Source of the DNA: Pseudoalteromonas sp. R3
GTDB lineage: Bacteria; Pseudomonadota; Gammaproteobacteria; Enterobacterales; Alteromonadaceae
Direction of reading: 5' to 3'
DNA length: 64,000 nt
Assembly (NCBI RefSeq): GCF_004014715.1
Contig: NZ_CP034834.1
Location: 806,001 to 870,000, forward strand
A program made the position numbers and the translations under genes. Positions within the stretch are counted from its first letter, which is position 1; each line of letters opens with the position of its first letter. Shown here one piece after another: positions 1 through 64,000 of the stretch. The notes beneath the pieces were generated by a model. That model made no database searches. It was not told where the DNA came from and saw only the letters and a list, made by a program, of their open reading frames with translations.

Positions 1-271
1 TTAACGCCATAAGGTCTGTTGTGGTTTGTCTCTCAGATCTGAAATTAGGCTTTGATAGCAAGGTTACATATTCAGCCATGTGTCTAGAAGTCTTGATAAC
101 CCTCAATATGCTGGGATAACAAGCTCGCTTTTTTGTATCGGAATCATCCTTGAAAGGTGAGCGTAATGAGAGTTGCTCTGGCATTTCTATGCTAAGAGCC
201 TCAGCTCCAGCGTATGAGCAGTATAAAAAATAAGCGCTTTGTTTGATTGGTACAAGATGTCTACTTTCCAT
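1..271 (-). CDS. Hypothetical protein, partial (C-terminus beyond left edge)
   Basis: An open frame starts at the ATG complementary to 269-271 and runs without a stop for 90 codons to the left edge, so the C-terminus is missing. An excellent Shine-Dalgarno (AAGGAGG) lies five bases upstream of this ATG, which is the main evidence that it is a real gene and fixes the start. The visible protein begins MESRHLVPIK and is moderately charged, with no signal peptide or membrane segment. I recognise no family. It is divergent from the lipoprotein gene at 465, so the 193 bp between them probably hold both promoters. Confidence 0.6.
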   Translation of the reverse strand, partial: MESRHLVPIKQSAYFLYCSYAGAEALSIEMPEQLSLRSPFKDDSDTKKRACYPSILRVIKTSRHMAEYVTLLSKPNFRSERQTTTDLMAL

Positions 272-464
272 TTTCCTCCTTATTCATGAATCGCTCAATT
301 CAGTTTCATAGTTATCAGCACTAATAGATGCACAAGTTAGAAGCTATTCAGTCTGTTTTTTGGTCTTCAAGGTTGATTATTTGGTTGTGTTGTAAGTGTT
401 ACTTAGTTTAAAAGTGTATCAATTATAAGTACAATGTTCATGGATTATAAAAAAGGAATATACA

Positions 465-3400
465 ATGTATAAGAACTGGATAGGTATAGCGACAGCTACC
501 TGTATATTGAGTGCATGTGGTGGTGGCGGTGGCGATTCGGCACCAAAATCAGAGCTCGGTTTACAAGCGCTGTCGAATAACCCCAATGGTGATGTACCAC
601 AAAAAAAGCTTCAAGCTTTGTATGGTGGTAATGAAGAGCCTGCACAAATTAGTCCTGACAACTTCATGCAAATTACGCACGATGTTCTTTATTGGCGAGA
701 TGTCACTAAGTTTATTGTTAACACTGACTCTCGCTATTTTTCTCCAACTTACCCTGGTTTCCAACAGTATCAAAGCAGGGATTACTGGTTGCCAGATGAC
801 CAGCTATGTGAATCTGGTAATGCTACACTCCCTAATTTTGAAAATGAAAGCGTTTTAGTACCTAGCTATGAGGTCGTGTATGAAAACTGCCAAATAGGGC
901 CTTTGGTTGCAAATGGCAAGGCCACATTACATTTGATAGGGCCTGATGTTACATCAGGGCATGTCGAAAAGCTTGCAATAGAATTATTATCCGGGTTTTC
1001 AATTCATGAGCAAAGTGCGGGCCAAACCTATCAGGTTCAGGGATACGCCATCGAAAATCAGTACGATCGCTCAGAGAGCGCTAGTATGGTGTTTAGTCAG
1101 AATGGCGAACAACTCGCGTGGGTTGATTACACCGAGGGAAGGGAGAGCTATTCTAGTGTTTATCTGCCGCAGTTTGGCAAATTAAGCATTGCACCTGGAT
1201 TAAGCATTGTCGATGGGCAGGGTGGTGAGATCCGCATCAACAATAAGACAGATGAGATTTTGATTGCACTTACACAGCCACAGGGAGAGTATTTCTTTGA
1301 GCTCAACAATCGTCAGCGAAACTATTTTTATTCCGGTGGTAAAGAGGACGCCAGGTGGATAAGCGTTGCAAACTCTGATTTTAACTTACCCACTTTGCTG
1401 GCTGACAATGGCCCAACACTGGTGCGCTTTGACGCCAAGAATGTGGTGAAGCTGGGAGAGCAGGTCACGTTGCTTCCTTACTTTATTGACGCGCCAGATT
1501 ATAACCTGTCAAAAGTCAGCTGGCAGATCACTGCACCAGGCGAATCTGAACCTGTGACTAGCAGCCAATGGGAAAAAGAATATACGTTCGAGCAAAGCGG
1601 AGAGTATCTGGTTACGTTGATTGCGACGGATACCCATAATAACAAAGCACAGTTCTCTGAGACCATATATGTCATCGGTGGAAGCACGTATCTAGGGGCA
1701 GAGGTGAGTATTGAAGTTGAGTCGGACTTAACTGAGAAAACACCTTATCGCGCTAAAATAGGCGTTGCTGAGAATGGTAATTATCAGTTTGCGCTGGTTT
1801 CTGGCCCGGCTGGCATGACTGTGGACGAAGCCGGGGTTGTCAGTTGGGATGGACAGCAGTCCGCGGCTTTTCAGTTTGCGGATACAGTTCATTACAGCGT
1901 GAAAGTGACAAACACAGAGTCACAGGGGTCCGAATTAGTTTCTGGTAAAATCGCCTTGACGCACACACCTAAACAGCTTGAGTCATTTTATCACTTAAGC
2001 GGTGATACACCAGCCAAAGCGCTCGGCTGGACAAACTCCGGTAATGCAAATCGCTCTATGCTGTTAAGCAGTGAAGAAGCGTTCGGTGCCGGTATTACCT
2101 CTTTGACACTGCAAGATGAAACTCTGGTTGTCGAAAGTAACTTATTCCAAACTCCTACCAAGGGGAAGGTACTGAATGTGACGTATAGTGATAAAGCGGA
2201 AGAGCTCGTTTATTTATACGCACATGAATACGAATACAGCCGTCTGGCAAGCTTTAAGATTTCAAGTGACGAAGCACATGTGTTCAACCCAGAAAATTCG
2301 CTCCATCGTATTGCTCCTTATATTACTGACCTGGATAACGACGGTGAGTTAGAGATAGTTAATACGTATTCTGTAAGTGGTGTTGAACTGTATAACTCAA
2401 GCTATGAAAGAACTGTGGCTGAATTAGTACACGGTATGACGGGTCATACAAGTTACAGCAAGTGGCAGGAATGTGACTTAGATGGTGATGGGACTATAGA
2501 GTTGCTACAAACCGTTTCAAACTCAAACAGCGTCCAGCTAAATTTAGTCAGCTATGTTGATAAACAATTAAAGGCAGTGCATGGTGCCTTAATCAGTAGT
2601 GAATCATATTATGGTGATGCTATCGCCAATATGGTTGACTTAGATGGTGACGGTCGATGTGAGGGGGTTATTTCCTATGTAGGCACTGCCGACAATGCAT
2701 CACTTGGCTGGCATGTTTACGACGGTGAAACCCTGGTGTTGGAGCATATTTCTGACGGATATTCAGAGCTGCTTGGTTATGAACATGAGCCGTTTGCGGT
2801 GAATTATAGCGCACTCATTTTTAAGTCTGATTCTGCTATGCGAACGCTCAGTTATAACCCGCAGGAAATGCAGTTTGTTACCTCACCTTTGGAGTTTTCT
2901 AGCGGACTGGACATTCAGTTAAACCCAGAATATTCAACATTAGTAGGGCGAGCCGACCTGGATAATGATGGTAAACAGGAGTGGATCTATAAACATACTC
3001 TGTCTACTTTGGACGAACTGTATAGCAAACTGGGCGAGCACTATGAACCTGGTTATCACTATACTAAGCACGATATTGTTTACGTGGCAGCCGATGTAGA
3101 GCAAGGCTTGGTGACGCCTAAATATCGCAGCAAAGCGATAATGATTGCACCGGTTGTGAGTGTATTGCCTACTGGTAATGGAGCCACACGCGTGATTACT
3201 GAGCGAGATAAATATAGTCAAGCTCGGTATCATACTGAGATAGACACGCAAGGAAAAATTACGCCTCAAAGCCGGGAAAAAATGGCGGGAGTACAGGTTG
3301 TATATCGTGATGATGGCTCGTATTACAGGTTTGACTCATACGATAATACCTACACGTTATACGATGCCAATGACAAGGCTATGCATGCAGGAGAATGTAC

Positions 3401-4169
3401 TCTTGATGCGTGCAATTTCAACACTGACAAAAGTATTAGACGAGTTACAGGTAGCTATCAGGGGATAGATATAATTGCAGAGCCTGGCGAGCATAATTTT
3501 CTACTCATTGATACTAACGCAAAGCAAATTCACAGGTATTATGAGTATTCGGGTATAACGCATTTAGTGCCACATCCTGACTTTAATAGTAATGGATTGA
3601 TTTTTGTTAAAGAGAAAAACCCGCACCGGCAGACAAACTTAGATGATTCAGAACTGAGCAAATTCGATATTCTGGACTCAGGCGTATATCGTGTTACCCG
3701 CAACGGTATGGAACTGGTTCACTCCTGGAAGGACAAAGTGTTCAGTCAGCACAGCGATTATACTTACGCGGCGGTATGGATGAATACGGATGCCGACCCA
3801 GAGCTAGAAATCGTTCATTATATCCAGCTCAAACACTACACTGGTTTTGATGACGTTCTAGATTACTCTTTCTCGGCCGACAGCAATGGAGACAATATCA
3901 CCTACCATAAGTACCAGGGTTACCTGAAAGTTGGGATCAATGATAAGCGGGATGTTTTCGAACCTATATGTATTGAGCTATCCTGCCGAGAGTCAGTTAT
4001 TCGCTTGGTTGGGTCTGACGAGGGGACTCAGTTGACAGCTTTGGATAGGTTAACCGGGTTACCTATCTGGTCGCGCAATATTGCAAGTAGTAACCACGAA
4101 GGGAAAGTGCTTTATTATGATAAAGATCAAATATACTTCAGTGCAAACGGACTGCATGTAATTCGCTAG
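465..4169 (+). CDS. Large lipoprotein with PKD-like domain and FG-GAP/VCBS-like repeats
   Basis: The 1234-aa protein has a lipoprotein signal peptide (lipobox LSAC followed by GGGGG, Cys18), so it should be lipidated and outer-membrane or surface anchored. A PKD/immunoglobulin-like stretch lies around residues 325-405 (ending in YLVTLIATD). From about residue 620 onward there are short acidic repeats of the FG-GAP/VCBS type: DLDNDGELEI, DLDGDGTIEL, DLDGDGRCEG, DLDNDGKQEW and a degenerate one near 1106. Such repeats usually form calcium-binding beta-propeller blades. The last 40 residues resemble a PQQ-type blade (LTGLPIWSRNI). AAGGAA seven bases upstream supports the start. It stands alone between a divergent gene and a hairpin. 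A role in surface binding or adhesion is inference; no catalytic motif is visible. Confidence 0.85.
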   Translation: MYKNWIGIATATCILSACGGGGGDSAPKSELGLQALSNNPNGDVPQKKLQALYGGNEEPAQISPDNFMQITHDVLYWRDVTKFIVNTDSRYFSPTYPGFQQYQSRDYWLPDDQLCESGNATLPNFENESVLVPSYEVVYENCQIGPLVANGKATLHLIGPDVTSGHVEKLAIELLSGFSIHEQSAGQTYQVQGYAIENQYDRSESASMVFSQNGEQLAWVDYTEGRESYSSVYLPQFGKLSIAPGLSIVDGQGGEIRINNKTDEILIALTQPQGEYFFELNNRQRNYFYSGGKEDARWISVANSDFNLPTLLADNGPTLVRFDAKNVVKLGEQVTLLPYFIDAPDYNLSKVSWQITAPGESEPVTSSQWEKEYTFEQSGEYLVTLIATDTHNNKAQFSETIYVIGGSTYLGAEVSIEVESDLTEKTPYRAKIGVAENGNYQFALVSGPAGMTVDEAGVVSWDGQQSAAFQFADTVHYSVKVTNTESQGSELVSGKIALTHTPKQLESFYHLSGDTPAKALGWTNSGNANRSMLLSSEEAFGAGITSLTLQDETLVVESNLFQTPTKGKVLNVTYSDKAEELVYLYAHEYEYSRLASFKISSDEAHVFNPENSLHRIAPYITDLDNDGELEIVNTYSVSGVELYNSSYERTVAELVHGMTGHTSYSKWQECDLDGDGTIELLQTVSNSNSVQLNLVSYVDKQLKAVHGALISSESYYGDAIANMVDLDGDGRCEGVISYVGTADNASLGWHVYDGETLVLEHISDGYSELLGYEHEPFAVNYSALIFKSDSAMRTLSYNPQEMQFVTSPLEFSSGLDIQLNPEYSTLVGRADLDNDGKQEWIYKHTLSTLDELYSKLGEHYEPGYHYTKHDIVYVAADVEQGLVTPKYRSKAIMIAPVVSVLPTGNGATRVITERDKYSQARYHTEIDTQGKITPQSREKMAGVQVVYRDDGSYYRFDSYDNTYTLYDANDKAMHAGECTLDACNFNTDKSIRRVTGSYQGIDIIAEPGEHNFLLIDTNAKQIHRYYEYSGITHLVPHPDFNSNGLIFVKEKNPHRQTNLDDSELSKFDILDSGVYRVTRNGMELVHSWKDKVFSQHSDYTYAAVWMNTDADPELEIVHYIQLKHYTGFDDVLDYSFSADSNGDNITYHKYQGYLKVGINDKRDVFEPICIELSCRESVIRLVGSDEGTQLTALDRLTGLPIWSRNIASSNHEGKVLYYDKDQIYFSANGLHVIR

Positions 4170-4178
4170 CTTTAAAAG

Positions 4179-4213
4179 TCGGTGTCACTCATGTACAACT
4201 GGAGTGACACCGA
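4179..4213 (+). terminator. Hairpin after the lipoprotein gene
   Basis: A perfect 12-bp stem (TCGGTGTCACTC / GAGTGACACCGA) with an 11-base loop starts nine bases after the stop codon. There is no clear T-run behind it, so it may be a weak terminator or a 3'-end stabilising structure. Confidence 0.55.
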
Positions 4214-4339
4214 ATGCTCCTATTTAATCCAGCCTAGCTTCTTATCTCCGGTCGTGACTTTTCACAAAGGTTTGCACCGCTCATACGTCTGCGCTATGTT
4301 ACTGAATAGTCATCAAGGAACTTATAATTAATTGATATT

Positions 4340-5125
4340 ATGGATTATTTAAGCATTAATAAATCAGCCTGGAATAAAAGAACCAAAGTGCACGTTGCAT
4401 CTGAATTTTATGATGTTGCCGGGTTTAAAGCCGGGCAGTGTTCATTAAACCCGATTGAGCTGGCACAGGTGGGTGATGTGCAGGGCAAATCTTTACTGCA
4501 TCTGCAATGTCATTTTGGCCAGGATACCTTGTCTTGGGCTCGTTTGGGCGCCGATGTGACTGGGGTAGACTTGTCTGAAAGTGCTATCGCGCAGGCAAAT
4601 AGCCTCAAAGACGCGCTTGGTCTTAAAGCGGAGTTCATTGAAAGCGATGTAATCGAATTTGGTCAAAGTAACACACAGCAGTTTGATATTGTGTTTACCT
4701 CATACGGCGTATTGTGCTGGTTGCCCGACTTAACAGCATGGGCAAACACGGTGGCGGGTGCGCTCAAACCTGGTGGTGTGTTCCACTTGATTGAATTCCA
4801 TCCATTCAATGACTTGCTGGCAGGCTATGCTTATTTTCCTCATGGTGCGCCTGATATTGAGCAAGAGGGCACTTATACAGAAAACTGCGATGGCAGCAAG
4901 AGTACCACAGTGACCTGGACCCATTCCGTCAGTGAAGTGATCAATGCATTGATAACGGCCGGTCTGAACATTGAGCTCTTTGCTGAACACCCGTATAGCC
5001 CATACGATTGCTTTGAAGGGCTGGAGTGTGTGCCTGAGCTAGGATATCAAAAGCTGCACCAGGGTCAGCAGGTGCCTATGTTGTATTCGATCAAGGCCAG
5101 TAAATATCAGCGCTCAGATAAGTAA
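4340..5125 (+). CDS. Class I SAM-dependent methyltransferase
   Basis: A 261-aa protein with a Rossmann-type methyltransferase fold. Motif I is LLHLQCHFGQDTLSWARLGA (around residues 50-70), followed by the acidic end of strand 2 (VTGVDLSESAI) and a post-motif segment with FIESDVIEF and FDIVFTSYGVLCWLPDL. The Cys in the usual glycine-rich loop (QCHFGQD) is typical of a subset of small-molecule methyltransferases. The substrate cannot be read from sequence. It is a single gene, convergent with the oxidase operon to its right. The Shine-Dalgarno is weak (AAGGAA about 20 bases upstream), so the start is less certain than the family. Confidence 0.85.
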   Translation: MDYLSINKSAWNKRTKVHVASEFYDVAGFKAGQCSLNPIELAQVGDVQGKSLLHLQCHFGQDTLSWARLGADVTGVDLSESAIAQANSLKDALGLKAEFIESDVIEFGQSNTQQFDIVFTSYGVLCWLPDLTAWANTVAGALKPGGVFHLIEFHPFNDLLAGYAYFPHGAPDIEQEGTYTENCDGSKSTTVTWTHSVSEVINALITAGLNIELFAEHPYSPYDCFEGLECVPELGYQKLHQGQQVPMLYSIKASKYQRSDK

Positions 5126-5275
5126 TCCGAGCTATTGGTGTAACAATACTCGCAGTGCTTTAATGGCGCTGAGTGACCAGTCAAGTTCTGATCTGTGTCA
5201 GGGTGACTCGGTGACTGCTGGCTGGTGAGTAAACGATATGTTCGTGATGATGGTTTTGCGGGTCCATAACCAAAA

Positions 5276-5320
5276 GAACTGTCAGACTTGCGGCTATTCA
5301 GCCAGCTACTCTGACAGTTC
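5276..5320. terminator. Convergent terminator between methyltransferase and oxidase operon
   Basis: An 11-bp perfect stem (GAACTGTCAGA / TCTGACAGTTC) encloses a smaller inner hairpin (GGCT/AGCC). On the minus strand it is followed by a short T-run (TTTTGG); on the plus strand GGGGTTTTTA lies a few bases away. It fits a bidirectional terminator. Confidence 0.6.
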
Positions 5321-5335
5321 AAACAAGAGGGGTTT

Positions 5336-7096
5336 TTAGATAATCGTCTTACGCGTTCTCAAACGATTGAAGTTAATGTAAACCCCCTTTCCACCGCTGC
5401 AAGGTAGCGGTACTTCAAAGCCAGAGTACTTTTCTTTTATTCTGATCAATTCCTCATAGCTTTCCTGAAAGTAAGTTTTGGTTGGAATTGAGGCATCTTT
5501 GAAGCTGATAAACGCGCCGTAGGCACCTTCAATGGAGGTATCGCGGCTGACTTCTATCCAATCAAGCGCTCTGTTCACAAAACGATATACCGGGTTCTCT
5601 TGGCCCAACATTTTGCTGTCGCCTTGCCCGTCGTACTTCAGCTCGGTATTCCACCAAGTTTGATATTGAATGGTGTACTGTGCTTTAGAATACGGGAATG
5701 CAACTCGACGTAAGGCACCAACACTAGATTCATCGGCGTAGAATGGGCCTGCAATTGCGCCTAGTGTCACATAGCTAAATAAACCCAATGGTGCATTTTC
5801 ATCAAACAGCAAAGACGAGGTTAACGAGCGCAATAGCTGTCTCTTTCCTTGCTCAGTGAGACCGCTTTCTTGTACCACTTTTGACGTGATTTTATGAGGC
5901 GCTGGCGCATCAAAATCAGGGGTAAACGGCGTGCCGTTGGCATTGGCAACTAAGCCTTGTTTAACCCCGGCCGTTGCCAGGTTGGCCAACGTATTTCGTG
6001 ACCAGTCAGACATCAGGGCCGCGCTGTAGCTGTCTTTAGTGTCTTTACCTGTTACCAATATTCTTGATGTTGGAAAGTATTTTTTACCAAAGCTGAGCAG
6101 TTCACTTTCTGTGCCCCGCCAGTAACCATACATGGTGCTTGGGTGCTCTAAGTCCTTTTCACAGGCCACCGACTTGTCCGCAATGGCGTTAATTTTAAGG
6201 TTTGTACCAACCAATTGTTCCGTGCTTGGGTCATTAATGGCATTTTCCCATTGCGTCAACAAGTCCCATGTTTTCAGATCTGTGGAGTCACCTGTCGGAT
6301 TATTCCAGTGAATTTCAAAACGATGGATCTCTTCGGGTAGTTCAAACGCTTTCACCCGAAATTCAGTGACTATGCCATAGCTTAATGCACCACCACCACG
6401 CAGCGCCCAGAGTATGTCATTGTGCTCAGTTTCCGACACATTCACTTTTGAACCATTTTGCAAAATGACCGTGGCTCCTACAAGTGATTCGCAACACATG
6501 CCATGTGCTCTCGTCCATGGACCCCAGCCACCGCCCTGAATGTAACCGGCTAAACCAACCGTTGCACAGGTACCGTGCGGGATGGTCAAAGGTGGGATGC
6601 TTTTGTCCTCTGGTTTGGCAAGCTTTGGTACAAGCTGATAAAAACGATAGCCAGAACCGATATGAGCGATGTAGCCATCCTTACCTTTTTCAATTGAAAA
6701 GTCTTTTAGCCCGCTTAAATCGAGCAAGACAACATCCGTCCCCGTGCATTCGCCTTCGTGATCGTGACCACCCGAGCGCACTCGAATGGGTAAATTATGC
6801 TCAATTGCTTCTTTGTAGGCGTTCATAACATCATCGGTATGTTTACACATAACAATGACCGATGGAGAAAACTGCAAGCGGGTATTGAAGATCAAGGCAT
6901 TAATTTGATAGTTATTAAAGCGCTCCATACTGGTATCGCCGCCTGGCAGCAGAGTCAGCAGCTGGTCGGCTTCAAAGTTGTGCTTTTCTTCAAGCGCAGT
7001 GATGTAGTTTTGGGTTGTTTGCCAGTAATGCGCGATGCGTTTTTGCGCTTCTTCTAACTGGCACTCTGGAATGGGTTTATTACATTGTTCAGTCAT
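5336..7096 (-). CDS. BBE/PCMH-type FAD-linked oxidase
   Basis: 586 aa from the ATG at 7096, chosen because TCCTT on the plus strand (AAGGA) lies seven bases upstream; a start at 7129 would overlap the previous gene. The N-terminal half is the FAD_binding_4 (PCMH) fold. RSGGHDHEG carries His111, the usual 8-alpha-histidyl FAD anchor, and GGGWGPWTRAHGMCCES carries Cys201/Cys202 where bicovalent family members have the 6-S-cysteinyl link. ALRGGGALSYGIVTEF is the conserved turn after the FAD domain. The C-terminus (YINFNRL) resembles the BBE tail. The family oxidises alcohols, aldehydes, sugars or amines with O2. As third gene of the operon it probably acts on the product of the decarboxylase next to it (inference). 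No signal peptide, so likely cytoplasmic. Confidence 0.9.
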   Translation of the reverse strand: MTEQCNKPIPECQLEEAQKRIAHYWQTTQNYITALEEKHNFEADQLLTLLPGGDTSMERFNNYQINALIFNTRLQFSPSVIVMCKHTDDVMNAYKEAIEHNLPIRVRSGGHDHEGECTGTDVVLLDLSGLKDFSIEKGKDGYIAHIGSGYRFYQLVPKLAKPEDKSIPPLTIPHGTCATVGLAGYIQGGGWGPWTRAHGMCCESLVGATVILQNGSKVNVSETEHNDILWALRGGGALSYGIVTEFRVKAFELPEEIHRFEIHWNNPTGDSTDLKTWDLLTQWENAINDPSTEQLVGTNLKINAIADKSVACEKDLEHPSTMYGYWRGTESELLSFGKKYFPTSRILVTGKDTKDSYSAALMSDWSRNTLANLATAGVKQGLVANANGTPFTPDFDAPAPHKITSKVVQESGLTEQGKRQLLRSLTSSLLFDENAPLGLFSYVTLGAIAGPFYADESSVGALRRVAFPYSKAQYTIQYQTWWNTELKYDGQGDSKMLGQENPVYRFVNRALDWIEVSRDTSIEGAYGAFISFKDASIPTKTYFQESYEELIRIKEKYSGFEVPLPCSGGKGVYINFNRLRTRKTII

Positions 7097-7110
7097 AATC
7101 ATGTCCTTGT

Positions 7111-8853
7111 TCACATAGTCTTTTGGCATGTGCAGTCGCTTACCTTAGTACCCGTGATCGCTTCTGCTAAATCTTGTATTGCCGGGGCAAGATCTTTTTC
7201 AGCTATTTTTACTTCAACTAAATAAGGCGATGTTGGGTGCTGCTTAATGGCAGAAAAAACATTGTCCAGGTCGCTGACTTTTTCGACCTTTAAATAATTA
7301 ACACCATATGCGCTTGCCAATGAATCATAGTTCCAGTGATGAAGTTTATCGAATGGCGCAAAATCAGCCGCAGGGGTAAAGGCGCAGATATCAACAAACG
7401 ATTGCTCTATGGCGTATACCTGATTGTTCATCACAAACACCACGGTATTGAGGTTATAGTGGCTAATGGAGGAGAGGGATTGGCACATCATCATAAAGCC
7501 CCCATCACCGGCAACCACCACGCTACGCTTATCATCGGCAAGGCCGGTGCCCAGTGAACAGCCGGTTTCATGACCCAAAGAACCCCAGGCCGCATCACTC
7601 ACAAAGCGGTTTTCTGCCAGGCCAGTTAAACGAGCAGCCATGTATAGCGACGAGCTTTCGCCTAATACCAGGTTGTAATCACGAACCGTTTCACAGGTTT
7701 GCAATTGCTTTTGATAAACGCTGAAAAAGTTGTCGTAGGTAATGTTTGCGTTGCTGTCGACATCTTCGGTCAAGTACAGATTACGAATGGCAGGCAGCTG
7801 GCTGTTGAGTTGTAACGGGTGGCTATCAATATAACGGTTCAATTCATCAATGAACTGTGCCAGATTAATGCCGCTAAATTGTTCACTCTCGCCAACCCGA
7901 GCGACATTCATATTTACTCTGACAAGGTCATTGCCTTGAGTTTTTAACATGGTGAGATAGTCGTCAGTGAAAATAGCCCCCAGCGCCAGAATACAATCGC
8001 TCTCACTCACAAAGTTAAACGTATCCTGCCAGGACGCTTCGCCTGCGTATGTGCCCACAAATAGCTCTTTGCCAACGCCATGGGTTTCACTAATGACCGA
8101 TTTTGCCAGCGTGGTTGTGGTGTAGGGGATGTTGAGTTTGCTTAAAAGCGTAACGATTTGCTCCTGCAAACCGAGCCTCGCCAGTTCAATACCCAACAGC
8201 ACAACCGGGTTATTTGCGGCTTTGAGCCGGGTTATTACTTTGTCTAACAATGACGTCATCATAGCTGGGTTAGCACCCAGAGGTGGAATAATCAAATCGC
8301 CTTCAGGCCTGGGGCACTCTGCTCCCCATACGTTTTGCCACGCCTCTAAGTAAATAGGCCTTTTTTCACTCATTGCCAATTGCAGGGCATTATCGATAAT
8401 AGCGGGAGCTGACTGCGCGTCAGCCAGTATCTCGCTGGCAACCGTCACGTTTTCAAAGACCTTTTTATCTGCGCTGTAATCTCCGGTTGAGTGATGAAAC
8501 AGTACGCCTGTTTCTTCAATGTCCACACGGTTCTCGGCCGAAGGACTCGCAGAGATAACAACAACGGGATTGCGCTCTACATAGGCGCCTGCAATGGCGT
8601 TTAATACACTAAATGTGCCTACACCATATTGCACAGATACCGCGCCAATGCCTTTGTATCTGGCATATCCTTCCGCCGCATAACCCGCTCCCAGCTCAGT
8701 CACATCTCCGACGGCGTCAATACCATCAAAGTTGTCTAACGTGGTCATAAACTCTTGTACATAGTCTCCCGGCACTTGAAATACCTTGTCGAGCCCAAAC
8801 TGTTTTAGGCGACGGAGCAGGTGGTATGCAACCGTGTAATTATTGGTACTCAT
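7111..8853 (-). CDS. ThDP-dependent 2-oxo acid decarboxylase (PDC/IPDC-like)
   Basis: 580 aa from the ATG at 8853, which has AGGGGG seven bases upstream; the longer frame to 8922 adds an Arg-rich stretch inside the previous gene and is rejected. Three-domain ThDP enzyme: the PYR domain has the activating glutamate (VTELGAGYAAEGYARY, Glu53); the HH pair typical of pyruvate/indolepyruvate/ketoacid decarboxylases is present (LFHHSTGDY, His120-His121); the PP domain has the GDG...NN cofactor motif (AGDGGFMMM ... FVMNNQ) and the later Glu of the IEQ motif. These residues together indicate decarboxylation of a 2-oxo acid to an aldehyde rather than acetolactate synthesis. It overlaps the upstream oxidase gene by 14 bases and lies 14 bases before the BBE gene, so the three are one transcription unit. 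Substrate unknown; aromatic or branched oxo acids are plausible. Confidence 0.88.
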   Translation of the reverse strand: MSTNNYTVAYHLLRRLKQFGLDKVFQVPGDYVQEFMTTLDNFDGIDAVGDVTELGAGYAAEGYARYKGIGAVSVQYGVGTFSVLNAIAGAYVERNPVVVISASPSAENRVDIEETGVLFHHSTGDYSADKKVFENVTVASEILADAQSAPAIIDNALQLAMSEKRPIYLEAWQNVWGAECPRPEGDLIIPPLGANPAMMTSLLDKVITRLKAANNPVVLLGIELARLGLQEQIVTLLSKLNIPYTTTTLAKSVISETHGVGKELFVGTYAGEASWQDTFNFVSESDCILALGAIFTDDYLTMLKTQGNDLVRVNMNVARVGESEQFSGINLAQFIDELNRYIDSHPLQLNSQLPAIRNLYLTEDVDSNANITYDNFFSVYQKQLQTCETVRDYNLVLGESSSLYMAARLTGLAENRFVSDAAWGSLGHETGCSLGTGLADDKRSVVVAGDGGFMMMCQSLSSISHYNLNTVVFVMNNQVYAIEQSFVDICAFTPAADFAPFDKLHHWNYDSLASAYGVNYLKVEKVSDLDNVFSAIKQHPTSPYLVEVKIAEKDLAPAIQDLAEAITGTKVSDCTCQKTM

Positions 8854-10696
8854 GGTTGATCCCCCTGTAAGCAAATTCCGTGACCTCATCGAGCGTGTCC
8901 GGGTTCGCATTCGGTTGTTCATTTTGAACCGTGCTTGGGTTACATCCGTTAGTACAATCCACGGGGAGGTAGTTGTGGTGAGTTTTTAGCCATTCCTCAT
9001 ATTGTGCCTCGTCTTTGGTTAACCACTGCGGTGTGGGCAGGCCAAAAAACTGCGCCAATGTCGATTCTGCTGTATTAAGCGCGCCTTCAACCCAGCCCTG
9101 CTCATAGGAGTAAGCTTCACCGACAATATAAATATTTTCTTCTTCAACAGGGTGGCGCATTCTGCACATGATCTCGTCAAGACGATAATTGGCTTTCCAT
9201 TCGTGCCAGCCACCGCCGTACGGATCGTCGCCCCATTCCTGGTAAATCGCGGAGTAAGGCATAGGTAAGGCTTTTTGATTATGTAAAGCCTGAATTTGAC
9301 GATGCGCCGCTTCAACCATACTGGTGGTGATTTGATACTGATTTTTAGGCACAATTTCGTTACTGCCAAAACCTTCACAGCCGTAAGCTGGTACAAAACC
9401 CGGGTAATGCTCGCCTTTTTCCAGCCCTTTCCAGTAGGGGATGGTGCCAATATCGTTGTATGAAGCCATTAACAAAGAGTTGGTATTTGGCTCGCCATAG
9501 GTTTTTAGTGTTTTACATACTTGCTCGCCTTGCTCATTCACCTCAAACTCAACGCATTCTTGTTGGTCACATTCGGTGCCCATATAGTAAGTCTGGCGAA
9601 TGGGTAAATCGGTCACTGAGCGGCCTGCCACCAATCCCAGGCTGCGCCACCAGGGTTGCTCGTATGCCATAAACATCTTGATCGCTTTTTGGATCAAGAC
9701 CGACGGGATATTTTCTTTTAACCAAGGATGCTCAAAAAACTCTGACTCAATCAGTTCAAGGGAGCGTCTTGGCATCGCAAGAATGATCTGTTTTGCTTTT
9801 ACGCGTTGAGTGGGTTCATCTGCGTCGACCACCTGGCCACTGTCGGTTTCCATCATGGGTTGAAAAATGAGCTCGTAGCGATGTTCACAACCCTTATGAA
9901 TTTCTATCTTAACCAAACGCTTAAGCATATTAACGCAACCGTTGGCTGCTTGAAACTCTTCGCACAGCTTCAGAGGTAACGCCTGAAAGCCGTCTTTCAA
10001 GGTTTTAAACACAGTATCGTCACTGTACTCTGTTGCAGGCAGCTGTGTGACCGCGCTTGCATTGGCTACGTTGGCATCGTATCCGCCCGCTTCTTTCATA
10101 AACAGGTATGCTTCGTTGCTTAGCACATGTTCAAGCAGGTTCCAAAAGCCGAATTTCCATATCTCTTTACCAAACACTTTTACTTTCATCTGCTCAGATA
10201 AAGACATATCAGCAAAGCCTGGGCAAATTAAGTTCATGACTTTAACTTGCAGGTCTTCCGGGCCATAGCCGCGCTCAGTTTCTTCTAAATTGTAGGGAAT
10301 TTTGTCTGGACACTCGGCAAAATCACGGTATCTGAAGTACTGGCCACGCAGATAAAATAAATTGTTTTCGCTGCCAGCCTCAACAGAGCTTGCCTTGTCA
10401 GAAGGGTATAAGGGTAATTTAGAGCCCATGGGAAAGTCTTTGGTTTTTAGCCCAAGCTCATCCACCAAAGTGCTCACCATAATGTGCTCATCCGGGATAA
10501 ATCGCATCCCGCCAAGCTCCGCAACAACGTTAGGTAAACCCGGTAAGGTGCGACTGTATAGTCGGCCACCTATCCGGTCGCTATACTCAAACAGTTCTAT
10601 TTTCTTTGTGTTTCCATACGTTTGTTGCAAACGCCAAGCACTATATACGCCCGACACACCACCACCCACAATGGCAATATCTATTTCACTGTTCAT
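8840..10696 (-). CDS. Flavin amine oxidase / L-amino-acid oxidase
   Basis: 618 aa. The N-terminal dinucleotide-binding motif is IAIVGGGVSGVYSAWRL (glycines 11-16), followed by FEYSDRIGGRLYSR (the RxGGR motif) and ELGGMRFIPD. The C-terminal FAD motif is YIVGEAYSYEQGWVEGALNT. This pattern is that of the amine-oxidase superfamily that includes L-amino-acid oxidases, which turn an amino acid into the 2-oxo acid, ammonia and H2O2. There is no signal or Tat peptide, so it is probably cytoplasmic. AAGGAG eight bases before the ATG supports the start. First gene of the operon; a 2-oxo acid decarboxylase directly downstream fits an amino acid substrate. It could instead act on an amine. It is longer than RebO/VioA-type oxidases and I do not assign it to them. 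Confidence 0.88.
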   Translation of the reverse strand: MNSEIDIAIVGGGVSGVYSAWRLQQTYGNTKKIELFEYSDRIGGRLYSRTLPGLPNVVAELGGMRFIPDEHIMVSTLVDELGLKTKDFPMGSKLPLYPSDKASSVEAGSENNLFYLRGQYFRYRDFAECPDKIPYNLEETERGYGPEDLQVKVMNLICPGFADMSLSEQMKVKVFGKEIWKFGFWNLLEHVLSNEAYLFMKEAGGYDANVANASAVTQLPATEYSDDTVFKTLKDGFQALPLKLCEEFQAANGCVNMLKRLVKIEIHKGCEHRYELIFQPMMETDSGQVVDADEPTQRVKAKQIILAMPRRSLELIESEFFEHPWLKENIPSVLIQKAIKMFMAYEQPWWRSLGLVAGRSVTDLPIRQTYYMGTECDQQECVEFEVNEQGEQVCKTLKTYGEPNTNSLLMASYNDIGTIPYWKGLEKGEHYPGFVPAYGCEGFGSNEIVPKNQYQITTSMVEAAHRQIQALHNQKALPMPYSAIYQEWGDDPYGGGWHEWKANYRLDEIMCRMRHPVEEENIYIVGEAYSYEQGWVEGALNTAESTLAQFFGLPTPQWLTKDEAQYEEWLKTHHNYLPVDCTNGCNPSTVQNEQPNANPDTLDEVTEFAYRGINHEYQ

Positions 10697-10868
10697 TTTA
10701 TATGCTCCTTTAAGCTTTGCTTTAAGAGCATATTTCAGGGCCAGAGTTTTATCTATTACACAAAGTTACAAGGGGTTATGGCGCATTAAGTGGCTAAAAA
10801 ACATCAAGATCAAAGCGAGCGCGATTAGGATTGAAAAATGCCTAAGGTTGATTAAACGTGGGGTCATA

Positions 10869-11246
10869 TCACGACCCTTGACTCTGCTGGTGGTAGTGAC
10901 ACCGCTTACGCTCCCAAGCCCAGCAAAATACTAAAGCTGCTAAACCACAGGCATAGGTGATATACAAGGGCACTAAAGTATTGGCATCCTCTGCATACAT
11001 AAATGCATTAGACATCACCCAGGCGGCGACAGCACCAATTCCCAGCCATGCGGCTGCATAATACAGCCTATGGCCAGGTGCGCTCATATAACCTGAAAGC
11101 ACCACACATGCCGCTGCAACGCCGCCTATCACGGGTTTTTTCCACCAACCTGCATACTCTGCCATTATGCCCGCAAGGGTTGCGGAAGCGATAAAGGTGA
11201 CGATGACAATCAAAATGGAAAGTAATAATTTGAGTGCCTTTTGCAT
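10869..11246 (-). CDS. Small multi-pass membrane protein
   Basis: 125 aa with four likely membrane helices (residues about 5-28, 38-54, 62-82 and 92-111) and a basic, Cys/His-containing tail (WERKRCHYHQQ). A weak AGGG precedes the ATG. It lies upstream of the amine oxidase operon on the same strand, 172 bp away, so it may be co-transcribed with it or independent. No family recognised. Confidence 0.6.
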   Translation of the reverse strand: MQKALKLLLSILIVIVTFIASATLAGIMAEYAGWWKKPVIGGVAAACVVLSGYMSAPGHRLYYAAAWLGIGAVAAWVMSNAFMYAEDANTLVPLYITYACGLAALVFCWAWERKRCHYHQQSQGS

Positions 11247-11497
11247 AACTTGCCCTATTCAAGAATCAAACACTATTCAGCATAGTCTATAATTTTCATA
11301 GACCTATAGTTTAGTTGCGGTGAGGTGATACGCGGACGCGCTCTTGACTCTGGTTATTGTCACGGAGCTAGGATATAAAATAGAAACAAAGCTTGTTTTA
11401 TTGTCACAGAGTTTGTATCTAATCCTGATAGCAAAGAGTAGCCTTTGCCTTTAGAGATGCAACTTGGACTACCCAGATTTTATATGGAGTAACTTAC

Positions 11498-12070
11498 ATG
11501 CCAGGTGTTCATCAACAGAAAGCAAAACAGCCTCTTAATCTTTTGCTTTACAAATTGAATCTAAACAAACGAGGTATGTGGCAAATCTTAGCCGTAATCC
11601 TTCTGGCTTTGATACATGGTACAGCCAATGCTTGCAAACCTGCTCCCGGCTACACAAAATTCTCACCTGGTATTCAGGACAAAAATCAAAGCCACTCTTT
11701 GGTGATACCCAAAGCTAACTTGGCGTTAATCAAACGTGGCTATGATGATGGAAATGGTGGTTCATGTTCAGGAAATGGCGTCATAAAAATACAATTTGAC
11801 AACGAAAACCCAGTTGAAACTACCGGATATAGGTTAAAAGTTTTGTCGGGGAGCGTTTTTGGCAATTACATAATTCCAGACTTTCCAGTTATGCCCAGAC
11901 GCGATAACTTTGAGGAAAACGCACTGTATTTTACATGGTATGACGGTGGCACAAAAATTAGGGAAAAAATAGACTTAGTACTACAAATAATCGCGGTTTC
12001 ACCAGCGGGAGAAGAGAGTGAGCCCTATTTACTGTCAATCCAGCACTCTGGCGGTAAGCTTAACGAATGA
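11498..12070 (+). CDS. Exported hypothetical protein
   Basis: 190 aa from the ATG at 11498, which has GGAG at a good distance. A signal-peptide-like stretch begins at an internal Met (position 11576, MWQILAVILLALIHG, with a possible cleavage after TANA before Cys), so translation may really start there. The mature part has four Cys and a fibronectin-like C-terminal pattern (GYRLKVLSG ... DLVLQIIAVSPAGEESEPYLL). Likely periplasmic or secreted. No function can be named. Confidence 0.6.
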   Translation: MPGVHQQKAKQPLNLLLYKLNLNKRGMWQILAVILLALIHGTANACKPAPGYTKFSPGIQDKNQSHSLVIPKANLALIKRGYDDGNGGSCSGNGVIKIQFDNENPVETTGYRLKVLSGSVFGNYIIPDFPVMPRRDNFEENALYFTWYDGGTKIREKIDLVLQIIAVSPAGEESEPYLLSIQHSGGKLNE

Positions 12071-12103
12071 AGGGGATTATATCTCAAACCCCACAAAACC
12101 CAG

Positions 12104-12170
12104 GCGCCCAGCGTTATCTGTCTCTTTTTTAGGTTGGCTGACAAGTTTTTGAAAGGGTGTCTGCATCGTT
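12104..12170. repeat. Short repeat, compressed copy of the ends around the 14-15 kb transposase
   Basis: The left half (12104-12131, containing GTTATCTGTCT then a T-run and AG) nearly matches 14361-14389; the right half (12140-12165, GACAAGTTTTTGAA then GGGTGTCTGC) nearly matches 15598-15623. The two halves are side by side here but about 1.2 kb apart around the transposase. This fits a small non-autonomous derivative or shared insertion ends. Confidence 0.5.
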
Positions 12171-12218
12171 CGATTGACGTCATAGTCTCTTGTTATGAAC
12201 GTACTTAACAAGTTGTAA

Positions 12219-12644
12219 TCAATTGTTTTTAAAGCTTAACTTTCCCTTAAGGAAGACTCCAGTGACAATTAAAACAGCCCCAAGAAACTGTACTCCAAAT
12301 TGTTCAAAGCCGAAACCATAAACCTCAATGAACAAACCAAACAACATTTGTCCAGCGACAACCAATACGATTGAATTTGTTGAACCAAGTCTAACCATAA
12401 CAAAACTATTCACTGCTACGTAAAGCGCACCAATAACTCCCCCAGCATATAAAGTTAGATCTTGAGGTAATGTACTTACAGGCTCAGATATAAATATAAA
12501 CAATAAGGACAGTGAAACAAATCCCACAATATGATTCACGAATGAAGCATGAAATACACCATTATGCACACTAAGCTGACCATTCAAAATTCGACTTAAA
12601 GTGATACAAAACCCGTTAAGAAGACCCAATATTATAAACTCCAT
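12219..12644 (-). CDS. DMT-family transporter, YdcZ (DUF606) type, second subunit
   Basis: 141 aa, about five hydrophobic helices with conserved polar residues in the first helix (FCITLSRILNGQLSVHNG) and the typical last helix FGVQFLGAVLIVTGVFLKG. This is the half-size YdcZ/DUF606 branch of the drug/metabolite transporter superfamily, whose members often work as pairs. Its ATG overlaps the stop of the preceding gene by one base (TAATG), so the two are translationally coupled and probably form a heterodimer. Substrate unknown. Confidence 0.8.
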   Translation of the reverse strand: MEFIILGLLNGFCITLSRILNGQLSVHNGVFHASFVNHIVGFVSLSLLFIFISEPVSTLPQDLTLYAGGVIGALYVAVNSFVMVRLGSTNSIVLVVAGQMLFGLFIEVYGFGFEQFGVQFLGAVLIVTGVFLKGKLSFKNN

Positions 12645-13102
12645 TACATCTCAACCCTACCGTAAATTATTAACATTGCTCCTGTTGCGACTAATAATGT
12701 GGGCAATAGATTGGCTACCGTGGCCTTAGTTTTTGGCTGGTTTAGCAAACCAAAATGTTCAATAATTAATGAAAAAAGAAATTGCCCAATGAGTGCTAAC
12801 GCTAAAGTTCCTGTCAACCCTATATAACTCTGTACTGTCATTGATGAAAAAACTACTGTTAGGGCTCCTGGAACACCTCCAAACCAATACTGTTTTTTAA
12901 TTTCAGGCCGGTTTGCACGATCGTCATTTTCTTTGAATACACAATATAGAAGCAACGCTGTAATGCCACCAACTCCATGAGCAATCCAAGATGCTTGGAA
13001 AGCAGACGTAGTATCCGCTAATTCGGCATTAACACTAATCATTAACGCAAGCAGTAGACCACTAAAAATAGCTACAAGAGCTAAACCACTTTGTCTTAAC
13101 AT
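12644..13102 (-). CDS. DMT-family transporter, YdcZ (DUF606) type, first subunit
   Basis: 152 aa from the ATG at 13102, preceded by AGGAG six bases upstream; a longer frame to 13153 lacks such a site. Four to five membrane helices; LALMISVNAELADTTSAFQASWIAHGVGG is split by the first conserved loop of the YdcZ family. It is about half the length of classic EamA transporters, so it should pair with the downstream gene. Divergent from a LysR regulator, which probably controls it. Confidence 0.8.
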   Translation of the reverse strand: MLRQSGLALVAIFSGLLLALMISVNAELADTTSAFQASWIAHGVGGITALLLYCVFKENDDRANRPEIKKQYWFGGVPGALTVVFSSMTVQSYIGLTGTLALALIGQFLFSLIIEHFGLLNQPKTKATVANLLPTLLVATGAMLIIYGRVEM

Positions 13103-13194
13103 AAATTCTCCTCTTCTAATGAGAGTATTATAATTGATAACAAATCGAGGCATAATGGACTATTCATCACAACTAAGTTGAGTAAAACTCACCA

Positions 13195-14115
13195 ATGAAA
13201 GATGTTTTTTCCGCAATCCCAATATTTGTAGCAGTTGTAGAGTCGGGCTCATTCTCGTTGGCATCCGAGCGCCTTGGAATGACAAAGTCAGCCGTGAGCA
13301 AACGTATATCTAGTTTAGAAGATAGCCTTGGTACAAGGTTGTTCCATCGAAGTACTCGCAAGTTGACATTAACGGAGTCAGGCGAGGAGTTTTCAGATTA
13401 CGCTCGTAATTCTGTATATATAGCTCAGCAAGGAATTACCGCAGCGACACTAAATCAAGGCAGTCCTAAAGGTACATTAAAGATTAATGCCCCGATGACA
13501 TTTTCCAGGTTACACCTAGCCCCTCACCTAAAAGAATTCCTAGACCTGTACCCGGATATAAAAATTATTTTAAGTATGGATGATAAAGTTGTTGATATGA
13601 TCGAAGGTGCTTACGATGTTGGGATTCGGATCGGAGAGTTAAAAGATTCAAGCCTAATTGCCAGACAGCTCGCTAAGTGCAAAAGTGTTGTATGTGCTGC
13701 CCCTGAATATTTGCAACGAGCTGGTACTCCCAATACTCCGCACGACTTGAAAGACCACAACTGCATCTATTACAGCTTGTTCCAAGCTGGTGTTGAGTGG
13801 ACTTTTTTAAAAGCAGGTAAAAAACTCAAGGTTGAACCTACTGGAAATTTCATAGTAAATAACAGTGATGTTATATGTGAGATGCTTTTACAAGGACTAG
13901 GGATCTGTCAAATGCCAACATTTATTGTGCAGAGATACCTCAATACAGGCCAGCTAGTTCAAGTATTGGCTAACTATGATTTGCCAGACCACAGCATTTT
14001 TGCTGTGTATCCAGAAAGACGGCACATGCCAGAGAAAGTTAAAGTTTTCATCGATTTTATTGAGAAGAAACTACACTCCGTTTATTGGGAAGTTGAAAGT
14101 GAAAAAAGCGCATAA
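13195..14115 (+). CDS. LysR-family transcriptional regulator
   Basis: 306 aa. The N-terminal winged helix-turn-helix is clear (FVAVVESGSFSLASERLGMT then KSAVSKRISSLEDSLGTRLF, residues about 8-50), followed by the linker RSTRKLTLTESGEEF and a substrate-binding domain with INAPMTFSRLHLAPHL and the typical NNSDVICEMLLQGLGICQMP. It is the LTTR class that regulates an adjacent divergent gene; here that is the YdcZ pair, 92 bp away. Effector unknown. Confidence 0.9.
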   Translation: MKDVFSAIPIFVAVVESGSFSLASERLGMTKSAVSKRISSLEDSLGTRLFHRSTRKLTLTESGEEFSDYARNSVYIAQQGITAATLNQGSPKGTLKINAPMTFSRLHLAPHLKEFLDLYPDIKIILSMDDKVVDMIEGAYDVGIRIGELKDSSLIARQLAKCKSVVCAAPEYLQRAGTPNTPHDLKDHNCIYYSLFQAGVEWTFLKAGKKLKVEPTGNFIVNNSDVICEMLLQGLGICQMPTFIVQRYLNTGQLVQVLANYDLPDHSIFAVYPERRHMPEKVKVFIDFIEKKLHSVYWEVESEKSA

Positions 14116-14157
14116 CGCCACAAACTGAGGAACCCTCAGATAATAATTTTTAAAATC

Positions 14158-14222
14158 AATGTAATGGACACCCAACAATGTAATGGACACCCAACAATGT
14201 AACAATGTAATGGACACCCAAG
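14158..14222. repeat. Three copies of a 19-bp repeat
   Basis: AATGTAATGGACACCCAAC occurs at 14158-14176 and 14177-14195 exactly, then after AATGTAAC again at 14204-14222 with the last base changed. The core GGACACCCA resembles the AGACACCCA of the next repeat and the inverted TGGGTGTCT at 15613. Confidence 0.85.
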
Positions 14223-14297
14223 GTATTGTTTGATCAAATTTATTTGGCAGGTTCAACTTGGAAGTGCACCAACTTTTTAAAGCAAAACAATGTAAAG

Positions 14298-14345
14298 CAA
14301 AACAAAGACACCCAGTACAAGACAAAACAAAGACACCCAGTACAA
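14298..14345. repeat. Two copies of a 23-bp repeat
   Basis: A 23-base unit (CAAAACAAAGACACCCAGTA plus CAA) is repeated exactly at 14298-14320 and 14323-14345, separated by GA. It contains AGACACCCA, the inverse of TGGGTGTCT on the far side of the transposase gene. Confidence 0.85.
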
Positions 14346-15631
14346 AGGAACAAAATATAGCCACCCAGAGTTATCTGTCTATTTTTTAGTTTCTTAGCTG
14401 ATGAAAGCAAGTGCTATATAGGCTTAGATTAGGGAGAAATCGCGAGAGGCGGTTTCATGGGTAAGGAACCACAGCAGAAACCGTAGTTTTTGCAAACCAC
14501 GTAGCACGGTTAAGCGTTGATTGAGTGTGACATTCATCATTTAAACTTCGGATAGAGGCTTATGCTAGCCCAATAAGCGCTCACAATTAGTCAGATTGGG
14601 GCGTCGCTTTTTTTGTAGATGCGCACAGTATTCAGTCATTGCCTGCCGTCTGCCGACGGCACCAGGGAATATTTTGGTAAATCGTGTAGTGAGTTTTTGC
14701 CAGTCTTCTGGCTCTATCTGTAACCGAGCGAGAATAGGCTGGGTTTCGCAGATGTGACCTCGCTTGTCTGCACGAACGCATCGGCCGGTGAGTTCTACGA
14801 GTTCAATGTAGTACTTAAGCTCAAAGGGTAATCCTTTGGGCATGTTTTGTCTGGGGTTGCCAGCAAAACGCAGAAGGTTCTTCGGTTGCGTGCCTTCCCG
14901 GGCGTGTTCAATGCGTTTTTTGATGCTGGTATGGTCAGAGGTTTCGGGTGTGTTGGCCATTTTGGCTCTGATTGGATTGAGGTCAACATAGGCCATGCAG
15001 GCGGCCAGAGCGGCTTCATCGAGTAGTGCCTGGGACTTAAATCTGCCCTCCCAGAAGCGGCCTGTACAGCCATCTTCTTTATTGGCTCGGCGGGCAATGT
15101 CTTCGTTCAGTACGCGCATAAACCAGCTAATACTCGCAAGTCTCTCCCTATACTTCTCGATAATATCGTCAAGCATCAAACGCTCAGACGGATTAAGTTC
15201 GTTACCTTCGATGAATTTGTGCGTCAGCCAGTTTCCCTTAAATAGCTTATGCCAGCGGATGACGATGGCTTTGTCATTCAATCGATTGGCTTTTTTATCA
15301 TCCACATATAATACGATATGGGAATGATTGCTCATGACAGCGTAAGCGCAGATATCGATACAGAAAATGGTGCCCAGCAGGAGAAGCTTTTCTTCAACCC
15401 ATTCACGGCGATGCTCATAAGATTGGCCTGTTAATGGGTCCTCACCACACAAAAAGGCACGCCTGACACAGCGCGAGATGCAATGGTAATATTTTGTGTC
15501 AACTAAACTGACCTGGCTTTTCCGTGCCATTGGCATTTGCTTCGTCCTTATCCTTGGAGCCGTAGCATATTAAAAGCATAGATGGCGGAGGCATGGTAGA
15601 CAAGTTTTTGAATGGGTGTCTGCGTTGTTCC
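14332..15631 (-). mobile_element. REP-associated transposase element
   Basis: The interval between AGACACCCA (14332-14340) and its exact inverse TGGGTGTCT (15613-15621) contains one Y1 transposase gene and short conserved flanks, also found joined at 12104-12170. Boundaries are tentative because the same 9-mer occurs several times on the left side. Confidence 0.5.
14565..15536 (-). CDS. REP-associated tyrosine transposase (RAYT, IS200-like Y1 family)
   Basis: 323 aa. The HUH motif is visible in AYAVMSNHSHIVLYV and the catalytic-tyrosine/GRF region in GCTGRFWEGRFKSQALLDE, with MAYVDLNPIRAKMA following, all typical of Y1 transposases of the RAYT type. The start could be the first Met or the third residue (MARKSQ). 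RAYTs act on single-stranded DNA at REP-like palindromes; the short repeats around the gene agree with this. Frame intact, so possibly active. Confidence 0.9.
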   Translation of the reverse strand: MPMARKSQVSLVDTKYYHCISRCVRRAFLCGEDPLTGQSYEHRREWVEEKLLLLGTIFCIDICAYAVMSNHSHIVLYVDDKKANRLNDKAIVIRWHKLFKGNWLTHKFIEGNELNPSERLMLDDIIEKYRERLASISWFMRVLNEDIARRANKEDGCTGRFWEGRFKSQALLDEAALAACMAYVDLNPIRAKMANTPETSDHTSIKKRIEHAREGTQPKNLLRFAGNPRQNMPKGLPFELKYYIELVELTGRCVRADKRGHICETQPILARLQIEPEDWQKLTTRFTKIFPGAVGRRQAMTEYCAHLQKKRRPNLTNCERLLG

Positions 15632-15672
15632 AACGAACGCAGTGAGTAAACTTGAGCAACTTGTTATAGCGC
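15597..15672 (-). other. attC-like site of the barstar cassette (degenerate outer end)
   Basis: On the minus strand GCGCTATAAC (15672-15663) follows the barstar stop directly and is the exact complement of GTTATAGCGC at the 5' start of the same cassette (15962-15953), as expected for R'' of a gene-cassette attC. The far end reads AACTTGTC at 15597-15604 instead of a canonical GTTRRRY and abuts the transposase element, so this end looks altered. Confidence 0.55.
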
Positions 15673-15673
15673 A

Positions 15674-15943
15674 TTAGCTCCAAACCACAATGCAATTTAT
15701 ACTTGGGTACTCAATTTTTAAGTCGGTGAAGCACGTTTGAAGTTGCTGATATGAACTTGGTAGAGCTAACCGAAACTTTTGAGAACCCGTAAATTCTATA
15801 TTTGCTGGCAATTCAATTAAACCTGTAATTGAATCCCAAAACGCATCCCAATTATGACCATAAAAATCAGGGAAAGAGAATGCTGACGACAAAAGAACAT
15901 GTAGCTGTTCTTCCGTTTTAATTGTACTTAAATCTATCTGCAT
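15674..15943 (-). CDS. Barstar-family protein in an integron-type cassette
   Basis: 89 aa, the normal size of barstar. The diagnostic FPDFYGHNWDAFWDSITG lies at residues about 24-41, with the acidic region that binds the RNase active site. Barstar inhibits barnase-type ribonucleases; no barnase gene is visible here. It sits alone in a cassette of about 365 bp with attC-like ends, which is typical of stabilising or orphan immunity genes in integron arrays. It may protect against a toxin from another cell or act as anti-toxin without partner (inference). Confidence 0.85.
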   Translation of the reverse strand: MQIDLSTIKTEEQLHVLLSSAFSFPDFYGHNWDAFWDSITGLIELPANIEFTGSQKFRLALPSSYQQLQTCFTDLKIEYPSINCIVVWS

Positions 15944-15952
15944 AATTCCCTT

Positions 15953-16016
15953 GCGCTATAACGTCTCAAGAACCGGTGCAGCTTGCTGCATCCGTATTAC
16001 TTGACTTGTTAGCTGC
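15953..16016 (-). other. attC recombination site between two gene cassettes
   Basis: On the minus strand the site starts GCAGCTAAC (16016-16008) and ends GTTATAGCGC (15962-15953), with inner arms CAAG / CTTGAG and a short central hairpin (GCAGC/GCTGC), giving an imperfect palindrome of about 60 bp. R'' is the exact complement of GTTAGCTGC at the 5' start of its own cassette (16632-16624), which is the signature of a true cassette. Confidence 0.75.
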
Positions 16017-16610
16017 GGTTTCAATGTTTGCTAGTCGATAGAAGAATGCAACGTATAACAAACTTAATTCGCGTAGAGCTTTGTATATAGGCTCAACGTG
16101 CTCTTCACCTGAACACGTACCGGAAACGTCAACTAGTGCTAGTGCTTCTGTAATCTTGTTATCTAGTTTAACTGCAAGCTCGTAGCAGTTATGATCTTTT
16201 AAGGTTTGGCAAATCGCAATTGCCTCTGCCAAAACTATTTTTCTACTCTCAAATGTTAATGAGTTATAGTCATCCGCGAAGCATTTAGCCAAGTCAGCTT
16301 TAATTTCTTCACTTCTTTTTTTGCTAGAAACTGTTCCACAATAAACATTTAAGATTGCTGTTACTTTTGCAAATAAGGGACTATAAATTTCCTGCAACTT
16401 TAATATTGCGGAACTCTTCGATTTTGAATTTTCCATCGAAAGAATAGATTGTTGTTGAAGTTTGGCAATTTCTAGATCTTTTTCTTTAGTAATCTCAGCG
16501 AGCCGCTTTGATTGAATAAAGGCAAATAACATACCTGCCACTGATACAAAATATGGACCAATAGCCTTTACTAGCTCGATAAGATTTATGGATTGCTCTG
16601 TATTAGACAT
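15966..16610 (-). CDS. Membrane-anchored hypothetical protein in a gene cassette
   Basis: 214 aa with one N-terminal helix (residues about 11-31, ELVKAIGPYFVSVAGMLFAF) followed by a predicted coiled coil (SKRLAEITKEKDLEIAKLQQ) and a helical soluble part. The last 16 residues (AANKSSNTDAASCTGS) are encoded inside the attC site, so the natural gene may once have ended earlier; this is common for cassette ORFs. No family recognised. TGGAG lies seven bases before the ATG. Confidence 0.7.
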   Translation of the reverse strand: MSNTEQSINLIELVKAIGPYFVSVAGMLFAFIQSKRLAEITKEKDLEIAKLQQQSILSMENSKSKSSAILKLQEIYSPLFAKVTAILNVYCGTVSSKKRSEEIKADLAKCFADDYNSLTFESRKIVLAEAIAICQTLKDHNCYELAVKLDNKITEALALVDVSGTCSGEEHVEPIYKALRELSLLYVAFFYRLANIETAANKSSNTDAASCTGS

Positions 16611-16623
16611 GAAAACTCCATGA

Positions 16624-16632
16624 GCAGCTAAC
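16624..16632 (-). other. Cassette 5' boundary (GTTAGCTGC)
   Basis: GTTAGCTGC on the minus strand lies 14 bases before the start of the 214-aa gene and pairs exactly with GCAGCTAAC at the end of the same cassette. To its right I see neither another attC nor an attI that I can recognise. Confidence 0.55.
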
Positions 16633-16770
16633 AGCTTATTAGCGTGAATACCGGTTAGATCCAGTTCCTAAAACCGTACAGATCACAGCTAAATTATTTT
16701 ATTCATAATAAGAACAATAACCTACCACTATTGTACTAGCTACTCAAGCCAAAACGGCTCTGTTAAACCG

Positions 16771-16888
16771 AGTCTCGTTGATAGCGAGACTTGGGGTCTC
16801 GTTATGTAAAACTACTAACTTACTGACTCTCTTAAATTCAAAATGATGGCTGACTTAAACGAGACCTGAATGCGCGGAGAAAACGAGA
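16771..16888. promoter_or_regulatory. Cluster of TCTCGTT / AACGAGA motifs
   Basis: AGTCTCG and CGAGACT form an inverted repeat (16771-16791); GTCTCGTT recurs at 16796-16803 and its inverse AACGAGAC at 16858-16865, with AACGAGA at 16882-16888. The cluster precedes the LexA box and the small ORF. It could be an operator array for an unknown regulator. Nothing else is seen in the gap 16633-16921. Confidence 0.35.
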
Positions 16889-16921
16889 AATTTGACAGGC
16901 AAATCGGTCATATTTACTTAT

Positions 16922-16941
16922 ACCTGTATAGGTGTACAGTG
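16922..16941 (+). promoter_or_regulatory. LexA box (SOS operator)
   Basis: CTGTATAGGTGTACAG at 16924-16939 matches CTGT-N8-ACAG with five-base arms (CTGTA/TACAG), the gammaproteobacterial LexA operator. It lies 27 bases before the ATG at 16967. Confidence 0.7.
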
Positions 16942-16966
16942 TTTGAGCTTTTGGTATCAGGTTTCT

Positions 16967-17254
16967 ATGGCAGATGTCCAAGGACAGCTACCCCAAGGAA
17001 CGTGGTCTCATTCTGCCCCGGGATTAACACTAGAAGCACTTGTGCCAGAGCCTGTCTTACAAGTTTACGAAGCAGCACCAAAAAATGGGGCGCTTTATCC
17101 GATCGAAAGTGCACCCGTTGCTAAACAAGATTCGAAGCAGATGTGGGTGGTAATATCCGCAATTGTAATGTCCAGGCAGACGATAGGCGTTGCTCATCAG
17201 GCTTTCTACTCCACTCAGATCAACCAGCACTACTTGTCATCTATAGAAGTGTAA
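16967..17254 (+). CDS. Unknown small protein, probably SOS-controlled
   Basis: 95 aa from the ATG at 16967 (MADVQGQLPQG), placed 27 bases after a LexA box; the frame is open further upstream to 16892 but that part includes the operator. The protein is soluble, Pro-rich in its first half (LEALVPEPVLQVYEAAPKNG), and I do not recognise it. SulA-like inhibitors and ImuA are common genes behind such boxes, but no convincing similarity is visible. It could be a truncated remnant of a longer SOS gene. The 227 bp that follow hold no gene that I can support. Confidence 0.45.
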   Translation: MADVQGQLPQGTWSHSAPGLTLEALVPEPVLQVYEAAPKNGALYPIESAPVAKQDSKQMWVVISAIVMSRQTIGVAHQAFYSTQINQHYLSSIEV

Positions 17255-17481
17255 GTCATTGAAAGTAAATTGCTTCGATGCTAAGTTGCTGTGTCTTTTA
17301 TTGACGGTCGCCAATTGTGAGGCTGGCTTTTATGTTCCTTGAACATGCTTTCCTGTGTTTTGGGTGAAAGAAGAATATGTCCTTTACCTGGTTTAAATTA
17401 GGAACAGTGCGAGTGTCCAACCGGTTTTCAGAGAGCCACTTCTTGGTAGTTTAAAATGGGTTTTATAAACGAGGTAACACG

Positions 17482-17997
17482 ATGACAATAAAAAAGAAAA
17501 TGACCATTCTGTGCGTGGTTGCGTCATTATTAAGCGGGTGCAGCTACTTTTTCGGTGAGAATATTAAGCTGGAAAATTGTTTTACTCCCTATTCCGTGTC
17601 GCAACATCAGTCGACCCTGAATTTATATAAGCATCCTTTTGATGCATCCGAGACTTACTTTGTAGATGCAGGTTATGCGTTTCGGATTTCCGTGGATTAC
17701 ACAGTAAATAGCAGACCTTCATTAATTCCAAATAATCGTGATTTCTTAGAACAGGATCTGGAATTGACAGGGGACATGATCATAAGGGTGCCCGACTGGG
17801 CGCACAAATATTTGGGTGGTAGCCCGCTCGGTGTGAACTTGCCTGCTACCTATGATGGTCAAGTTGGGGTGCTTAGTGTGCTCGCGATGAAAAATGCGGA
17901 AATTGACTATCCCAAAGACGTGACACCGCACTGCAAAAAAGCAATGAAAGAGGTGTGTGAAGGCAAAAGCTGCAGGTTTGCAAGTTTATATAACTAG
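17482..17997 (+). CDS. Small lipoprotein
   Basis: 171 aa with a lipoprotein signal peptide (lipobox LLSGC, Cys20). Six further Cys residues are present: one just after the anchor (KLENC) and a cluster at the C-terminus (HCKKAMKEVCEGKSC), which suggests disulfide bonds in the periplasm. GAGG precedes the ATG. Monocistronic, followed by a hairpin. Function unknown. Confidence 0.75.
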   Translation: MTIKKKMTILCVVASLLSGCSYFFGENIKLENCFTPYSVSQHQSTLNLYKHPFDASETYFVDAGYAFRISVDYTVNSRPSLIPNNRDFLEQDLELTGDMIIRVPDWAHKYLGGSPLGVNLPATYDGQVGVLSVLAMKNAEIDYPKDVTPHCKKAMKEVCEGKSCRFASLYN

Positions 17998-18019
17998 TTA
18001 TGTTTGCACCAGCACAATA

Positions 18020-18042
18020 GAAACGAAGGCATGCTTCGTTTC
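18020..18042 (+). terminator. Hairpin after the small lipoprotein gene
   Basis: Perfect 9-bp stem GAAACGAAG / CTTCGTTTC with a 5-base loop, 23 bases after the stop codon, followed by a pyrimidine-rich stretch. Confidence 0.6.
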
Positions 18043-18071
18043 GCCTTCTTACTCCTTTTCAATTTAACACC

Positions 18072-18120
18072 TGTCTCACTTCTGGCACACCTCATAGTTT
18101 CACCTGTCTCAATATCGACA
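18072..18120 (+). promoter_or_regulatory. Two upstream activator sites (TGTC-N8-GACA type)
   Basis: TGTC-N8-GGCA at 18072-18087 and TGTC-N8-GACA at 18105-18120 lie within a direct repeat (CACCTGTCTCA ... CACACCTC) with a period of 33 bp, about three helical turns, 75-120 bp upstream of a sigma54-type promoter. This is where an NtrC-type activator would bind; the one encoded in the same operon is the obvious candidate. Confidence 0.6.
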
Positions 18121-18193
18121 CACCTCTTTATTAGTTCTGAGTGATGAAAATTAAAAGTTATTATAAAACAATGCCTTAAATAATGTCTTATTC

Positions 18194-18208
18194 TGGCACG
18201 TAGCTTGT
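18194..18208 (+). promoter_or_regulatory. Sigma54 (-24/-12) promoter of the exporter operon
   Basis: TGGCACG-N4-TTGT at 18194-18208 matches the RpoN consensus TGGCACG-N4-TTGC in all but the last base with exact spacing. It predicts a transcript start near 18220, a leader of about 28 bases and the first gene at 18248. Confidence 0.75.
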
Positions 18209-18247
18209 AATCTCTGTAGCAAACACATTTCGAAGCACAGAGGCAAA

Positions 18248-19504
18248 ATGGACATACAAAGAGATCTTAAACAGCCTGCACGCTGGAAAAAACTGGGTTA
18301 TTTGCTGCCGGTTTTGGCACTGGCGTTGGGGTATTACGGAATACGACAGTTTAGTGGCGATGCGTCGTATTTTGTTGACCGGGAAACTGTGGTGACGGCC
18401 AGGGTGGAGCAGGGCGACTTTCAGGTCAATATTCGGGCCACCGGTGTGCTAAAGCCTGCCGAGATCCGTTGGGTGGCGGCGCAGGTGTCGGGTCGGGTAG
18501 AGCAGGTGCTGGTTAAAGCCGGTGCCGAGGTAGAGGTGGGGCAGCTGCTGCTTAAATTGTCTAACCCGCAGTTACAGCGAGAGCTTGACCAGGCCCGCTG
18601 GGAATTGGCTGCAGCGAAAGCCGAAAACAATGCAAAAATCGTGGCGCTGGAATCGCAACTGGTGGGGCTCGACAATCAGGTGGTATCAGCCGATCTGGGT
18701 TTTCAGGCTGAAAAACTAAAACTGGATGCCGAAACGCTACTGATAGAGCAAGGTAATGCCACGGTGTCGCAGCTTGATTATCAGAAAAGTCAGCTGGCGG
18801 TAAAGCGTGAACAGCAAAAGTGGCAGGCAGCAAAGCAAAAGGCACTCAAAATGCGTGCTGAAATTGAAGCCACCAAGGCGGCACAAACCGCTCGGTTTGG
18901 TCTGCTGGAGAATAATCTAAGACGGATGCAGGAGCAGGTTGATGCACTGCTGGTGCGTGCCGACAAAGCCGGTGTCGTGCAGCAAATTTCGCTGGAGCTG
19001 GGCGAGCAAGTCAGTCTGGGCGGCAGTATCGCATTGATAGCCTCGCAACAGAATTTGTATGCCGAGCTGCAGGTGCCCGAAGTCAGAGTTCAGGACATAG
19101 AGGCTGGCCAGTCTGTCATGCTGGATACCCGCAACAATGAGATAACCGGCACGGTAACACGTATCGATCCGGCGGTGGTGGATGGCATGGTCCAGGTTGA
19201 TGTTGCTTTGCCGCGAGATTTGCCGGCGGATGCGCGCCCTGAGCTGACTGTCGATGCACAGATCCAGGTGAGTCACCTGAGCAATACTTTATACGTCCGG
19301 CGTCCAACTTATGCGCCAAAATCTAGCCAGATACAACTCTACAAACTCGATCAGGCTGGTCGCTTTGCACATAAAACTGTGGTGGCGCTGGGCAAGGTTT
19401 CAGTCAATCAGGTACAGATTGTCTCGGGGCTCAAAGCCGGCGATGAAATCATTATTTCCGACAGCAGTGACTGGCAGGATCATGCCGAAATCAAACTGAA
19501 TTAA
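18248..19504 (+). CDS. HlyD/MacA-like periplasmic adaptor (membrane fusion protein)
   Basis: 418 aa. One N-terminal membrane anchor (residues about 16-33), a biotinyl-lipoyl half motif (RATGVLKPAEIRWVAAQVSG ... VLVKAGAEVEVGQLLLKLSN), a long coiled-coil hairpin (about 110-225, rich in Ala/Glu/Gln/Lys), the second lipoyl half (VRADKAGVVQQISLELGEQV) and beta-barrel domains. This is the adaptor that links an inner-membrane ABC transporter to an outer-membrane channel. First gene of the sigma54 operon, followed by ATPase and permease, so it should work in a MacAB-like tripartite pump. No outer-membrane TolC gene is nearby; the cell's general TolC is likely used. Confidence 0.9.
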   Translation: MDIQRDLKQPARWKKLGYLLPVLALALGYYGIRQFSGDASYFVDRETVVTARVEQGDFQVNIRATGVLKPAEIRWVAAQVSGRVEQVLVKAGAEVEVGQLLLKLSNPQLQRELDQARWELAAAKAENNAKIVALESQLVGLDNQVVSADLGFQAEKLKLDAETLLIEQGNATVSQLDYQKSQLAVKREQQKWQAAKQKALKMRAEIEATKAAQTARFGLLENNLRRMQEQVDALLVRADKAGVVQQISLELGEQVSLGGSIALIASQQNLYAELQVPEVRVQDIEAGQSVMLDTRNNEITGTVTRIDPAVVDGMVQVDVALPRDLPADARPELTVDAQIQVSHLSNTLYVRRPTYAPKSSQIQLYKLDQAGRFAHKTVVALGKVSVNQVQIVSGLKAGDEIIISDSSDWQDHAEIKLN

Positions 19505-19616
19505 ACACGTGATATCACATACTCAAAGTCGTTATCAATAACGACAGGTATTACGCCTTAACCTTGCCAACAGCAGGTGTTTATTGCACCCTGTTGGCTC
19601 TGAAACGGAGTCATTC

Positions 19617-20354
19617 ATGAGCGCACTCATAACATTAGAAAATATAACAAAAAGCTTTTACACCGACGAAATTGAAACCCAGGCACTGCATGGCATTAAT
19701 CTGAGTATCAACAAGGGCGAGTATATCTCACTGACGGGCCAGTCCGGGTGCGGCAAGTCAACCCTGCTCTCCTTACTGGGTTTACTCGATTCGCCCACAA
19801 AGGGGCGCTATATGCTGGGCGACCAAGATGTGTCTGCGCTCTCTCGCGATCAGCGCGCAGCCATTCGCAGTAAGCAAATTGGCTTTGTCTTTCAGTCGTT
19901 TAATCTGATTTCAGATCTGACGGTAGAAGAGAACGTGATGCTGCCACTGAGCTATCAATCTGGTATCAGCCGCAAAGTGATGCAGGCAAAAGCACAGGAA
20001 GTGTTACAGAAAGTCGAGATGGGTCATCGTACTGCACATTTCCCTTCACAGCTTTCGGGCGGTCAGCAGCAGCGTGTTGCCGTTGCCAGAGCCCTGGTGA
20101 ATGATCCAGCCATAATTCTGGCCGATGAGCCGACGGGGAACCTGGATTCAAAGAATGCAACGGCGGTACTAACGCTGTTTGACAAGTTACACAGTGAAGG
20201 CGCCACCATTTGTATGGTTACGCACGACCCAGCTTCGGCGCAGCGTGCCGGTCGTAGCCTCGAAATGTTCGATGGTCGTCTGGTCGGCGACATCCGCAAT
20301 ACACAAGCGCCACGCCCGACAACTCAGGTCACCGCCGATCTGGAGGCATTATGA
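19617..20354 (+). CDS. ABC transporter ATPase (LolD/MacB type)
   Basis: 245 aa from the ATG at 19617, which has GGAG six bases upstream; the longer frame to 19584 adds 11 unlikely residues. Walker A is GQSGCGKST, the signature LSGGQQQRVAVARALVNDP, Walker B AIILADEPTGNLDS and the switch His in VTHDP. The GxVFQSFNL Q-loop and DEPTGNLDS place it in the LolD/MacB/FtsE family that drives FtsX-type permeases without transporting through the membrane in the classic way. Stop overlaps the permease start (ATGA). Confidence 0.93.
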   Translation: MSALITLENITKSFYTDEIETQALHGINLSINKGEYISLTGQSGCGKSTLLSLLGLLDSPTKGRYMLGDQDVSALSRDQRAAIRSKQIGFVFQSFNLISDLTVEENVMLPLSYQSGISRKVMQAKAQEVLQKVEMGHRTAHFPSQLSGGQQQRVAVARALVNDPAIILADEPTGNLDSKNATAVLTLFDKLHSEGATICMVTHDPASAQRAGRSLEMFDGRLVGDIRNTQAPRPTTQVTADLEAL

Positions 20355-22776
20355 TGGCCATGATGCTGGATCTAAAATACGCGTTGCGACAGCTTTATAA
20401 GTCGCCGAAATTTACCGTCATGACGCTCGGGGTATTATTGGGCGGTTTGTCGATAGCACTGTTCACGTTCTCATTTTTGTATACCACTATCTACAAGCCG
20501 TTGCCTTTGCCAGAAGGCGAAACTGCGCAGCGCCTTGCTGTGTATAACGACGGTGAGTTCGACATGCTCACTGCCAACGAATTTATGGCCGTCAAACAGG
20601 GCGTGTCGGTCTTCTCGGAACTTGGGGTTTACCGCGATCAGGATGTGCGAATGAGTAAAGGGGAGGCCGGGCGAAACTTTTTCGGCGCTGCTGTTCAGGC
20701 TGGTATGTTTGAATTCAGCCGAACTAAACCATTGGCCGGAAGGACCTTTACTGCCCTGGATAGCCTGCCCGGCGCCCCGGCTGTGGCTGTGATCAGCGAA
20801 GAGATGTGGGCAGATGAGTTTAATCGCGATCCTCAGTTGCTTGGCCGGGCTATTGAGCTAAACGGCGTACAAACGGAAGTTGTCGGAATTATGCCACAAG
20901 GCTACCGTTTTCCACATATTGCCCGTATCTGGTTACCTTTGCAGGATAACATCTTTGATGTGCAGGCTCCGATCAGTGAGCAGTTCAACGTCTATATCCG
21001 ACTAAAAGAGGACGTAGAGGTTGCACACGCCGAGCGTGAAATCACTCAGGTGCTGCGCTCTTTACAGCTGCAAAATCAGCAAAGCTATGGCATGGAAGCA
21101 GTACAAAAGCAGGCGCGTATTCTGACTTTTCAAATGGCTCAGACCGGAGGCGAAGGCGCAACGGTGTTTTTATTTCTGAGCGCGATCTCCTGGGTGGTAT
21201 TGCTATTGGCTTGTATTAATGTCGGTAATCTGCTGTTGGCCAGAATACTGGAAAAACAAAAAGAAACTGCCATCCGAAATGCACTGGGTGCCAGTTCCGG
21301 GCGCTTGATCAGCCAGCTGATGTGGGAAGGTATTTTGATCACTGTGCTGGGCACTTTCTTAAGCGTTTGTCTGGTCGGTGCCTTACTGGATTATGTCAAC
21401 GTGGGGCTGCGCTCCTGGTTACCCGGCGCCGGACTATTCTGGTGGCGTTATGGCCTGGATGGTGCAACCCTGATGATGGCACTGGTTTATATGCTGGGTA
21501 CTTTGTTTATGGCTGTTTTCTTGCCGGCCTGGCGCAGCACCCGACAAGACATCAATGCCACACTCAGAGACGGAACACGGGGGCGCAAAGCCGAAAAGCA
21601 GGCCGTTTATCGCGAATATTAGTAACCACACAAGTGTTTCTGGTGGCACTGCTGATGCTGATAGGCTCCGTATCGGCGCTGATCGCCAACAAGTTCGTTA
21701 ATATTGATTTGGGCGATGACTATCAGAATGTGATGAGCACTCGCTATAGCACGCCTGAACGGACCTACCCAAGCGCGCAGCAACGTCTGAATCTGACCTA
21801 TGCATTAATGGACGAAGTGCAAAGTCACAGTGCCGTCACTCATGTATCGGTTGCGCAGTGGCTGGGACCGAAAAAAGTGCACTTTGGTCATCAGGAGTTT
21901 GACCAAGCGCAGACCGGCACTGAAATAGATACCATCTCGATGATTGGTGATTTCCAGACTACTGGGGTCCGCTTGCTTGAAGGGCGAATGTTTAACCGGG
22001 CCGACACGGCGGACAAACGTAAGGTCGTGATCATCAGTGACTCAATGGCCCAGAGATACTGGCCAGGAGAATCGGCACTGGAGCAACATTTTGTGATGGA
22101 GATCGAAGGGAACCGTGAGCAGGTGTACGTTGTCGGTGTGGTGTCGAACCTGATGAATCCGAAATCTCTGTTCGGCAGGCTGGATTCAGCCGATGAAATA
22201 TACCTCAGTGGTAGCCAGTTTGTGCAAACGCTTCAGAAGCTTTCCTATCGTATCTTGCCGGGCACCACGAATGCGGAGGAGATTTTCTACCGTGCCATGT
22301 ATAACACGGCGCCTAACCTGGACGTGACACAAACCGTGATGCCAGCGATTAAAAATCGTGACAAGATGCGTGAGTCAATGAAGTTTATTTCTCACCTGAC
22401 CTTCGCAACGGGCGCTTTTGCACTGGCACTGGCGGTGATTGGCATCTATGGTCTGACTGCCAATGCGGTGGCACAACGAACGCATGAAATCGGCATTCGC
22501 CGGGCTGTGGGGGCTCGTGATCGCACTATCATTGCGCTGTTTATGCGCCAGGGAGCGACGCAATTGGTGATTGGCCTGGGGCTGGCGTTGCTCCTGTTTA
22601 GCGTGATTGCTATGGGGTTTCAGAGTTTCACCGAAGGCCTGTTTCCGGTCAGCGCCTATTTTGTGATGGCTTGTTTAGTGAGCATTGCATTGACTTTGGT
22701 GGTGCTGTTGGCAGTTTATATGCCCATCAGCAGGGCGATAAAACTTGAACCGAGTTCAGCGCTGCGTTATGAATAG
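20351..22776 (+). CDS. MacB/ADOP-type ABC permease, interrupted by a one-base deletion
   Basis: Read as two overlapping frames, 20351-21622 and one entering before 21590 and ending at 22776. Adding one G to the G5 run at 21579-21583 joins them into 808 aa, a normal length for ADOP permeases. The N-terminal half has a membrane helix (about 20-42), a large MacB-PCD periplasmic domain and an FtsX-like three-helix block around 265-400; the second half repeats the plan (RILVTTQVFLVALLMLIGSV, a periplasmic domain, then the block ending in EPSSALRYE). It should act with the ATPase and adaptor upstream. GGAGG five bases before the start. Whether the break is real or a read error cannot be decided here. 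Confidence 0.88.
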
Positions 22777-22808
22777 CGGCTTTAAAATGAAGGAAGTATA
22801 AATACGGC

Positions 22809-24194
22809 ATGAGCATAAAACGGCATATTTTGGTGGCCGATGATGATATGAACGTCATTGCGGGCTTATCTTTTTTGTTGCAGGACGAAGGGTACGAGGT
22901 GAGCTGTGTCACCACTGCTCAGGCCGCATTGGAGAAAGTCAAAGTGCAGTCGTTTGACTGCGCTTTGCTGGACATGAATTTTGGTAAGGATACGACTTCT
23001 GGCCAGGAGGGACTGGCTTTAATCTCTGAGCTCAGAGAGCTGGATAGTCGGCTGCCGATTGTCATGATGACAGGTTGGGCGACCATAGAACTGGCGGTGG
23101 ATGCGATGCGCAGTGGTGCTCAGGATTTTGTGCAAAAGCCCTGGGACAATGAGCGTTTGCTACATACACTGGAAACACATATCACACTGGCGCAGTCGCA
23201 AGGGCTGAATGAGCGTCTTAAACAACAAAACCGCCTGTTGCAGCAGGCGGCTCATCCGCAAGCACGCAATGAAATCGTGGCGCGCTCTCAGGCGATGCAA
23301 CAGCTTTTGACACAGCTTGAGCAGCTGGCACAAAGCGACATGAATATCTTGCTCACAGGCGATAACGGTACCGGAAAAAGCATGCTGGCAGCCTATGTGC
23401 ATCGATGCTCCGCGCGTGCTGAGCAGGCTTTTGTTACGGCAAATATGGGCGCGATTGTTGAAAGCCTGTTTGAAAGCGAAATGTTTGGCCATGTCAAAGG
23501 GGCATTCACCGATGCTAAGGCTGCGCGGGCCGGACGTTTCGAAATGGCCCGTCATGGCACCTTATTTCTCGATGAGATAGCCAATATACCGCTGTCACAG
23601 CAGGCCAAATTACTGAGTGTGCTGGAGGAGCGTAAGTTTGAGGCCGTTGGCAGCAGTCAGTCTCAGGTTGCTGATGTGCGCCTGATCTCAGCCACCAATG
23701 GCGATTTACCTGCGCACATTCAGGCAGGGACGTTTCGTCAGGATCTGTACTACCGGCTCAATACCGTTGAGCTCAGAGTGCCGTCTCTCAGAGAAAGAGC
23801 GGAAGATATCGCACCGCTGAGCGACTACTTTTTGGCGCAGTTTGCGGCTAAATACAATAAACCTGAGCCAACACTGAGTGAGGAAGCGGCAGTCGCACTG
23901 CACAATTATGACTGGCCCGGCAATATTCGGGAGCTGCGTCATGTGCTGGAAAGAGCCTTGTTTGTCTGTAATTCAGCCTTGATCATGCCTGAAGATCTGG
24001 CAATTGCTGCGACAGGTGAAGAGCAGGTGCAGAGCATTGATAACCCAGGCCTGACGCTGGACGAAATCGAACAAGCCGTACTGCGCCAGCGACTACGCCA
24101 TCATAAAGGTAATGCCAGTGAAACGGCCCGTTCACTTGGGCTGAGTCGCAGTGGATATTACCGTCGACTGGCAAAATTTGGGATGGCGGAGTAA
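22809..24194 (+). CDS. NtrC-family sigma54-dependent response regulator
   Basis: 461 aa in three parts. Receiver domain 1-120: acidic pocket ADDDMN, phospho-acceptor Asp55 (LLDMNFG), Thr in MMTGWAT and Lys in VQKPW. AAA+ domain about 155-380: Walker A TGDNGTGKS, Walker B TLFLDEIAN, arginine fingers in FRQDLYYRLN. The sigma54-contact loop reads GAFTDA (231-236) instead of GAFTGA. C-terminal Fis-type helix-turn-helix: NASETARSLGLSRSGYYRRL. It probably binds the palindromes at 18072-18120 and drives the sigma54 promoter of its own operon. Starts 32 bp after the permease; its TAA overlaps the ATG of the kinase. Confidence 0.93.
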   Translation: MSIKRHILVADDDMNVIAGLSFLLQDEGYEVSCVTTAQAALEKVKVQSFDCALLDMNFGKDTTSGQEGLALISELRELDSRLPIVMMTGWATIELAVDAMRSGAQDFVQKPWDNERLLHTLETHITLAQSQGLNERLKQQNRLLQQAAHPQARNEIVARSQAMQQLLTQLEQLAQSDMNILLTGDNGTGKSMLAAYVHRCSARAEQAFVTANMGAIVESLFESEMFGHVKGAFTDAKAARAGRFEMARHGTLFLDEIANIPLSQQAKLLSVLEERKFEAVGSSQSQVADVRLISATNGDLPAHIQAGTFRQDLYYRLNTVELRVPSLRERAEDIAPLSDYFLAQFAAKYNKPEPTLSEEAAVALHNYDWPGNIRELRHVLERALFVCNSALIMPEDLAIAATGEEQVQSIDNPGLTLDEIEQAVLRQRLRHHKGNASETARSLGLSRSGYYRRLAKFGMAE

Positions 24195-25525
24195 TGGTGC
24201 CTGAAGAATCCTGGTTTGGACTGACCCGCCTGCAACGCCTGATCATTGCCGTGTGTCTGCCGTGTTATCTGCTGATGATTACGGGTTTGCATATGGCGGG
24301 CTGGAATAGTTACTTAGTGGTGTTTATTGCCACTGTACTTGGCTTGCTGTTCTGCTATCTGGTCGTGGCGAGTAAAGTCTTACTGGCGCATCAACTCAGA
24401 ACCCTGACAAACCTGATAGAGGCGATGACCGTTGGCGACTATTCGTTACGGGGTCGGGTAAGCGGTGACAGGGCAATGTCTGAGTTGCTGAGCCAGGTGA
24501 ATCTGCTGGCAGAGAGTCTGAGTCATCATAAAGCCATGGCGGTGGAGTCCCGCCTGCTCTTGGATAAATTTATCGACCAGATGGATGCCATGGTGTTGGT
24601 GCTGGATGAACACGAGCGGGTAATTATGGCTAATCAGCCTGCTCAGGCGGTACTCTTAACGCAAAAGCCCAGTGCAGAGCATCCGCTGAAACTCACCAGC
24701 AGTAAACTGGGCCAGCAGCTGATGGCCTGTGAGGGCAAAATAGTGACACTGGATGATGGCCAGCTCAGTGGTGAATACCTGGTACTGCGAGAGCGATTTA
24801 TCAGCGATGGCAAAACCCATCAGTTCTTAATCATTAGTAATGCTGAGCGTTTGTTGATGGAAAAAGAACGCACTGCCTGGCAGGGGTTACTGCGGGTGTT
24901 AAGTCACGAGGTAAATAACTCGCTGACGCCTATCAGTACTATCGCCCAGCAGCTCAACAAACGCCTGGCTCAGCAAGATAATTTGCCGTCTGCACAAAGT
25001 CTGCGTCAGGGGGTGGGGATTATTAGCGAGCGGGCAAGCTCACTCAGCACTTTCCTTGAAGGCTACACTCGTCTGACCCACTTACCTCAGCCCAATAAGA
25101 GCCCACTTAAGTTGGGTTTTGTCACCCAGACACTGGAAGCGCTTTATCCTGAGATCCACTGGCGGTTTGCGGTCGATGAGTCGGCTACTGTGATGGCTGA
25201 TAAACAACAGTTCGAACAGATCTTACTTAACCTCACCAAGAATGCGCAGGAAGCCGTATCGTCTGAGCAGCACCCCGAAATCACCTTTTCCTCGTCCACT
25301 CAAATGAACCAGCTGGTCCTGACTATGGTTGATAACGGGACAGGGATCTCAAATCCGGAAAATGTGTTTGTACCGTTTTACACGACCAAAGCACAGGGTA
25401 GTGGCATCGGGCTGGCTTTATGCCGACAGATCATGTTTTCTCACGGTGGCAGTATTAAACTGGATAATAACCCGGATGGTCCGGGCGCCCGGGTCAGGCT
25501 GTTTTTTCCTTATTATGAGCATTGA
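24194..25525 (+). CDS. Membrane histidine kinase with minimal periplasmic loop (NtrB-like core)
   Basis: 443 aa. Two N-terminal helices (about 13-33 and 39-60) are separated by only a handful of residues (HMAGWNSY), so there is no periplasmic sensor domain. A HAMP-like linker (LTNLIEAMTVGDYSLRGRV), a short PAS-like domain (LDKFIDQMDAMVLVLDEHER), the dimerisation helix with the phospho-acceptor His238 (LRVLSHEVNNSLTPIS) and a HATPase_c domain follow (NLTKNAQEAV, DNGTGI, FVPFYTTKAQGSGIGLALC). The partner is the response regulator whose stop overlaps this start (TAATG). The short loop suggests intramembrane sensing, perhaps of the adjacent transporter; this is inference. Confidence 0.92.
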   Translation: MVPEESWFGLTRLQRLIIAVCLPCYLLMITGLHMAGWNSYLVVFIATVLGLLFCYLVVASKVLLAHQLRTLTNLIEAMTVGDYSLRGRVSGDRAMSELLSQVNLLAESLSHHKAMAVESRLLLDKFIDQMDAMVLVLDEHERVIMANQPAQAVLLTQKPSAEHPLKLTSSKLGQQLMACEGKIVTLDDGQLSGEYLVLRERFISDGKTHQFLIISNAERLLMEKERTAWQGLLRVLSHEVNNSLTPISTIAQQLNKRLAQQDNLPSAQSLRQGVGIISERASSLSTFLEGYTRLTHLPQPNKSPLKLGFVTQTLEALYPEIHWRFAVDESATVMADKQQFEQILLNLTKNAQEAVSSEQHPEITFSSSTQMNQLVLTMVDNGTGISNPENVFVPFYTTKAQGSGIGLALCRQIMFSHGGSIKLDNNPDGPGARVRLFFPYYEH

Positions 25526-25967
25526 AGCAGGTCAGCAGTCTGGTGGTGCACACTCTGAAGCATTGAGATTCGCGATGGCTGCGATTTGCGTTGTTAGTAT
25601 GATAAGCCAGAGAGCGCTTTGATTAGCATCAGCGCCAAGTGCTAAGCCGCTTTACAGCAGCTTATGCAAGGTGCCAGGCTATTGTAGGGGAGTAGATACC
25701 GGCTCAAGGCCGGTATGACGGCTGAGTGGGTATTTAATATGGGTATAACTCTGAATGCCAGGTACTGCTTACTATGTTTTGCTGTTTTGCGTTTGCTTGA
25801 CATTCATCAGGCTATTTGCGCAAACACCAAGTTCTTATAAAAAATGCCAGAGTTCAGGCATTGAGTGAAAATAAAAATTGAGCTGTTATTAGCTGCTTTA
25901 TATTTACAAGTGTAAATTTTGTGTTTATATTTTTCGGTTCCCAATAAAGGAAATACAAGGTATACAC
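25526..25967. other. Intergenic region with palindromes
   Basis: 442 bp without a gene. It contains an 8-bp stem hairpin ATACCGGC/GCCGGTAT (25696-25716) of the kind found as dispersed intergenic repeats, a second hairpin AATGCC/GGCATT near 25844-25863, and the palindrome before the protease gene. Confidence 0.6.
25902..25917. promoter_or_regulatory. Perfect palindrome, possible operator of the protease gene
   Basis: ATTTACA-AG-TGTAAAT is a perfect 7+2+7 inverted repeat 50 bp upstream of the protease start, in an AT-rich promoter-like stretch. The regulator is unknown. Confidence 0.4.
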
Positions 25968-27323
25968 ATGTTAAAGGTTAAAAATACACTCTCAATGACA
26001 GCGTTGTCTGTTTCGCTGGGGCTGGGTCTGAGTGCCGCAGCTATCGCTCAGCCGGCCAATGTAGGTGGGCACTCACTTGATAGTATAAGTCCTGAATACT
26101 ATGAACCTGAAATTGTCGGTGGTAATCCAGCTAACACCGCAGACTGGCCATTCTATACCCAGATCCTCAATTCTAACGGGACCACCGCGTTTTGTGGCGG
26201 CAGTTATGTGGGGGATGGTTATGTATTGACGGCTGCGCACTGTGTTAACAATAAGTCAGCGCGCTTTTTAAATGTTAAAGTGGCGGGCTTTTTACTGGGT
26301 GGCAATGATGGTGACCGCATTGCTGTGGCTGAAAAATACGTACACCCTCAATATAACAGCAGCACGCTGAACCATGATGTTGCGTTACTTAAGCTGGTTC
26401 GCACACCAACTCAGGGTAGCTCGGTTGCGTTAGCTCAGGGGAATGTTGAGCAATATGTACGGGTTGGCGATTTAATCTCAGTAGCGGGCCTTGGCCGTCT
26501 TAGCGAGGGCGGCAGCCGCCCTACCAATCTGTATGAAGTAGACGTGCCACTTGTTTCTGATCAGGTATGTCGTCAATCTGGCGGCGCCTATCAGAATGTT
26601 GGCAGTGTGGCATTTTGTGCAGGCTACCCTCAGGGTCAGAAAGATTCGTGTAGTGGTGACAGTGGCGGCCCTATTGTTGCGAACTCCGGCGGTCAGGTCG
26701 TTCAGCTGGGGATTGTCAGCTGGGGGGTCGGCTGTGCCCGCCCGGAAAAATATGGCGTGTACGCAGATGTTGCGGCGCTGCGTAGCTGGATAGACAGCGT
26801 GAAAGGCGATGCTGAGCCAGTATCAGTGTCGTTCAAGGCAAATGATACTCTGGCAGGCTTTAAAGTCGGAGAAACCAAAGCTCATACCTTCACTATCACC
26901 AATTCAGGCAATACGCCATTTAGCTTTAAGTCAGTCAATCTGACCACCAGTGGTGTGACATCTGGTCTGGTTAATCCGGTGGATACGTGTAGTGCCAGCA
27001 CCTTGACGGCAAACCAGAGTTGTCAGGTTGGTGTTGAATTTGGTGCAAGCCGAAGCGGTACTGCGGGTGTGGCGCTGAACTTTACACTGGAAGAAAGCCA
27101 GGTGAACTACAGTGCAAAAGCGACTGCGACAGTTACGTCAGGTGGTGATACGGGTTGTCCGGGCAACTGGGACGCGAGCAAAGTGTACGATAAGCCAGAT
27201 CAGGTGACGTATCAGGGCTTTAAGTACGAAGCACGCTGGTGGACGCGTGGTGATGTGCCAAGCGAGTCGGGCACCTGGGGCGTCTGGAAGCAAATTGGCG
27301 TTGATAGCGGCTGCACACGCTAA
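25968..27323 (+). CDS. Secreted trypsin-like serine protease with C-terminal carbohydrate-binding module
   Basis: 451 aa. Signal peptide 1-27 or so (ends AAAIAQ), short propeptide, then the mature N-terminus IVGG (49-52) of an S1 protease. The triad is visible: His91 in LTAAHC, Asp137 in NHDVALLKL, Ser232 in CSGDSGGP. Asp226, six residues before Ser232, predicts cleavage after Arg/Lys. A beta-sandwich domain (about 283-393, FTITNSGNTPFSFKSV) and a CBM5/12-like module (CPGNWDASKVYDKPDQVTYQ ... GTWGVWKQIG) follow, which should bind chitin or other polysaccharide. Likely exported by type II secretion. Ends before a strong hairpin. No chaperone or inhibitor gene nearby. Confidence 0.93.
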   Translation: MLKVKNTLSMTALSVSLGLGLSAAAIAQPANVGGHSLDSISPEYYEPEIVGGNPANTADWPFYTQILNSNGTTAFCGGSYVGDGYVLTAAHCVNNKSARFLNVKVAGFLLGGNDGDRIAVAEKYVHPQYNSSTLNHDVALLKLVRTPTQGSSVALAQGNVEQYVRVGDLISVAGLGRLSEGGSRPTNLYEVDVPLVSDQVCRQSGGAYQNVGSVAFCAGYPQGQKDSCSGDSGGPIVANSGGQVVQLGIVSWGVGCARPEKYGVYADVAALRSWIDSVKGDAEPVSVSFKANDTLAGFKVGETKAHTFTITNSGNTPFSFKSVNLTTSGVTSGLVNPVDTCSASTLTANQSCQVGVEFGASRSGTAGVALNFTLEESQVNYSAKATATVTSGGDTGCPGNWDASKVYDKPDQVTYQGFKYEARWWTRGDVPSESGTWGVWKQIGVDSGCTR

Positions 27324-27333
27324 CCCGTAATAG

Positions 27334-27357
27334 TAAAAGCAGCTTAGGCTGCTTTTA
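27334..27357 (+). terminator. Rho-independent terminator of the protease gene
   Basis: 10-bp perfect stem TAAAAGCAGC / GCTGCTTTTA with a TTAG loop, 10 bases after the stop codon, with T-rich sequence behind. Confidence 0.75.
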
Positions 27358-27508
27358 TTGATTTTAAATATGGGCTGTTACTCAGCCAACACCTTTTTCC
27401 TAAAGCAGGCACATCACTGTCATTACAGGGGGCTCGGCTGCCAGCTTTTGACTGGCTTTTTCCCTCTGTTAGTCATTTGTTCATCCAGAATGTTGCCTTA
27501 AGGCGAGC

Positions 27509-27646
27509 CTAGCGCTCGCCACCGTGTGTCATTTTAAGCAAAGTTCGATCTCGTTTCACAAAGTGATGGTAAAGCGCGACAGCGGCATGGCCTAAGATCA
27601 GCATCCAAATCAACCAGGTACCGAGAATTTCCTTGTGAATAATCTT
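27509..27646 (-). pseudogene. Cytochrome b561 C-terminal remnant
   Basis: On the minus strand 45 codons before the stop read HKEILGTWLIWMLILGHAAV then ALYHHFVKRDRTLLKM, the last helix and tail of the cytochrome b561 family with its heme-ligand-region His (GHAAVALYHHF). A stop lies just upstream and no start or other helices are present, so this is a remnant. Confidence 0.6.
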
Positions 27647-27687
27647 TTAATCATTTGAAATATATATGGTTTTCATAATGGTGATAA

Positions 27688-27924
27688 CAGGAGACTGTAC
27701 TTATTGATACGCTACACCTGGATGGCGGTAAGGTACTGGCCGAAGGCATTGAAACCCAACAGCAACTGGATATTTATTGCCGGTAAGTTGGGGGAGATTA
27801 TGTGCAAGGCTACTCTTTGATAAACCAAAGGAATTCGGCACTTAATGCTTGGGTTTTGCAAATCTGGACACAAAAAGTATACTGTTTTGCACCGTGGCTC
27901 GGTAATGAGTACAGCGATTGCTAG
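27688..27924 (+). pseudogene. EAL-domain remnant
   Basis: The frame reads LDGGKVLAEGIETQQQLDIY, the end of an EAL c-di-GMP phosphodiesterase (AEGxET motif), then a stop (27784-27786), then GGDYVQGYSLIN in the same frame, the conserved GxDxxQGY segment. No other part of an EAL protein lies upstream. A dead fragment. Confidence 0.6.
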
Positions 27925-27942
27925 AAGATTGGAGTTTTAAAT

Positions 27943-28443
27943 ATGCAGTGTCCCAGAACTTTACACCCACTGAAAAAGGTCAAAGTGGGTGGTATTGAGG
28001 TATTTATATCTGAACACAGTGGCGGCGCCTTTTTTGACAACCAGGTATTGGCTAATTTCACCAATCCAGCTGACTTGCGTGCAGAGGTGCTGGCTAAGCA
28101 CTTGCGCCAGTTTTCAGCGCCACTCGCCGATGAAAGTAACCGAGTAAACTGCCCTAAATGTCCAGATATCGTGATGATGCGCCGTTATTTCAGTCCATTA
28201 CGTGTCGTTGAAATTGACGAGTGTCCGGGCTGTGGCGGTATCTGGCTTGATACAGGTGAGCTGGACAAATTACACCAGAATCACCTGAGTGCAAAAGAAC
28301 GTGAGATGTTGAGGATCAAAATGCTGGAGGAGCACCGGGCTTTTCATATTGATAGTCCCAGTCGCTATAAATTATCCGGGAAAGATGGCCGCAGCAATCT
28401 GGAAAAAGCGTTTGAAATCGCCGCAGAGATGATAAGTGATTGA
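27943..28443 (+). CDS. Zinc-ribbon (TFIIB-type) protein
   Basis: 166 aa. Two CxxC pairs form the zf-TFIIB ribbon: NCPKCPDIVMMRRYF and EIDECPGCGGIWLDTGELDK (about residues 65-105). The N-terminus CPRTLHPLKKVKVGGIEVFI looks like a half ribbon. The C-terminal third is helical and charged. Proteins of this family are small cytoplasmic zinc proteins without established reaction. GGAG precedes the ATG at 27943. Convergent with the small membrane protein to the right. Confidence 0.85.
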   Translation: MQCPRTLHPLKKVKVGGIEVFISEHSGGAFFDNQVLANFTNPADLRAEVLAKHLRQFSAPLADESNRVNCPKCPDIVMMRRYFSPLRVVEIDECPGCGGIWLDTGELDKLHQNHLSAKEREMLRIKMLEEHRAFHIDSPSRYKLSGKDGRSNLEKAFEIAAEMISD

Positions 28444-28483
28444 GCTATAAACGGCAAATGACTGAGCTGTGAAGTCTGTGTAT

Positions 28484-28852
28484 TTAAACAACGAATGCTA
28501 TAGAATGGAGCAGCAGCATGGCTGACTGAATCCAAATACAGCAGCAAAATATACAGGTAGAAATGACATACCATGTATGTCGTCGTTGCTTGAATTCAGG
28601 CTTATCAGGATATTTGTAGTCAGGCGGACCAACATACATGGGCAGACCCAGTTTATAGTTATCCATCAGGATTAAGCAGGTGAGTCCCACTAACAGGTTT
28701 AGTGTTGCCAGGCTGAAAAATTGCTCTACAGAGTAGCTAAAGTAATTCAAAGCAGACACGACTACAAGACAGGCCCAGCAACGAGAAAATGAATATTGCG
28801 CAAACAAAAAACGCAAACCTTGCACTGCGGCGGATCTTAAAAAACTGAGCAT
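28484..28852 (-). CDS. Small membrane protein
   Basis: 122 aa with three likely helices (about 22-42, 47-64 and 94-117) and a polar Pro/Lys-rich segment (PPDYKYPDKPEFKQRRH) between the second and third. Cys-rich last helix (CIFCCCIW). It lies 26 bp after the stop of the 58-aa gene on the same strand, so both may be one unit. The Shine-Dalgarno is weak. Not recognised. Confidence 0.5.
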   Translation of the reverse strand: MLSFLRSAAVQGLRFLFAQYSFSRCWACLVVVSALNYFSYSVEQFFSLATLNLLVGLTCLILMDNYKLGLPMYVGPPDYKYPDKPEFKQRRHTWYVISTCIFCCCIWIQSAMLLLHSIAFVV

Positions 28853-28878
28853 GAGGATTGGGTTGACTCCATTGCTGT

Positions 28879-29055
28879 CTAGCTGTTGATATCTAGTAGC
28901 ATCCCTACTGCGACGCCGATTGCGATGCCCAGAGCTACACCATTGGCAATATTTTCCGATGAAACACCAATGGCCGTACCGACGGCTAAGCCCGTTACCA
29001 TGCTAATACCTATCTTGCTGGCGGTTTTTTTACGGGTTTCTTTATCTGCCTTCAT
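28879..29055 (-). CDS. 58-aa glycine-zipper-like membrane protein
   Basis: Starts at ATG 29055 with AAGGAG seven bases upstream and ends at 28879. MKADKETRKKTASKIGISMV is a basic N-terminus; the rest is one hydrophobic stretch of Gly/Ala/Val/Ile with GxxxG-type spacing (TGLAVGTAIGVSS, VALGIAIGVAVGMLLD). Such small proteins insert in a membrane and pack tightly. It could be a stress-related membrane peptide, but no function is known. Confidence 0.6.
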   Translation of the reverse strand: MKADKETRKKTASKIGISMVTGLAVGTAIGVSSENIANGVALGIAIGVAVGMLLDINS

Positions 29056-29215
29056 GATTTCACTCCTTAAAACTCACGTTAGACTGTGGCTAATTTTACA
29101 CCAATTGATTTCCTATTCCAGCAATTTTATCGAAACTGCATAGCCACACTCTAAGTCAGGGAGAGTGATATATGAACCGAAATGCGTGTGACGGGGTTTG
29201 TTGTTCTGGTAATAA

Positions 29216-29248
29216 CAAGCCACTGTAAACGGGGTTTACAGTGGCTTG
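29216..29248 (-). terminator. Strong terminator after the GST-type gene
   Basis: Perfect 15-bp stem (CAAGCCACTGTAAAC / GTTTACAGTGGCTTG) with a GGG loop lies 10 bases after the stop of the minus-strand gene and is followed by TTATTA on that strand. Confidence 0.8.
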
Positions 29249-29258
29249 GACAAAGCGG

Positions 29259-30230
29259 TTATCCGCGATTGTGCGGTTGTGTGTAGTCTATGTCCGGGCC
29301 GACAGGGACAACCTGGGTTGGGTTGATCATGGTGTGGCTAAAATAGTAATGGCGCTTAATATGATAAAAATCTACCGTGTCGGCTACGTTTGGCCACTGA
29401 TATAGCTCACGGATATACCCTGCCAGATTCGGGAAGTCCTCAATCTGTTTCAGGTTACATTTAAAGTGTCCATGGTATACGCTGTCGAAGCGGATCAGTG
29501 TGGTAAACAAGCGCCAGTCTGCTTCTGTGAGTGTATCGCCCACCAGATAGCGCTGCCTGCTCAGTCGTTGTTCCAGCTGTTCAAGGGCTTCAAACAAGGC
29601 CGTTACAGCCTCTTCGTAGGCTGCCTGTTCTGTCGCAAACCCCGCTTTATATACTCCGTTGTTGATTTTGTGATATACAAACTCGTTGATTTCATCAATG
29701 TCCTGACGCAACGCTTCAGGGTAGTAATCATCAGTGTTACCCGTCAGTTCATTGAAGGCCGAATTGAACATGCGAATGATCTCGCTCGACTCATTACTGA
29801 CAATCCGGTTGGTGTGTTTGTCCCAAAGGACAGGCACTGTCACACGGCCAGAGTAATCTGTTTTATTACGGGTATACAGCTGGTGCATGTAGCTGTGCTC
29901 AAATAGCGTGTCACCACTGCTGAGCGTCTCCTTGTCAAAGGTCCAGCCGTGCTCAAGCATATCCGGGCTAACCACAGAGACGTCAATATGGGCTTCAAGT
30001 TGCTTTAGCTTTCTGAAGATCAGGGTTCGATGTGCCCAGGGACATGCCAGCGACACATACAAGTGATATCGGCCAGACTCTGCTTTGAAGCCGCTGTCAC
30101 CGCTCGGTCCTGCGCTGCCATCGGCGGTTACCCAACTGCGCAACTGAGCGTCTTCACGTTGAAACTTACCCTGGTTACTTTTAGTGTCGTACCAGACATC
30201 ATGCCATTTACCTTCAATCAATCGTCCCAT
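29259..30230 (-). CDS. yqjG: Glutathionyl-hydroquinone reductase (YqjG/ECM4-type GST)
   Basis: 323 aa. The N-terminal thioredoxin-like domain has the catalytic Cys63 in SLACPWAHRTLIFRKLK, the position seen in YqjG, followed by VSVVSPDMLEHGWTF. The C-terminal helical domain has FDSVYHGHFKCNLKQIEDFP and YYFSHTMINPTQVVPVGP, typical of Xi-class GSTs. The enzyme removes glutathione from glutathionyl-hydroquinones. It lies 38 bp after the pirin gene on the same strand; the pairing of a pirin with this reductase suggests quinone/redox stress handling. Confidence 0.92.
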   Translation of the reverse strand: MGRLIEGKWHDVWYDTKSNQGKFQREDAQLRSWVTADGSAGPSGDSGFKAESGRYHLYVSLACPWAHRTLIFRKLKQLEAHIDVSVVSPDMLEHGWTFDKETLSSGDTLFEHSYMHQLYTRNKTDYSGRVTVPVLWDKHTNRIVSNESSEIIRMFNSAFNELTGNTDDYYPEALRQDIDEINEFVYHKINNGVYKAGFATEQAAYEEAVTALFEALEQLEQRLSRQRYLVGDTLTEADWRLFTTLIRFDSVYHGHFKCNLKQIEDFPNLAGYIRELYQWPNVADTVDFYHIKRHYYFSHTMINPTQVVPVGPDIDYTQPHNRG

Positions 30231-30268
30231 TGTCTTGTCCTCTCAATTTGGTTAATTCTGACTATGCG

Positions 30269-31105
30269 TTAAATGCTACCGAATTTACCGGCATGATAGT
30301 CACGCACGGCCTGATGTAGCTCTTCCGGTGTATTCATGACAAACGGCCCCATATGGGCAATTTTCTCCCCGATTGGCTGGCCTGCCAGCACCAGCACACC
30401 TGCTCCTTGCTCGCCACTGTGCAGCTCTACCGGGTGAGATGGGTCAAGCTCCAGCTGATAGGTGGCGCTCAGGCGTGTATCGGCCAGACTACCCGTGTGA
30501 ATGTAGAGCAGCACTTTGCCAAAACCCGACATATCCAGCGAGATCTGTTGCTGAGGAGGTAAAACCACATCGGCAATGACGCCATTACCTGCTAAGTCAT
30601 TTATCGGTGAACTGGCTGTTTGCCCTTCAACTTGCCACTCTCCAGCCAGTGCCTTGAGCTGGGCGCCAGAGTGGGTGACTATAACGGGTGCCTTGTGCTC
30701 AGTCGTATCCTGATAACGGGGAGCGCGCATTTTGTCTTTGGCAGGCATATTGAGCCAGATCTGAAAACCGTGCATGCCCTGTTCGGCATCGCTCAGTGGC
30801 ATTTCCGAATGGATCACGCCGCGTCCGGTACTCATCCATTGTACATCTCCGGCGCGAATGGCTTTCTTGTTGCCCATCTGATCCTGATGTTCAAAGCCGC
30901 CCTTACGAATGTAGGTAAAGGTTTCAATACCGCGATGTGGATGTGCTGGAAAGCCAGCCATATAGTCACTGCTGTTGTCTGATTTCAGTTCATCGATCAT
31001 CAAAAAGGGATCCAAACTTTTACCATCAAAGCCCGCGATCCGGGTGATGTTTACGCCTGCACCATCCCGCGTAGCCTGCGCTTTATTGATACGAATAATT
31101 TGCAT
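30269..31105 (-). CDS. Pirin-family bicupin protein
   Basis: 278 aa. Pirin N-terminal cupin with the metal ligands in GFPAHPHRGIETFTYIRKG (His56, His58) and GRGVIHSEMP, then the pirin C-terminal domain (GEKIAHMGPFVMNTPEELHQ and AVRDYHAGKFG). Bacterial pirins such as YhhW can have quercetinase-type dioxygenase activity, others act as redox-responsive regulators. Start at the ATG at 31105, with a rather weak AGG upstream. Operon with the downstream GST-type gene; divergent from 31347. Confidence 0.92.
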   Translation of the reverse strand: MQIIRINKAQATRDGAGVNITRIAGFDGKSLDPFLMIDELKSDNSSDYMAGFPAHPHRGIETFTYIRKGGFEHQDQMGNKKAIRAGDVQWMSTGRGVIHSEMPLSDAEQGMHGFQIWLNMPAKDKMRAPRYQDTTEHKAPVIVTHSGAQLKALAGEWQVEGQTASSPINDLAGNGVIADVVLPPQQQISLDMSGFGKVLLYIHTGSLADTRLSATYQLELDPSHPVELHSGEQGAGVLVLAGQPIGEKIAHMGPFVMNTPEELHQAVRDYHAGKFGSI

Positions 31106-31346
31106 AAAAACCTCGTTGCCTGCGCCATCAGTTAAAGTTAGTCCAATGCGCTGTGTTTGCCTGATGACGTCACTTTAGCAACGACATCATGAGAATGAAA
31201 TTTGCAAATATTGAAGGTTTTGTTCGTTTAAATAGAATGTATGTCGTTCATGGGCCGCTCAGTTTACCGATTGGATACTGCCAGCGTATAATTATAAGGT
31301 ACGCTTAATCGCGACCAACAGCGACAGACATCATAAGGAAAGCACA

Positions 31347-32312
31347 ATGAATAAAGTCGGATTACTCGCCGCCATGGTGAGTGTTGTTTTGCACACTCCC
31401 TTATCTGCACAGGCGTCGGAACCTCAGTGGCACTGTAATGAGCAAGCGCTGGTGTTTAAGAATAAAGCTGAGGACAACTTACATGCCTATCTGAGTTTTC
31501 TGGCGCGCAACCCCGGTGTGTTTCCTCGCGGACTCAATGACCAAGATCAGCAAAAATGGCATGCCGCTATCGATCAGTACCGTATACTGACAAGCCAACC
31601 CAGATATCACCCTTTGTTCAGTGACTCGGAATTAAGCGAACTGACCCAGCATCTTTTAGATTCGAATCATACTATCACCGATTTACCGGTCAACGACCTG
31701 ACTCGTGGCTATTTCGCGGTGATGAGTAGTTATCGGGATGAGATATGGCCACAACACCAGGCTCAGAATAAGGCCTGGACCGAGCACAGCATCGCACTAC
31801 TCAATGAGTATGGCGCCAGTGTTTGCTCGCGATTAAATGATATATTTGGAACAGACGTGATTGTGGTAGAGCAACATCAGGTTTCTATCGTTGCCCGGCC
31901 TTTTTCGCACGCTGGTGCATTTACCTCAGGCAGGAACTTTTTTACGTTTATCAATACATTTCAGGATGGTTATAAAGACTGGTTTGCTCTGGAAATGATA
32001 TTTCATGAGGTGGCGCATACCAGCTTCCCAGATTCTCCTTTTTATCAGGCGTTGAAACGTCAGGCTAAACTACAGGGCAAACAAGAAGCTTTCAAATCAT
32101 TGTGGCACCCTATGTTGTTTTATATCGTCGGTGAGGTAACCCGACAAACACTCGCCGCACAGGGTCATACCTTTGTGCCTTATGTTTCCTGGAAAGGGCT
32201 ATATAAAAATCGCCAGGAGGAGCTTGCTAAACTAACGCGAACTATACAGCCTTATGTGGATGGCCAGGTGTCGCAGGAATTGGCCATTAAAAATTTAATA
32301 GATGCCCTGTAA
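31347..32312 (+). CDS. Exported protein with HExxH motif
   Basis: 321 aa with a signal peptide (about 1-23, ends LSAQA). The centre of interest is EMIFHEVAHTSF: HEVAH at residues 220-224 is the zincin HExxH motif, so a metallopeptidase is possible. The third ligand expected further downstream (Glu or His) cannot be fixed; FYIVGEVTRQTL (about 257) offers a candidate Glu. Two Cys (28 and 158) may form a disulfide. AAGGAAA precedes the start. Not in an obvious operon. I do not recognise the family. Confidence 0.75.
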   Translation: MNKVGLLAAMVSVVLHTPLSAQASEPQWHCNEQALVFKNKAEDNLHAYLSFLARNPGVFPRGLNDQDQQKWHAAIDQYRILTSQPRYHPLFSDSELSELTQHLLDSNHTITDLPVNDLTRGYFAVMSSYRDEIWPQHQAQNKAWTEHSIALLNEYGASVCSRLNDIFGTDVIVVEQHQVSIVARPFSHAGAFTSGRNFFTFINTFQDGYKDWFALEMIFHEVAHTSFPDSPFYQALKRQAKLQGKQEAFKSLWHPMLFYIVGEVTRQTLAAQGHTFVPYVSWKGLYKNRQEELAKLTRTIQPYVDGQVSQELAIKNLIDAL

Positions 32313-32517
32313 AGGGCAAAATAATCGTCAGCTGCCTTGACCGATACCAAAATGTGGCATTTAATTTACTCGGCTCGGCAGGCCGAATCGCCTGGATTGT
32401 TGCAACGGGTTGTTTCAGTTACACTACGAACTGAAAGTAGGCGGATAGGGCCCATTTTTTAGCTTTTGGTGAGTGTTTTTCTGGTTGTCAGAGCCAGGAG
32501 TCAATAGAGTAATAATT

Positions 32518-33597
32518 ATGTTAGAGCAAATGCTGCTGAGCAACCTGAACAATAAAGCAGAACTCGATGATGAGTCCTTTGAATACAAAAGTATCTTTTT
32601 AAGCTCAGTTGTTCCGGATCCCACCAATGGCCGGTTTTTACCTTCTATATGTATAGATGATGAAGATGCACGTCTGTTTGTGGCTCGCAAATTAAGCAAG
32701 GCACAGCTCACTAAACTTTATCAGGGCGAAGACCATGTTCTGATTGGCAAATCTATCATTATTAACTGCCTGAAGCACGGCTCAGAGGACTGGAAGCGTG
32801 CGTCTCAGACCATAGACTCTATCATCGAGTTGGGTGACAACATTTCTGTGTCCGAGATGATCCAGGCACCTACTTTGTATCCTCTGGAGGACGGCCGCTT
32901 CCAAATTCTAACCGGCCACCGTCGCTTTTTTGCACTGGTATACGCAAAAGGGTATGGCGCTGCAGCTCAGTTTAAGGTCTACGACAGTAAGCCTTTACTT
33001 ACTAAAGTGAAGCAGTTTCAGGAAAATGCCAGCCGTGAAGACTTGCCTCAGTATGGCAAGCTACAGGCATTTTCAAATGCGGTGACTGAAATCGAACAGT
33101 TAAACAAAGCACGTTTGCAATCCGGGTTGTCGCGCCTCACGGTGAGAGAGATAGTACCTAAGCTTGGCATCTCAATGGGCGCGTATGATAACTACAAGGT
33201 ATTATCTCGTTATCCAGTGGTGATGTCAGCCTATGAAAGGGGCTGCAGTTACTCTTTTATCAAAATGAAGCGACTGATTTTGTCATTGGAATCCCAGTAT
33301 AAAGAAGCACACAATAAGTCGACCCTGAATGCTATGGACAAACGTGCCGTTTCAGAGCTTATTGAGCAGCAATTACAGGGGATCAAAAAGCAGCCAGCGA
33401 AAAGCAAATCTCCCTTTATCACCACGTCGTTTGCATCTCATACGGCTTTGCAAAGACTACTCACGCAAGATGTTACGCAACTGGCATGTGGGGTAGACTG
33501 GTCAACACTGGACTGGCAAGACAAAAAGGCTGTTTCAGCGGCGCTGGAATGTGTAATTACTCACCTTGAGCAAGAGTCAGAAACTGAAAAATCGTGA
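32518..33597 (+). CDS. Orphan ParB/Spo0J-like DNA-binding protein
   Basis: 359 aa from the ATG at 32518 (a longer frame uses a GTG at 32473). The ParB N-terminal-like fold is seen in ISVSEMIQAPTLYPLEDGRF followed by ILTGHRRFFAL (box II) and FQENASREDLPQY (the E-N-x-x-R-x-D-L motif). A helix-turn-helix lies in LTVREIVPKLGISMGAYDNY. No ParA, no clear parS and no replication gene is nearby, so it is not a normal partition operon. It may be a repurposed ParB fold acting as a regulator or remain from an integrated plasmid. The next genes on this strand are the small ORFs and the NRPS genes. Confidence 0.75.
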   Translation: MLEQMLLSNLNNKAELDDESFEYKSIFLSSVVPDPTNGRFLPSICIDDEDARLFVARKLSKAQLTKLYQGEDHVLIGKSIIINCLKHGSEDWKRASQTIDSIIELGDNISVSEMIQAPTLYPLEDGRFQILTGHRRFFALVYAKGYGAAAQFKVYDSKPLLTKVKQFQENASREDLPQYGKLQAFSNAVTEIEQLNKARLQSGLSRLTVREIVPKLGISMGAYDNYKVLSRYPVVMSAYERGCSYSFIKMKRLILSLESQYKEAHNKSTLNAMDKRAVSELIEQQLQGIKKQPAKSKSPFITTSFASHTALQRLLTQDVTQLACGVDWSTLDWQDKKAVSAALECVITHLEQESETEKS

Positions 33598-33645
33598 TTA
33601 TGCCAGCGTTTTACCGCATGTAGCAGTGCTAATAGCGGCATAATC
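33596..33645 (+). terminator. Possible terminator after the parB-like gene
   Basis: GATTATGCC and GGCATAATC form a 9-bp stem with a long 32-base loop; the stem starts at the stop codon. No T-run follows. Confidence 0.3.
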
Positions 33646-34458
33646 CTACCAACTTAGAGCCATTGCTCGATGGCTTATTATTGTCTTTTTCGATACATCA
33701 CCTTCAACATTATCACGCTATTATTGCTGGAAAATAGCTTTTTTTGATTAATTACGTGTGGATTTTAGGTAATTCTATCCAGGTTAATCTGGCATGTATA
33801 CAGGGACAAAGCTCAACTATTCTAGTTTAAAACCTGCTCTCAGATTCTGAATTTTAGCTTCATTTCAGTTTTTCATTTCTGAAAATAAAAAGCGTTTTTT
33901 CATAATGTGACAGTAAAAAGTCATTCAAATATGTCTTTTATATTACAGGATGCATGAAAGTATAATCTACAAATTAATCATATCAATATATGCCATCTAT
34001 ACAGTAAACCAATTGCCAGAAGTAAGCTGGCATCCTTCTGCGCGGTACATTTTGAAACATATAATTCCTCAAACCGTCATGTTATTGTCCCGATGTGTGG
34101 GGTATAAATGTCCCCAATACGAAAGGCCAACAAGGCTCGACTAGCCTGCTTCAGGCTGGGGCTCCGCCAGTGCCCAGTGCAGGAGAGTGCGATTTTTCTG
34201 GGGAAGTTAATCTAGTGCACACGTGGTTTGTTAACTATTTGTTGTGATAGATCTTTCCGTGTTAAATGGTGCTGCATGCTTAGGGAGGTAGATGTGAAAA
34301 ACAAAATAAACATAATAAAAATAGTGGGTTATTTATTTGTTTTATGAAATTTATAATTTTTAGAAACAAAAGTGTAGAAAAAAAATGCAGATTACATAAT
34401 AATGCGCTTGCGTAAAACATTTAACACTTTGCAATACTTTTTAACATGGACTGATAAG
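33646..34458. other. AT-rich intergenic region upstream of the NRPS locus
   Basis: About 810 bp without a convincing gene; an ORF at 33950-34144 has no ribosome site and no family. The region is much more AT-rich than the NRPS genes and has long A/T runs near 33890 and 34330-34385. A GC-rich island with CCTGCTTCAGGCTGG sits at 34145-34160. It probably contains the promoter and control region of the NRPS operon, but I cannot name a site. Confidence 0.5.
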
Positions 34459-34656
34459 ATGAAAAATGACGCATTGACAGAGTTAGGCATCAATCTGAAC
34501 ATTCACAATATAAATTCAGATGCTGTAGATGTGCAGTTGCTCCATCATATCTTCAAACTGGCCTATGACTTTGGCTATAAAGATGGTTGTAGTGGTGTAT
34601 ATGTGTGCCCGGCTTCTTCACTACGTTCATTAAGTGGCAGTGAGCTTGACGCGTAA
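34459..34656 (+). CDS. 65-aa hypothetical protein before the NRPS genes
   Basis: Starts MKNDALTELGINLNIHNINS and continues with LLHHIFKLAYDFGYKDGCSG and a C-terminal VYVCPASSLRSLSG; the frame is open upstream to 34402. Two Cys seven residues apart. The ribosome site is weak. It is not MbtH-like (no conserved Trp residues or SIWP motif), although small MbtH proteins often stand beside NRPS genes. No match recognised. Position directly ahead of the NRPS operon makes a link possible. Confidence 0.4.
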   Translation: MKNDALTELGINLNIHNINSDAVDVQLLHHIFKLAYDFGYKDGCSGVYVCPASSLRSLSGSELDA

Positions 34657-34822
34657 GTCAGGCTATGAATTTATACATATCTCAGCACTGCGACCTGATA
34701 TACCGACGCGGTGTAATAGCAACATAAAAACCGAAGAGCTGGGTGTGTTTGCATGTTGTTCTTCGTATCCCAATTCGCTTAATTAGGTGAGCTATTTTGT
34801 AGCGGAGAAATCGTGTTTTCGC

Positions 34823-35011
34823 ATGGCGCATGATATATGCGTATTGATTGTGCGAAAGTTTTGGATAAATACGATCAAAATCGGGTTTTTCTCGCTGATA
34901 GTACAAGGGTTATGGCTGATTGGATTTGTGTGCACCTGGCGACCTCAACATGATGACATGTTTGCCAGTGTTTTCTTTATCATCAACTTGATTGCAAAAG
35001 CGAAAATATGA
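34823..35011 (+). CDS. Possible 62-aa membrane leader ORF overlapping the NRPS1 start
   Basis: The frame reads [20 protein letters not shown] then two hydrophobic stretches, and its TGA overlaps the ATG of NRPS1 (ATGA at 35008-35011). NRPS1 itself has no good Shine-Dalgarno, so coupled translation from this ORF is conceivable. Weak ribosome site, no family; it may be spurious. Confidence 0.25.
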
Positions 35012-38000
35012 AACAGTTCTTTTTACAGCTCAGTGAAAAAGGGATCAAACTCACTGTCGATGAGCAGGGTAAGTTGCTTGTCAGGGGTAAATTGAAAGCC
35101 CTGACCTCAGAAGAAAAAGATTTTCTAAAGAACAACAAAGCGCAGATCATAGAGTCTATTCTGGCACACCAAAAGGTGTCGGCCGTGTCTCCCATTGTAG
35201 CCACAAAAACAGAATCGTATGCCGATACTGTCTTGTCCTTTTCTCAACGTCGATTATGGTTTATCGACAAGCTTAATGGGGGGTCCAGTGAATACAATAT
35301 GCCTATGGCATTCGAGGTGCACGGACAGCTGAACATCGACAGGGTGGGGCAGGCCCTGAACGAGATAATACAACGTCATGAAGTGTTAAGAACGGTTTTT
35401 TATGAGCGCGATGGTGAGCCCTGCCAGATGGTGTTGGACAATACGTCTTTAACCATCACAGTGCTGGATTTGAGCGAGCAGACAGACTCCCATGGTGCAG
35501 CTGACGCTTATCTTATCCGTGACGCTGCCAGAACATTTGATTTGAGCAAGGATTTGATGGTGCGGGCCAGTTATTTGCAGCTGACGCATGATGACAGTGC
35601 TGCCTGCCAGGCCATTTTAAGTTTCAACATGCACCATATTGCCTCCGACGGTTGGTCGATGGATGTACTGACCAAAGAGTTTTTTGCCATCTACCAGGCC
35701 CTCGAGCAAGGCATGTTAGCTGCATTGACGCCATTACCTATCCAGTATCGTGATTTTGCCAACTGGCAACAGCAAACCTTTGCCACAGAAGGACTAAACA
35801 AACAATTAGATTACTGGCAACAGCAGTTAGAGCATGTGCCAGCATTGCATCAGCTGCCATTAGATGCAAGCCGGCCTGCTGAAAAACAGTATCAGGGCGA
35901 ATTGGTCACGGCACAGCTAAGCGCAGCCGTTGCAACTCAGTTACTGGCACTGGCCAGAGCCTTTCAGTTAACCCCTTTTATGCTGTTGCACAGTGCGCTG
36001 GCGTTAGTATTAAGCCGACACAGTAACACTAAAGATATTGTTATTGGCAGTCCGGTCGCTAACCGCCAGGATCCGGCTCTGGCTCCTTTAATCGGTTTTT
36101 TTGTCAACACTCTGGTTTTCAGAGTCAGCACTGCGCATGACACCCTGAGTGATTATCTGGGCCATGTCAGAGCGGTACATCTGGGTGCACAGAGCAATCA
36201 GGATGTGCCATTTGAGCAGCTGGTTGAAGTACTTAATGTGCCCCGCAATAACGCCTACAGTCCACTGTTTCAGATTTTACTGACCACGGATAACCACTAT
36301 GGAACAGCACCGTCTGACGCGCAGGGAATAAAGCTTGGGGCCGCCACTTTGCAGGCCATGCCAGAAGCTGCCCTGACCACCAAATTTGATCTGGACATTC
36401 ATATGTCAATGAATGAGTCGGGCGTGTCGGTGGGCTGGACTTATGACATAGCTCTGTTCAGCAAAGCACATATCAGTCAGCTGAGTCAGCACTTATGCAA
36501 TGTACTGAGTGCTCTGGCTAAGTTGGCCGAAGCAGGAGACTGGTCTGCCAGGCTTGCAGCCATACCGATGGAGAGTGAGCAAGAGCAGCAACAAGCGTTG
36601 GCGCTAGGCAGTGGCCGCGTAGTTGACCCCAAGTGCTCGGCTGTGCATCACTTGCTTGAACATCAGGCTCAGGCCAATCCTGATGCCGTGGCAGTGGAAA
36701 CACAGGAGGCTCAGGTCACTTTTGCTCAGTTAAATGCACGTGCCGATGCACTGGCAAAACGCCTCGTTACAGAGCATCAGGTGAGCATGGGCCAGCCGGT
36801 GGGCATTGTGGCGCAGCGCTGTGTTGACACTTTGTGCGGGATTGCCGCAATACTGAAAGCGGGTGGGGCCTATGTACCACTAGACCCCCAGGCGCCGGTA
36901 GACAGATTAAACTATATTGTCGGCGAACTTTCACTGTCGCTGATATTATCTCACTCGCTGGATTCTTTTGTCGGCATGCCGTGCGTAAGGCTGGACGACC
37001 CCACGCTGTGGCAATTTCCTGAGCTGTCTGCCGAGCTCCCTGAGGTGGCAGCCAACAGCCCGGCTTATATCCTGTATACCTCAGGCTCAACAGGCAGACC
37101 AAAAGGTGTCAGCCAGCGCCACAGCACGCTGGTTAATCTGTGTATGCATCAGGCGTATGTTGACGGCATTACACAGCCCTACCGTACATTGCAATTTACG
37201 CCACTGACATTTGATGTGTCAGCTCAGGAGCTGGCAACAAGCTGGTATACCGGATCTCCGCTGATGCTCATGTCTCAGCAGCAAAAAGACCAGCTACAGG
37301 ATCTGGGCGCTCTGGTTGCAAAGCACAATATTGAGCGCTTATTTGTGCCACCAGCTGTGTTTGACCTATTGGCTGAGCAGGCCACGCAACATCCGGGTAT
37401 TCCTATGGCAGCACTTAAGCAAGTGTGTGTTGCCGGAGATGTGCTGAAGATCACCCCCAGTATTCGCGCATTTATGACACAGCATCCGCAGTGTGATTTA
37501 TATAATCATTACGGGCCGACAGAGACGCACGTCGCCACCACCTATCATGTACAAAACTCAAACGAAGAAGAAGTCAGTATAGGCCAGGCAATTGCCAACA
37601 CGACTTGTCTGATCCTGGACGCCGATTTAGCGCCTGTGCCTGTGGGCTGTGTGGGTGAGCTCTATGTTGCCGGACCGGGTGTGGCCTTGGGTTATTATAA
37701 CAACCCAAGCCTGACTGAAGCGCGTTTTCTTGATAGATCACAGTTGCAGGTGCCACAGGCGGATATCGCGTGTGTCTACAAAACGGGCGACTTGGTGCGC
37801 ATGACGTCGCAGGGCAACTTGCAGTACCTGGGCCGCAGTGATGAACAAATAAAAATTCGAGGTTTCCGTATTGAGCCGGGTGAGATAAGTGCGGTGCTTG
37901 AGTCCTTCCCAGAGGTGGAATCGGCGCTGGTGCTTGCCACTGGCGAGGGCGACAGTAAACACCTGGTTGCATATGTGCGTCCTTGTATCACGTGTGAGAC

Positions 38001-41000
38001 AAATGAGATACAGCAGCACCTGATCACCGCTTTACAGACTCAGCTAAAAGATCTGTTGCCCGCATATATGGTGCCTTCCGCCATTGTGGTGGTCGAGCAA
38101 TGGCCGCTGACCCGTAACGGCAAAATTGACAGGCGTGCACTGCCTGTCATCGACTTAACTCAAACGCAGTGTCAGGGAGAGGCACCGCACACTGCGACTG
38201 AACAGGCACTGGCGCAGATCTGGTCAACCCTGTTAGGGTGTGAAGCAGCAACGCTGACCCGAGATGCCGATTTCTTCGCGCTGGGTGGCCACTCTTTGCT
38301 GTCAGTCAGGTTAGTTTCTTTGATCCGCAGTGAGTTTGAGATTGAGGTTGCGGTTAAACAGGTTTTCTCAGCGAGCACGTTACTGACAATGGCGGCCCTG
38401 ATTGAGTCAGGTACCAAAGCCACTCGGCCACCCATTGAACCACAGGAGAGAAATACAAACCGCTTTGCGCTATCTTATGCTCAGCAACGCCTGTGGTTTA
38501 TCGATCAGTTTCAGGGCAGCTCTGCTCAGTATAATATGCCCATGGCTTTTGAAATAGAAGGTCCATTTGATCTGACTCTGGCCCAGCATGCACTGACGAC
38601 GATAGTAGAGCGTCATGAGGTATTGCGGACTGTTTATCAGGAAGGGCAACAAGGACCTGTGCAAGTGATCATGGCGGTACAACCTGTGGTGATACGACAT
38701 CTGGAACTCAGTCATCTGGATGGTGCGCACGCACAACAACTTGATCAGCTGCTGGCTGAAGATGCACATGCGGCCTTTGATTTAGCCTCCGACCTGATGC
38801 TACGTGCCAGCTATATTAGCCTGGGTTCGCAGCGAGGTGTGCTACTGCTTAATATGCATCATATTGCCTCAGATGGTTGGTCATTAAATCTGTTCAGAGA
38901 AGAATTCTTCACGCTTTATTGCGCATTTAGTGCAGGCCAGGACAACCCGCTGCCTGCACTGAAGATTCAGTATGCTGATTTTGCCCAGTGGCAACGTAAC
39001 TGGCTACAAGGTGAGGTGCTGCAACAGCAGCTCGATTACTGGCAGGCACAGCTGAGTGAAGCGCCTGGCGTACACAGTATTCCACTGGATAGTCCAAGAC
39101 CTGCCGAAAAACAATATGATGGCGCTATGGTATCGGGCAAAGCATCGGCACAGCTGGCGACACAATTATGTGATATGGCTGCGCACTATCAGATGACGCC
39201 ATTTATGCTGCTGCATGCGGCACTGACACTGACCATCAGTCGTTACAGCAACAGTCTTGATGTGGTGATTGGCACGCCGGTTGCGAATCGGATGCAGGCG
39301 GAAGTTGAGCCGCTGATAGGTTTTTTTGTCAATATTCTTGCGCTGCGGGTCAACACAGAGCAGCCCTCTTTGGACAGTTATCTGCAACACGTCAGAGCCG
39401 TTCATCTGGATGCACAAAGTCATCAGGACTTACCGTTTGAGCAGCTGATTGACGCATTGCAGATCCCGCGGGGTGATGCCCATGCGCCGCTTTGTCAGAT
39501 CATGACCTCATTTAACAGCACTCAGGCACAGGCAGGCTCAACACAGAGTGCACCAGAGGGCTTGGTGATCACGCCCGTTATGCAGGCCGGTTGTGTAGCA
39601 AAATTTGATCTCGAAGTGGAGTTTTCCATGAGTGAGTCCGGACTGCAGGCCAACTGGATTTATGATACTTCACTGTTTACTGAGTCGCATATCACCGAAT
39701 TGAGTGAGCATCTGATGCTGTTACTGGAGCGCCTGGTGCAAACTGAGATGACACAAAATCTGAATCATTCACCCGGACAGCTGAGTGTGCTGGCGAACGA
39801 ACAAAGCCAGTATCTGGTTAATGCCCTCAACGACAATTACCATGACTACGAGCGGTCGCTATGTATTCATCAGGCATTTGAACAACAGGTAGCGCGTAAT
39901 CCAGAGCATATTGCGCTGATCTTTGCCGATCAACAACTGAGTTATGCTCAGCTAAATGGCAAAGCCAACCAGCTTGCACACTATCTGCGTGAGCGCGGTG
40001 CCATACAGTCGGACACTTTGATAGGTGTGGCACTTGAGCGTTCACTGGAAATGATCGTCGCCACACTTGCGGTGTTGAAAGCGGGTGGCGCTTACGTACC
40101 GCTGGATCCGGCCTATCCGCCAGCACGACTGAGCTATATGCTCGAAGATGCTGGCATCAAAACCATTATCAGCAATGAGACCATTAGCGAAGCTGTACGT
40201 CTCTCGGGGTTTGACCTTATCACTGTAGACGGTCTGCTGAGTGATGATGCGTTGGGGCCTTTCAGTCATTGCAGTGATGAAAACCTGGACAGCAAAGCAC
40301 TCGGACTATTGCCTACCAGTTTGGCGTATGAAATCTATACCTCAGGGTCAACAGGCCAGCCAAAAGGCGTGTTGCTTGAGCATCAGGGGATCGTGAACCT
40401 GGCGGATAATCAACGCCGGGCATTTGCCATCACCCCGCGCAGCAAAATCCTGCACTTTGCTTCCATGAGTTTTGATGCCGGTACCTGGGAATACGCCATG
40501 GCGCTGCTAAATGGCGCGACCCTGGTGATTGCACAGAGCGAACAAAGACGCTCGCCCGAGGCCATTACGGCGCTGCTGGCAGAGCAACAGATCAGCCATG
40601 TCACTTTGCCACCGGCATTCCTGGCCATGATGCCGCTCGAAACTTCGTTGGCCTTGCAGGCGTTGATTGTCGCCGGTGAAGCGTGTGAAGCTGAGCTGGT
40701 CAATCAGTGGTCGGCACATTATCCCTTCTTTAATGCCTATGGTCCGACGGAAGCCTCCGTATGTGCTTCTTATCAGCGGCTCTATCCGGGCGCGCCAATC
40801 ACCATAGGCAAACCCCTGAACAATGTCAGTCTGTATGTCCTGGATAAGCATATGAATCTGGTGCCACCGGGCGTGATTGGGGAGTTGCATATTGGCGGTG
40901 ATGGTCTGGCTCGTGGCTATCATAAACGTCCCGAACTGAGCGCTGAAAAGTTCGTCGATAACCCGTTCTACTATTGCCCGGCCCATCGCGACAGCACACG

Positions 41001-41697
41001 CTTGTATAAGACCGGAGATCTGGCCCGGGTTCTGCCTGATGGCAGTATTGACTTTGTCGGTCGTCTGGATGCTCAGGTTAAAATCAGGGGCTTTCGGATT
41101 GAGTTGAGCGAAATTGAAGCGCAATTAAACCGCTGTCCACAACTGGATTCGGCCGTGGTGTTAGTGAAACAAGCCAGTAACGGGGCGGATATGCTGGTCG
41201 CATACATTCAGCCACACACTGAGGCTGAAAACACCACAGAGCTTATCTCAGGCGTTGAGCAAGATATGTATGAGCAATTACCGGAATATATGGTGCCGAG
41301 CCGCTTTGTGGTGGTTATGCAATGGCCGCTGACTCCGAACGGTAAGATTGATAAAAAAGCCCTGCCGGATATATCCGCAGAAGACTCTGAACAGCCCTAT
41401 GTGGCGCCACAGACTGAAACTGAGCTGGCGCTGGCCCAGGTCTGGTCCGACTTACTGGGTATGGAGGCCGCTTTGATCAGCAGCCATGCACGTTTTTTTG
41501 AACAAGGGGGCAACTCCATTTTGGTAACCCGGCTGGAGACTCAGATCCGACATCGTTTTGCGGTGGAATTCTCTATCAAAGAGCTGTTTGCTCAACCTCA
41601 GCTCAAAGAGCAGGCCTTACATATTGATTATCTGCTCAGCCGCCAGAGCGACCTGCAGACCCAAGATGATACTGAGCTGGAGGAAATGGACTGGTAA
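35008..41697 (+). CDS. NRPS1: TubC-C-A-PCP-C-A-PCP (two modules, Pro-like and Phe-like)
   Basis: 2229 aa. Residues 1-55 are a TubC-type docking domain ([20 protein letters not shown]). C1 (about 72-500) has HHIASDG at 209. A1 has [10 protein letters not shown] (692) and YNHYGPTE (832); pocket residues read as D-V-Q-L-C-A-H-V-A, closest to proline codes. PCP1: LGGHSLL, Ser1096. C2 (about 1155-1590) has HHIASDG at 1284. A2 has [10 protein letters not shown] (1779); code D-A-W-T-I-A-A-V-C, a phenylalanine code. PCP2: QGGNSI, Ser2170. The acidic tail ([10 protein letters not shown]) fits a short docking motif for the TubC domain of NRPS2. Both C domains are of the LCL kind; with the N-terminal docking domain this argues against a starting role. 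No epimerase or TE. Confidence 0.93.
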
Positions 41698-41763
41698 AGG
41701 TGGCGGGCTACTTAATTCGCCCGTTCAACATGAGCACAGGTACCAAAAAGCACGTATAAACCT

Positions 41764-41791
41764 GCCAGCCTGAGTGTTCACTCAGGCTGGC
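41764..41791 (+). terminator. Terminator-like hairpin between NRPS1 and NRPS2
   Basis: Perfect 13-bp stem (GCCAGCCTGAGTG / CACTCAGGCTGGC) with a TT loop, 66 bases after NRPS1, followed by TTTAAG. Without a long T-run it may be an attenuator or a processing site that sets different levels of NRPS1 and NRPS2. Confidence 0.55.
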
Positions 41792-41905
41792 TTTAAGTCG
41801 TAGAGGCTAAGCCGGTGTCGGGGTTTTGTTCGGATACACGAACAGCACACCTGTTGCGGGCGCAGCGCTTTTGCAGTTAACACAGATATGAGTTAGTCAG
41901 TCATT

Positions 41906-44900
41906 ATGGAAAATATCAAACAGCTACTCGTGCAGCTTGAGCAGGCGGGGATCCGGCTATTTCTGCAGGACGGGGCATTAAAGTCTAAAGCCAAAAAAGG
42001 GGCCATAACGCCCGACATTGCCAGGCAGATCAAACAACATAAAAGTGCAATTATTGAGGCGCTGACACACTATAGCGATGCCCCGCAGGTAAACCCGGTG
42101 ACCCCCCGTGAAGACCTCAGCCATTATCCAGTATCATTTGCACAGCAACGCCTGTATACGCTGGACCAAATTCAGGGTGGCTCCGCCGAATATCATATGC
42201 CGATGGTGTTCAGGCTCAGTGGACAACTAGATGTGGCACTGATAGAGCGGGTGTTTCGTGAGATTGTTTCCCGTCATGAGGTGCTCAGAGCCGTTTTCCG
42301 GCAATCCGCGCAAGGTATGCAGCAATCCCTGCTTGACCCGCAAGACTTTACCGTTGAGGAGTCACACCTGACAAGTCAGGACGAGGCAAGTGGTATTGAG
42401 CGCTTTGTTCGTGAGGCCGCAGAGCAGCCTTTCAATCTGGCTGAAGACTTTATGCTGCGGGTGCGTTTTGCGACTCTGCCAGCGGGAGATGCAGGTGTGT
42501 TGTTTATCAATATGCACCATATCGCCACCGACGGCTGGTCTATGGACATCCTGATCCGGGAATTCTTTGCCCTGTTCCATGCCTTTGGTTATGGTCAGCC
42601 AAATCCGTTGCCGGAGCTTTCCATTCAGTATGCCGACTATGCACAATGGCAACGTGACTGGCTGCAAGGTGAGGTGCTGGATGCCCAGCTCAGTTACTGG
42701 CAGCAGCAACTGGCCGAACTGCCCCGAGTTCATGCCCTGGGGCTCGATTACCCCAGACCTGAAGTGAAAACATATCAGGGCGAGGTGGTATCACAGACTT
42801 TGAGTGCACAGTTATGTCAGCAGCTGGCATCCGTTGCCCGTCGCTATGGGTTAACCCCGTTTATGCTGATCCATGGGGCGCTGGCGCTGGTACTGTCTCG
42901 CAACAGTAATCACCATGATATTGTCATCGGCACGCCTGTGGCTAACCGCCGTCAGGTGGAGCTCGAATCGCTGATCGGCTTTTTCGTCAATACATTAATC
43001 CTGAGGGTGAATACTCAGGCGCAACCACTTGGTGACTATCTGGCTCAGCTCAGGCAGGTACACCTGGATGCTCAGTCTCATCAGGATCTGCCTTTTGAAA
43101 AACTCGTTGAAGTGTTGAAAGTACCGCGCAGCACAGCCCATAGCCCGCTGTTCCAGATTATGCTGACCACGAACTCCGAATACGGTGTGCGCGATGCACA
43201 TGCTGATACCACTGAGCTGGCAGGTCTGTCCATCAGCCCATTGCAGGGCAATGGCGCAACGACCAAGTTTGATCTGGACATCAATGCCTCGGTAAGTGAT
43301 GACGGCGGCGCAATTGAATGGACCTATGACGTGGCACTGTTCACGCGCGAGCGCATCGAAACCCTGGCGCAGCACCTCAACAACACACTGGCTTTTCTGG
43401 CACAGCTCAATGCCGACAGTACGCTGAGCACCGCTGCTATCCCTATGCTGACCGATAATGAGATTACACAGCTCAGCGGGTTTAACGACAACGCTATTGA
43501 GTATCCACAACAGCGCTGTATTCACGAGCTATTTGAAGCACAGGCAGAGCAAGCACCTGAACGCGTTGCTGTGCAGTGTGGCGATGTTGCTGTGAGTTAT
43601 GGTGAACTGAATGCCAGAGCCAATCAGCTGGCTCACTATTTGCGGTTTGAGCATCACATTGCTCCGGATTGTCCGGTGGGGATATGTCTGGAGCGTGGCG
43701 TGGAAATGGTGGTTGCTATGCTGGCTGTTCTCAAGGCCGGTGGCGCTTATATTCCGCTTGACCCGGCTTATCCTGAAGAGCGTCTGGCTTATTTGATTGA
43801 AGACGCCAGTCTGAAAGTGGTCCTGACCCAGCAAACACTCACCGGTACAGTGTCATTGCCCGGCACACAGAGGGTAATGCTGGATGACCTGATTACACAG
43901 CCCGGCTGTGCGTTCTCGCATTATTCCACGGCAAATATCGGGCGCTGTGAAAGTGGTGTGACTGAACAGCATCTGGCCTATCTGATCTATACCTCGGGGT
44001 CGACGGGCAAACCAAAAGGCGTGATGATCGAACACCGTAACACAGTCGCAATGCTTTACTGGGCCAGGGCTGCTTTTAGCGATCAGGCGCTGCGCCGGGT
44101 ACTGGCCTCAACGTCACTGAACTTTGACTTGTCTGTGTATGAAATCTTCTTACCTTTGAGCTTTGGGTTCGAAGTTGTGGTGGTTAAAAATGCCCTGGCA
44201 TTGGCGGATCAGCCGCTGGATATCAGCCTGATCAATACCGTGCCCTCAGCAATGAAGGCGCTGCTGGATGTGGGCGCATTACCCGCAAGCCTGACCACAG
44301 TTAATCTGGCCGGTGAACCACTGACAGCGCAACAGGTAAACCAAATTTTTGCAGCCTTGCCCGAGGCTGAGGTGTGTAATCTGTATGGGCCGTCGGAAGA
44401 TACCACTTACTCAACCTGTGCGCGCTTTTCCACACAGCTAGAGTCGGTGCCGGACATAGGTTATGTCATCGCCAACAGTCAGGCCTATGTGCTGGGTGAA
44501 GCGATGGAGCGCTTGCCAATTGGCTGTGTTGGTGAGCTTTATCTTGGCGGTGCCGGTGTTGCCCGTGGTTATCTCAATCGGCCTGAACTGACCGAAGAGC
44601 GTTTTATTGCCAATCCCTATTACGAGACACACAACACGGATTGCAGCCCTCGCCTCTATCGCACTGGCGACTTAGTGCGTTACCGGCAGGACGGACGACT
44701 GGAGTTTATTGGTCGCAGCGATGACCAGGTGAAAATCCGTGGATTCCGTATTGAGCTGGGTGAGATTGAACATCGCCTGAACCAACTCGATGATGTTGCA
44801 TTGTCGCAGGTGCTGGCGCGCACACTGGCGGATAGTCAGCAGCAGTTGGTGGCTTATGTCCAGCCTTGTATCACGTGTGAGACAACCCAGGATGAGACGC

Positions 44901-47900
44901 AGCAGGCAGCCTGGATCAGCGATATCAAACTACGTCTTGGACAACAATTACCGGCCCACATGGTACCCGGTCTGTTTGTGGTCATGCCACAGTGGCCGTT
45001 GACACCAAACGGTAAAATTGACAAAAAAGCCCTGCCAGCGCCGGATGCGTTACAACAAAGCAGTGCACAATATGTGGCGCCCGAGACTGAGCTCGCTCAA
45101 TTGCTGGCAAGCCTGTGGGCCGAGCTGCTGGGGCTGGAGCAGGATAAAATCAGTGCCACCGCAAACTTCTTTGAACTGGGTGGCCACTCCTTGCTGATTA
45201 TGCAGTTACTGGCCAAACTGCAGCAGCACAACCTCAGTTGCAGCGCCCAGCAGCTGTTCCAGGCCGTTGATCTGGCGGCTATGGCGGAAGTTATTTGCGA
45301 GGCCGGCGACACCTTTGCCATCCCTGAGAATAAAATACCGCCTCAGTGTGATGCCATTACGCCCGACATGCTGACGCTGGCAACGCTTGAACAATCTGAG
45401 ATTGATGCCATCGCCGCAGCGACATCCGGCGGGATGCGCAATATTCAGGATATGTATCCACTGGCGCCTCTGCAAGAGGGGGTACTCTTTGTTCATACGC
45501 TGAATCCAGAACATGACCCTTATGTCACTACCGCCAGTTTTGAGTTCACATCAGCGGGTAAATTGTCTGGGTTTGTGACTCAGCTGAACTGGCTGATCCA
45601 ACGTCATGATGTGCTGCGCACCGCGATTTTCTGGCGTGGTCGTCAGCAGGCGATGCAGGTAGTCATGCGTGAAGCCAGACTACCGGTCACTGAACTGGCG
45701 CTCCGTGAGGGCAACATTGAGGCGCAGTTTACTGAGTATGTGGCAAGCGGACCACATGGGTTTGATCTGGAGTCTGCGCCGCTGATCCAGTTGGTGGTCA
45801 CGCCAGAGGATGAACTGGGGCGGGTATTCGCCATGCTCAAATTCCATCATCTCATTACCGATCATGTGTCATTAGAGATCCTGATGAGTGAACTCGAAGC
45901 CGACAATGTGTTGGCACTGCCAGCGCCTTTGCCTTACCGGGAATTTATTGCTCGTTCAATGGCGCAAAGCGCTGAGCTTGACACTGAAGCCTTCTTCACT
46001 GAACAACTGGGCGACATAGATACACCCACCTTGCCGTTTGATTTGGCTCAGGTCACCGGGGATGGTAATTCGGTAGTTGAATTTCACTCGACGCTCAGCG
46101 ACACGCAGTCTCAGCTGATCCGCACTTTATGTAAACGCCATCAGTGCAGCCCGGCGGCTTTGTTTCACCTTGCCTGGGCGCAAGTACTCAGTGCCTGTTG
46201 TGGCCGTGATGAAGTGGTGTTTGGTACTGTGATGTCTGGCCGGATGAACGGTATGGCGGGCATTGAGCGTATGATGGGGATGCTGATCAATACCTTGCCA
46301 CTGCGCGTATCATTAGGTCATCAGGCGGCCCATGTTGCACTTAAAGAAGTCAATGATGCCTTGCAGGCGCTGTTACCCTATGAACAGGTATCTCTGGCCG
46401 AAGCGCAAAGTTACAGTGGGATAGACGGCAATACGCCGCTGTTCAGTGCCATCGTGAATTATCGCCACTCGGCGACACAGTCGGAACCTGCGGGTGAACA
46501 GGATACGTCGCCCGGCGTGGCGCTGCTTAGCACGCGTGAGCGCACTAATTATCCGTTCGATTTATCGGTGAATGATCTGGGAGAGGGCGATAGTTTTAGT
46601 CTGGACTACCAGATTGAACAAAGCGTCAGTGCAGCACGGATCGCTGAGCTAATGCACACCGCGTTAGACGCGCTGGTGGAGGCATTGAATGAGCACAGTG
46701 AGCAGTCGGTTGCGACACTGGCAGTACTGAGTGAGCCTGAGCTGACACAACTCAGTCAGGGGCAAAGTGACGAAGCCAGTTATCCTCGCAGTGCCTGTAT
46801 TCATGAGGTGTTTGAACTGCATGCCAGAGCTACACCGGACAGTATTGCCTTACGGCTGAATGAGCAGACCCTCAGTTATGGTGAACTGAATGCCAAAGCC
46901 AATCAGCTGGCGCGTTATTTGCGCGAAGCGCATCAGGTTGGCTCCGGAACTTTAGTGGGTCTGTGTATAGGCCGCTCTGTAGAGATGATAGTGGCCAGTT
47001 TGGCGATTCTGAAAGCCGGTGGTGCGTACGTACCGCTGGACCCTAACTATCCGCAATCGCGACTGGCCTATATGTTAGAAGATACTCAGCTGAGTGTGAT
47101 CCTGACTGAGCGAGCGCAACAAGAGACTCTGGCCTTCAGTCAGGTGACAAAACTGATGCTGGATGACGCTGACACGCCCTGGTCAGCCCTGAGTAAAGAC
47201 AATCTGACCCGGGCAGATGCGCTGACACCGCAATCGCTGGCCTATGTGATTTACACCTCTGGCTCCACGGGCACACCAAAAGGTGTAATGACCCCACACC
47301 GAGCCGTCAATCGCCTGGTACATGCGCCTAATTTTATGGCTCTGGATAGCCAAACGGTATTTCTGCAAAGTGCCAACATTGCCTTCGATGCCGCGACGCT
47401 CGAAATCTGGGGACCCTTACTGAATGGCGGGCGCTGTGTGTTGTATCCGGACAGCCTGATCACACTGGATGGACTGAATCAGGTATTGCGTACTCAGGAG
47501 ATCACAGCACTGTGGCTGACCTCGGGGCTGTTTACTGAGTGGAGCAAAGTGTGTAATGAACTGGCAGCTGACACCCTGGCGTTGCAAAACGTGCTGGCCG
47601 GTGGAGACGTGCTCAATCCGCAAGCGGTTGCCGCCGTGCAACGGGCACTGCCTGAGGTCACAGTGATCAATGGTTATGGACCAACGGAAAACACCACTTT
47701 TACTTGTTGTTACCCGGTGCCTCAACACAGCGACTTAAGTTCAGGCGTGCCAATTGGTCGCGCAGTGCAGGGCGACCAGCTGCTGATCTTAACGCCGCAT
47801 GGTCGTCGGGTACCACAAGGGGTGGTTGGTGAGCTGTGCGTTGGGGGTGATGGTCTGGCACTGGGTTATCTTAATCAGCCAGCGCTAAGCAAAGAGCGCT

Positions 47901-48651
47901 TTATTCGCAATCCGTATCAGACTCAGGGCAACCAGCCTGAAACCTTGTATCGCACCGGCGATCTGGTGCGCTGCAATACTGACGGGCTGATTGAATATAC
48001 CGGGCGGGTAGATGCTCAAATTAAAATTCGTGGCTTCCGGGTTGAGCTGGGTGAAATTGAACGCCAGCTGGAAATGCTGGACGATGTGGCTGCGGCACTG
48101 GTCACCATTAAAACGCGCACCGGGGGGATAAACAGCTGGTTGCCTATGTGGAATTAAACTGCGGTGGCAAACAGGAGGAACAAGGTGCGCATATTCAGGG
48201 GCTGGCCCAGGCACTGGCCGCCCAGTTACCTGCCTATATGATCCCCGCAGCCTTTGTACTGGTGCAAGACTGGCCGTTAACACCGAATGGAAAAATCGAC
48301 AGACATGCTCTGCCCGAAGCGGATTTCAGTCTGATGCAGGCTGAATATGTGGCACCGGCCAGCGAGCTGGAAACGCAGCTGGTTGCACTGTGGTCGGAGT
48401 TACTGGACCTGCCAGCTGAGCAGATCAGTACACAGGCCAACTTTTTTGAGCTGGGTGGCCATTCACTGTTGGTCATGAAGTTGCTTCAGGCGCTTAACCA
48501 GCACCTTGAAATTGAACTGCAAATCGCTGACCTGTATCGCTGCGAAAATATTCAGCAGATTGCCGGGTTTATTGAGTCGGTTCAGGCCATTCATGACCAG
48601 GCGCTGCCAGCGCAGCAAGACAACAATGAATTTGAGGATTTTGAGCTATGA
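41906..48651 (+). CDS. NRPS2: TubC-C-A-PCP-(dual E/C)-A-PCP, split by a one-base deletion
   Basis: As read, a 2083-aa frame stops at 48157 and the last 167 aa continue in another frame from 48148. Adding one G to the G6 run at 48122-48127 restores KTRTGGDKQLVAYVELNCGG and a single 2248-aa protein. Docking domain 1-56; C1 with HHIATDG (204); A1 with TSGSTGKPKG (697), pocket D-L-Y-N-N-A-L-T-Y (alanine-like); PCP1 Ser1095. The second C domain starts with ITPDMLTLATLEQSEIDAIA and YPLAPLQEG and has HHLITDHVS (1314), the dual epimerisation/condensation type. A2 with TSGSTGTPKG (1785), pocket D-A-L-W-L-G-G-T-F (valine-like). PCP2 Ser2187 (corrected numbering). Tail NNEFEDFEL fits docking to NRPS3. 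Its stop overlaps the NRPS3 start (ATGA). Confidence 0.92.
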
Positions 48652-51600
48652 GTGTTGAGTTGCTCTTTCAACAACTACAACAAGCGGGTGTTATTTTTCA
48701 GTCTCAGGATGATAAAATCACCCTCAAGCTACCCAAAGAAATGGACAGTCAGCTGAAACGTCAGCTGGCCGAAAACAAGGACGCGCTCAAGGCATTTTTA
48801 CACCAGCTTTATGCCCGCAGTCACAAACGCCCGACGCTGAAAAAGACGCCGGGTTGCAGCGCGCCTCTCTCTTTTGCACAGCAGCGTCTGTGGATGCTCA
48901 ATGAGCTACACGGCGGCAGTGCGCACTATAATATGCCGCAGATCTATCGTGTCGAAGGTCAGCTGGAGCCTGCACTGGTGGAACAGGCGCTCGCACAAAT
49001 TGTGCAGCGTCATCAGGTGTTGCGCACTGTGTACCAGTCTCAACAGGGCAAAGCGGTGCAGGTTGTGCGCGATGATGTGGTTTTTTCATTAACCTGTGTG
49101 GATCTGAGTGCGCAGGCACCTGATGCAGCACAACAGGCTTTGGATGCGTTGCTGCAAGAAGATGCTCAGACACCCTTTGACCTGAGCCAGGATCTGATGA
49201 TCCGTGCAACCTGGGTGAGCATGAGTCATACGGCTCCGGGCCAGGTGGTGGGATACTTGTTATTAAATATGCACCATATTGCTTCTGATGGCTGGTCGAT
49301 GGCGATCCTGAGCCAGGAGTTCTTTGCGATTTATGCCAGCCTGGTGCAGGGCAATGCGTGTCCGCTGCCTGCGCTGGCTTTGCAATACAAAGATTATGCG
49401 CACTGGCAGCGTGAGTGGCTGAGCGAAGAGGTGCTCGCATCCGGGCTGAAATTCTGGCAGCAGACACTGACCGACTTACCCGCATTGCATAGCCTGCCGC
49501 TGAGCTATCCAAGACCTGCACAAAAAGGGTATCTGGGCGCCAGGCATGATGCCTCGCTGGGGGTACCTGTTGCCAAAGCACTTACTCAGCTGGGTGAACA
49601 GTATCAGCTCAGCCCGTTTATGCTCATGCATGGTGCGCTGGCACTGACCTTGTCGCGTTTTAGCGGCACCTCAGATGTGGTGATAGGCACCCCGGTTGCA
49701 AATCGCAGCGATGCCCAGCTGAAAGACCTGATTGGTTTTTTTGTCAATTCTCTGGTGCTCAGAGTAAGCACAGAGCATGACACGCTGGCAGACTTTTTAG
49801 CCCATATTCGCCACGTCAACCAGCAGGCTCAGTCCCACCAGGATGTGCCGTTTGAGCAGATTGTCGAGGCACTGAACATTGAGCGTGATGGTGCTCATAC
49901 ACCTTTATTTCAGATAATTTTGACTACTAACTCTGATTATGGGGTAGCCAGTGAACAGGCGCACAGTGTGGCACTGCCCGAGCTGAGCATGACACCGCTG
50001 AGTGGCGATGAACCTATCTGTAAATTTGATCTGGAGATTAACCTGAGTCTGGATGAGCAAGGTGTTCATATTAGCTGGTTATATGACAAAGCCTTATTCA
50101 GCCCGGCGCTCATTACACGTTTCAACGCCCAGTTGGTGGCGGTTATCGAAAGGCTGGCAGGTGCTGCGGCGAGTGCCAGTCAGCCAATGTTGAGTGAAAT
50201 CTCGGCGCTTCATGCAACAGAGCAGGCGCAGCTGGCGGCGCTGATGACCCCCAGTGAGCTGACAAAGGACGCTCATCAGACGGTGACAGAGTTGTTCAGC
50301 CGCAGTGTCGCACTTGCGCCGCAGCATATCGCACTGGTATGTGGCCAGCGTCAGCTTAGCTATAGTGAACTCGACAGTGCGTCCAATCGTCTTGCTCGTT
50401 ATCTGATAGCACAAGGTCGCCATGCATATGTCGGCTTATTGCTGCCGCGTGGTATTGAGATGATAGTCGCAATGCTGGCCGTGCTAAAAAGTGGCGCGAC
50501 CTATGTCCCGCTGAATCCGGACTATCCGCAGTCACGTATCGACCATATTGTGGCAGATGCAGATCTTAACCTGGTGCTCACCTGTGCTGAACATCGCCCG
50601 ATACTGCAAAGCAGCAATATACAGGCGCTGGAGCTGACCCCTGCACTCACAATTGAGGGATGTGACGCGTTTATGCGTTTTGGCTCTGCACAGCTTACTG
50701 AGCACTTGCCTGAGCCAGAAAACCCAGCTTATGTGATTTATACATCAGGCTCGACCGGATTACCCAAAGGAGTTGTGGTGCCACATCGGGCCATCAGCCG
50801 ACTGGTGATGTCGCCCAACTTCATGAGTTTGGACCGGGACACCGTGTTTTTGCAGGCTGCAAATGTGGCATTTGATGCGGCAACGCTGGAAATTTGGGGG
50901 CCACTGCTCAATGGTGGTTGTTGCGTGATCTATCCGCAAGCCCATATCACACTGGAGACACTGAATCAGGTGATTGAGGCGCACCGGGTCAATGCGATGT
51001 GGTTGACCGCCGGACTGTTTAGTGAGTGGAGCAAGGTAAGCACGCAGGCACAGACACAGCTGAGCTCGCTGCGCACGGTGCTGGCTGGTGGTGATGTGTT
51101 AGACCCGCAGGCTGTGGCCCGGGTGCAGCATGCTTTGCCAGCAGTGCAAGTGGTCAATGGTTACGGTCCGACCGAAAACACCACCTTTACCTGTTGTTAC
51201 CCGGTGCCTGCGCATTTTGATCCCGCAAATGCGGTGCCGATTGGTCGTGCACTACAGGGCGACAGTGTGATGGTGCTCAGCGGTAATGAACTGGTACCGC
51301 CGGGGAGTGTGGGTGAGCTGTGTGTCAGCGGACCCGGACTGGCGCTGGGTTATTTAAACCTGGCAGCACTGAGCGCAGAAAAATTCACCGCCAACCCTTT
51401 CTATGACGACGCTCAAAGTGATGCCTATCGACGCCTTTATCGTACCGGTGACTTAGTACGTGTTCAGGCCGATGGCGTCATTGACTATGTGGGTCGTACC
51501 GACAACCAGATCAAGATCCGTGGTTTCCGGGTTGAGCTGGGTGAAATCGAGCAACAAATCACGCAGCTGGACAGCGTGGCCAGTGCGCTGGTGGTGGTAA

Positions 51601-54600
51601 ACGGCGAAGCAAATAAACGCCTGGTGGCTTATATTGAACTAACCTGTGCAGCACGGGAGCTTGGGGCCTTGGATAACACTCAGCTGAGCCAGACACTGGC
51701 ACAGCGGTTACCTGGCTATATGGTTCCGGATGCGCTGGTCCTGATTGAGCACTGGCCGTTAACCAGCAACGGAAAAATCGACCGCCGTGCGCTGCCGGAA
51801 CCCGCACTGACAGAGGTGGATGCAGCATACACGGCCCCCGTCTCTGAGGCGGAACAGGTCGTGGTTGACGTGTGTGGTGAATTGCTTGAACGCGACCCGG
51901 CAGAGCTCAGCACAACAGCTAATTTCTTTGCGCTGGGTGGTCACTCGTTGCTGATGATACAGCTTATTGCTGCGCTCAAAGAGCGAGGGTATCAGGTTGA
52001 TAGTCAGGCCCTGTTTACCAGCAGCACACTGGCGCAGATGGCGACTCAGTTGAGTGAGGATGCAGAACAGGGCTTTGTGGTGCCGCAAAACCGGATCCCT
52101 CTCGAGTGTACTGAAATTACGCCTGAACTGCTGGATCTGGTTAGCCTTACGCAGGACGAGATCAATGAGATAACGGCGCAGATTCCGGGCGGTGCTATAA
52201 ACATTCAGGATATCTATCCTCTGGCGCCGTTGCAGCAGGGGATCCTGGCGATGCACACACTCAGTGATGGCCGCGACCCCTATGTTACAACCATGGCGTT
52301 TTCATTCTCACAGCGAGCGTTATTACAGCTGTTGGAGACACAGCTCAATACGCTGATCGCCCGTCATGATGTATTGCGCACCGCGATTTTGTGGCGCGGC
52401 CGCACTGAGCCCGTTCAGGTGGTGCTGCGTGAGGCGCAGATTGCGGCGCAATGGCTGCCGGTGAACGCCGGGCAGGATGTGCAAGCGGTATTCGAAAACT
52501 ATGTCGCACACGGTGCACACCGCCTTGAGCTGGAATCGGCACCTATGATGCAGTTACAGGCGATGGAGGATAAACAATCCCGGCAAATTTATGTTGTGCT
52601 TAAAGTGCACCACTTGCTGATTGATCATGTCTCGCTGGATATTCTGATGGCTGAGCTGGCCCGGATAGAAAGCGAAGGCGCAGCCAGTTTGCCTGCTGTG
52701 ACACCCTATCGTCATTTTATCGCTCGTGTACTACACGACCAGCAGCATCACGACGCTCAGCAATATTTCAAAGCGCAATTAGGAGACTTTGACCAGCCGG
52801 CCTACCGTTTGGGCTGAGCGAAGTAAACGGCGATGGTGGTCAAATTGATGAGTTTAAACAGCGCATTCCGGCTGAGCTTGCCAGTAAAGTGAGAGACTAT
52901 GCCAAAAGCCAGGCAATGAGCCCGGCTGCGTTATTTCATCTGGCCTGGGGGCGGGTAGTGGCCGCCTGTTCTGGTCAGCAGGATGTGGTGTTTGGCACTG
53001 TGTTATCAGGGCGAATGCAGGGCGGGCCTGAAATGGCAAACATGCTGGGCATGATGATTAATACCTTACCTGTGCGTGTCAAACTAGACCTGCGCAGTGC
53101 ACAGGAGGCTTTGCTCGATGTGCATGCGGCCCTGCAGTCGCTGCTCCCCCATGAGCAAGCTCCGCTTTCTGAGGCTATGCAGGCTTCGGGCGTTGAGGGC
53201 AACATGCCATTGTTCAGTGCGGTACTTAATTATCGTCATTCTCACGATGTGAGCGCGCCCGATGAAGCGGCGGAGCTGAAACTATTGGGCGTGAAAGAAC
53301 GTACTAACTATCCGTGTGTGATGTCGGTCGATGATTTGGGCAGTGATTTTTCACTTACGCTGCAAATCGACAACAAGGTGAATGGCCAGCGTATCAATGC
53401 GTATCTGGTTACCGCACTGACTCAGTTACTGGATGCGCTGCAAAGCGATTCACTCCAGCCGGTTGCTGCGCTGCCAGTGTTGCCCGATGACGAGCAACAT
53501 CGTTATCTGGAACAGTGGAATGACACTGAGCAAAGTTATGCGCGTGAGGCCTGTGTGCATCAGCTGTTTGAACAACAGGTCGCAGCGACACCCTGGAATA
53601 TTGCACTGCGCTTCGAGGCGCAGACCCTCACTTATACCGCGCTGAACAGTAAGGCCAATCAGCTGGCACACTATTTACGCAACACTCATAATCTTGGTCC
53701 GGATTCACTGGTTGGACTGTGTGTTGAACGCTCTTTCGAAATGGTGATTGGCATCTGGGGCATTCTTAAAGCCGGTGGTGCTTATGTGCCGCTGGACCCT
53801 GAATTACCCGCTGCGCGACTTAATTATCTGGTTGAGAATGCCAGTGCCGATGTGGTACTCAGCACACGTGCTGTGGCTAATCGCGTTGAACTGGGCGAAG
53901 CAAAGGTAGTGGCGCTGGACGAGTTTGATTATGACGCCCATGACGAGCGAAATATTGCCGTCGATGAAATCGGCCTGACGTCGCAGCATCTGGCTTATAT
54001 GATTTATACCTCAGGCTCAACGGGCAAACCCAAAGGTGTCTTGCTTGAGCATCAGGCGCTGCATAACCGCATCGACTGGATGGACAAAGAATATGGCTGC
54101 GACACGTCAGATAAAATTCTGCAAAAAACCCCGTACAGTTTTGATGTATCAGTGTGGGAATTCGTCTGGCCCATGCTCAAAGGTGCCGAGCTGGTGATTG
54201 CCAAGCCCGGTGGACACAAAGATCCTGCCTACCTGAGTGAGTTAGTTGTGGCCACCGGTGTCACTAAGCTGCACTTTGTGCCCTCGATGCTGGGTGTGAT
54301 GCTGGAACAGGGCGACCTGGGCCGCTGCACCTCAATAAAACAGGTGTTCTGTAGTGGTGAGGCATTACAGATAAGTCATGTCGAACAGTTTAGGGCCAGC
54401 TTACCAACTGCGCAGTTACATAACTTGTATGGTCCGACGGAAGCCGCCATCGACGTGAGTTACTGGGATTGCGCGCAACCGTATGGCAACAGTGTGCCGA
54501 TAGGTAAGCCCATTCAGAATATTCAGCTCCTGATCCTCGATGAAGCACTGAACCTGCTACCGCAAGGGGCGTGCGGTGAGTTACACATTGGCGGTGAAGG

Positions 54601-56095
54601 CCTGGCCCGCGGCTATCTGAATCGCCCGGAGCTGACTGACGAGCGCTTTATCGCCAACCCGTTTTTCGATGCCAGTGCAGCAAACAGCAGCCAGCGGTTG
54701 TACAAAACCGGCGACCTGGTGCGCTATCGCGAAGACGGCAACATTGAGTATATGGGCCGGCTGGATCATCAGGTGAAGATCCGCGGTTTGCGCATTGAGC
54801 TGGGCGAAATTGAGTTTTATATCGGTGAGCACAGCGATGTAGATTCAGCGCTGGTGATGGCCTTAACCGATGAGCATGGTAGTCAGCGTCTGGTGGCTTA
54901 TGTGAAGCCGCTGGGTGAATACGATGAGCAGGCACTGACGACTGCCATCAGAGCACAGCTTAGCGAGGTACTGGCCGAGTACATGGTGCCCGATAGCTTT
55001 ATCTATATTAGTCAGTGGCCACAGACGCCAAACGGAAAAATTGACCGCAAGGCGCTGCCTGCGCCTGAGTTGTCCGCACTGTCTGGCGGTTATGAGGCAC
55101 CGAAAGGGGATACTGAAGTGATGCTCGCGCAGGTGTGGGCCGATGTCCTTAAACTGCCCGCCGATCAGATCAGCCGTGACGCCAACTTCTTTGCACTGGG
55201 TGGCCACTCGTTGTTGGTAATGAAGCTGGTGCAGAATATTGATCAGGTTTTCAAAACCCACGGGATTGCTATCAACAAAGTGGTAGAGCGACCCACACTC
55301 AGCGCCATGGCCGAGTGCATTGCTCATCATAATGACCAGCAATGGCAGGCCATTCGCCCCGTGTTGTCACTGGATTTTGACCCGGCAGTAACGATTTATC
55401 TGGCGCCCGGAGCGGGCATGACCAGCGGCGGCTACATGGACCTGGCACGGGCGTTACCTCAGGTGCAGATCATGAGTCTGGAGCCTGTAGGCATGAGCGA
55501 GCAGGACCCGGTTATCGACAGCTGGGATGAACTTATCAGTTGCTATGCAGATGCCATTGTCAGTGAGCGCAATGCGCGTGGCGCAGAGGCAGAACCGGCT
55601 GTACTGATGGGCCATAGTTCAGGGGGAGCCGTAGCATTTGCAACTGCACTGAAACTGGAGTCATTAGGATGTAAAACACAGCTGCTACTGTGCGAGTGTT
55701 TAGTGGCAACCGATGATGAAGCCCAGTTCGAGATCAGCGATGCTGAAAAGCAGGAATTAATGCTGTCCTATGCCAAAGCGCTTAAACCTGAAGACAGCGA
55801 AGAGCAGTTGTTGTCCTGGCTCAGCCTGGGTATGACTCAGCGCCTGTTCAATGTGTATTTCCAGCAGGTGGACTGGTCAAGACGCTATCAGCCCGAAGCC
55901 TGCCTCAATGGTGCGTTAAGCATGATAGTGACTCCTGAGCTGGGAGAAGCATACTGGCAGCAAAAACAGACCCAGTTGCAGGCATATGTCAGCACACAGG
56001 TAGAGACCATCCACACAGAAGGCAAGCATGTCACTATGGTGAAAAGTCCTTATGTCAGTGGCCTGGCAGACAAACTCATGGCGCTACTGGCCTGA
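48648..56095 (+). CDS. NRPS3: TubC-C-A-PCP-(dual E/C)-A-PCP-TE, split by a one-base deletion
   Basis: As read, 1389 aa to a stop at 52817, then a second frame to 56095. Adding one C at 52805-52806 restores AYPFGLSEVNGDGG, matching the same place in NRPS4 (LPFGLSEV), and gives 2482 aa. Docking domain 1-55; C1 HHIASDG (209); A1 TSGSTGLPKG (700), pocket D-A-L-W-L-G-G-T-F (valine-like); PCP1 Ser1100; dual-type C domain with ITPELLDLVSLTQDEINEIT, YPLAPLQQG and HHLLIDHVS; A2 TSGSTGKPKG (1789), pocket D-V-W-H-F-S-L-I-D (serine); PCP2 Ser2188; thioesterase from about 2245 with GHSSGG (Ser2324) and the late His in GKHVTMV. The TE makes this the last enzyme of the line and would release or cyclise the peptide after Ser. 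Confidence 0.92.
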
Positions 56096-56133
56096 GTAGA
56101 CAAAGAGTGAAACGGGTTATCTGACCCAAGCAT

Positions 56134-56163
56134 GCAGGCTGGGGCAAAGTAGTTTCAGCCTGC
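56134..56163 (+). terminator. Hairpin between NRPS3 and the ABC exporter gene
   Basis: 8-bp stem GCAGGCTG / CAGCCTGC with a 14-base loop, 38 bases after the NRPS3 stop. No T-run; weak. Confidence 0.35.
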
Positions 56164-56206
56164 GTAATACCTATTTTAGAATTAGTAACCATTACAAGGC
56201 TGTTTT

Positions 56207-57880
56207 ATGTTATATCGGCTAGTTTTATCTCATAAGAAACTACTCATACTTGCCACGCTTTTGAGTGTTGTCAGTGCGCTTTCAGGCATCGGCATCATTT
56301 CACTGGTCAATGCTGAGATAGAAAATGTGTCTAACCCGGACTCTGATGTGCTCAAAGCACTGGGCATTTTTTTCGTCGCACTGGCGGGGTTTCTCACCTT
56401 TAGTGTGATTTCTCAGTACATTCTCACTAAGTTATCCGTTCAGATCATGGTAAGTATTCGCGAGAATCTGGTTCAGCGTGTTTTGTCGACCAGTTATGAG
56501 CAGATTGAGCGCGTGGGTGGGCATCGGATTTTTGCTACTTTGACCAAAGACATTGAGTCACTCACCGCAACCCTGAGTGCCGTACCGCATGTGGCCTATA
56601 ACCTGGCTACCGTGTTGCTGTGTTTTGCTTATATGAGCTATCAGTCCTGGCAGCTGTTTTTGTTTGTCGGTGGCGTGTTGTTGCTAGCTATGCTGGTCGC
56701 TCAGCTGCTTATGAGCCTGGGCATTCAGCGCTTTCAGGCTGTGCGGGAACTGGATGACAGCCTGTTTAAGAACTTTCGTGCCCTGATTGACGGTGGTAAA
56801 GAACTGAATATTAACTTCAACCGTAAGCGTTTTTTTTACAAAGAGGTGGTGACGCCAAATATTCAGGAAATTAAAAAGTCGACAATTTCAGCGCACATTA
56901 TATTTATCATTCTGAGCAACTGGACCAATCTGATCTTGTTCCTGGCGCTGGGGTCTGTGGTTTTTATGTCACAACTGTTTTTGAGCGGCATAGCCACTGA
57001 GGTGGTGGTGAGCTTTGTGCTGACGCTGGTTTATGTGATTGGTCCACTGACGGTGTTGATCAACACCTACTCTGTGGTTGCTGAGGGCATAGTGTCGAGC
57101 CAGAAAATAGAAAAGCTGCAACTATCGGAAGAGATTTTGACTGATCAGCTGGACAACACACTGCACCCTGAGCATAATTGGCACACTCTGGACATCGAGG
57201 CCATCGAATATGAATACCGTCGTGATGACAGCGACGACTACCACTTCTCCATCGGGCCTATCAGTACGCAAATCCAGCGTGGCGAAATCGTTTTCCTGAT
57301 TGGCGGCAATGGCTGTGGTAAATCTACCTTCGCCAAAGTGTTATGTGGTTTGTATACCCCAACTCGCGGCAGTATCCGCCTTGATGGTCGGGATGCCGCG
57401 CATGCAATGGATTGGTACCGTTGCCACTTTAGCACCATCTTTTCTGATTTCTACCTGTTTGAGCAAGTGATCGATGCCAACGGCATGCTGGCCGATGACA
57501 ACAAAATTCGTCAATATCTGAGCAAGCTGAAGCTGGATCAGAAAGTCACGGTAGAAAAAGGCATTTTATCGACCACTGAGCTTTCTCAGGGTCAGAAGAA
57601 ACGTCTGGGCTTATTGCTGTCGTACATGGAAGACACACCGCTTTATATTTTTGATGAATGGGCAGCCGATCAGGACCCGTATTTCAGAAACTTCTTTTAT
57701 CGCGAACTCTTACCTGAGCTTAAGTCTTTGGGTAAGACCGTGTTCGTGATCAGTCACGACGAACATTACTTCTCACTGTCTGACCGCATTCTCAAATTTG
57801 AAGCCGGTCAGATGGAAGACGTAACCACGTCATTTGCATCTGCAGAACCTGTTGCTGAACAGCCTGTAGCGCTGGCCTGA
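56207..57880 (+). CDS. Cyclic-peptide ABC exporter (SyrD/PvdE type)
   Basis: 557 aa, a fused membrane and ATPase half-transporter. Six membrane helices in residues 1-300, then Walker A FLIGGNGCGKSTFAKVLCGL (about 363-382), the unusual signature LSQGQKKRLGLLLSYMEDTP and Walker B LYIFDEWAADQDP. LSQGQKKR and DEWAADQDPYFRNFFY are characteristic of the SyrD/PvdE cyclic-peptide exporter group that moves NRPS products across the inner membrane. Located between NRPS3 and NRPS4, so export of the peptide made here is the natural reading. AAGG eight bases before the ATG. Confidence 0.93.
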   Translation: MLYRLVLSHKKLLILATLLSVVSALSGIGIISLVNAEIENVSNPDSDVLKALGIFFVALAGFLTFSVISQYILTKLSVQIMVSIRENLVQRVLSTSYEQIERVGGHRIFATLTKDIESLTATLSAVPHVAYNLATVLLCFAYMSYQSWQLFLFVGGVLLLAMLVAQLLMSLGIQRFQAVRELDDSLFKNFRALIDGGKELNINFNRKRFFYKEVVTPNIQEIKKSTISAHIIFIILSNWTNLILFLALGSVVFMSQLFLSGIATEVVVSFVLTLVYVIGPLTVLINTYSVVAEGIVSSQKIEKLQLSEEILTDQLDNTLHPEHNWHTLDIEAIEYEYRRDDSDDYHFSIGPISTQIQRGEIVFLIGGNGCGKSTFAKVLCGLYTPTRGSIRLDGRDAAHAMDWYRCHFSTIFSDFYLFEQVIDANGMLADDNKIRQYLSKLKLDQKVTVEKGILSTTELSQGQKKRLGLLLSYMEDTPLYIFDEWAADQDPYFRNFFYRELLPELKSLGKTVFVISHDEHYFSLSDRILKFEAGQMEDVTTSFASAEPVAEQPVALA

Positions 57881-57890
57881 AAGCCAGATA

Positions 57891-57907
57891 GCGGGCTTTC
57901 GGCCCGC
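57891..57907 (+). terminator. GC-rich hairpin between exporter gene and NRPS4
   Basis: GCGGGC / GCCCGC stem with a five-base loop, 10 bases after the exporter stop, followed by CACGTTTT. A possible partial terminator; NRPS4 begins 73 bases further. Confidence 0.45.
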
Positions 57908-57980
57908 CACGTTTTGTGCCTTACGGTTATGCCTTATGGCCTGAGTATTATCAAGGTCCCGCGCATCGGGGCCAGTGAGT

Positions 57981-60900
57981 ATGGATAGACCAAGAATGAA
58001 TAATAGACGTTACCCCCTGACATCATCTCAGCAACCAGTCTGGATGGAGCAAGTATTCAAGAGTGAATCCCCACTGTACAACGTTGGGGGTCGGTTTGTA
58101 TTAACAGGGGCACTGGACCCGATACGCTTTAAGCATGCACTGGATCACGTCGTAGCACACACCGACGCTTATCGTATCAACCTGGTACTGGAAGACACCC
58201 AGCCCTGGCAAATCATCAATGATGATCTGCAACTGGACTGGAAATGTATTGACCTCAGTGGCTATGCGGATGCGCATCAGCGTGCAGCAGACTATTGCCA
58301 GACTCAGATGTCTACTCCCTTTGATATTTATGGCCCTTGTTTATGGCGCATTCACTGGTTAAAAATCTCCGAGCAGGAAAGTGCCATGTGTATGGTGTTC
58401 CACCACCTGATAGTGGATGGCATTGCGGGCAGTCTGTTCCTTGAGTACCTCAGTGAAACGTATCTGGCGATGGATGCACAGGGGCGTTTCATTAAAGAAG
58501 TGCCTGAACGCCCGTCGTACAGCGAGTTTATTGAAAAAGACCTGGCCTATCGGCAGAGCAGCCGGTTCGAAAAAGACCGGGCTTTTTGGCAGGAAAAGTT
58601 TAAGACCTTACCCGATCCGCTGCTGTTGAAGAAAACCAATCAGTTTGATGACCAGCCATTTGCCCGTCGCGAATACGAATTTACCCAGCAGCAGTACAAT
58701 CAAATCGGTGCGGTTGCCGCGCGTTATGGTTGCTCGGCAACACACTTTTTCACCACCCTGGTCGCGGTGTATTTTTCGCAGATGAATGATAAGCGTGATC
58801 TGGTCCACATCGGGATGCCCGTCCACAACCGCAGCTCGGCTAAATTACGCCAGACGATAGGTATGATGGCGTCAGTGATCCCCGTTGGCGTGGCCTTTTC
58901 GCGTACCGACAGCTTTGCTGACACCTTTAAAGCCGTGGCCGCCGAGCTCAAACGCAGCTACAAATATCAAAAGTACCCGCTGCATGAAATGATCCGTGAC
59001 CTTCGGCCGATGAATGAGGGTGAGGGTCAGTTGTTCGATATTCAGCTGTCAGTGGAAGATCACCCTTCCGATACCCAGTTTGGCGAAGTGTCTAGTTACA
59101 AGGCGGTGCTGAACAGTGGCTTTAGCTCATACCCTTTGTCTATTTATGTGCGCAGCCATGATAATATTAATAATGTCCATGTTGAATTTAACTTTGACCG
59201 AAACTTCTTCAACGAGGATGAGATAGATGGCCATGTCAGCCGTCTGACGACCATGATTGCCGATGTGGTAACCAACCCAACCATGCTGATTGGCGATTAC
59301 ACGTTAGCCACTGAGCAGGAAATCGAGCAGCAGCTGTTCGACTGGAACGGTAACCAGGTTGACTATGCGTCTCAGTTAACGATACAGCAAGTGTTTGAAC
59401 AGCAAGTTGCTGCCACGCCCAATCACTGCGCTCTGGTGTTTGGTGAGACGTCTCTGAGCTACCAGGCACTGAATGAACGGGCCAATCAGCTGGCTCACTA
59501 TTTAGCGCAACAAGGGGTTATGCCGGGCAGCTATGTGGGCGTGTGTATCAACCGCTCCATCGAAATGATGATAGCCATCCTGGCGACCCTCAAAGCGGGT
59601 GGTGTTTACGTGCCCCTGGATCCCAATTACCCGGCGGAGCGCCTTGCTTACATGATGGAAGACTCCGCAGTCAGTGTGATCCTGACCAATGAGCGGTGTC
59701 GTGAGTCGCTGGCATTTGCCGCTGACAAAGTGATTTCGCTGGACACCCAGGCAGGACAATGGGCTCAGTGTGGCCTGGACAACCTCAGCACAGAGATACA
59801 GCAACACAGCGATGAGCTGGCTTATCTGATTTATACGTCGGGGTCGACGGGCAAACCTAAGGGCGTGATGTGTACCCACCGTGGTATTGTCAATCTGGCG
59901 CAGAATCAGCAAGCCCGGTTTGCCATCACGCCACAAAGCCGGGTATTACATTACGCGTCAATCAGCTTTGATGCAGGCACCTGGGACTGGGTGATGGCGC
60001 TGCTGAACGGCGCAACTCTAGTGATCAGCAGCGATGAAGCACGTCTTGAACCGGCCAAAGTGGCCGATTTATTTGTCCAGCAGCAGATCACTCATGTGAC
60101 CTTGCCTCCGGCGTTTTTGGCGACCATGGAATATCGCGAAGACTATGCATTGCAATGTCTGATTGTGGCGGGTGAGGCCTGCGAGCAAGAACTGATGGAC
60201 TTATGGTCCTCACGTTATGGTTTTTTTAATGCCTACGGTCCGTCTGAGGCATCGGTGTGTGCCACTGTATGTCAATTGATGCCGGGTAATGCGGTTCGCA
60301 TCGGTAAGGCGCTCGATAATGTGTCTTTGTTTGTCCTGGATGAATATCAAAAAATGCTGCCGGTTGGCTCTATTGGTGAGTTGTATATCGGTGGTGCCGG
60401 ATTGGCGCAAGGCTATCTGAATCGCCCTGAGTTAAGCGAAGAGAAGTTTGTCGCTAATCCCTTTTATCAGCAAAACCCGCAAACCGGAGCGCGTCTGTAT
60501 CGCAGTGGCGACCTGGTTCGTTATTTGCCGGATGGTGAGCTGGAGTTTGTCGGGCGAGCTGACGATCAGGTTAAAGTGCGCGGGTTTCGCGTCGAGCTGG
60601 GTGAGATTGAGCACGGCCTGAATAAACTCTCGGCCGTGCATTCATGTGTGGTACTGGCAAAGCGCCAGGGTGGCACCAATCAGTTACTGGCCTGCGTGAT
60701 CCCGGAGCAGCCGGTGACAGAGTCGGAGCAGGCTGAGTTTGTCTTTGCGCTGCAACGAGAGCTTGAGCAGGAGTTGCCTGCACATATGGTGCCTGGGCAT
60801 TTCACTTTGCTGACTCAGTGGCCACTGACCCCGAACGGTAAAATTGATAAGAAAGCCCTGCTGGCGTGCACAACCATTGCATTGCAGGGAGAATATCTTG

Positions 60901-63900
60901 CACCACAAACGGATACCGAAATGACATTGGCGGCCTTATGGTCTGAGTTACTCAAAGTCGATGATGTGAGCGCGACCGCCAACTTCTTCCAGCTGGGTGG
61001 TCATTCCCTGTTGCTGATGCAACTGGCCAGTCAGCTGCAAAACCTGGGCTGGCAAGCGCGGGTTCACGATCTGTTTGCTACCGCGTCGTTGCGGGAAATG
61101 GCAGAACTGCTGGACAGGCAGGGTAAAGATGGCAGCACGTTTGAAGTGCCTAAAAATGGCATCCCGGCTGACTGTCACTATGTGACGCCCGAGATGCTGG
61201 ATCTGGTTGAGTTGAGCCAGCATGAAATTGATGAAATTGCCGCAAAAATACCGGGGGCGCACCGTAATATTGCCGATATATACCCACTGGCACCCCTTCA
61301 GGAAGGTGTGTTATTCGTGCATACCTTAAATACTCAGGCTGACCCTTATGTCACCACGGCGGCGTTCGAGTTTACCAGCCCGGCACAGCTGGCTAATTTC
61401 CAGCAGGCGCTACAGCGTATGCTGACAACCCACGATGTGCTGCGCACAGCTGTGATGTGGCGCGAGCGCGAAACCGCGGTACAGGTGGTGATGCGTGAAG
61501 CAAAACTAAGCGTATCGCATCTGGTGTTTGATACTGAGCAACCGATCAAAGCTGCATTTGAAGCCTATGTGGCTGAGCATCAGCACACTCTGGACCTTGA
61601 ACAAGCACCGCTTATCAAGCTGGCTGTTACAGAAGCCTGTGACGAGGGTAAATGCTATGCATTATTGACTTTCCATCACCTCACGACGGATCACGTTTCA
61701 CTGGATATCCTGGTATCCCAGTTACAACAGCTATGTGATGACCCTGATTGCGCATTGCCCACGCCATTACCTTATCGTGCCTTTATCGCGCATACGCTTG
61801 AACACAATCGAGGGCTTGACGTAGCCGGATTCTTCTCGGCGCAATTGGGTGATATAGAAACCCCCACACTGCCTTTTGGTCTGAGTGAGGTGACAGGCAG
61901 TGGTGAGACTATCGTTGATCACCATGACATATTACCGATTGAGTTGAGTGACGCAATCCGCACCCTGGCACGGCGTGAAAGACTGAGTCCGGCAGCCCTG
62001 TTTCATCTGGCCTGGGCGCAGGTGATAGCCGCCTGTTGTGGGTCGCAGGAGGTGGTATTTGGCAGTGTGATGTCTGGCCGGATGAATGGCATGGCGGGCA
62101 TTGAGACCATGATGGGAATGATGATCAACACCCTGCCATTGCGTGTTTCACTGGATGAGGCTCCTGTGCTGACTCAGCTTAAGCGGGTCGATCAGAGCCT
62201 CAAAGCCTTGTTGCCCTACGAGCAGGTATCGCTGGCCGAAGCACAAAAATACAGTGGCCTGGCCAGCGGCGCCACCCTGTTCAGCGCCATGCTGAACTAT
62301 CGTCACTCTGCTGCGCATGACGATATAACTGCGCTGCACGACAGCAATGCTGCCTGGACTTTACTGAGTGCCAAAGAGCGCACCAATTATCCGTTTGGCC
62401 TGTCGGTAAATGATTTAGGACAAGGCTTCTCGCTGGAGTATCAGATTGACCAACAGGTTGATGTAAAGCAGGTAGCGGCTTATCTGACCAATGCGCTGGC
62501 AAACCTGGTGACAGCATTAAATGAGACACCGGAGCAACCTGTTTCTTACAGTATACTACCTGATCAGGCACAGCAGCATCAGTTGGTGCAGTGGCAGGCG
62601 GATGCGCCCTGGTATCGCAGTGACCTGCAGATCCAACAGGTGTTTGAAGCACAAGCCGCAAAGACGCCAGACGCCATTGCACTGCAACTTAATGAGCAGA
62701 CACTCAGTTATGGCGAGCTCAACGCGCAGGCTAACCAGTTGGCGCATTACTTACGTGAGCAACATAGCGTGACTGATGGTACTTTGGTAGGTTTATGCAT
62801 TGGCCGCTCCATTCAGATGGTGGTAGCCACATTGGCGATTGTGAAAGCCGGCGGTGCCTACTTGCCATTAGAGCCCAATTATCCGCAGTCCCGCCTGGAG
62901 TATATGCTGGCTGACAGCGGTGCGCAGGTGATATTGACTGAACAAGCGCTTTGCGAGCGGCTCTCGTTCAGTGGTGCAGAGTTAGTGTCCGTGGATAGCC
63001 ACAACAGCCGGTTTGCTAAGTACGGTACGGATAATCCGCTGTGCAATGACGCGCAGTCACCGCAGTCTCTGGCGTATGTGATTTATACTTCGGGCTCAAC
63101 CGGAAACCCTAAAGGGGTCATGACGCCGCATCGTGCGGTGGTACGTCTGGTAGATAGTCCTGACTTTATTGAGCTGGGGAGTGACACGGCGTTTTTGCAA
63201 TGTGCCAATATCGCCTTTGATGCAGCAACCATAGAGATCTGGGGACCTTTGCTCAATGGCGGTCGTTGTGTGCTGTTCCCCGATGAATATATGACGGTAA
63301 CACGTCTGGACGAGGTGATCCGCGAACAGCAGATCACAGCCATGTTCCTGACGACCGGCCTCTTTGATGAGTGGAGCCGCACCGGGGTAACTCAGAATTC
63401 ATTGCGTTGCGTGTTGTCCGGTGGTGAATCCGCGCGTCTGAACAGCTGGGAAAAAGCGCTGGCCAGTAACCCAAACTGTCAGTTTGTTCATGTATATGGA
63501 CCCACAGAGAATACTACCTTTTCCACCTGGTATGTGGTCAATACTGACGATATTGCCCGTGGCGTGCTGCCGATTGGCACCGGGATTTGCGGTGATCGTT
63601 GCTATATTTTGTCTGCACAGCAGCAGTTGTTGCCGGTGGGCGCTGTCGGTGAGCTTTATCTGGGGGGAGCCGGATTAGCTCTGGGATACCTGAATCGCCC
63701 TGAACTTAATGCTGAGCGTTTTATTGATAATCCCTTTGTGAATTTACCCGGACAGTCTCAGTATCTTTATCGTTCTGGCGATCTGGTGCGCTACGACGAG
63801 CAAGGCCAGATTGTGTATGTTGGTCGGGTAGACGACCAGATTAAGATCCGGGGTTTTCGCGTCGAGTTAGGTGAGATTGAGCACAAACTCAATGCGCTGG

Positions 63901-64000
63901 AGCAGGTTGAGCAGGCCTTAGTCGTGGCTCGTAAAGACCTCAGTAATAACGCCATGATAGTGGCCTATGTGGAACCTGCGGTTCAGCTGCCTGAGGACCA
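57981..64000 (+). CDS. NRPS4: C-A-PCP-(dual E/C)-A..., partial, probably the starting enzyme
   Basis: Open from the ATG at 57981 (or 57996) to the right edge, at least 2006 aa. It has no TubC domain. The first C domain begins YPLTSSQQPVWMEQVFKSES and has HHLIVDG (141); it differs from the LCL domains of NRPS1-3 and resembles starter-type domains (EntF-like opening, N-acylating role possible). A1: TSGSTGKPKG (about 621), pocket D-A-W-T-I-A-A-V-C (phenylalanine). PCP1: LGGHSLL, Ser1009. A dual-type C domain follows (YVTPEMLDLVELSQHEIDEI, YPLAPLQEG near 1101, HHLTTDHVS near 1231). A2: TSGSTGNPKG (about 1706), pocket D-A-I-F-L-G-V-T-F, an aliphatic residue such as Ile or Val. The rest of module 2 and any further modules lie beyond the window. 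Confidence 0.9.
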   Translation, partial: MDRPRMNNRRYPLTSSQQPVWMEQVFKSESPLYNVGGRFVLTGALDPIRFKHALDHVVAHTDAYRINLVLEDTQPWQIINDDLQLDWKCIDLSGYADAHQRAADYCQTQMSTPFDIYGPCLWRIHWLKISEQESAMCMVFHHLIVDGIAGSLFLEYLSETYLAMDAQGRFIKEVPERPSYSEFIEKDLAYRQSSRFEKDRAFWQEKFKTLPDPLLLKKTNQFDDQPFARREYEFTQQQYNQIGAVAARYGCSATHFFTTLVAVYFSQMNDKRDLVHIGMPVHNRSSAKLRQTIGMMASVIPVGVAFSRTDSFADTFKAVAAELKRSYKYQKYPLHEMIRDLRPMNEGEGQLFDIQLSVEDHPSDTQFGEVSSYKAVLNSGFSSYPLSIYVRSHDNINNVHVEFNFDRNFFNEDEIDGHVSRLTTMIADVVTNPTMLIGDYTLATEQEIEQQLFDWNGNQVDYASQLTIQQVFEQQVAATPNHCALVFGETSLSYQALNERANQLAHYLAQQGVMPGSYVGVCINRSIEMMIAILATLKAGGVYVPLDPNYPAERLAYMMEDSAVSVILTNERCRESLAFAADKVISLDTQAGQWAQCGLDNLSTEIQQHSDELAYLIYTSGSTGKPKGVMCTHRGIVNLAQNQQARFAITPQSRVLHYASISFDAGTWDWVMALLNGATLVISSDEARLEPAKVADLFVQQQITHVTLPPAFLATMEYREDYALQCLIVAGEACEQELMDLWSSRYGFFNAYGPSEASVCATVCQLMPGNAVRIGKALDNVSLFVLDEYQKMLPVGSIGELYIGGAGLAQGYLNRPELSEEKFVANPFYQQNPQTGARLYRSGDLVRYLPDGELEFVGRADDQVKVRGFRVELGEIEHGLNKLSAVHSCVVLAKRQGGTNQLLACVIPEQPVTESEQAEFVFALQRELEQELPAHMVPGHFTLLTQWPLTPNGKIDKKALLACTTIALQGEYLAPQTDTEMTLAALWSELLKVDDVSATANFFQLGGHSLLLMQLASQLQNLGWQARVHDLFATASLREMAELLDRQGKDGSTFEVPKNGIPADCHYVTPEMLDLVELSQHEIDEIAAKIPGAHRNIADIYPLAPLQEGVLFVHTLNTQADPYVTTAAFEFTSPAQLANFQQALQRMLTTHDVLRTAVMWRERETAVQVVMREAKLSVSHLVFDTEQPIKAAFEAYVAEHQHTLDLEQAPLIKLAVTEACDEGKCYALLTFHHLTTDHVSLDILVSQLQQLCDDPDCALPTPLPYRAFIAHTLEHNRGLDVAGFFSAQLGDIETPTLPFGLSEVTGSGETIVDHHDILPIELSDAIRTLARRERLSPAALFHLAWAQVIAACCGSQEVVFGSVMSGRMNGMAGIETMMGMMINTLPLRVSLDEAPVLTQLKRVDQSLKALLPYEQVSLAEAQKYSGLASGATLFSAMLNYRHSAAHDDITALHDSNAAWTLLSAKERTNYPFGLSVNDLGQGFSLEYQIDQQVDVKQVAAYLTNALANLVTALNETPEQPVSYSILPDQAQQHQLVQWQADAPWYRSDLQIQQVFEAQAAKTPDAIALQLNEQTLSYGELNAQANQLAHYLREQHSVTDGTLVGLCIGRSIQMVVATLAIVKAGGAYLPLEPNYPQSRLEYMLADSGAQVILTEQALCERLSFSGAELVSVDSHNSRFAKYGTDNPLCNDAQSPQSLAYVIYTSGSTGNPKGVMTPHRAVVRLVDSPDFIELGSDTAFLQCANIAFDAATIEIWGPLLNGGRCVLFPDEYMTVTRLDEVIREQQITAMFLTTGLFDEWSRTGVTQNSLRCVLSGGESARLNSWEKALASNPNCQFVHVYGPTENTTFSTWYVVNTDDIARGVLPIGTGICGDRCYILSAQQQLLPVGAVGELYLGGAGLALGYLNRPELNAERFIDNPFVNLPGQSQYLYRSGDLVRYDEQGQIVYVGRVDDQIKIRGFRVELGEIEHKLNALEQVEQALVVARKDLSNNAMIVAYVEPAVQLPED

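Follow-up and report, generated by a model that had tools for sequence, protein, structure and literature searches.

The NRPS locus

The window, a 64,000-nt stretch of the marine bacterium Pseudoalteromonas sp. R3, which is P. rubra or closely related to it (GCF_004014715.1, NZ_CP034834.1 positions 806,001-870,000, forward strand), carries part of a run of NRPS genes that continues 30.5 kb beyond its right end. Domain searches of the locus, extended rightward, give seven NRPS genes and 17 modules for the whole run, with four modules in NRPS4, one in NRPS5 and three each in NRPS6 and NRPS7 (Table 1). A sequence-only reading of the window had put the product at eight residues or more, which is true as a lower limit but far too low. 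A 208-base gap follows NRPS1, an ABC transporter gene sits between NRPS1-3 and NRPS4-7, and the line lacks separate E domains.

Table 1. Features of the NRPS run (window positions; window-equivalent positions beyond 64000)
Feature	Position	Strand	Remarks
NRPS1	35008..41697	+	TubC-C-A-T-C-A-T; proposed fifth in working order, residues 12-13
NRPS1 docking domain	35014..35154	+	TubC-type; K24, V27, R28 (Kj12C numbering)
NRPS1 first C domain	35230..36531	+	LCL-like class
NRPS1 docking tail	41674..41694	+	ELEEMDW, C-terminus
NRPS2, first fragment	41906..48157	+	TubC-C-A-T-C-A; frame break downstream of A core
NRPS2 docking domain	41915..42064	+	TubC-type
NRPS2, second fragment	48148..48651	+	T and docking tail EFEDFEL
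NRPS3, first fragment	48648..52817	+	TubC-C-A-T-C(part)
NRPS3 docking domain	48660..48806	+	TubC-type
NRPS3, second fragment	52889..56095	+	C(part)-A-T-TE; last protein in the proposed order
Thioesterase (TE)	55391..56041	+	Sole TE fused to an NRPS in the run; proposed release site
ABC transporter	56207..57880	+	Matches TIGR01194 (cyclic peptide export subfamily) at 425.7 bits, against a cut-off of 286.2
NRPS4	57975..71003	+	(C-A-T)x4 without docking domain; proposed to act first; window ends at 64000
NRPS4 first C domain	58005..59330	+	Starter-like (YNVGG; HHLIVDG)
NRPS5	71003-74526		Two fragments; outside window
NRPS6	74526-84533		Outside window
NRPS7	84533-94501		Tail DEDEEVLEI; outside window

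Of 108 genomes of the genus, 10 have both NRPS1-3 and NRPS4-7, adjacent in every case; no genome among the 108 has one half without the other at high identity. Extra matches to NRPS1 (G031, G046) and to NRPS4 (G014, G021, G092) were rejected as lone halves, being only 48-49% and 34-37% identical, respectively.

Three of the seven genes are broken in this assembly: NRPS2 (around 48148-48157), NRPS3 (52817-52889) and NRPS5 (outside the window). The sequence-only reading did not mention these frame breaks, which place the FEDFEL tail and the TE of this assembly on second fragments. The line could be dead in strain R3. The same three genes are unbroken in G051, G052, G053, G054 and G102. P. rubra S2599 and S2676 have intact clusters.

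Docking domains and tails

The docking-domain criterion was a match of the N-terminal ~50 residues to PF18563 (TubC_N; Pfam cut-off 26 bits). A TubC-type docking domain opens six of the seven proteins, the exception being NRPS4, and a short C-terminal tail closes six of the seven, the exception being NRPS3, which has the TE instead. NRPS2 (64.9 bits), NRPS5, NRPS6 and NRPS7 match TubC_N above the cut-off. NRPS1 (25.1 bits) and NRPS3 (22.6 bits) score slightly under it and are unlisted by hmmscan at E 0.001, but both align over the full TubC_N length. The docking starts previously read in NRPS1, 2 and 3 hold up on these matches. The acidic tails read in NRPS1 and NRPS2 and the TE at the end of NRPS3 are likewise confirmed. 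NRPS4, which had been said to lack a docking domain, opens directly with a C domain and gives no TubC match in the profile search. Neither the NRPS4 tail nor that of NRPS6 is acidic.

Does the right-hand end of the run look like an end? NRPS7, the last NRPS, has no TE and closes with a T domain and an acidic tail of the kind that the sequence-only reading had proposed to look for there; a TE on NRPS4, which would have spoken against its order, is absent, as the profile search finds none on NRPS4-7. Between G102 and G054, the final seven residues of NRPS7 are identical at six, against six of the preceding 17. At the other end, no tail is encoded adjacent upstream of the NRPS1 docking domain, for which NRPS7 is the proposed partner. 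The strand GKLLVRG of this docking domain is kept in all 10 genomes that have the cluster.

Condensation domains

A tree of C-like domains started from 254 domains of at least 330 residues (243 distinct); removal of those under 380 residues or at least 85% identical to one kept left 227. The first C domain of NRPS4, only 17-20% identical to the line's 15 other full-length C domains, falls into a clade of six of the 227 (support 0.998) that includes its own G102 orthologue. All six members stand at a protein start without a docking domain, and the clade is separate from C domains of the LCL, DCL and dual types, in a tree that holds no chemically proven reference starter. In all 10 genomes with the cluster the domain comes first in NRPS4, preceded by neither a carrier nor a docking domain. 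Its PDB matches are mostly starter-like; against such a reading, they also include Txo1 and Txo2 (111.3 and 104.3 bits), which match the first C domain of NRPS1 too (238.9 and 246.6 bits). The tree and most of the PDB matches indicate a starter-like domain with putative acyl transfer, in agreement with the distinct starter-like C domain noted before.

The first C domain of NRPS1 is LCL-like in the tree, as had been read, and is expected to need a carrier-bound donor. The largest nested clade shown around it has 74 domains (support 0.646), with an inner clade of 46 (support 0.998); of the 74, 38 are preceded by TubC and 33 by T, two are N-terminal, one has the DH motif and none follows an E domain. 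Eight of the 17 C domains of the line are candidates for the dual epimerisation/condensation type, which takes a D donor although it comes directly after T, and are mutually 41-97% alike. One of the eight, the second C domain of NRPS2, belongs to a 24-member clade, 21 of them with the DH motif, which groups with the post-E domains. The motif HH[I/L]xxxxGD of dual C domains is degenerate here.

Docking rules from other gene pairs

Adjacent docking pairs were taken from 30 loci, 39 selected stretches (a fortieth is the end of G106 C2) and cluster regions including that of G014, and represent a sample of the genus. There were 132 pairs, of which 71 remained after this line and repeats were dropped and 60 after TubC domains more than 70% identical were dropped. 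In these 60 non-redundant pairs, tail position -2 and domain position 24 carry opposite charges in 25 pairs and like charges in none, and tail position -4 and domain position 28 opposite charges in 32 and like charges in none. G at tail position -3 lies opposite F or Y at position 27 in 23 of 23 pairs (1 of 37 for other tails), and a terminal W lies opposite S or T at position 27 in 8 of 8 (0 of 52 for other tails). A hydrophobic last residue is the tail pattern in these pairs.

The working order

Which order do these rules allow? The NRPS1 tail, with its final W, fits only NRPS2 (S27), and the NRPS4 and NRPS5 tails, which have G at -3, suit no docking domains but those of NRPS5 and NRPS6 (F27); with self-docking barred, the NRPS4 tail therefore goes to NRPS5 and that of NRPS5 to NRPS6. 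The NRPS6 tail, with R at -4, is barred from R28 of NRPS1 and K28 of NRPS3, and therefore goes to NRPS7 (E28). The tails of NRPS7 and NRPS2 remain for NRPS1 and NRPS3, and NRPS2 to NRPS1 would form a closed loop with NRPS1 to NRPS2. The order 4-5-6-7-1-2-3 is thus the only single chain left by rules that come from other pairs. It is very probable that the proteins work in this rotation of the gene order, as one 17-module line. By the docking rules, the line would not be collinear with its genes, the starter-type protein being encoded fourth and the TE protein third; in none of the 10 genomes that carry the cluster do the genes follow the working order.

In the proposed order, seven of the 12 charge contacts are opposite, none is alike and five have at least one neutral side. 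A trained docking score (leave-one-out six-way accuracy 0.55 vs 0.17 by chance) places it first among the 120 single chains. Rules and score thus favour the earlier claim that working order departs from gene order, with NRPS4 first and NRPS3 last. The direct score of NRPS7 with NRPS1 is about zero (0.01), that is, neutral, and this joint consequently rests on elimination. Besides the nine tails of a genome-wide matrix, the genome encodes further C-termini, some of them acidic; seven of these unrelated C-termini, from other megasynthases, score -0.28 to 0.55 with the NRPS1 docking domain, and two (0.55, 0.38) outscore NRPS7, so that the score can say little about this joint. The optimum of the nine-by-nine matrix misplaces four tails relative to gene adjacency even when self-docking is barred. 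Of 362880 assignments, 24, the proposed one counted, score at least as high as the proposed one. The matrix and the scoring of other C-termini used 57 pairs, as three orthologues of scored pairs were dropped.

Domain content, tails, docking domains and cluster conservation are read from the sequence, and from them we infer the hand-over from NRPS7 to NRPS1. The sequence-only reading had sought the donor of NRPS1 in NRPS4 or a gene to the right; the donor is probably NRPS7, a gene to the right, and not NRPS4 itself. NRPS4 would act first (residues 1-4), followed by NRPS5 (residue 5), NRPS6 (6-8) and NRPS7 (9-11). The chain would then pass back upstream to NRPS1 (12-13), NRPS2 (14-15) and NRPS3 (16-17), each C-terminal tail extending by one strand the beta-hairpin of the TubC-type docking domain that follows.

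Alternative readings

Could the two halves be separate lines, NRPS1-3 making a hexapeptide released by the TE and NRPS4-7 an 11-residue peptide released in another way? Gene order, the gap after NRPS1 and the transporter gene between the halves would suit such a division. However, NRPS1 has a docking domain and an LCL-like first C domain and no loading module, NRPS7 ends in T and a conserved tail with no release domain, and the halves stay together in 10 of 10 genomes, and we regard two lines as improbable. Still less probable is that NRPS1 is fed by another NRPS elsewhere in the genome, which is hardly to be expected. Distant pairing seems possible there, since a TubC gene in a divergent cluster on contig C2 (1191185-1194520, minus strand) has no upstream neighbour, and some other C-termini do outscore NRPS7 on the NRPS1 docking domain. 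But the C2 docking domain pairs best with a tail from its own cluster, GWL (1.56, the matrix maximum), against -0.88 for the NRPS7 tail; GWL in turn reaches only -0.68 with NRPS1, and the two higher-scoring C-termini belong to proteins without a neighbouring TubC partner gene and lack the hydrophobic last residue of the 60 pairs. In the nine other genomes, too, NRPS1-3 are found only beside NRPS4. A separate starter protein for NRPS1, which would have told against the sequence-only order, was not found in the NRPS regions read, namely those of all PF00668 matches of the genome except C2:4024440-4025588.

A product of several lengths would result if NRPS7 also docked to itself, or NRPS6 also to NRPS1. 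The NRPS7 tail scores highest with the docking domain of NRPS7 itself (0.63). Among all 720 assignments, the top one combines NRPS7 self-docking with NRPS6 to NRPS1 (2.63), the proposed order ranking second (2.47); an excerpt of PMC9872161 reports promiscuous docking for rhabdopeptide NRPS. Yet R at -4 of the NRPS6 tail would meet R28 of NRPS1, a like-charge contact seen in 0 of 60 pairs, and the NRPS7 tail makes no opposite-charge contact with its own S24 and E28. Variable length is therefore very unlikely. The particular case in which the NRPS7 tail binds its own docking domain as well as that of NRPS1, so that the three modules of NRPS7 can be reused, is given equally little credence; if it were true, one line would yield a peptide ladder of 17, 20 and 23 residues.

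Predicted product and its release

In the single-line order 4-5-6-7-1-2-3, the starter-type C domain of NRPS4 would probably acylate residue 1, and the TE of NRPS3, whose G054 orthologue has GHSSG, would release the chain, probably as a cyclic peptide, for probable export by the ABC transporter encoded between the halves. The product is probably a fatty-acid-capped peptide of about 17 residues; N-acylation, as the sequence-only reading had suggested, and cyclisation are both probable. A-domain codes and C types give the tentative sequence acyl-D-Phe, D-Ile/Val, D-Lys-like, Ala?, X (Leu or aromatic), D-Ser, Thr, Ser for the first part and D-Lys-like, D-Ser, Val, Pro-like, Phe, D-Ala?, Val, D-Val, Ser for positions 9-17. 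The residue names are leads only, weakest at positions 4, 5 and 14. No product of this cluster and no paper on it were found in the literature among the matches listed.

With the rotated order, a cluster without a product found gains a definite prediction of 17 residues, where prediction in chromosomal gene order would yield the wrong molecule. The docking rules (G at -3 with F or Y at 27, final W with S or T at 27, no like charges) are simple enough for ordering other split lines, and Pseudoalteromonas is an NRPS-rich genus in which further ones could be so ordered.

Comparison with known systems

Non-collinear NRPS lines are already known as a kind, and the Pseudoalteromonas line is a further case. 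Cyclic lipopeptide synthetases of Pseudomonas have a starter C domain, dual-type C domains, no separate E domains and a C-terminal TE, which occurs as a tandem pair. The present line resembles them in its starter-like C domain, candidate dual C domains, absence of separate E domains and C-terminal TE, and differs in its TubC-type docking domains, single TE and rotated gene order. To our knowledge, the predicted 17-residue sequence matches no Pseudomonas cyclic lipopeptide. The starter C domain of the Pseudomonas synthetases is described in an excerpt of PMC8949500. Within the genus, flavipulchrins and bromoalterochromides are NRPS-made lipopeptides (excerpts of PMC12819058 and PMC13097078); as given there, they have seven and five residues, respectively, and these differ from the prediction here. 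For P. rubra S4059, the excerpt of PMC7917724 lists 19 clusters, most without a known product. The excerpt of PMC4359443 gives counts only.

The closest parallel in docking is the rhabdopeptide synthetase Kj12ABC of Xenorhabdus, with docking contacts at positions 24, 27 and 28 (excerpt of PMC6195595) and structures in PDB 6ewt, 6ewu and 6ewv. The NRPS2 TubC domain matches Kj12B at 27.0 bits and Kj12C at 18.3 bits, and the same three positions agree with the pair counts in Pseudoalteromonas. Unlike Kj12, which consists of three single-module proteins, the Pseudoalteromonas line comprises seven proteins, six of them multimodular, in a proposed fixed, rotated order.

Extent and make-up of the NRPS line

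The NRPS genes run 30.5 kb beyond the window in this genome (5.82 Mb, two contigs, C1 and C2; the window is C1:806001-870000). Seven genes, NRPS1 to NRPS7 in chromosomal order, encode 17 modules and one TE (see table). The line is longer than the sequence-only reading supposed, and its minimum of eight residues fell well short. Genes overlap by 1-4 bases at NRPS2/3, 4/5, 5/6 and 6/7, and NRPS1 and NRPS2 are separated by 208 bases.

Features of the line and other loci. Domain content is from Pfam matches across the genome and local models; w, window numbering; we, the same numbering run on past the right end.
Feature	Position	Content	C-terminal tail	Docking positions 27; 28
NRPS run	w 35008 to we 94501	NRPS1-NRPS7
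NRPS1		TubC-CAT-CAT	ELEEMDW	V; R
NRPS2		TubC-CAT-CAT	EFEDFEL	S;
NRPS3		TubC-CAT-CAT-TE		L; K
ABC transporter gene	between NRPS3 and NRPS4
NRPS4		CAT-CAT-CAT-CAT, no TubC	VMMSGTL
NRPS5		TubC-CAT	LVEDGEI	F;
NRPS6		TubC-CAT-CAT-CAT	NVERIVF	F;
NRPS7		TubC-CAT-CAT-CAT	DEEVLEI	V; E
Frame break, NRPS2	w 48148-48157
Frame break, NRPS3	w 52817-52889
Frame break, NRPS5	we 72802-72829
C domain, NRPS4 module 4	C1:873803-875107
C domain, NRPS7 module 2	C1:894058-895362
Genes left of NRPS1	w 18248-25525	HlyD-type and MacB/FtsX-type, then NtrC-type regulator and histidine kinase-type ATPase protein
Protease gene	w 25968-27323	trypsin-like, with carbohydrate-binding module CBM5/12
Two open frames adjoining NRPS1 on the left	w 31347-33597	no Pfam family at E 0.001; second frame has a weak ParB-like match, under cut-off
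NRPS frame just right of the line	C1:919330-934644 (minus)	single frame, 5104 aa; N-terminus (SPVYNV) like that of a starter C domain
C1 cluster	C1:243736-275711	two TubC domains
C2 divergent NRPS cluster	C2:1173764-1223573	about 50 kb; minus-strand genes open with the TubC gene
C2 TubC gene	C2:1191185-1194520 (minus)

The two C domains listed for NRPS4 and NRPS7 share 97% identity. Module 3 of NRPS4 and module 1 of NRPS7 contain A domains with an identical code and near-identical aligned sequence. This likeness resembles the outcome of a recent duplication or gene conversion.

Docking rules and the probable order of assembly

A TubC-type domain opens every protein of the line except NRPS4, and a short C-terminal tail closes every protein except NRPS3, whose last domain is the TE. 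Any single chain must thus begin with NRPS4 and finish with NRPS3, as had been read from the window. In what order do the others follow? Hacker et al. (PMC6195595) show for Kj12C that R24 pairs with tail position -2 (counted from the C-terminus) and E28 with -4, and that Y27 packs against a glycine at -3. Kj12C numbering was transferred by alignment to the Kj12C sequence. The 132 adjacent gene pairs in the fetched loci of the genus, which include those of the genome G014, gave 71 distinct pairs outside the line and 60 at no more than 70% TubC identity. Among these 60, the -2/24 contact is acid-basic in 25, neutral-neutral in 21 and neutral on one side in 14. The -4/28 contact is of opposite charge in 32 (acid-basic in 31, basic-acid in one), neutral-neutral in seven and neutral on one side in 21. 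Like charges meet at neither. F or Y at position 27 stands opposite all 23 tails with G at -3, against one of the 37 others; S or T stands opposite all eight tails ending in W, against none of the other 52. Position 27 thus separates tail types cleanly.

The tail of NRPS1 (tails are N1 to N7 below) ends in W and therefore fits NRPS2 alone. N4 and N5 carry G at -3 and so fit only NRPS5 and NRPS6; with self-docking barred, N4 goes to NRPS5 and N5 to NRPS6. N6 goes to NRPS7, since among NRPS7, NRPS1 and NRPS3 its R at -4 avoids a like charge only with E28 of NRPS7. N2 on NRPS1, together with N1 on NRPS2, would form a closed loop, which leaves N7 for NRPS1 and N2 for NRPS3. The one order that remains, 4-5-6-7-1-2-3, is very probably the order of assembly, assuming a single chain and no self-docking. 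Seven of its 12 charge contacts are opposite and none alike; where N7 meets NRPS1, E at -2 faces K24 and V at -4 faces R28. NRPS7 is the predicted direct donor to NRPS1, a role that had been left between NRPS4 and a gene to the right. The tail anticipated on the last NRPS to the right is indeed there, on NRPS7. The expectation of acidic tails holds for part of the line; N4 and N6 are not acidic.

The 60 pairs also served to train a kernel score, which in leave-one-out trials picked the true tail from six 55% of the time (17% by chance) and gave the true tail a median rank of eight of 60. The rotated order ranks first (2.47; runner-up 1.63) when the comparison is limited to the 120 orders opening with NRPS4 and closing with NRPS3. 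Across all 720 assignments it is second, and the top one (2.63) docks NRPS7 to itself and NRPS6 to NRPS1. For N7 on NRPS1 the direct score is about zero, and two of seven unrelated C-termini outscore N7 there. When three more tails and docking domains of the same genome were added and self-docking was barred, the optimum scored 4.30 and the gene-adjacent set 3.83; the optimum retains N7-NRPS1, N5-NRPS6, N6-NRPS7, N2-NRPS3 and also the C2 pair, with four tails placed wrongly. Assignments equalling or exceeding the proposed set, itself counted, number 24 of 362880, or 10 of 205056 with self-docking in the line barred. The score is useful when summed and weak at individual joints. With the position-27 rules added in a recount, the rotated order follows without needing it; these rules and the weakness of the score at N7-NRPS1 pull in opposite ways, and our high confidence in the order is unchanged.

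Could NRPS1 have a donor elsewhere in the genome? Nine TubC matches were found at E 0.01, six of them in the line. The two in the C1 cluster sit straight after tails. The C2 TubC gene has no upstream neighbour and fits the GWL tail of a plus-strand protein in its own cluster; parallels elsewhere are GGWL with KLGFK and EGWL with RLGFK. The other TubC domains being accounted for, N7 and the NRPS1 docking domain are left over. Further NRPS proteins have C-termini, some acidic, next to genes without TubC.

Condensation domains and the predicted product

Identity between the first C domain of NRPS4 and the line's other 15 full-length C domains is 17-20%. A tree of 227 C-like domains places it in a clade of six (support 0.998), all of which open a protein without a preceding docking domain; one is its orthologue in G102, and the member from G014 belongs to the leading NRPS in the stretch read, with two TubC proteins next. 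Its PDB matches are EntF (115.7 bits), Txo1 (111.3), Txo2 (104.3), 7c1k/7c1h/7c1p (94-89) and the PCP-C didomain 7kvw (55.5). Those of the first NRPS1 C domain are Txo2 (246.6), Txo1 (238.9), 7kvw (209.6), 7c1k (42.3) and EntF (39.7). We take EntF and 7c1k to be starters and 7kvw to be LCL.

Eight of the 17 C domains (NRPS4, second to fourth; NRPS7, second and third; the second of NRPS6, NRPS2 and NRPS3, the last seen as two fragments) have in common the PLAPLQ...DPY and HHxxxDH motifs and are read as dual epimerisation/condensation domains. The second C domain of NRPS2 lies in a clade of 24 (support 1.0), 21 with the motif, that joins post-E domains. The remaining eight belong to the [14 protein letters not shown] class and are LCL-like. 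The domain models found no E domain anywhere in the line.

Comparison with known specificity codes tentatively assigns the A domains, from residue 1 to 17 in the proposed working order, to Phe, Ile/Val, Lys-like, Ala (doubtful), Leu or aromatic, Ser, Thr, Ser, Lys-like, Ser, Val, Pro-like, Phe, Ala (doubtful), Val, Val and Ser. The dual-type domains would give D residues at 1, 2, 3, 6, 9, 10, 14 and 16. With 425.7 bits the ABC transporter clears the cut-off (286.2) of TIGR01194, the model for cyclic peptide export, and ring closure of the product is therefore likely; the transporter scores highest against PRK10522 (437.7, under that model's cut-off of 604). The papers and passages brought up by the literature searches describe no peptide of the predicted kind.

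Conservation and frame breaks

The start of NRPS4, at 65% or higher identity, picks out 10 of the 108 genus genomes, and the start of NRPS1, at 59% or higher, picks out this same set. Matches to the NRPS4 start include Pseudoalteromonas rubra S2599 and S2676 (99%) and S2471 (94%), and Pseudoalteromonas sp. XMcav2-N (98%). A P. tunicata protein 66% identical to it suggests that this species carries the cluster too. NRPS1-2-3 are followed by NRPS4 in all 10 and, in the eight where sequence reaches, by NRPS5-NRPS7; G001 and G094 stop within NRPS4. In G106 the contig end truncates NRPS7, and the tail is located at the opposite end of the same contig. The left part of the cluster lies at L079-L080 in G001, and the same cluster at L063-L066 in G102. 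A tail without a partner is expected to drift. Between G102 and G054, at 60-69% protein identity, the last seven residues of the six tails are identical at six or seven positions. For NRPS7 this is 6/7 against 6/17 just before the tail; NRPS4 gives no such contrast (6/7 against 14/17). The NRPS1 docking strand GKLLVRG is identical in all 10.

Are the breaks signs of decay? This assembly has one frame shift each in NRPS2, NRPS3 and NRPS5, while G007 is broken in NRPS1 and G106 in NRPS3. No break was seen in G051 to G054 or G102, nor in the covered parts of G001 and G094. Breaks thus occur in three of five assemblies of at most three contigs and in none of five with at least 30, at differing places. 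The pattern fits indel errors of long-read assembly better than decay, with read types inferred, and is not proof.

The divergent C2 cluster is possibly a second out-of-order line in this genome. Non-collinear NRPS lines are already known as a kind.
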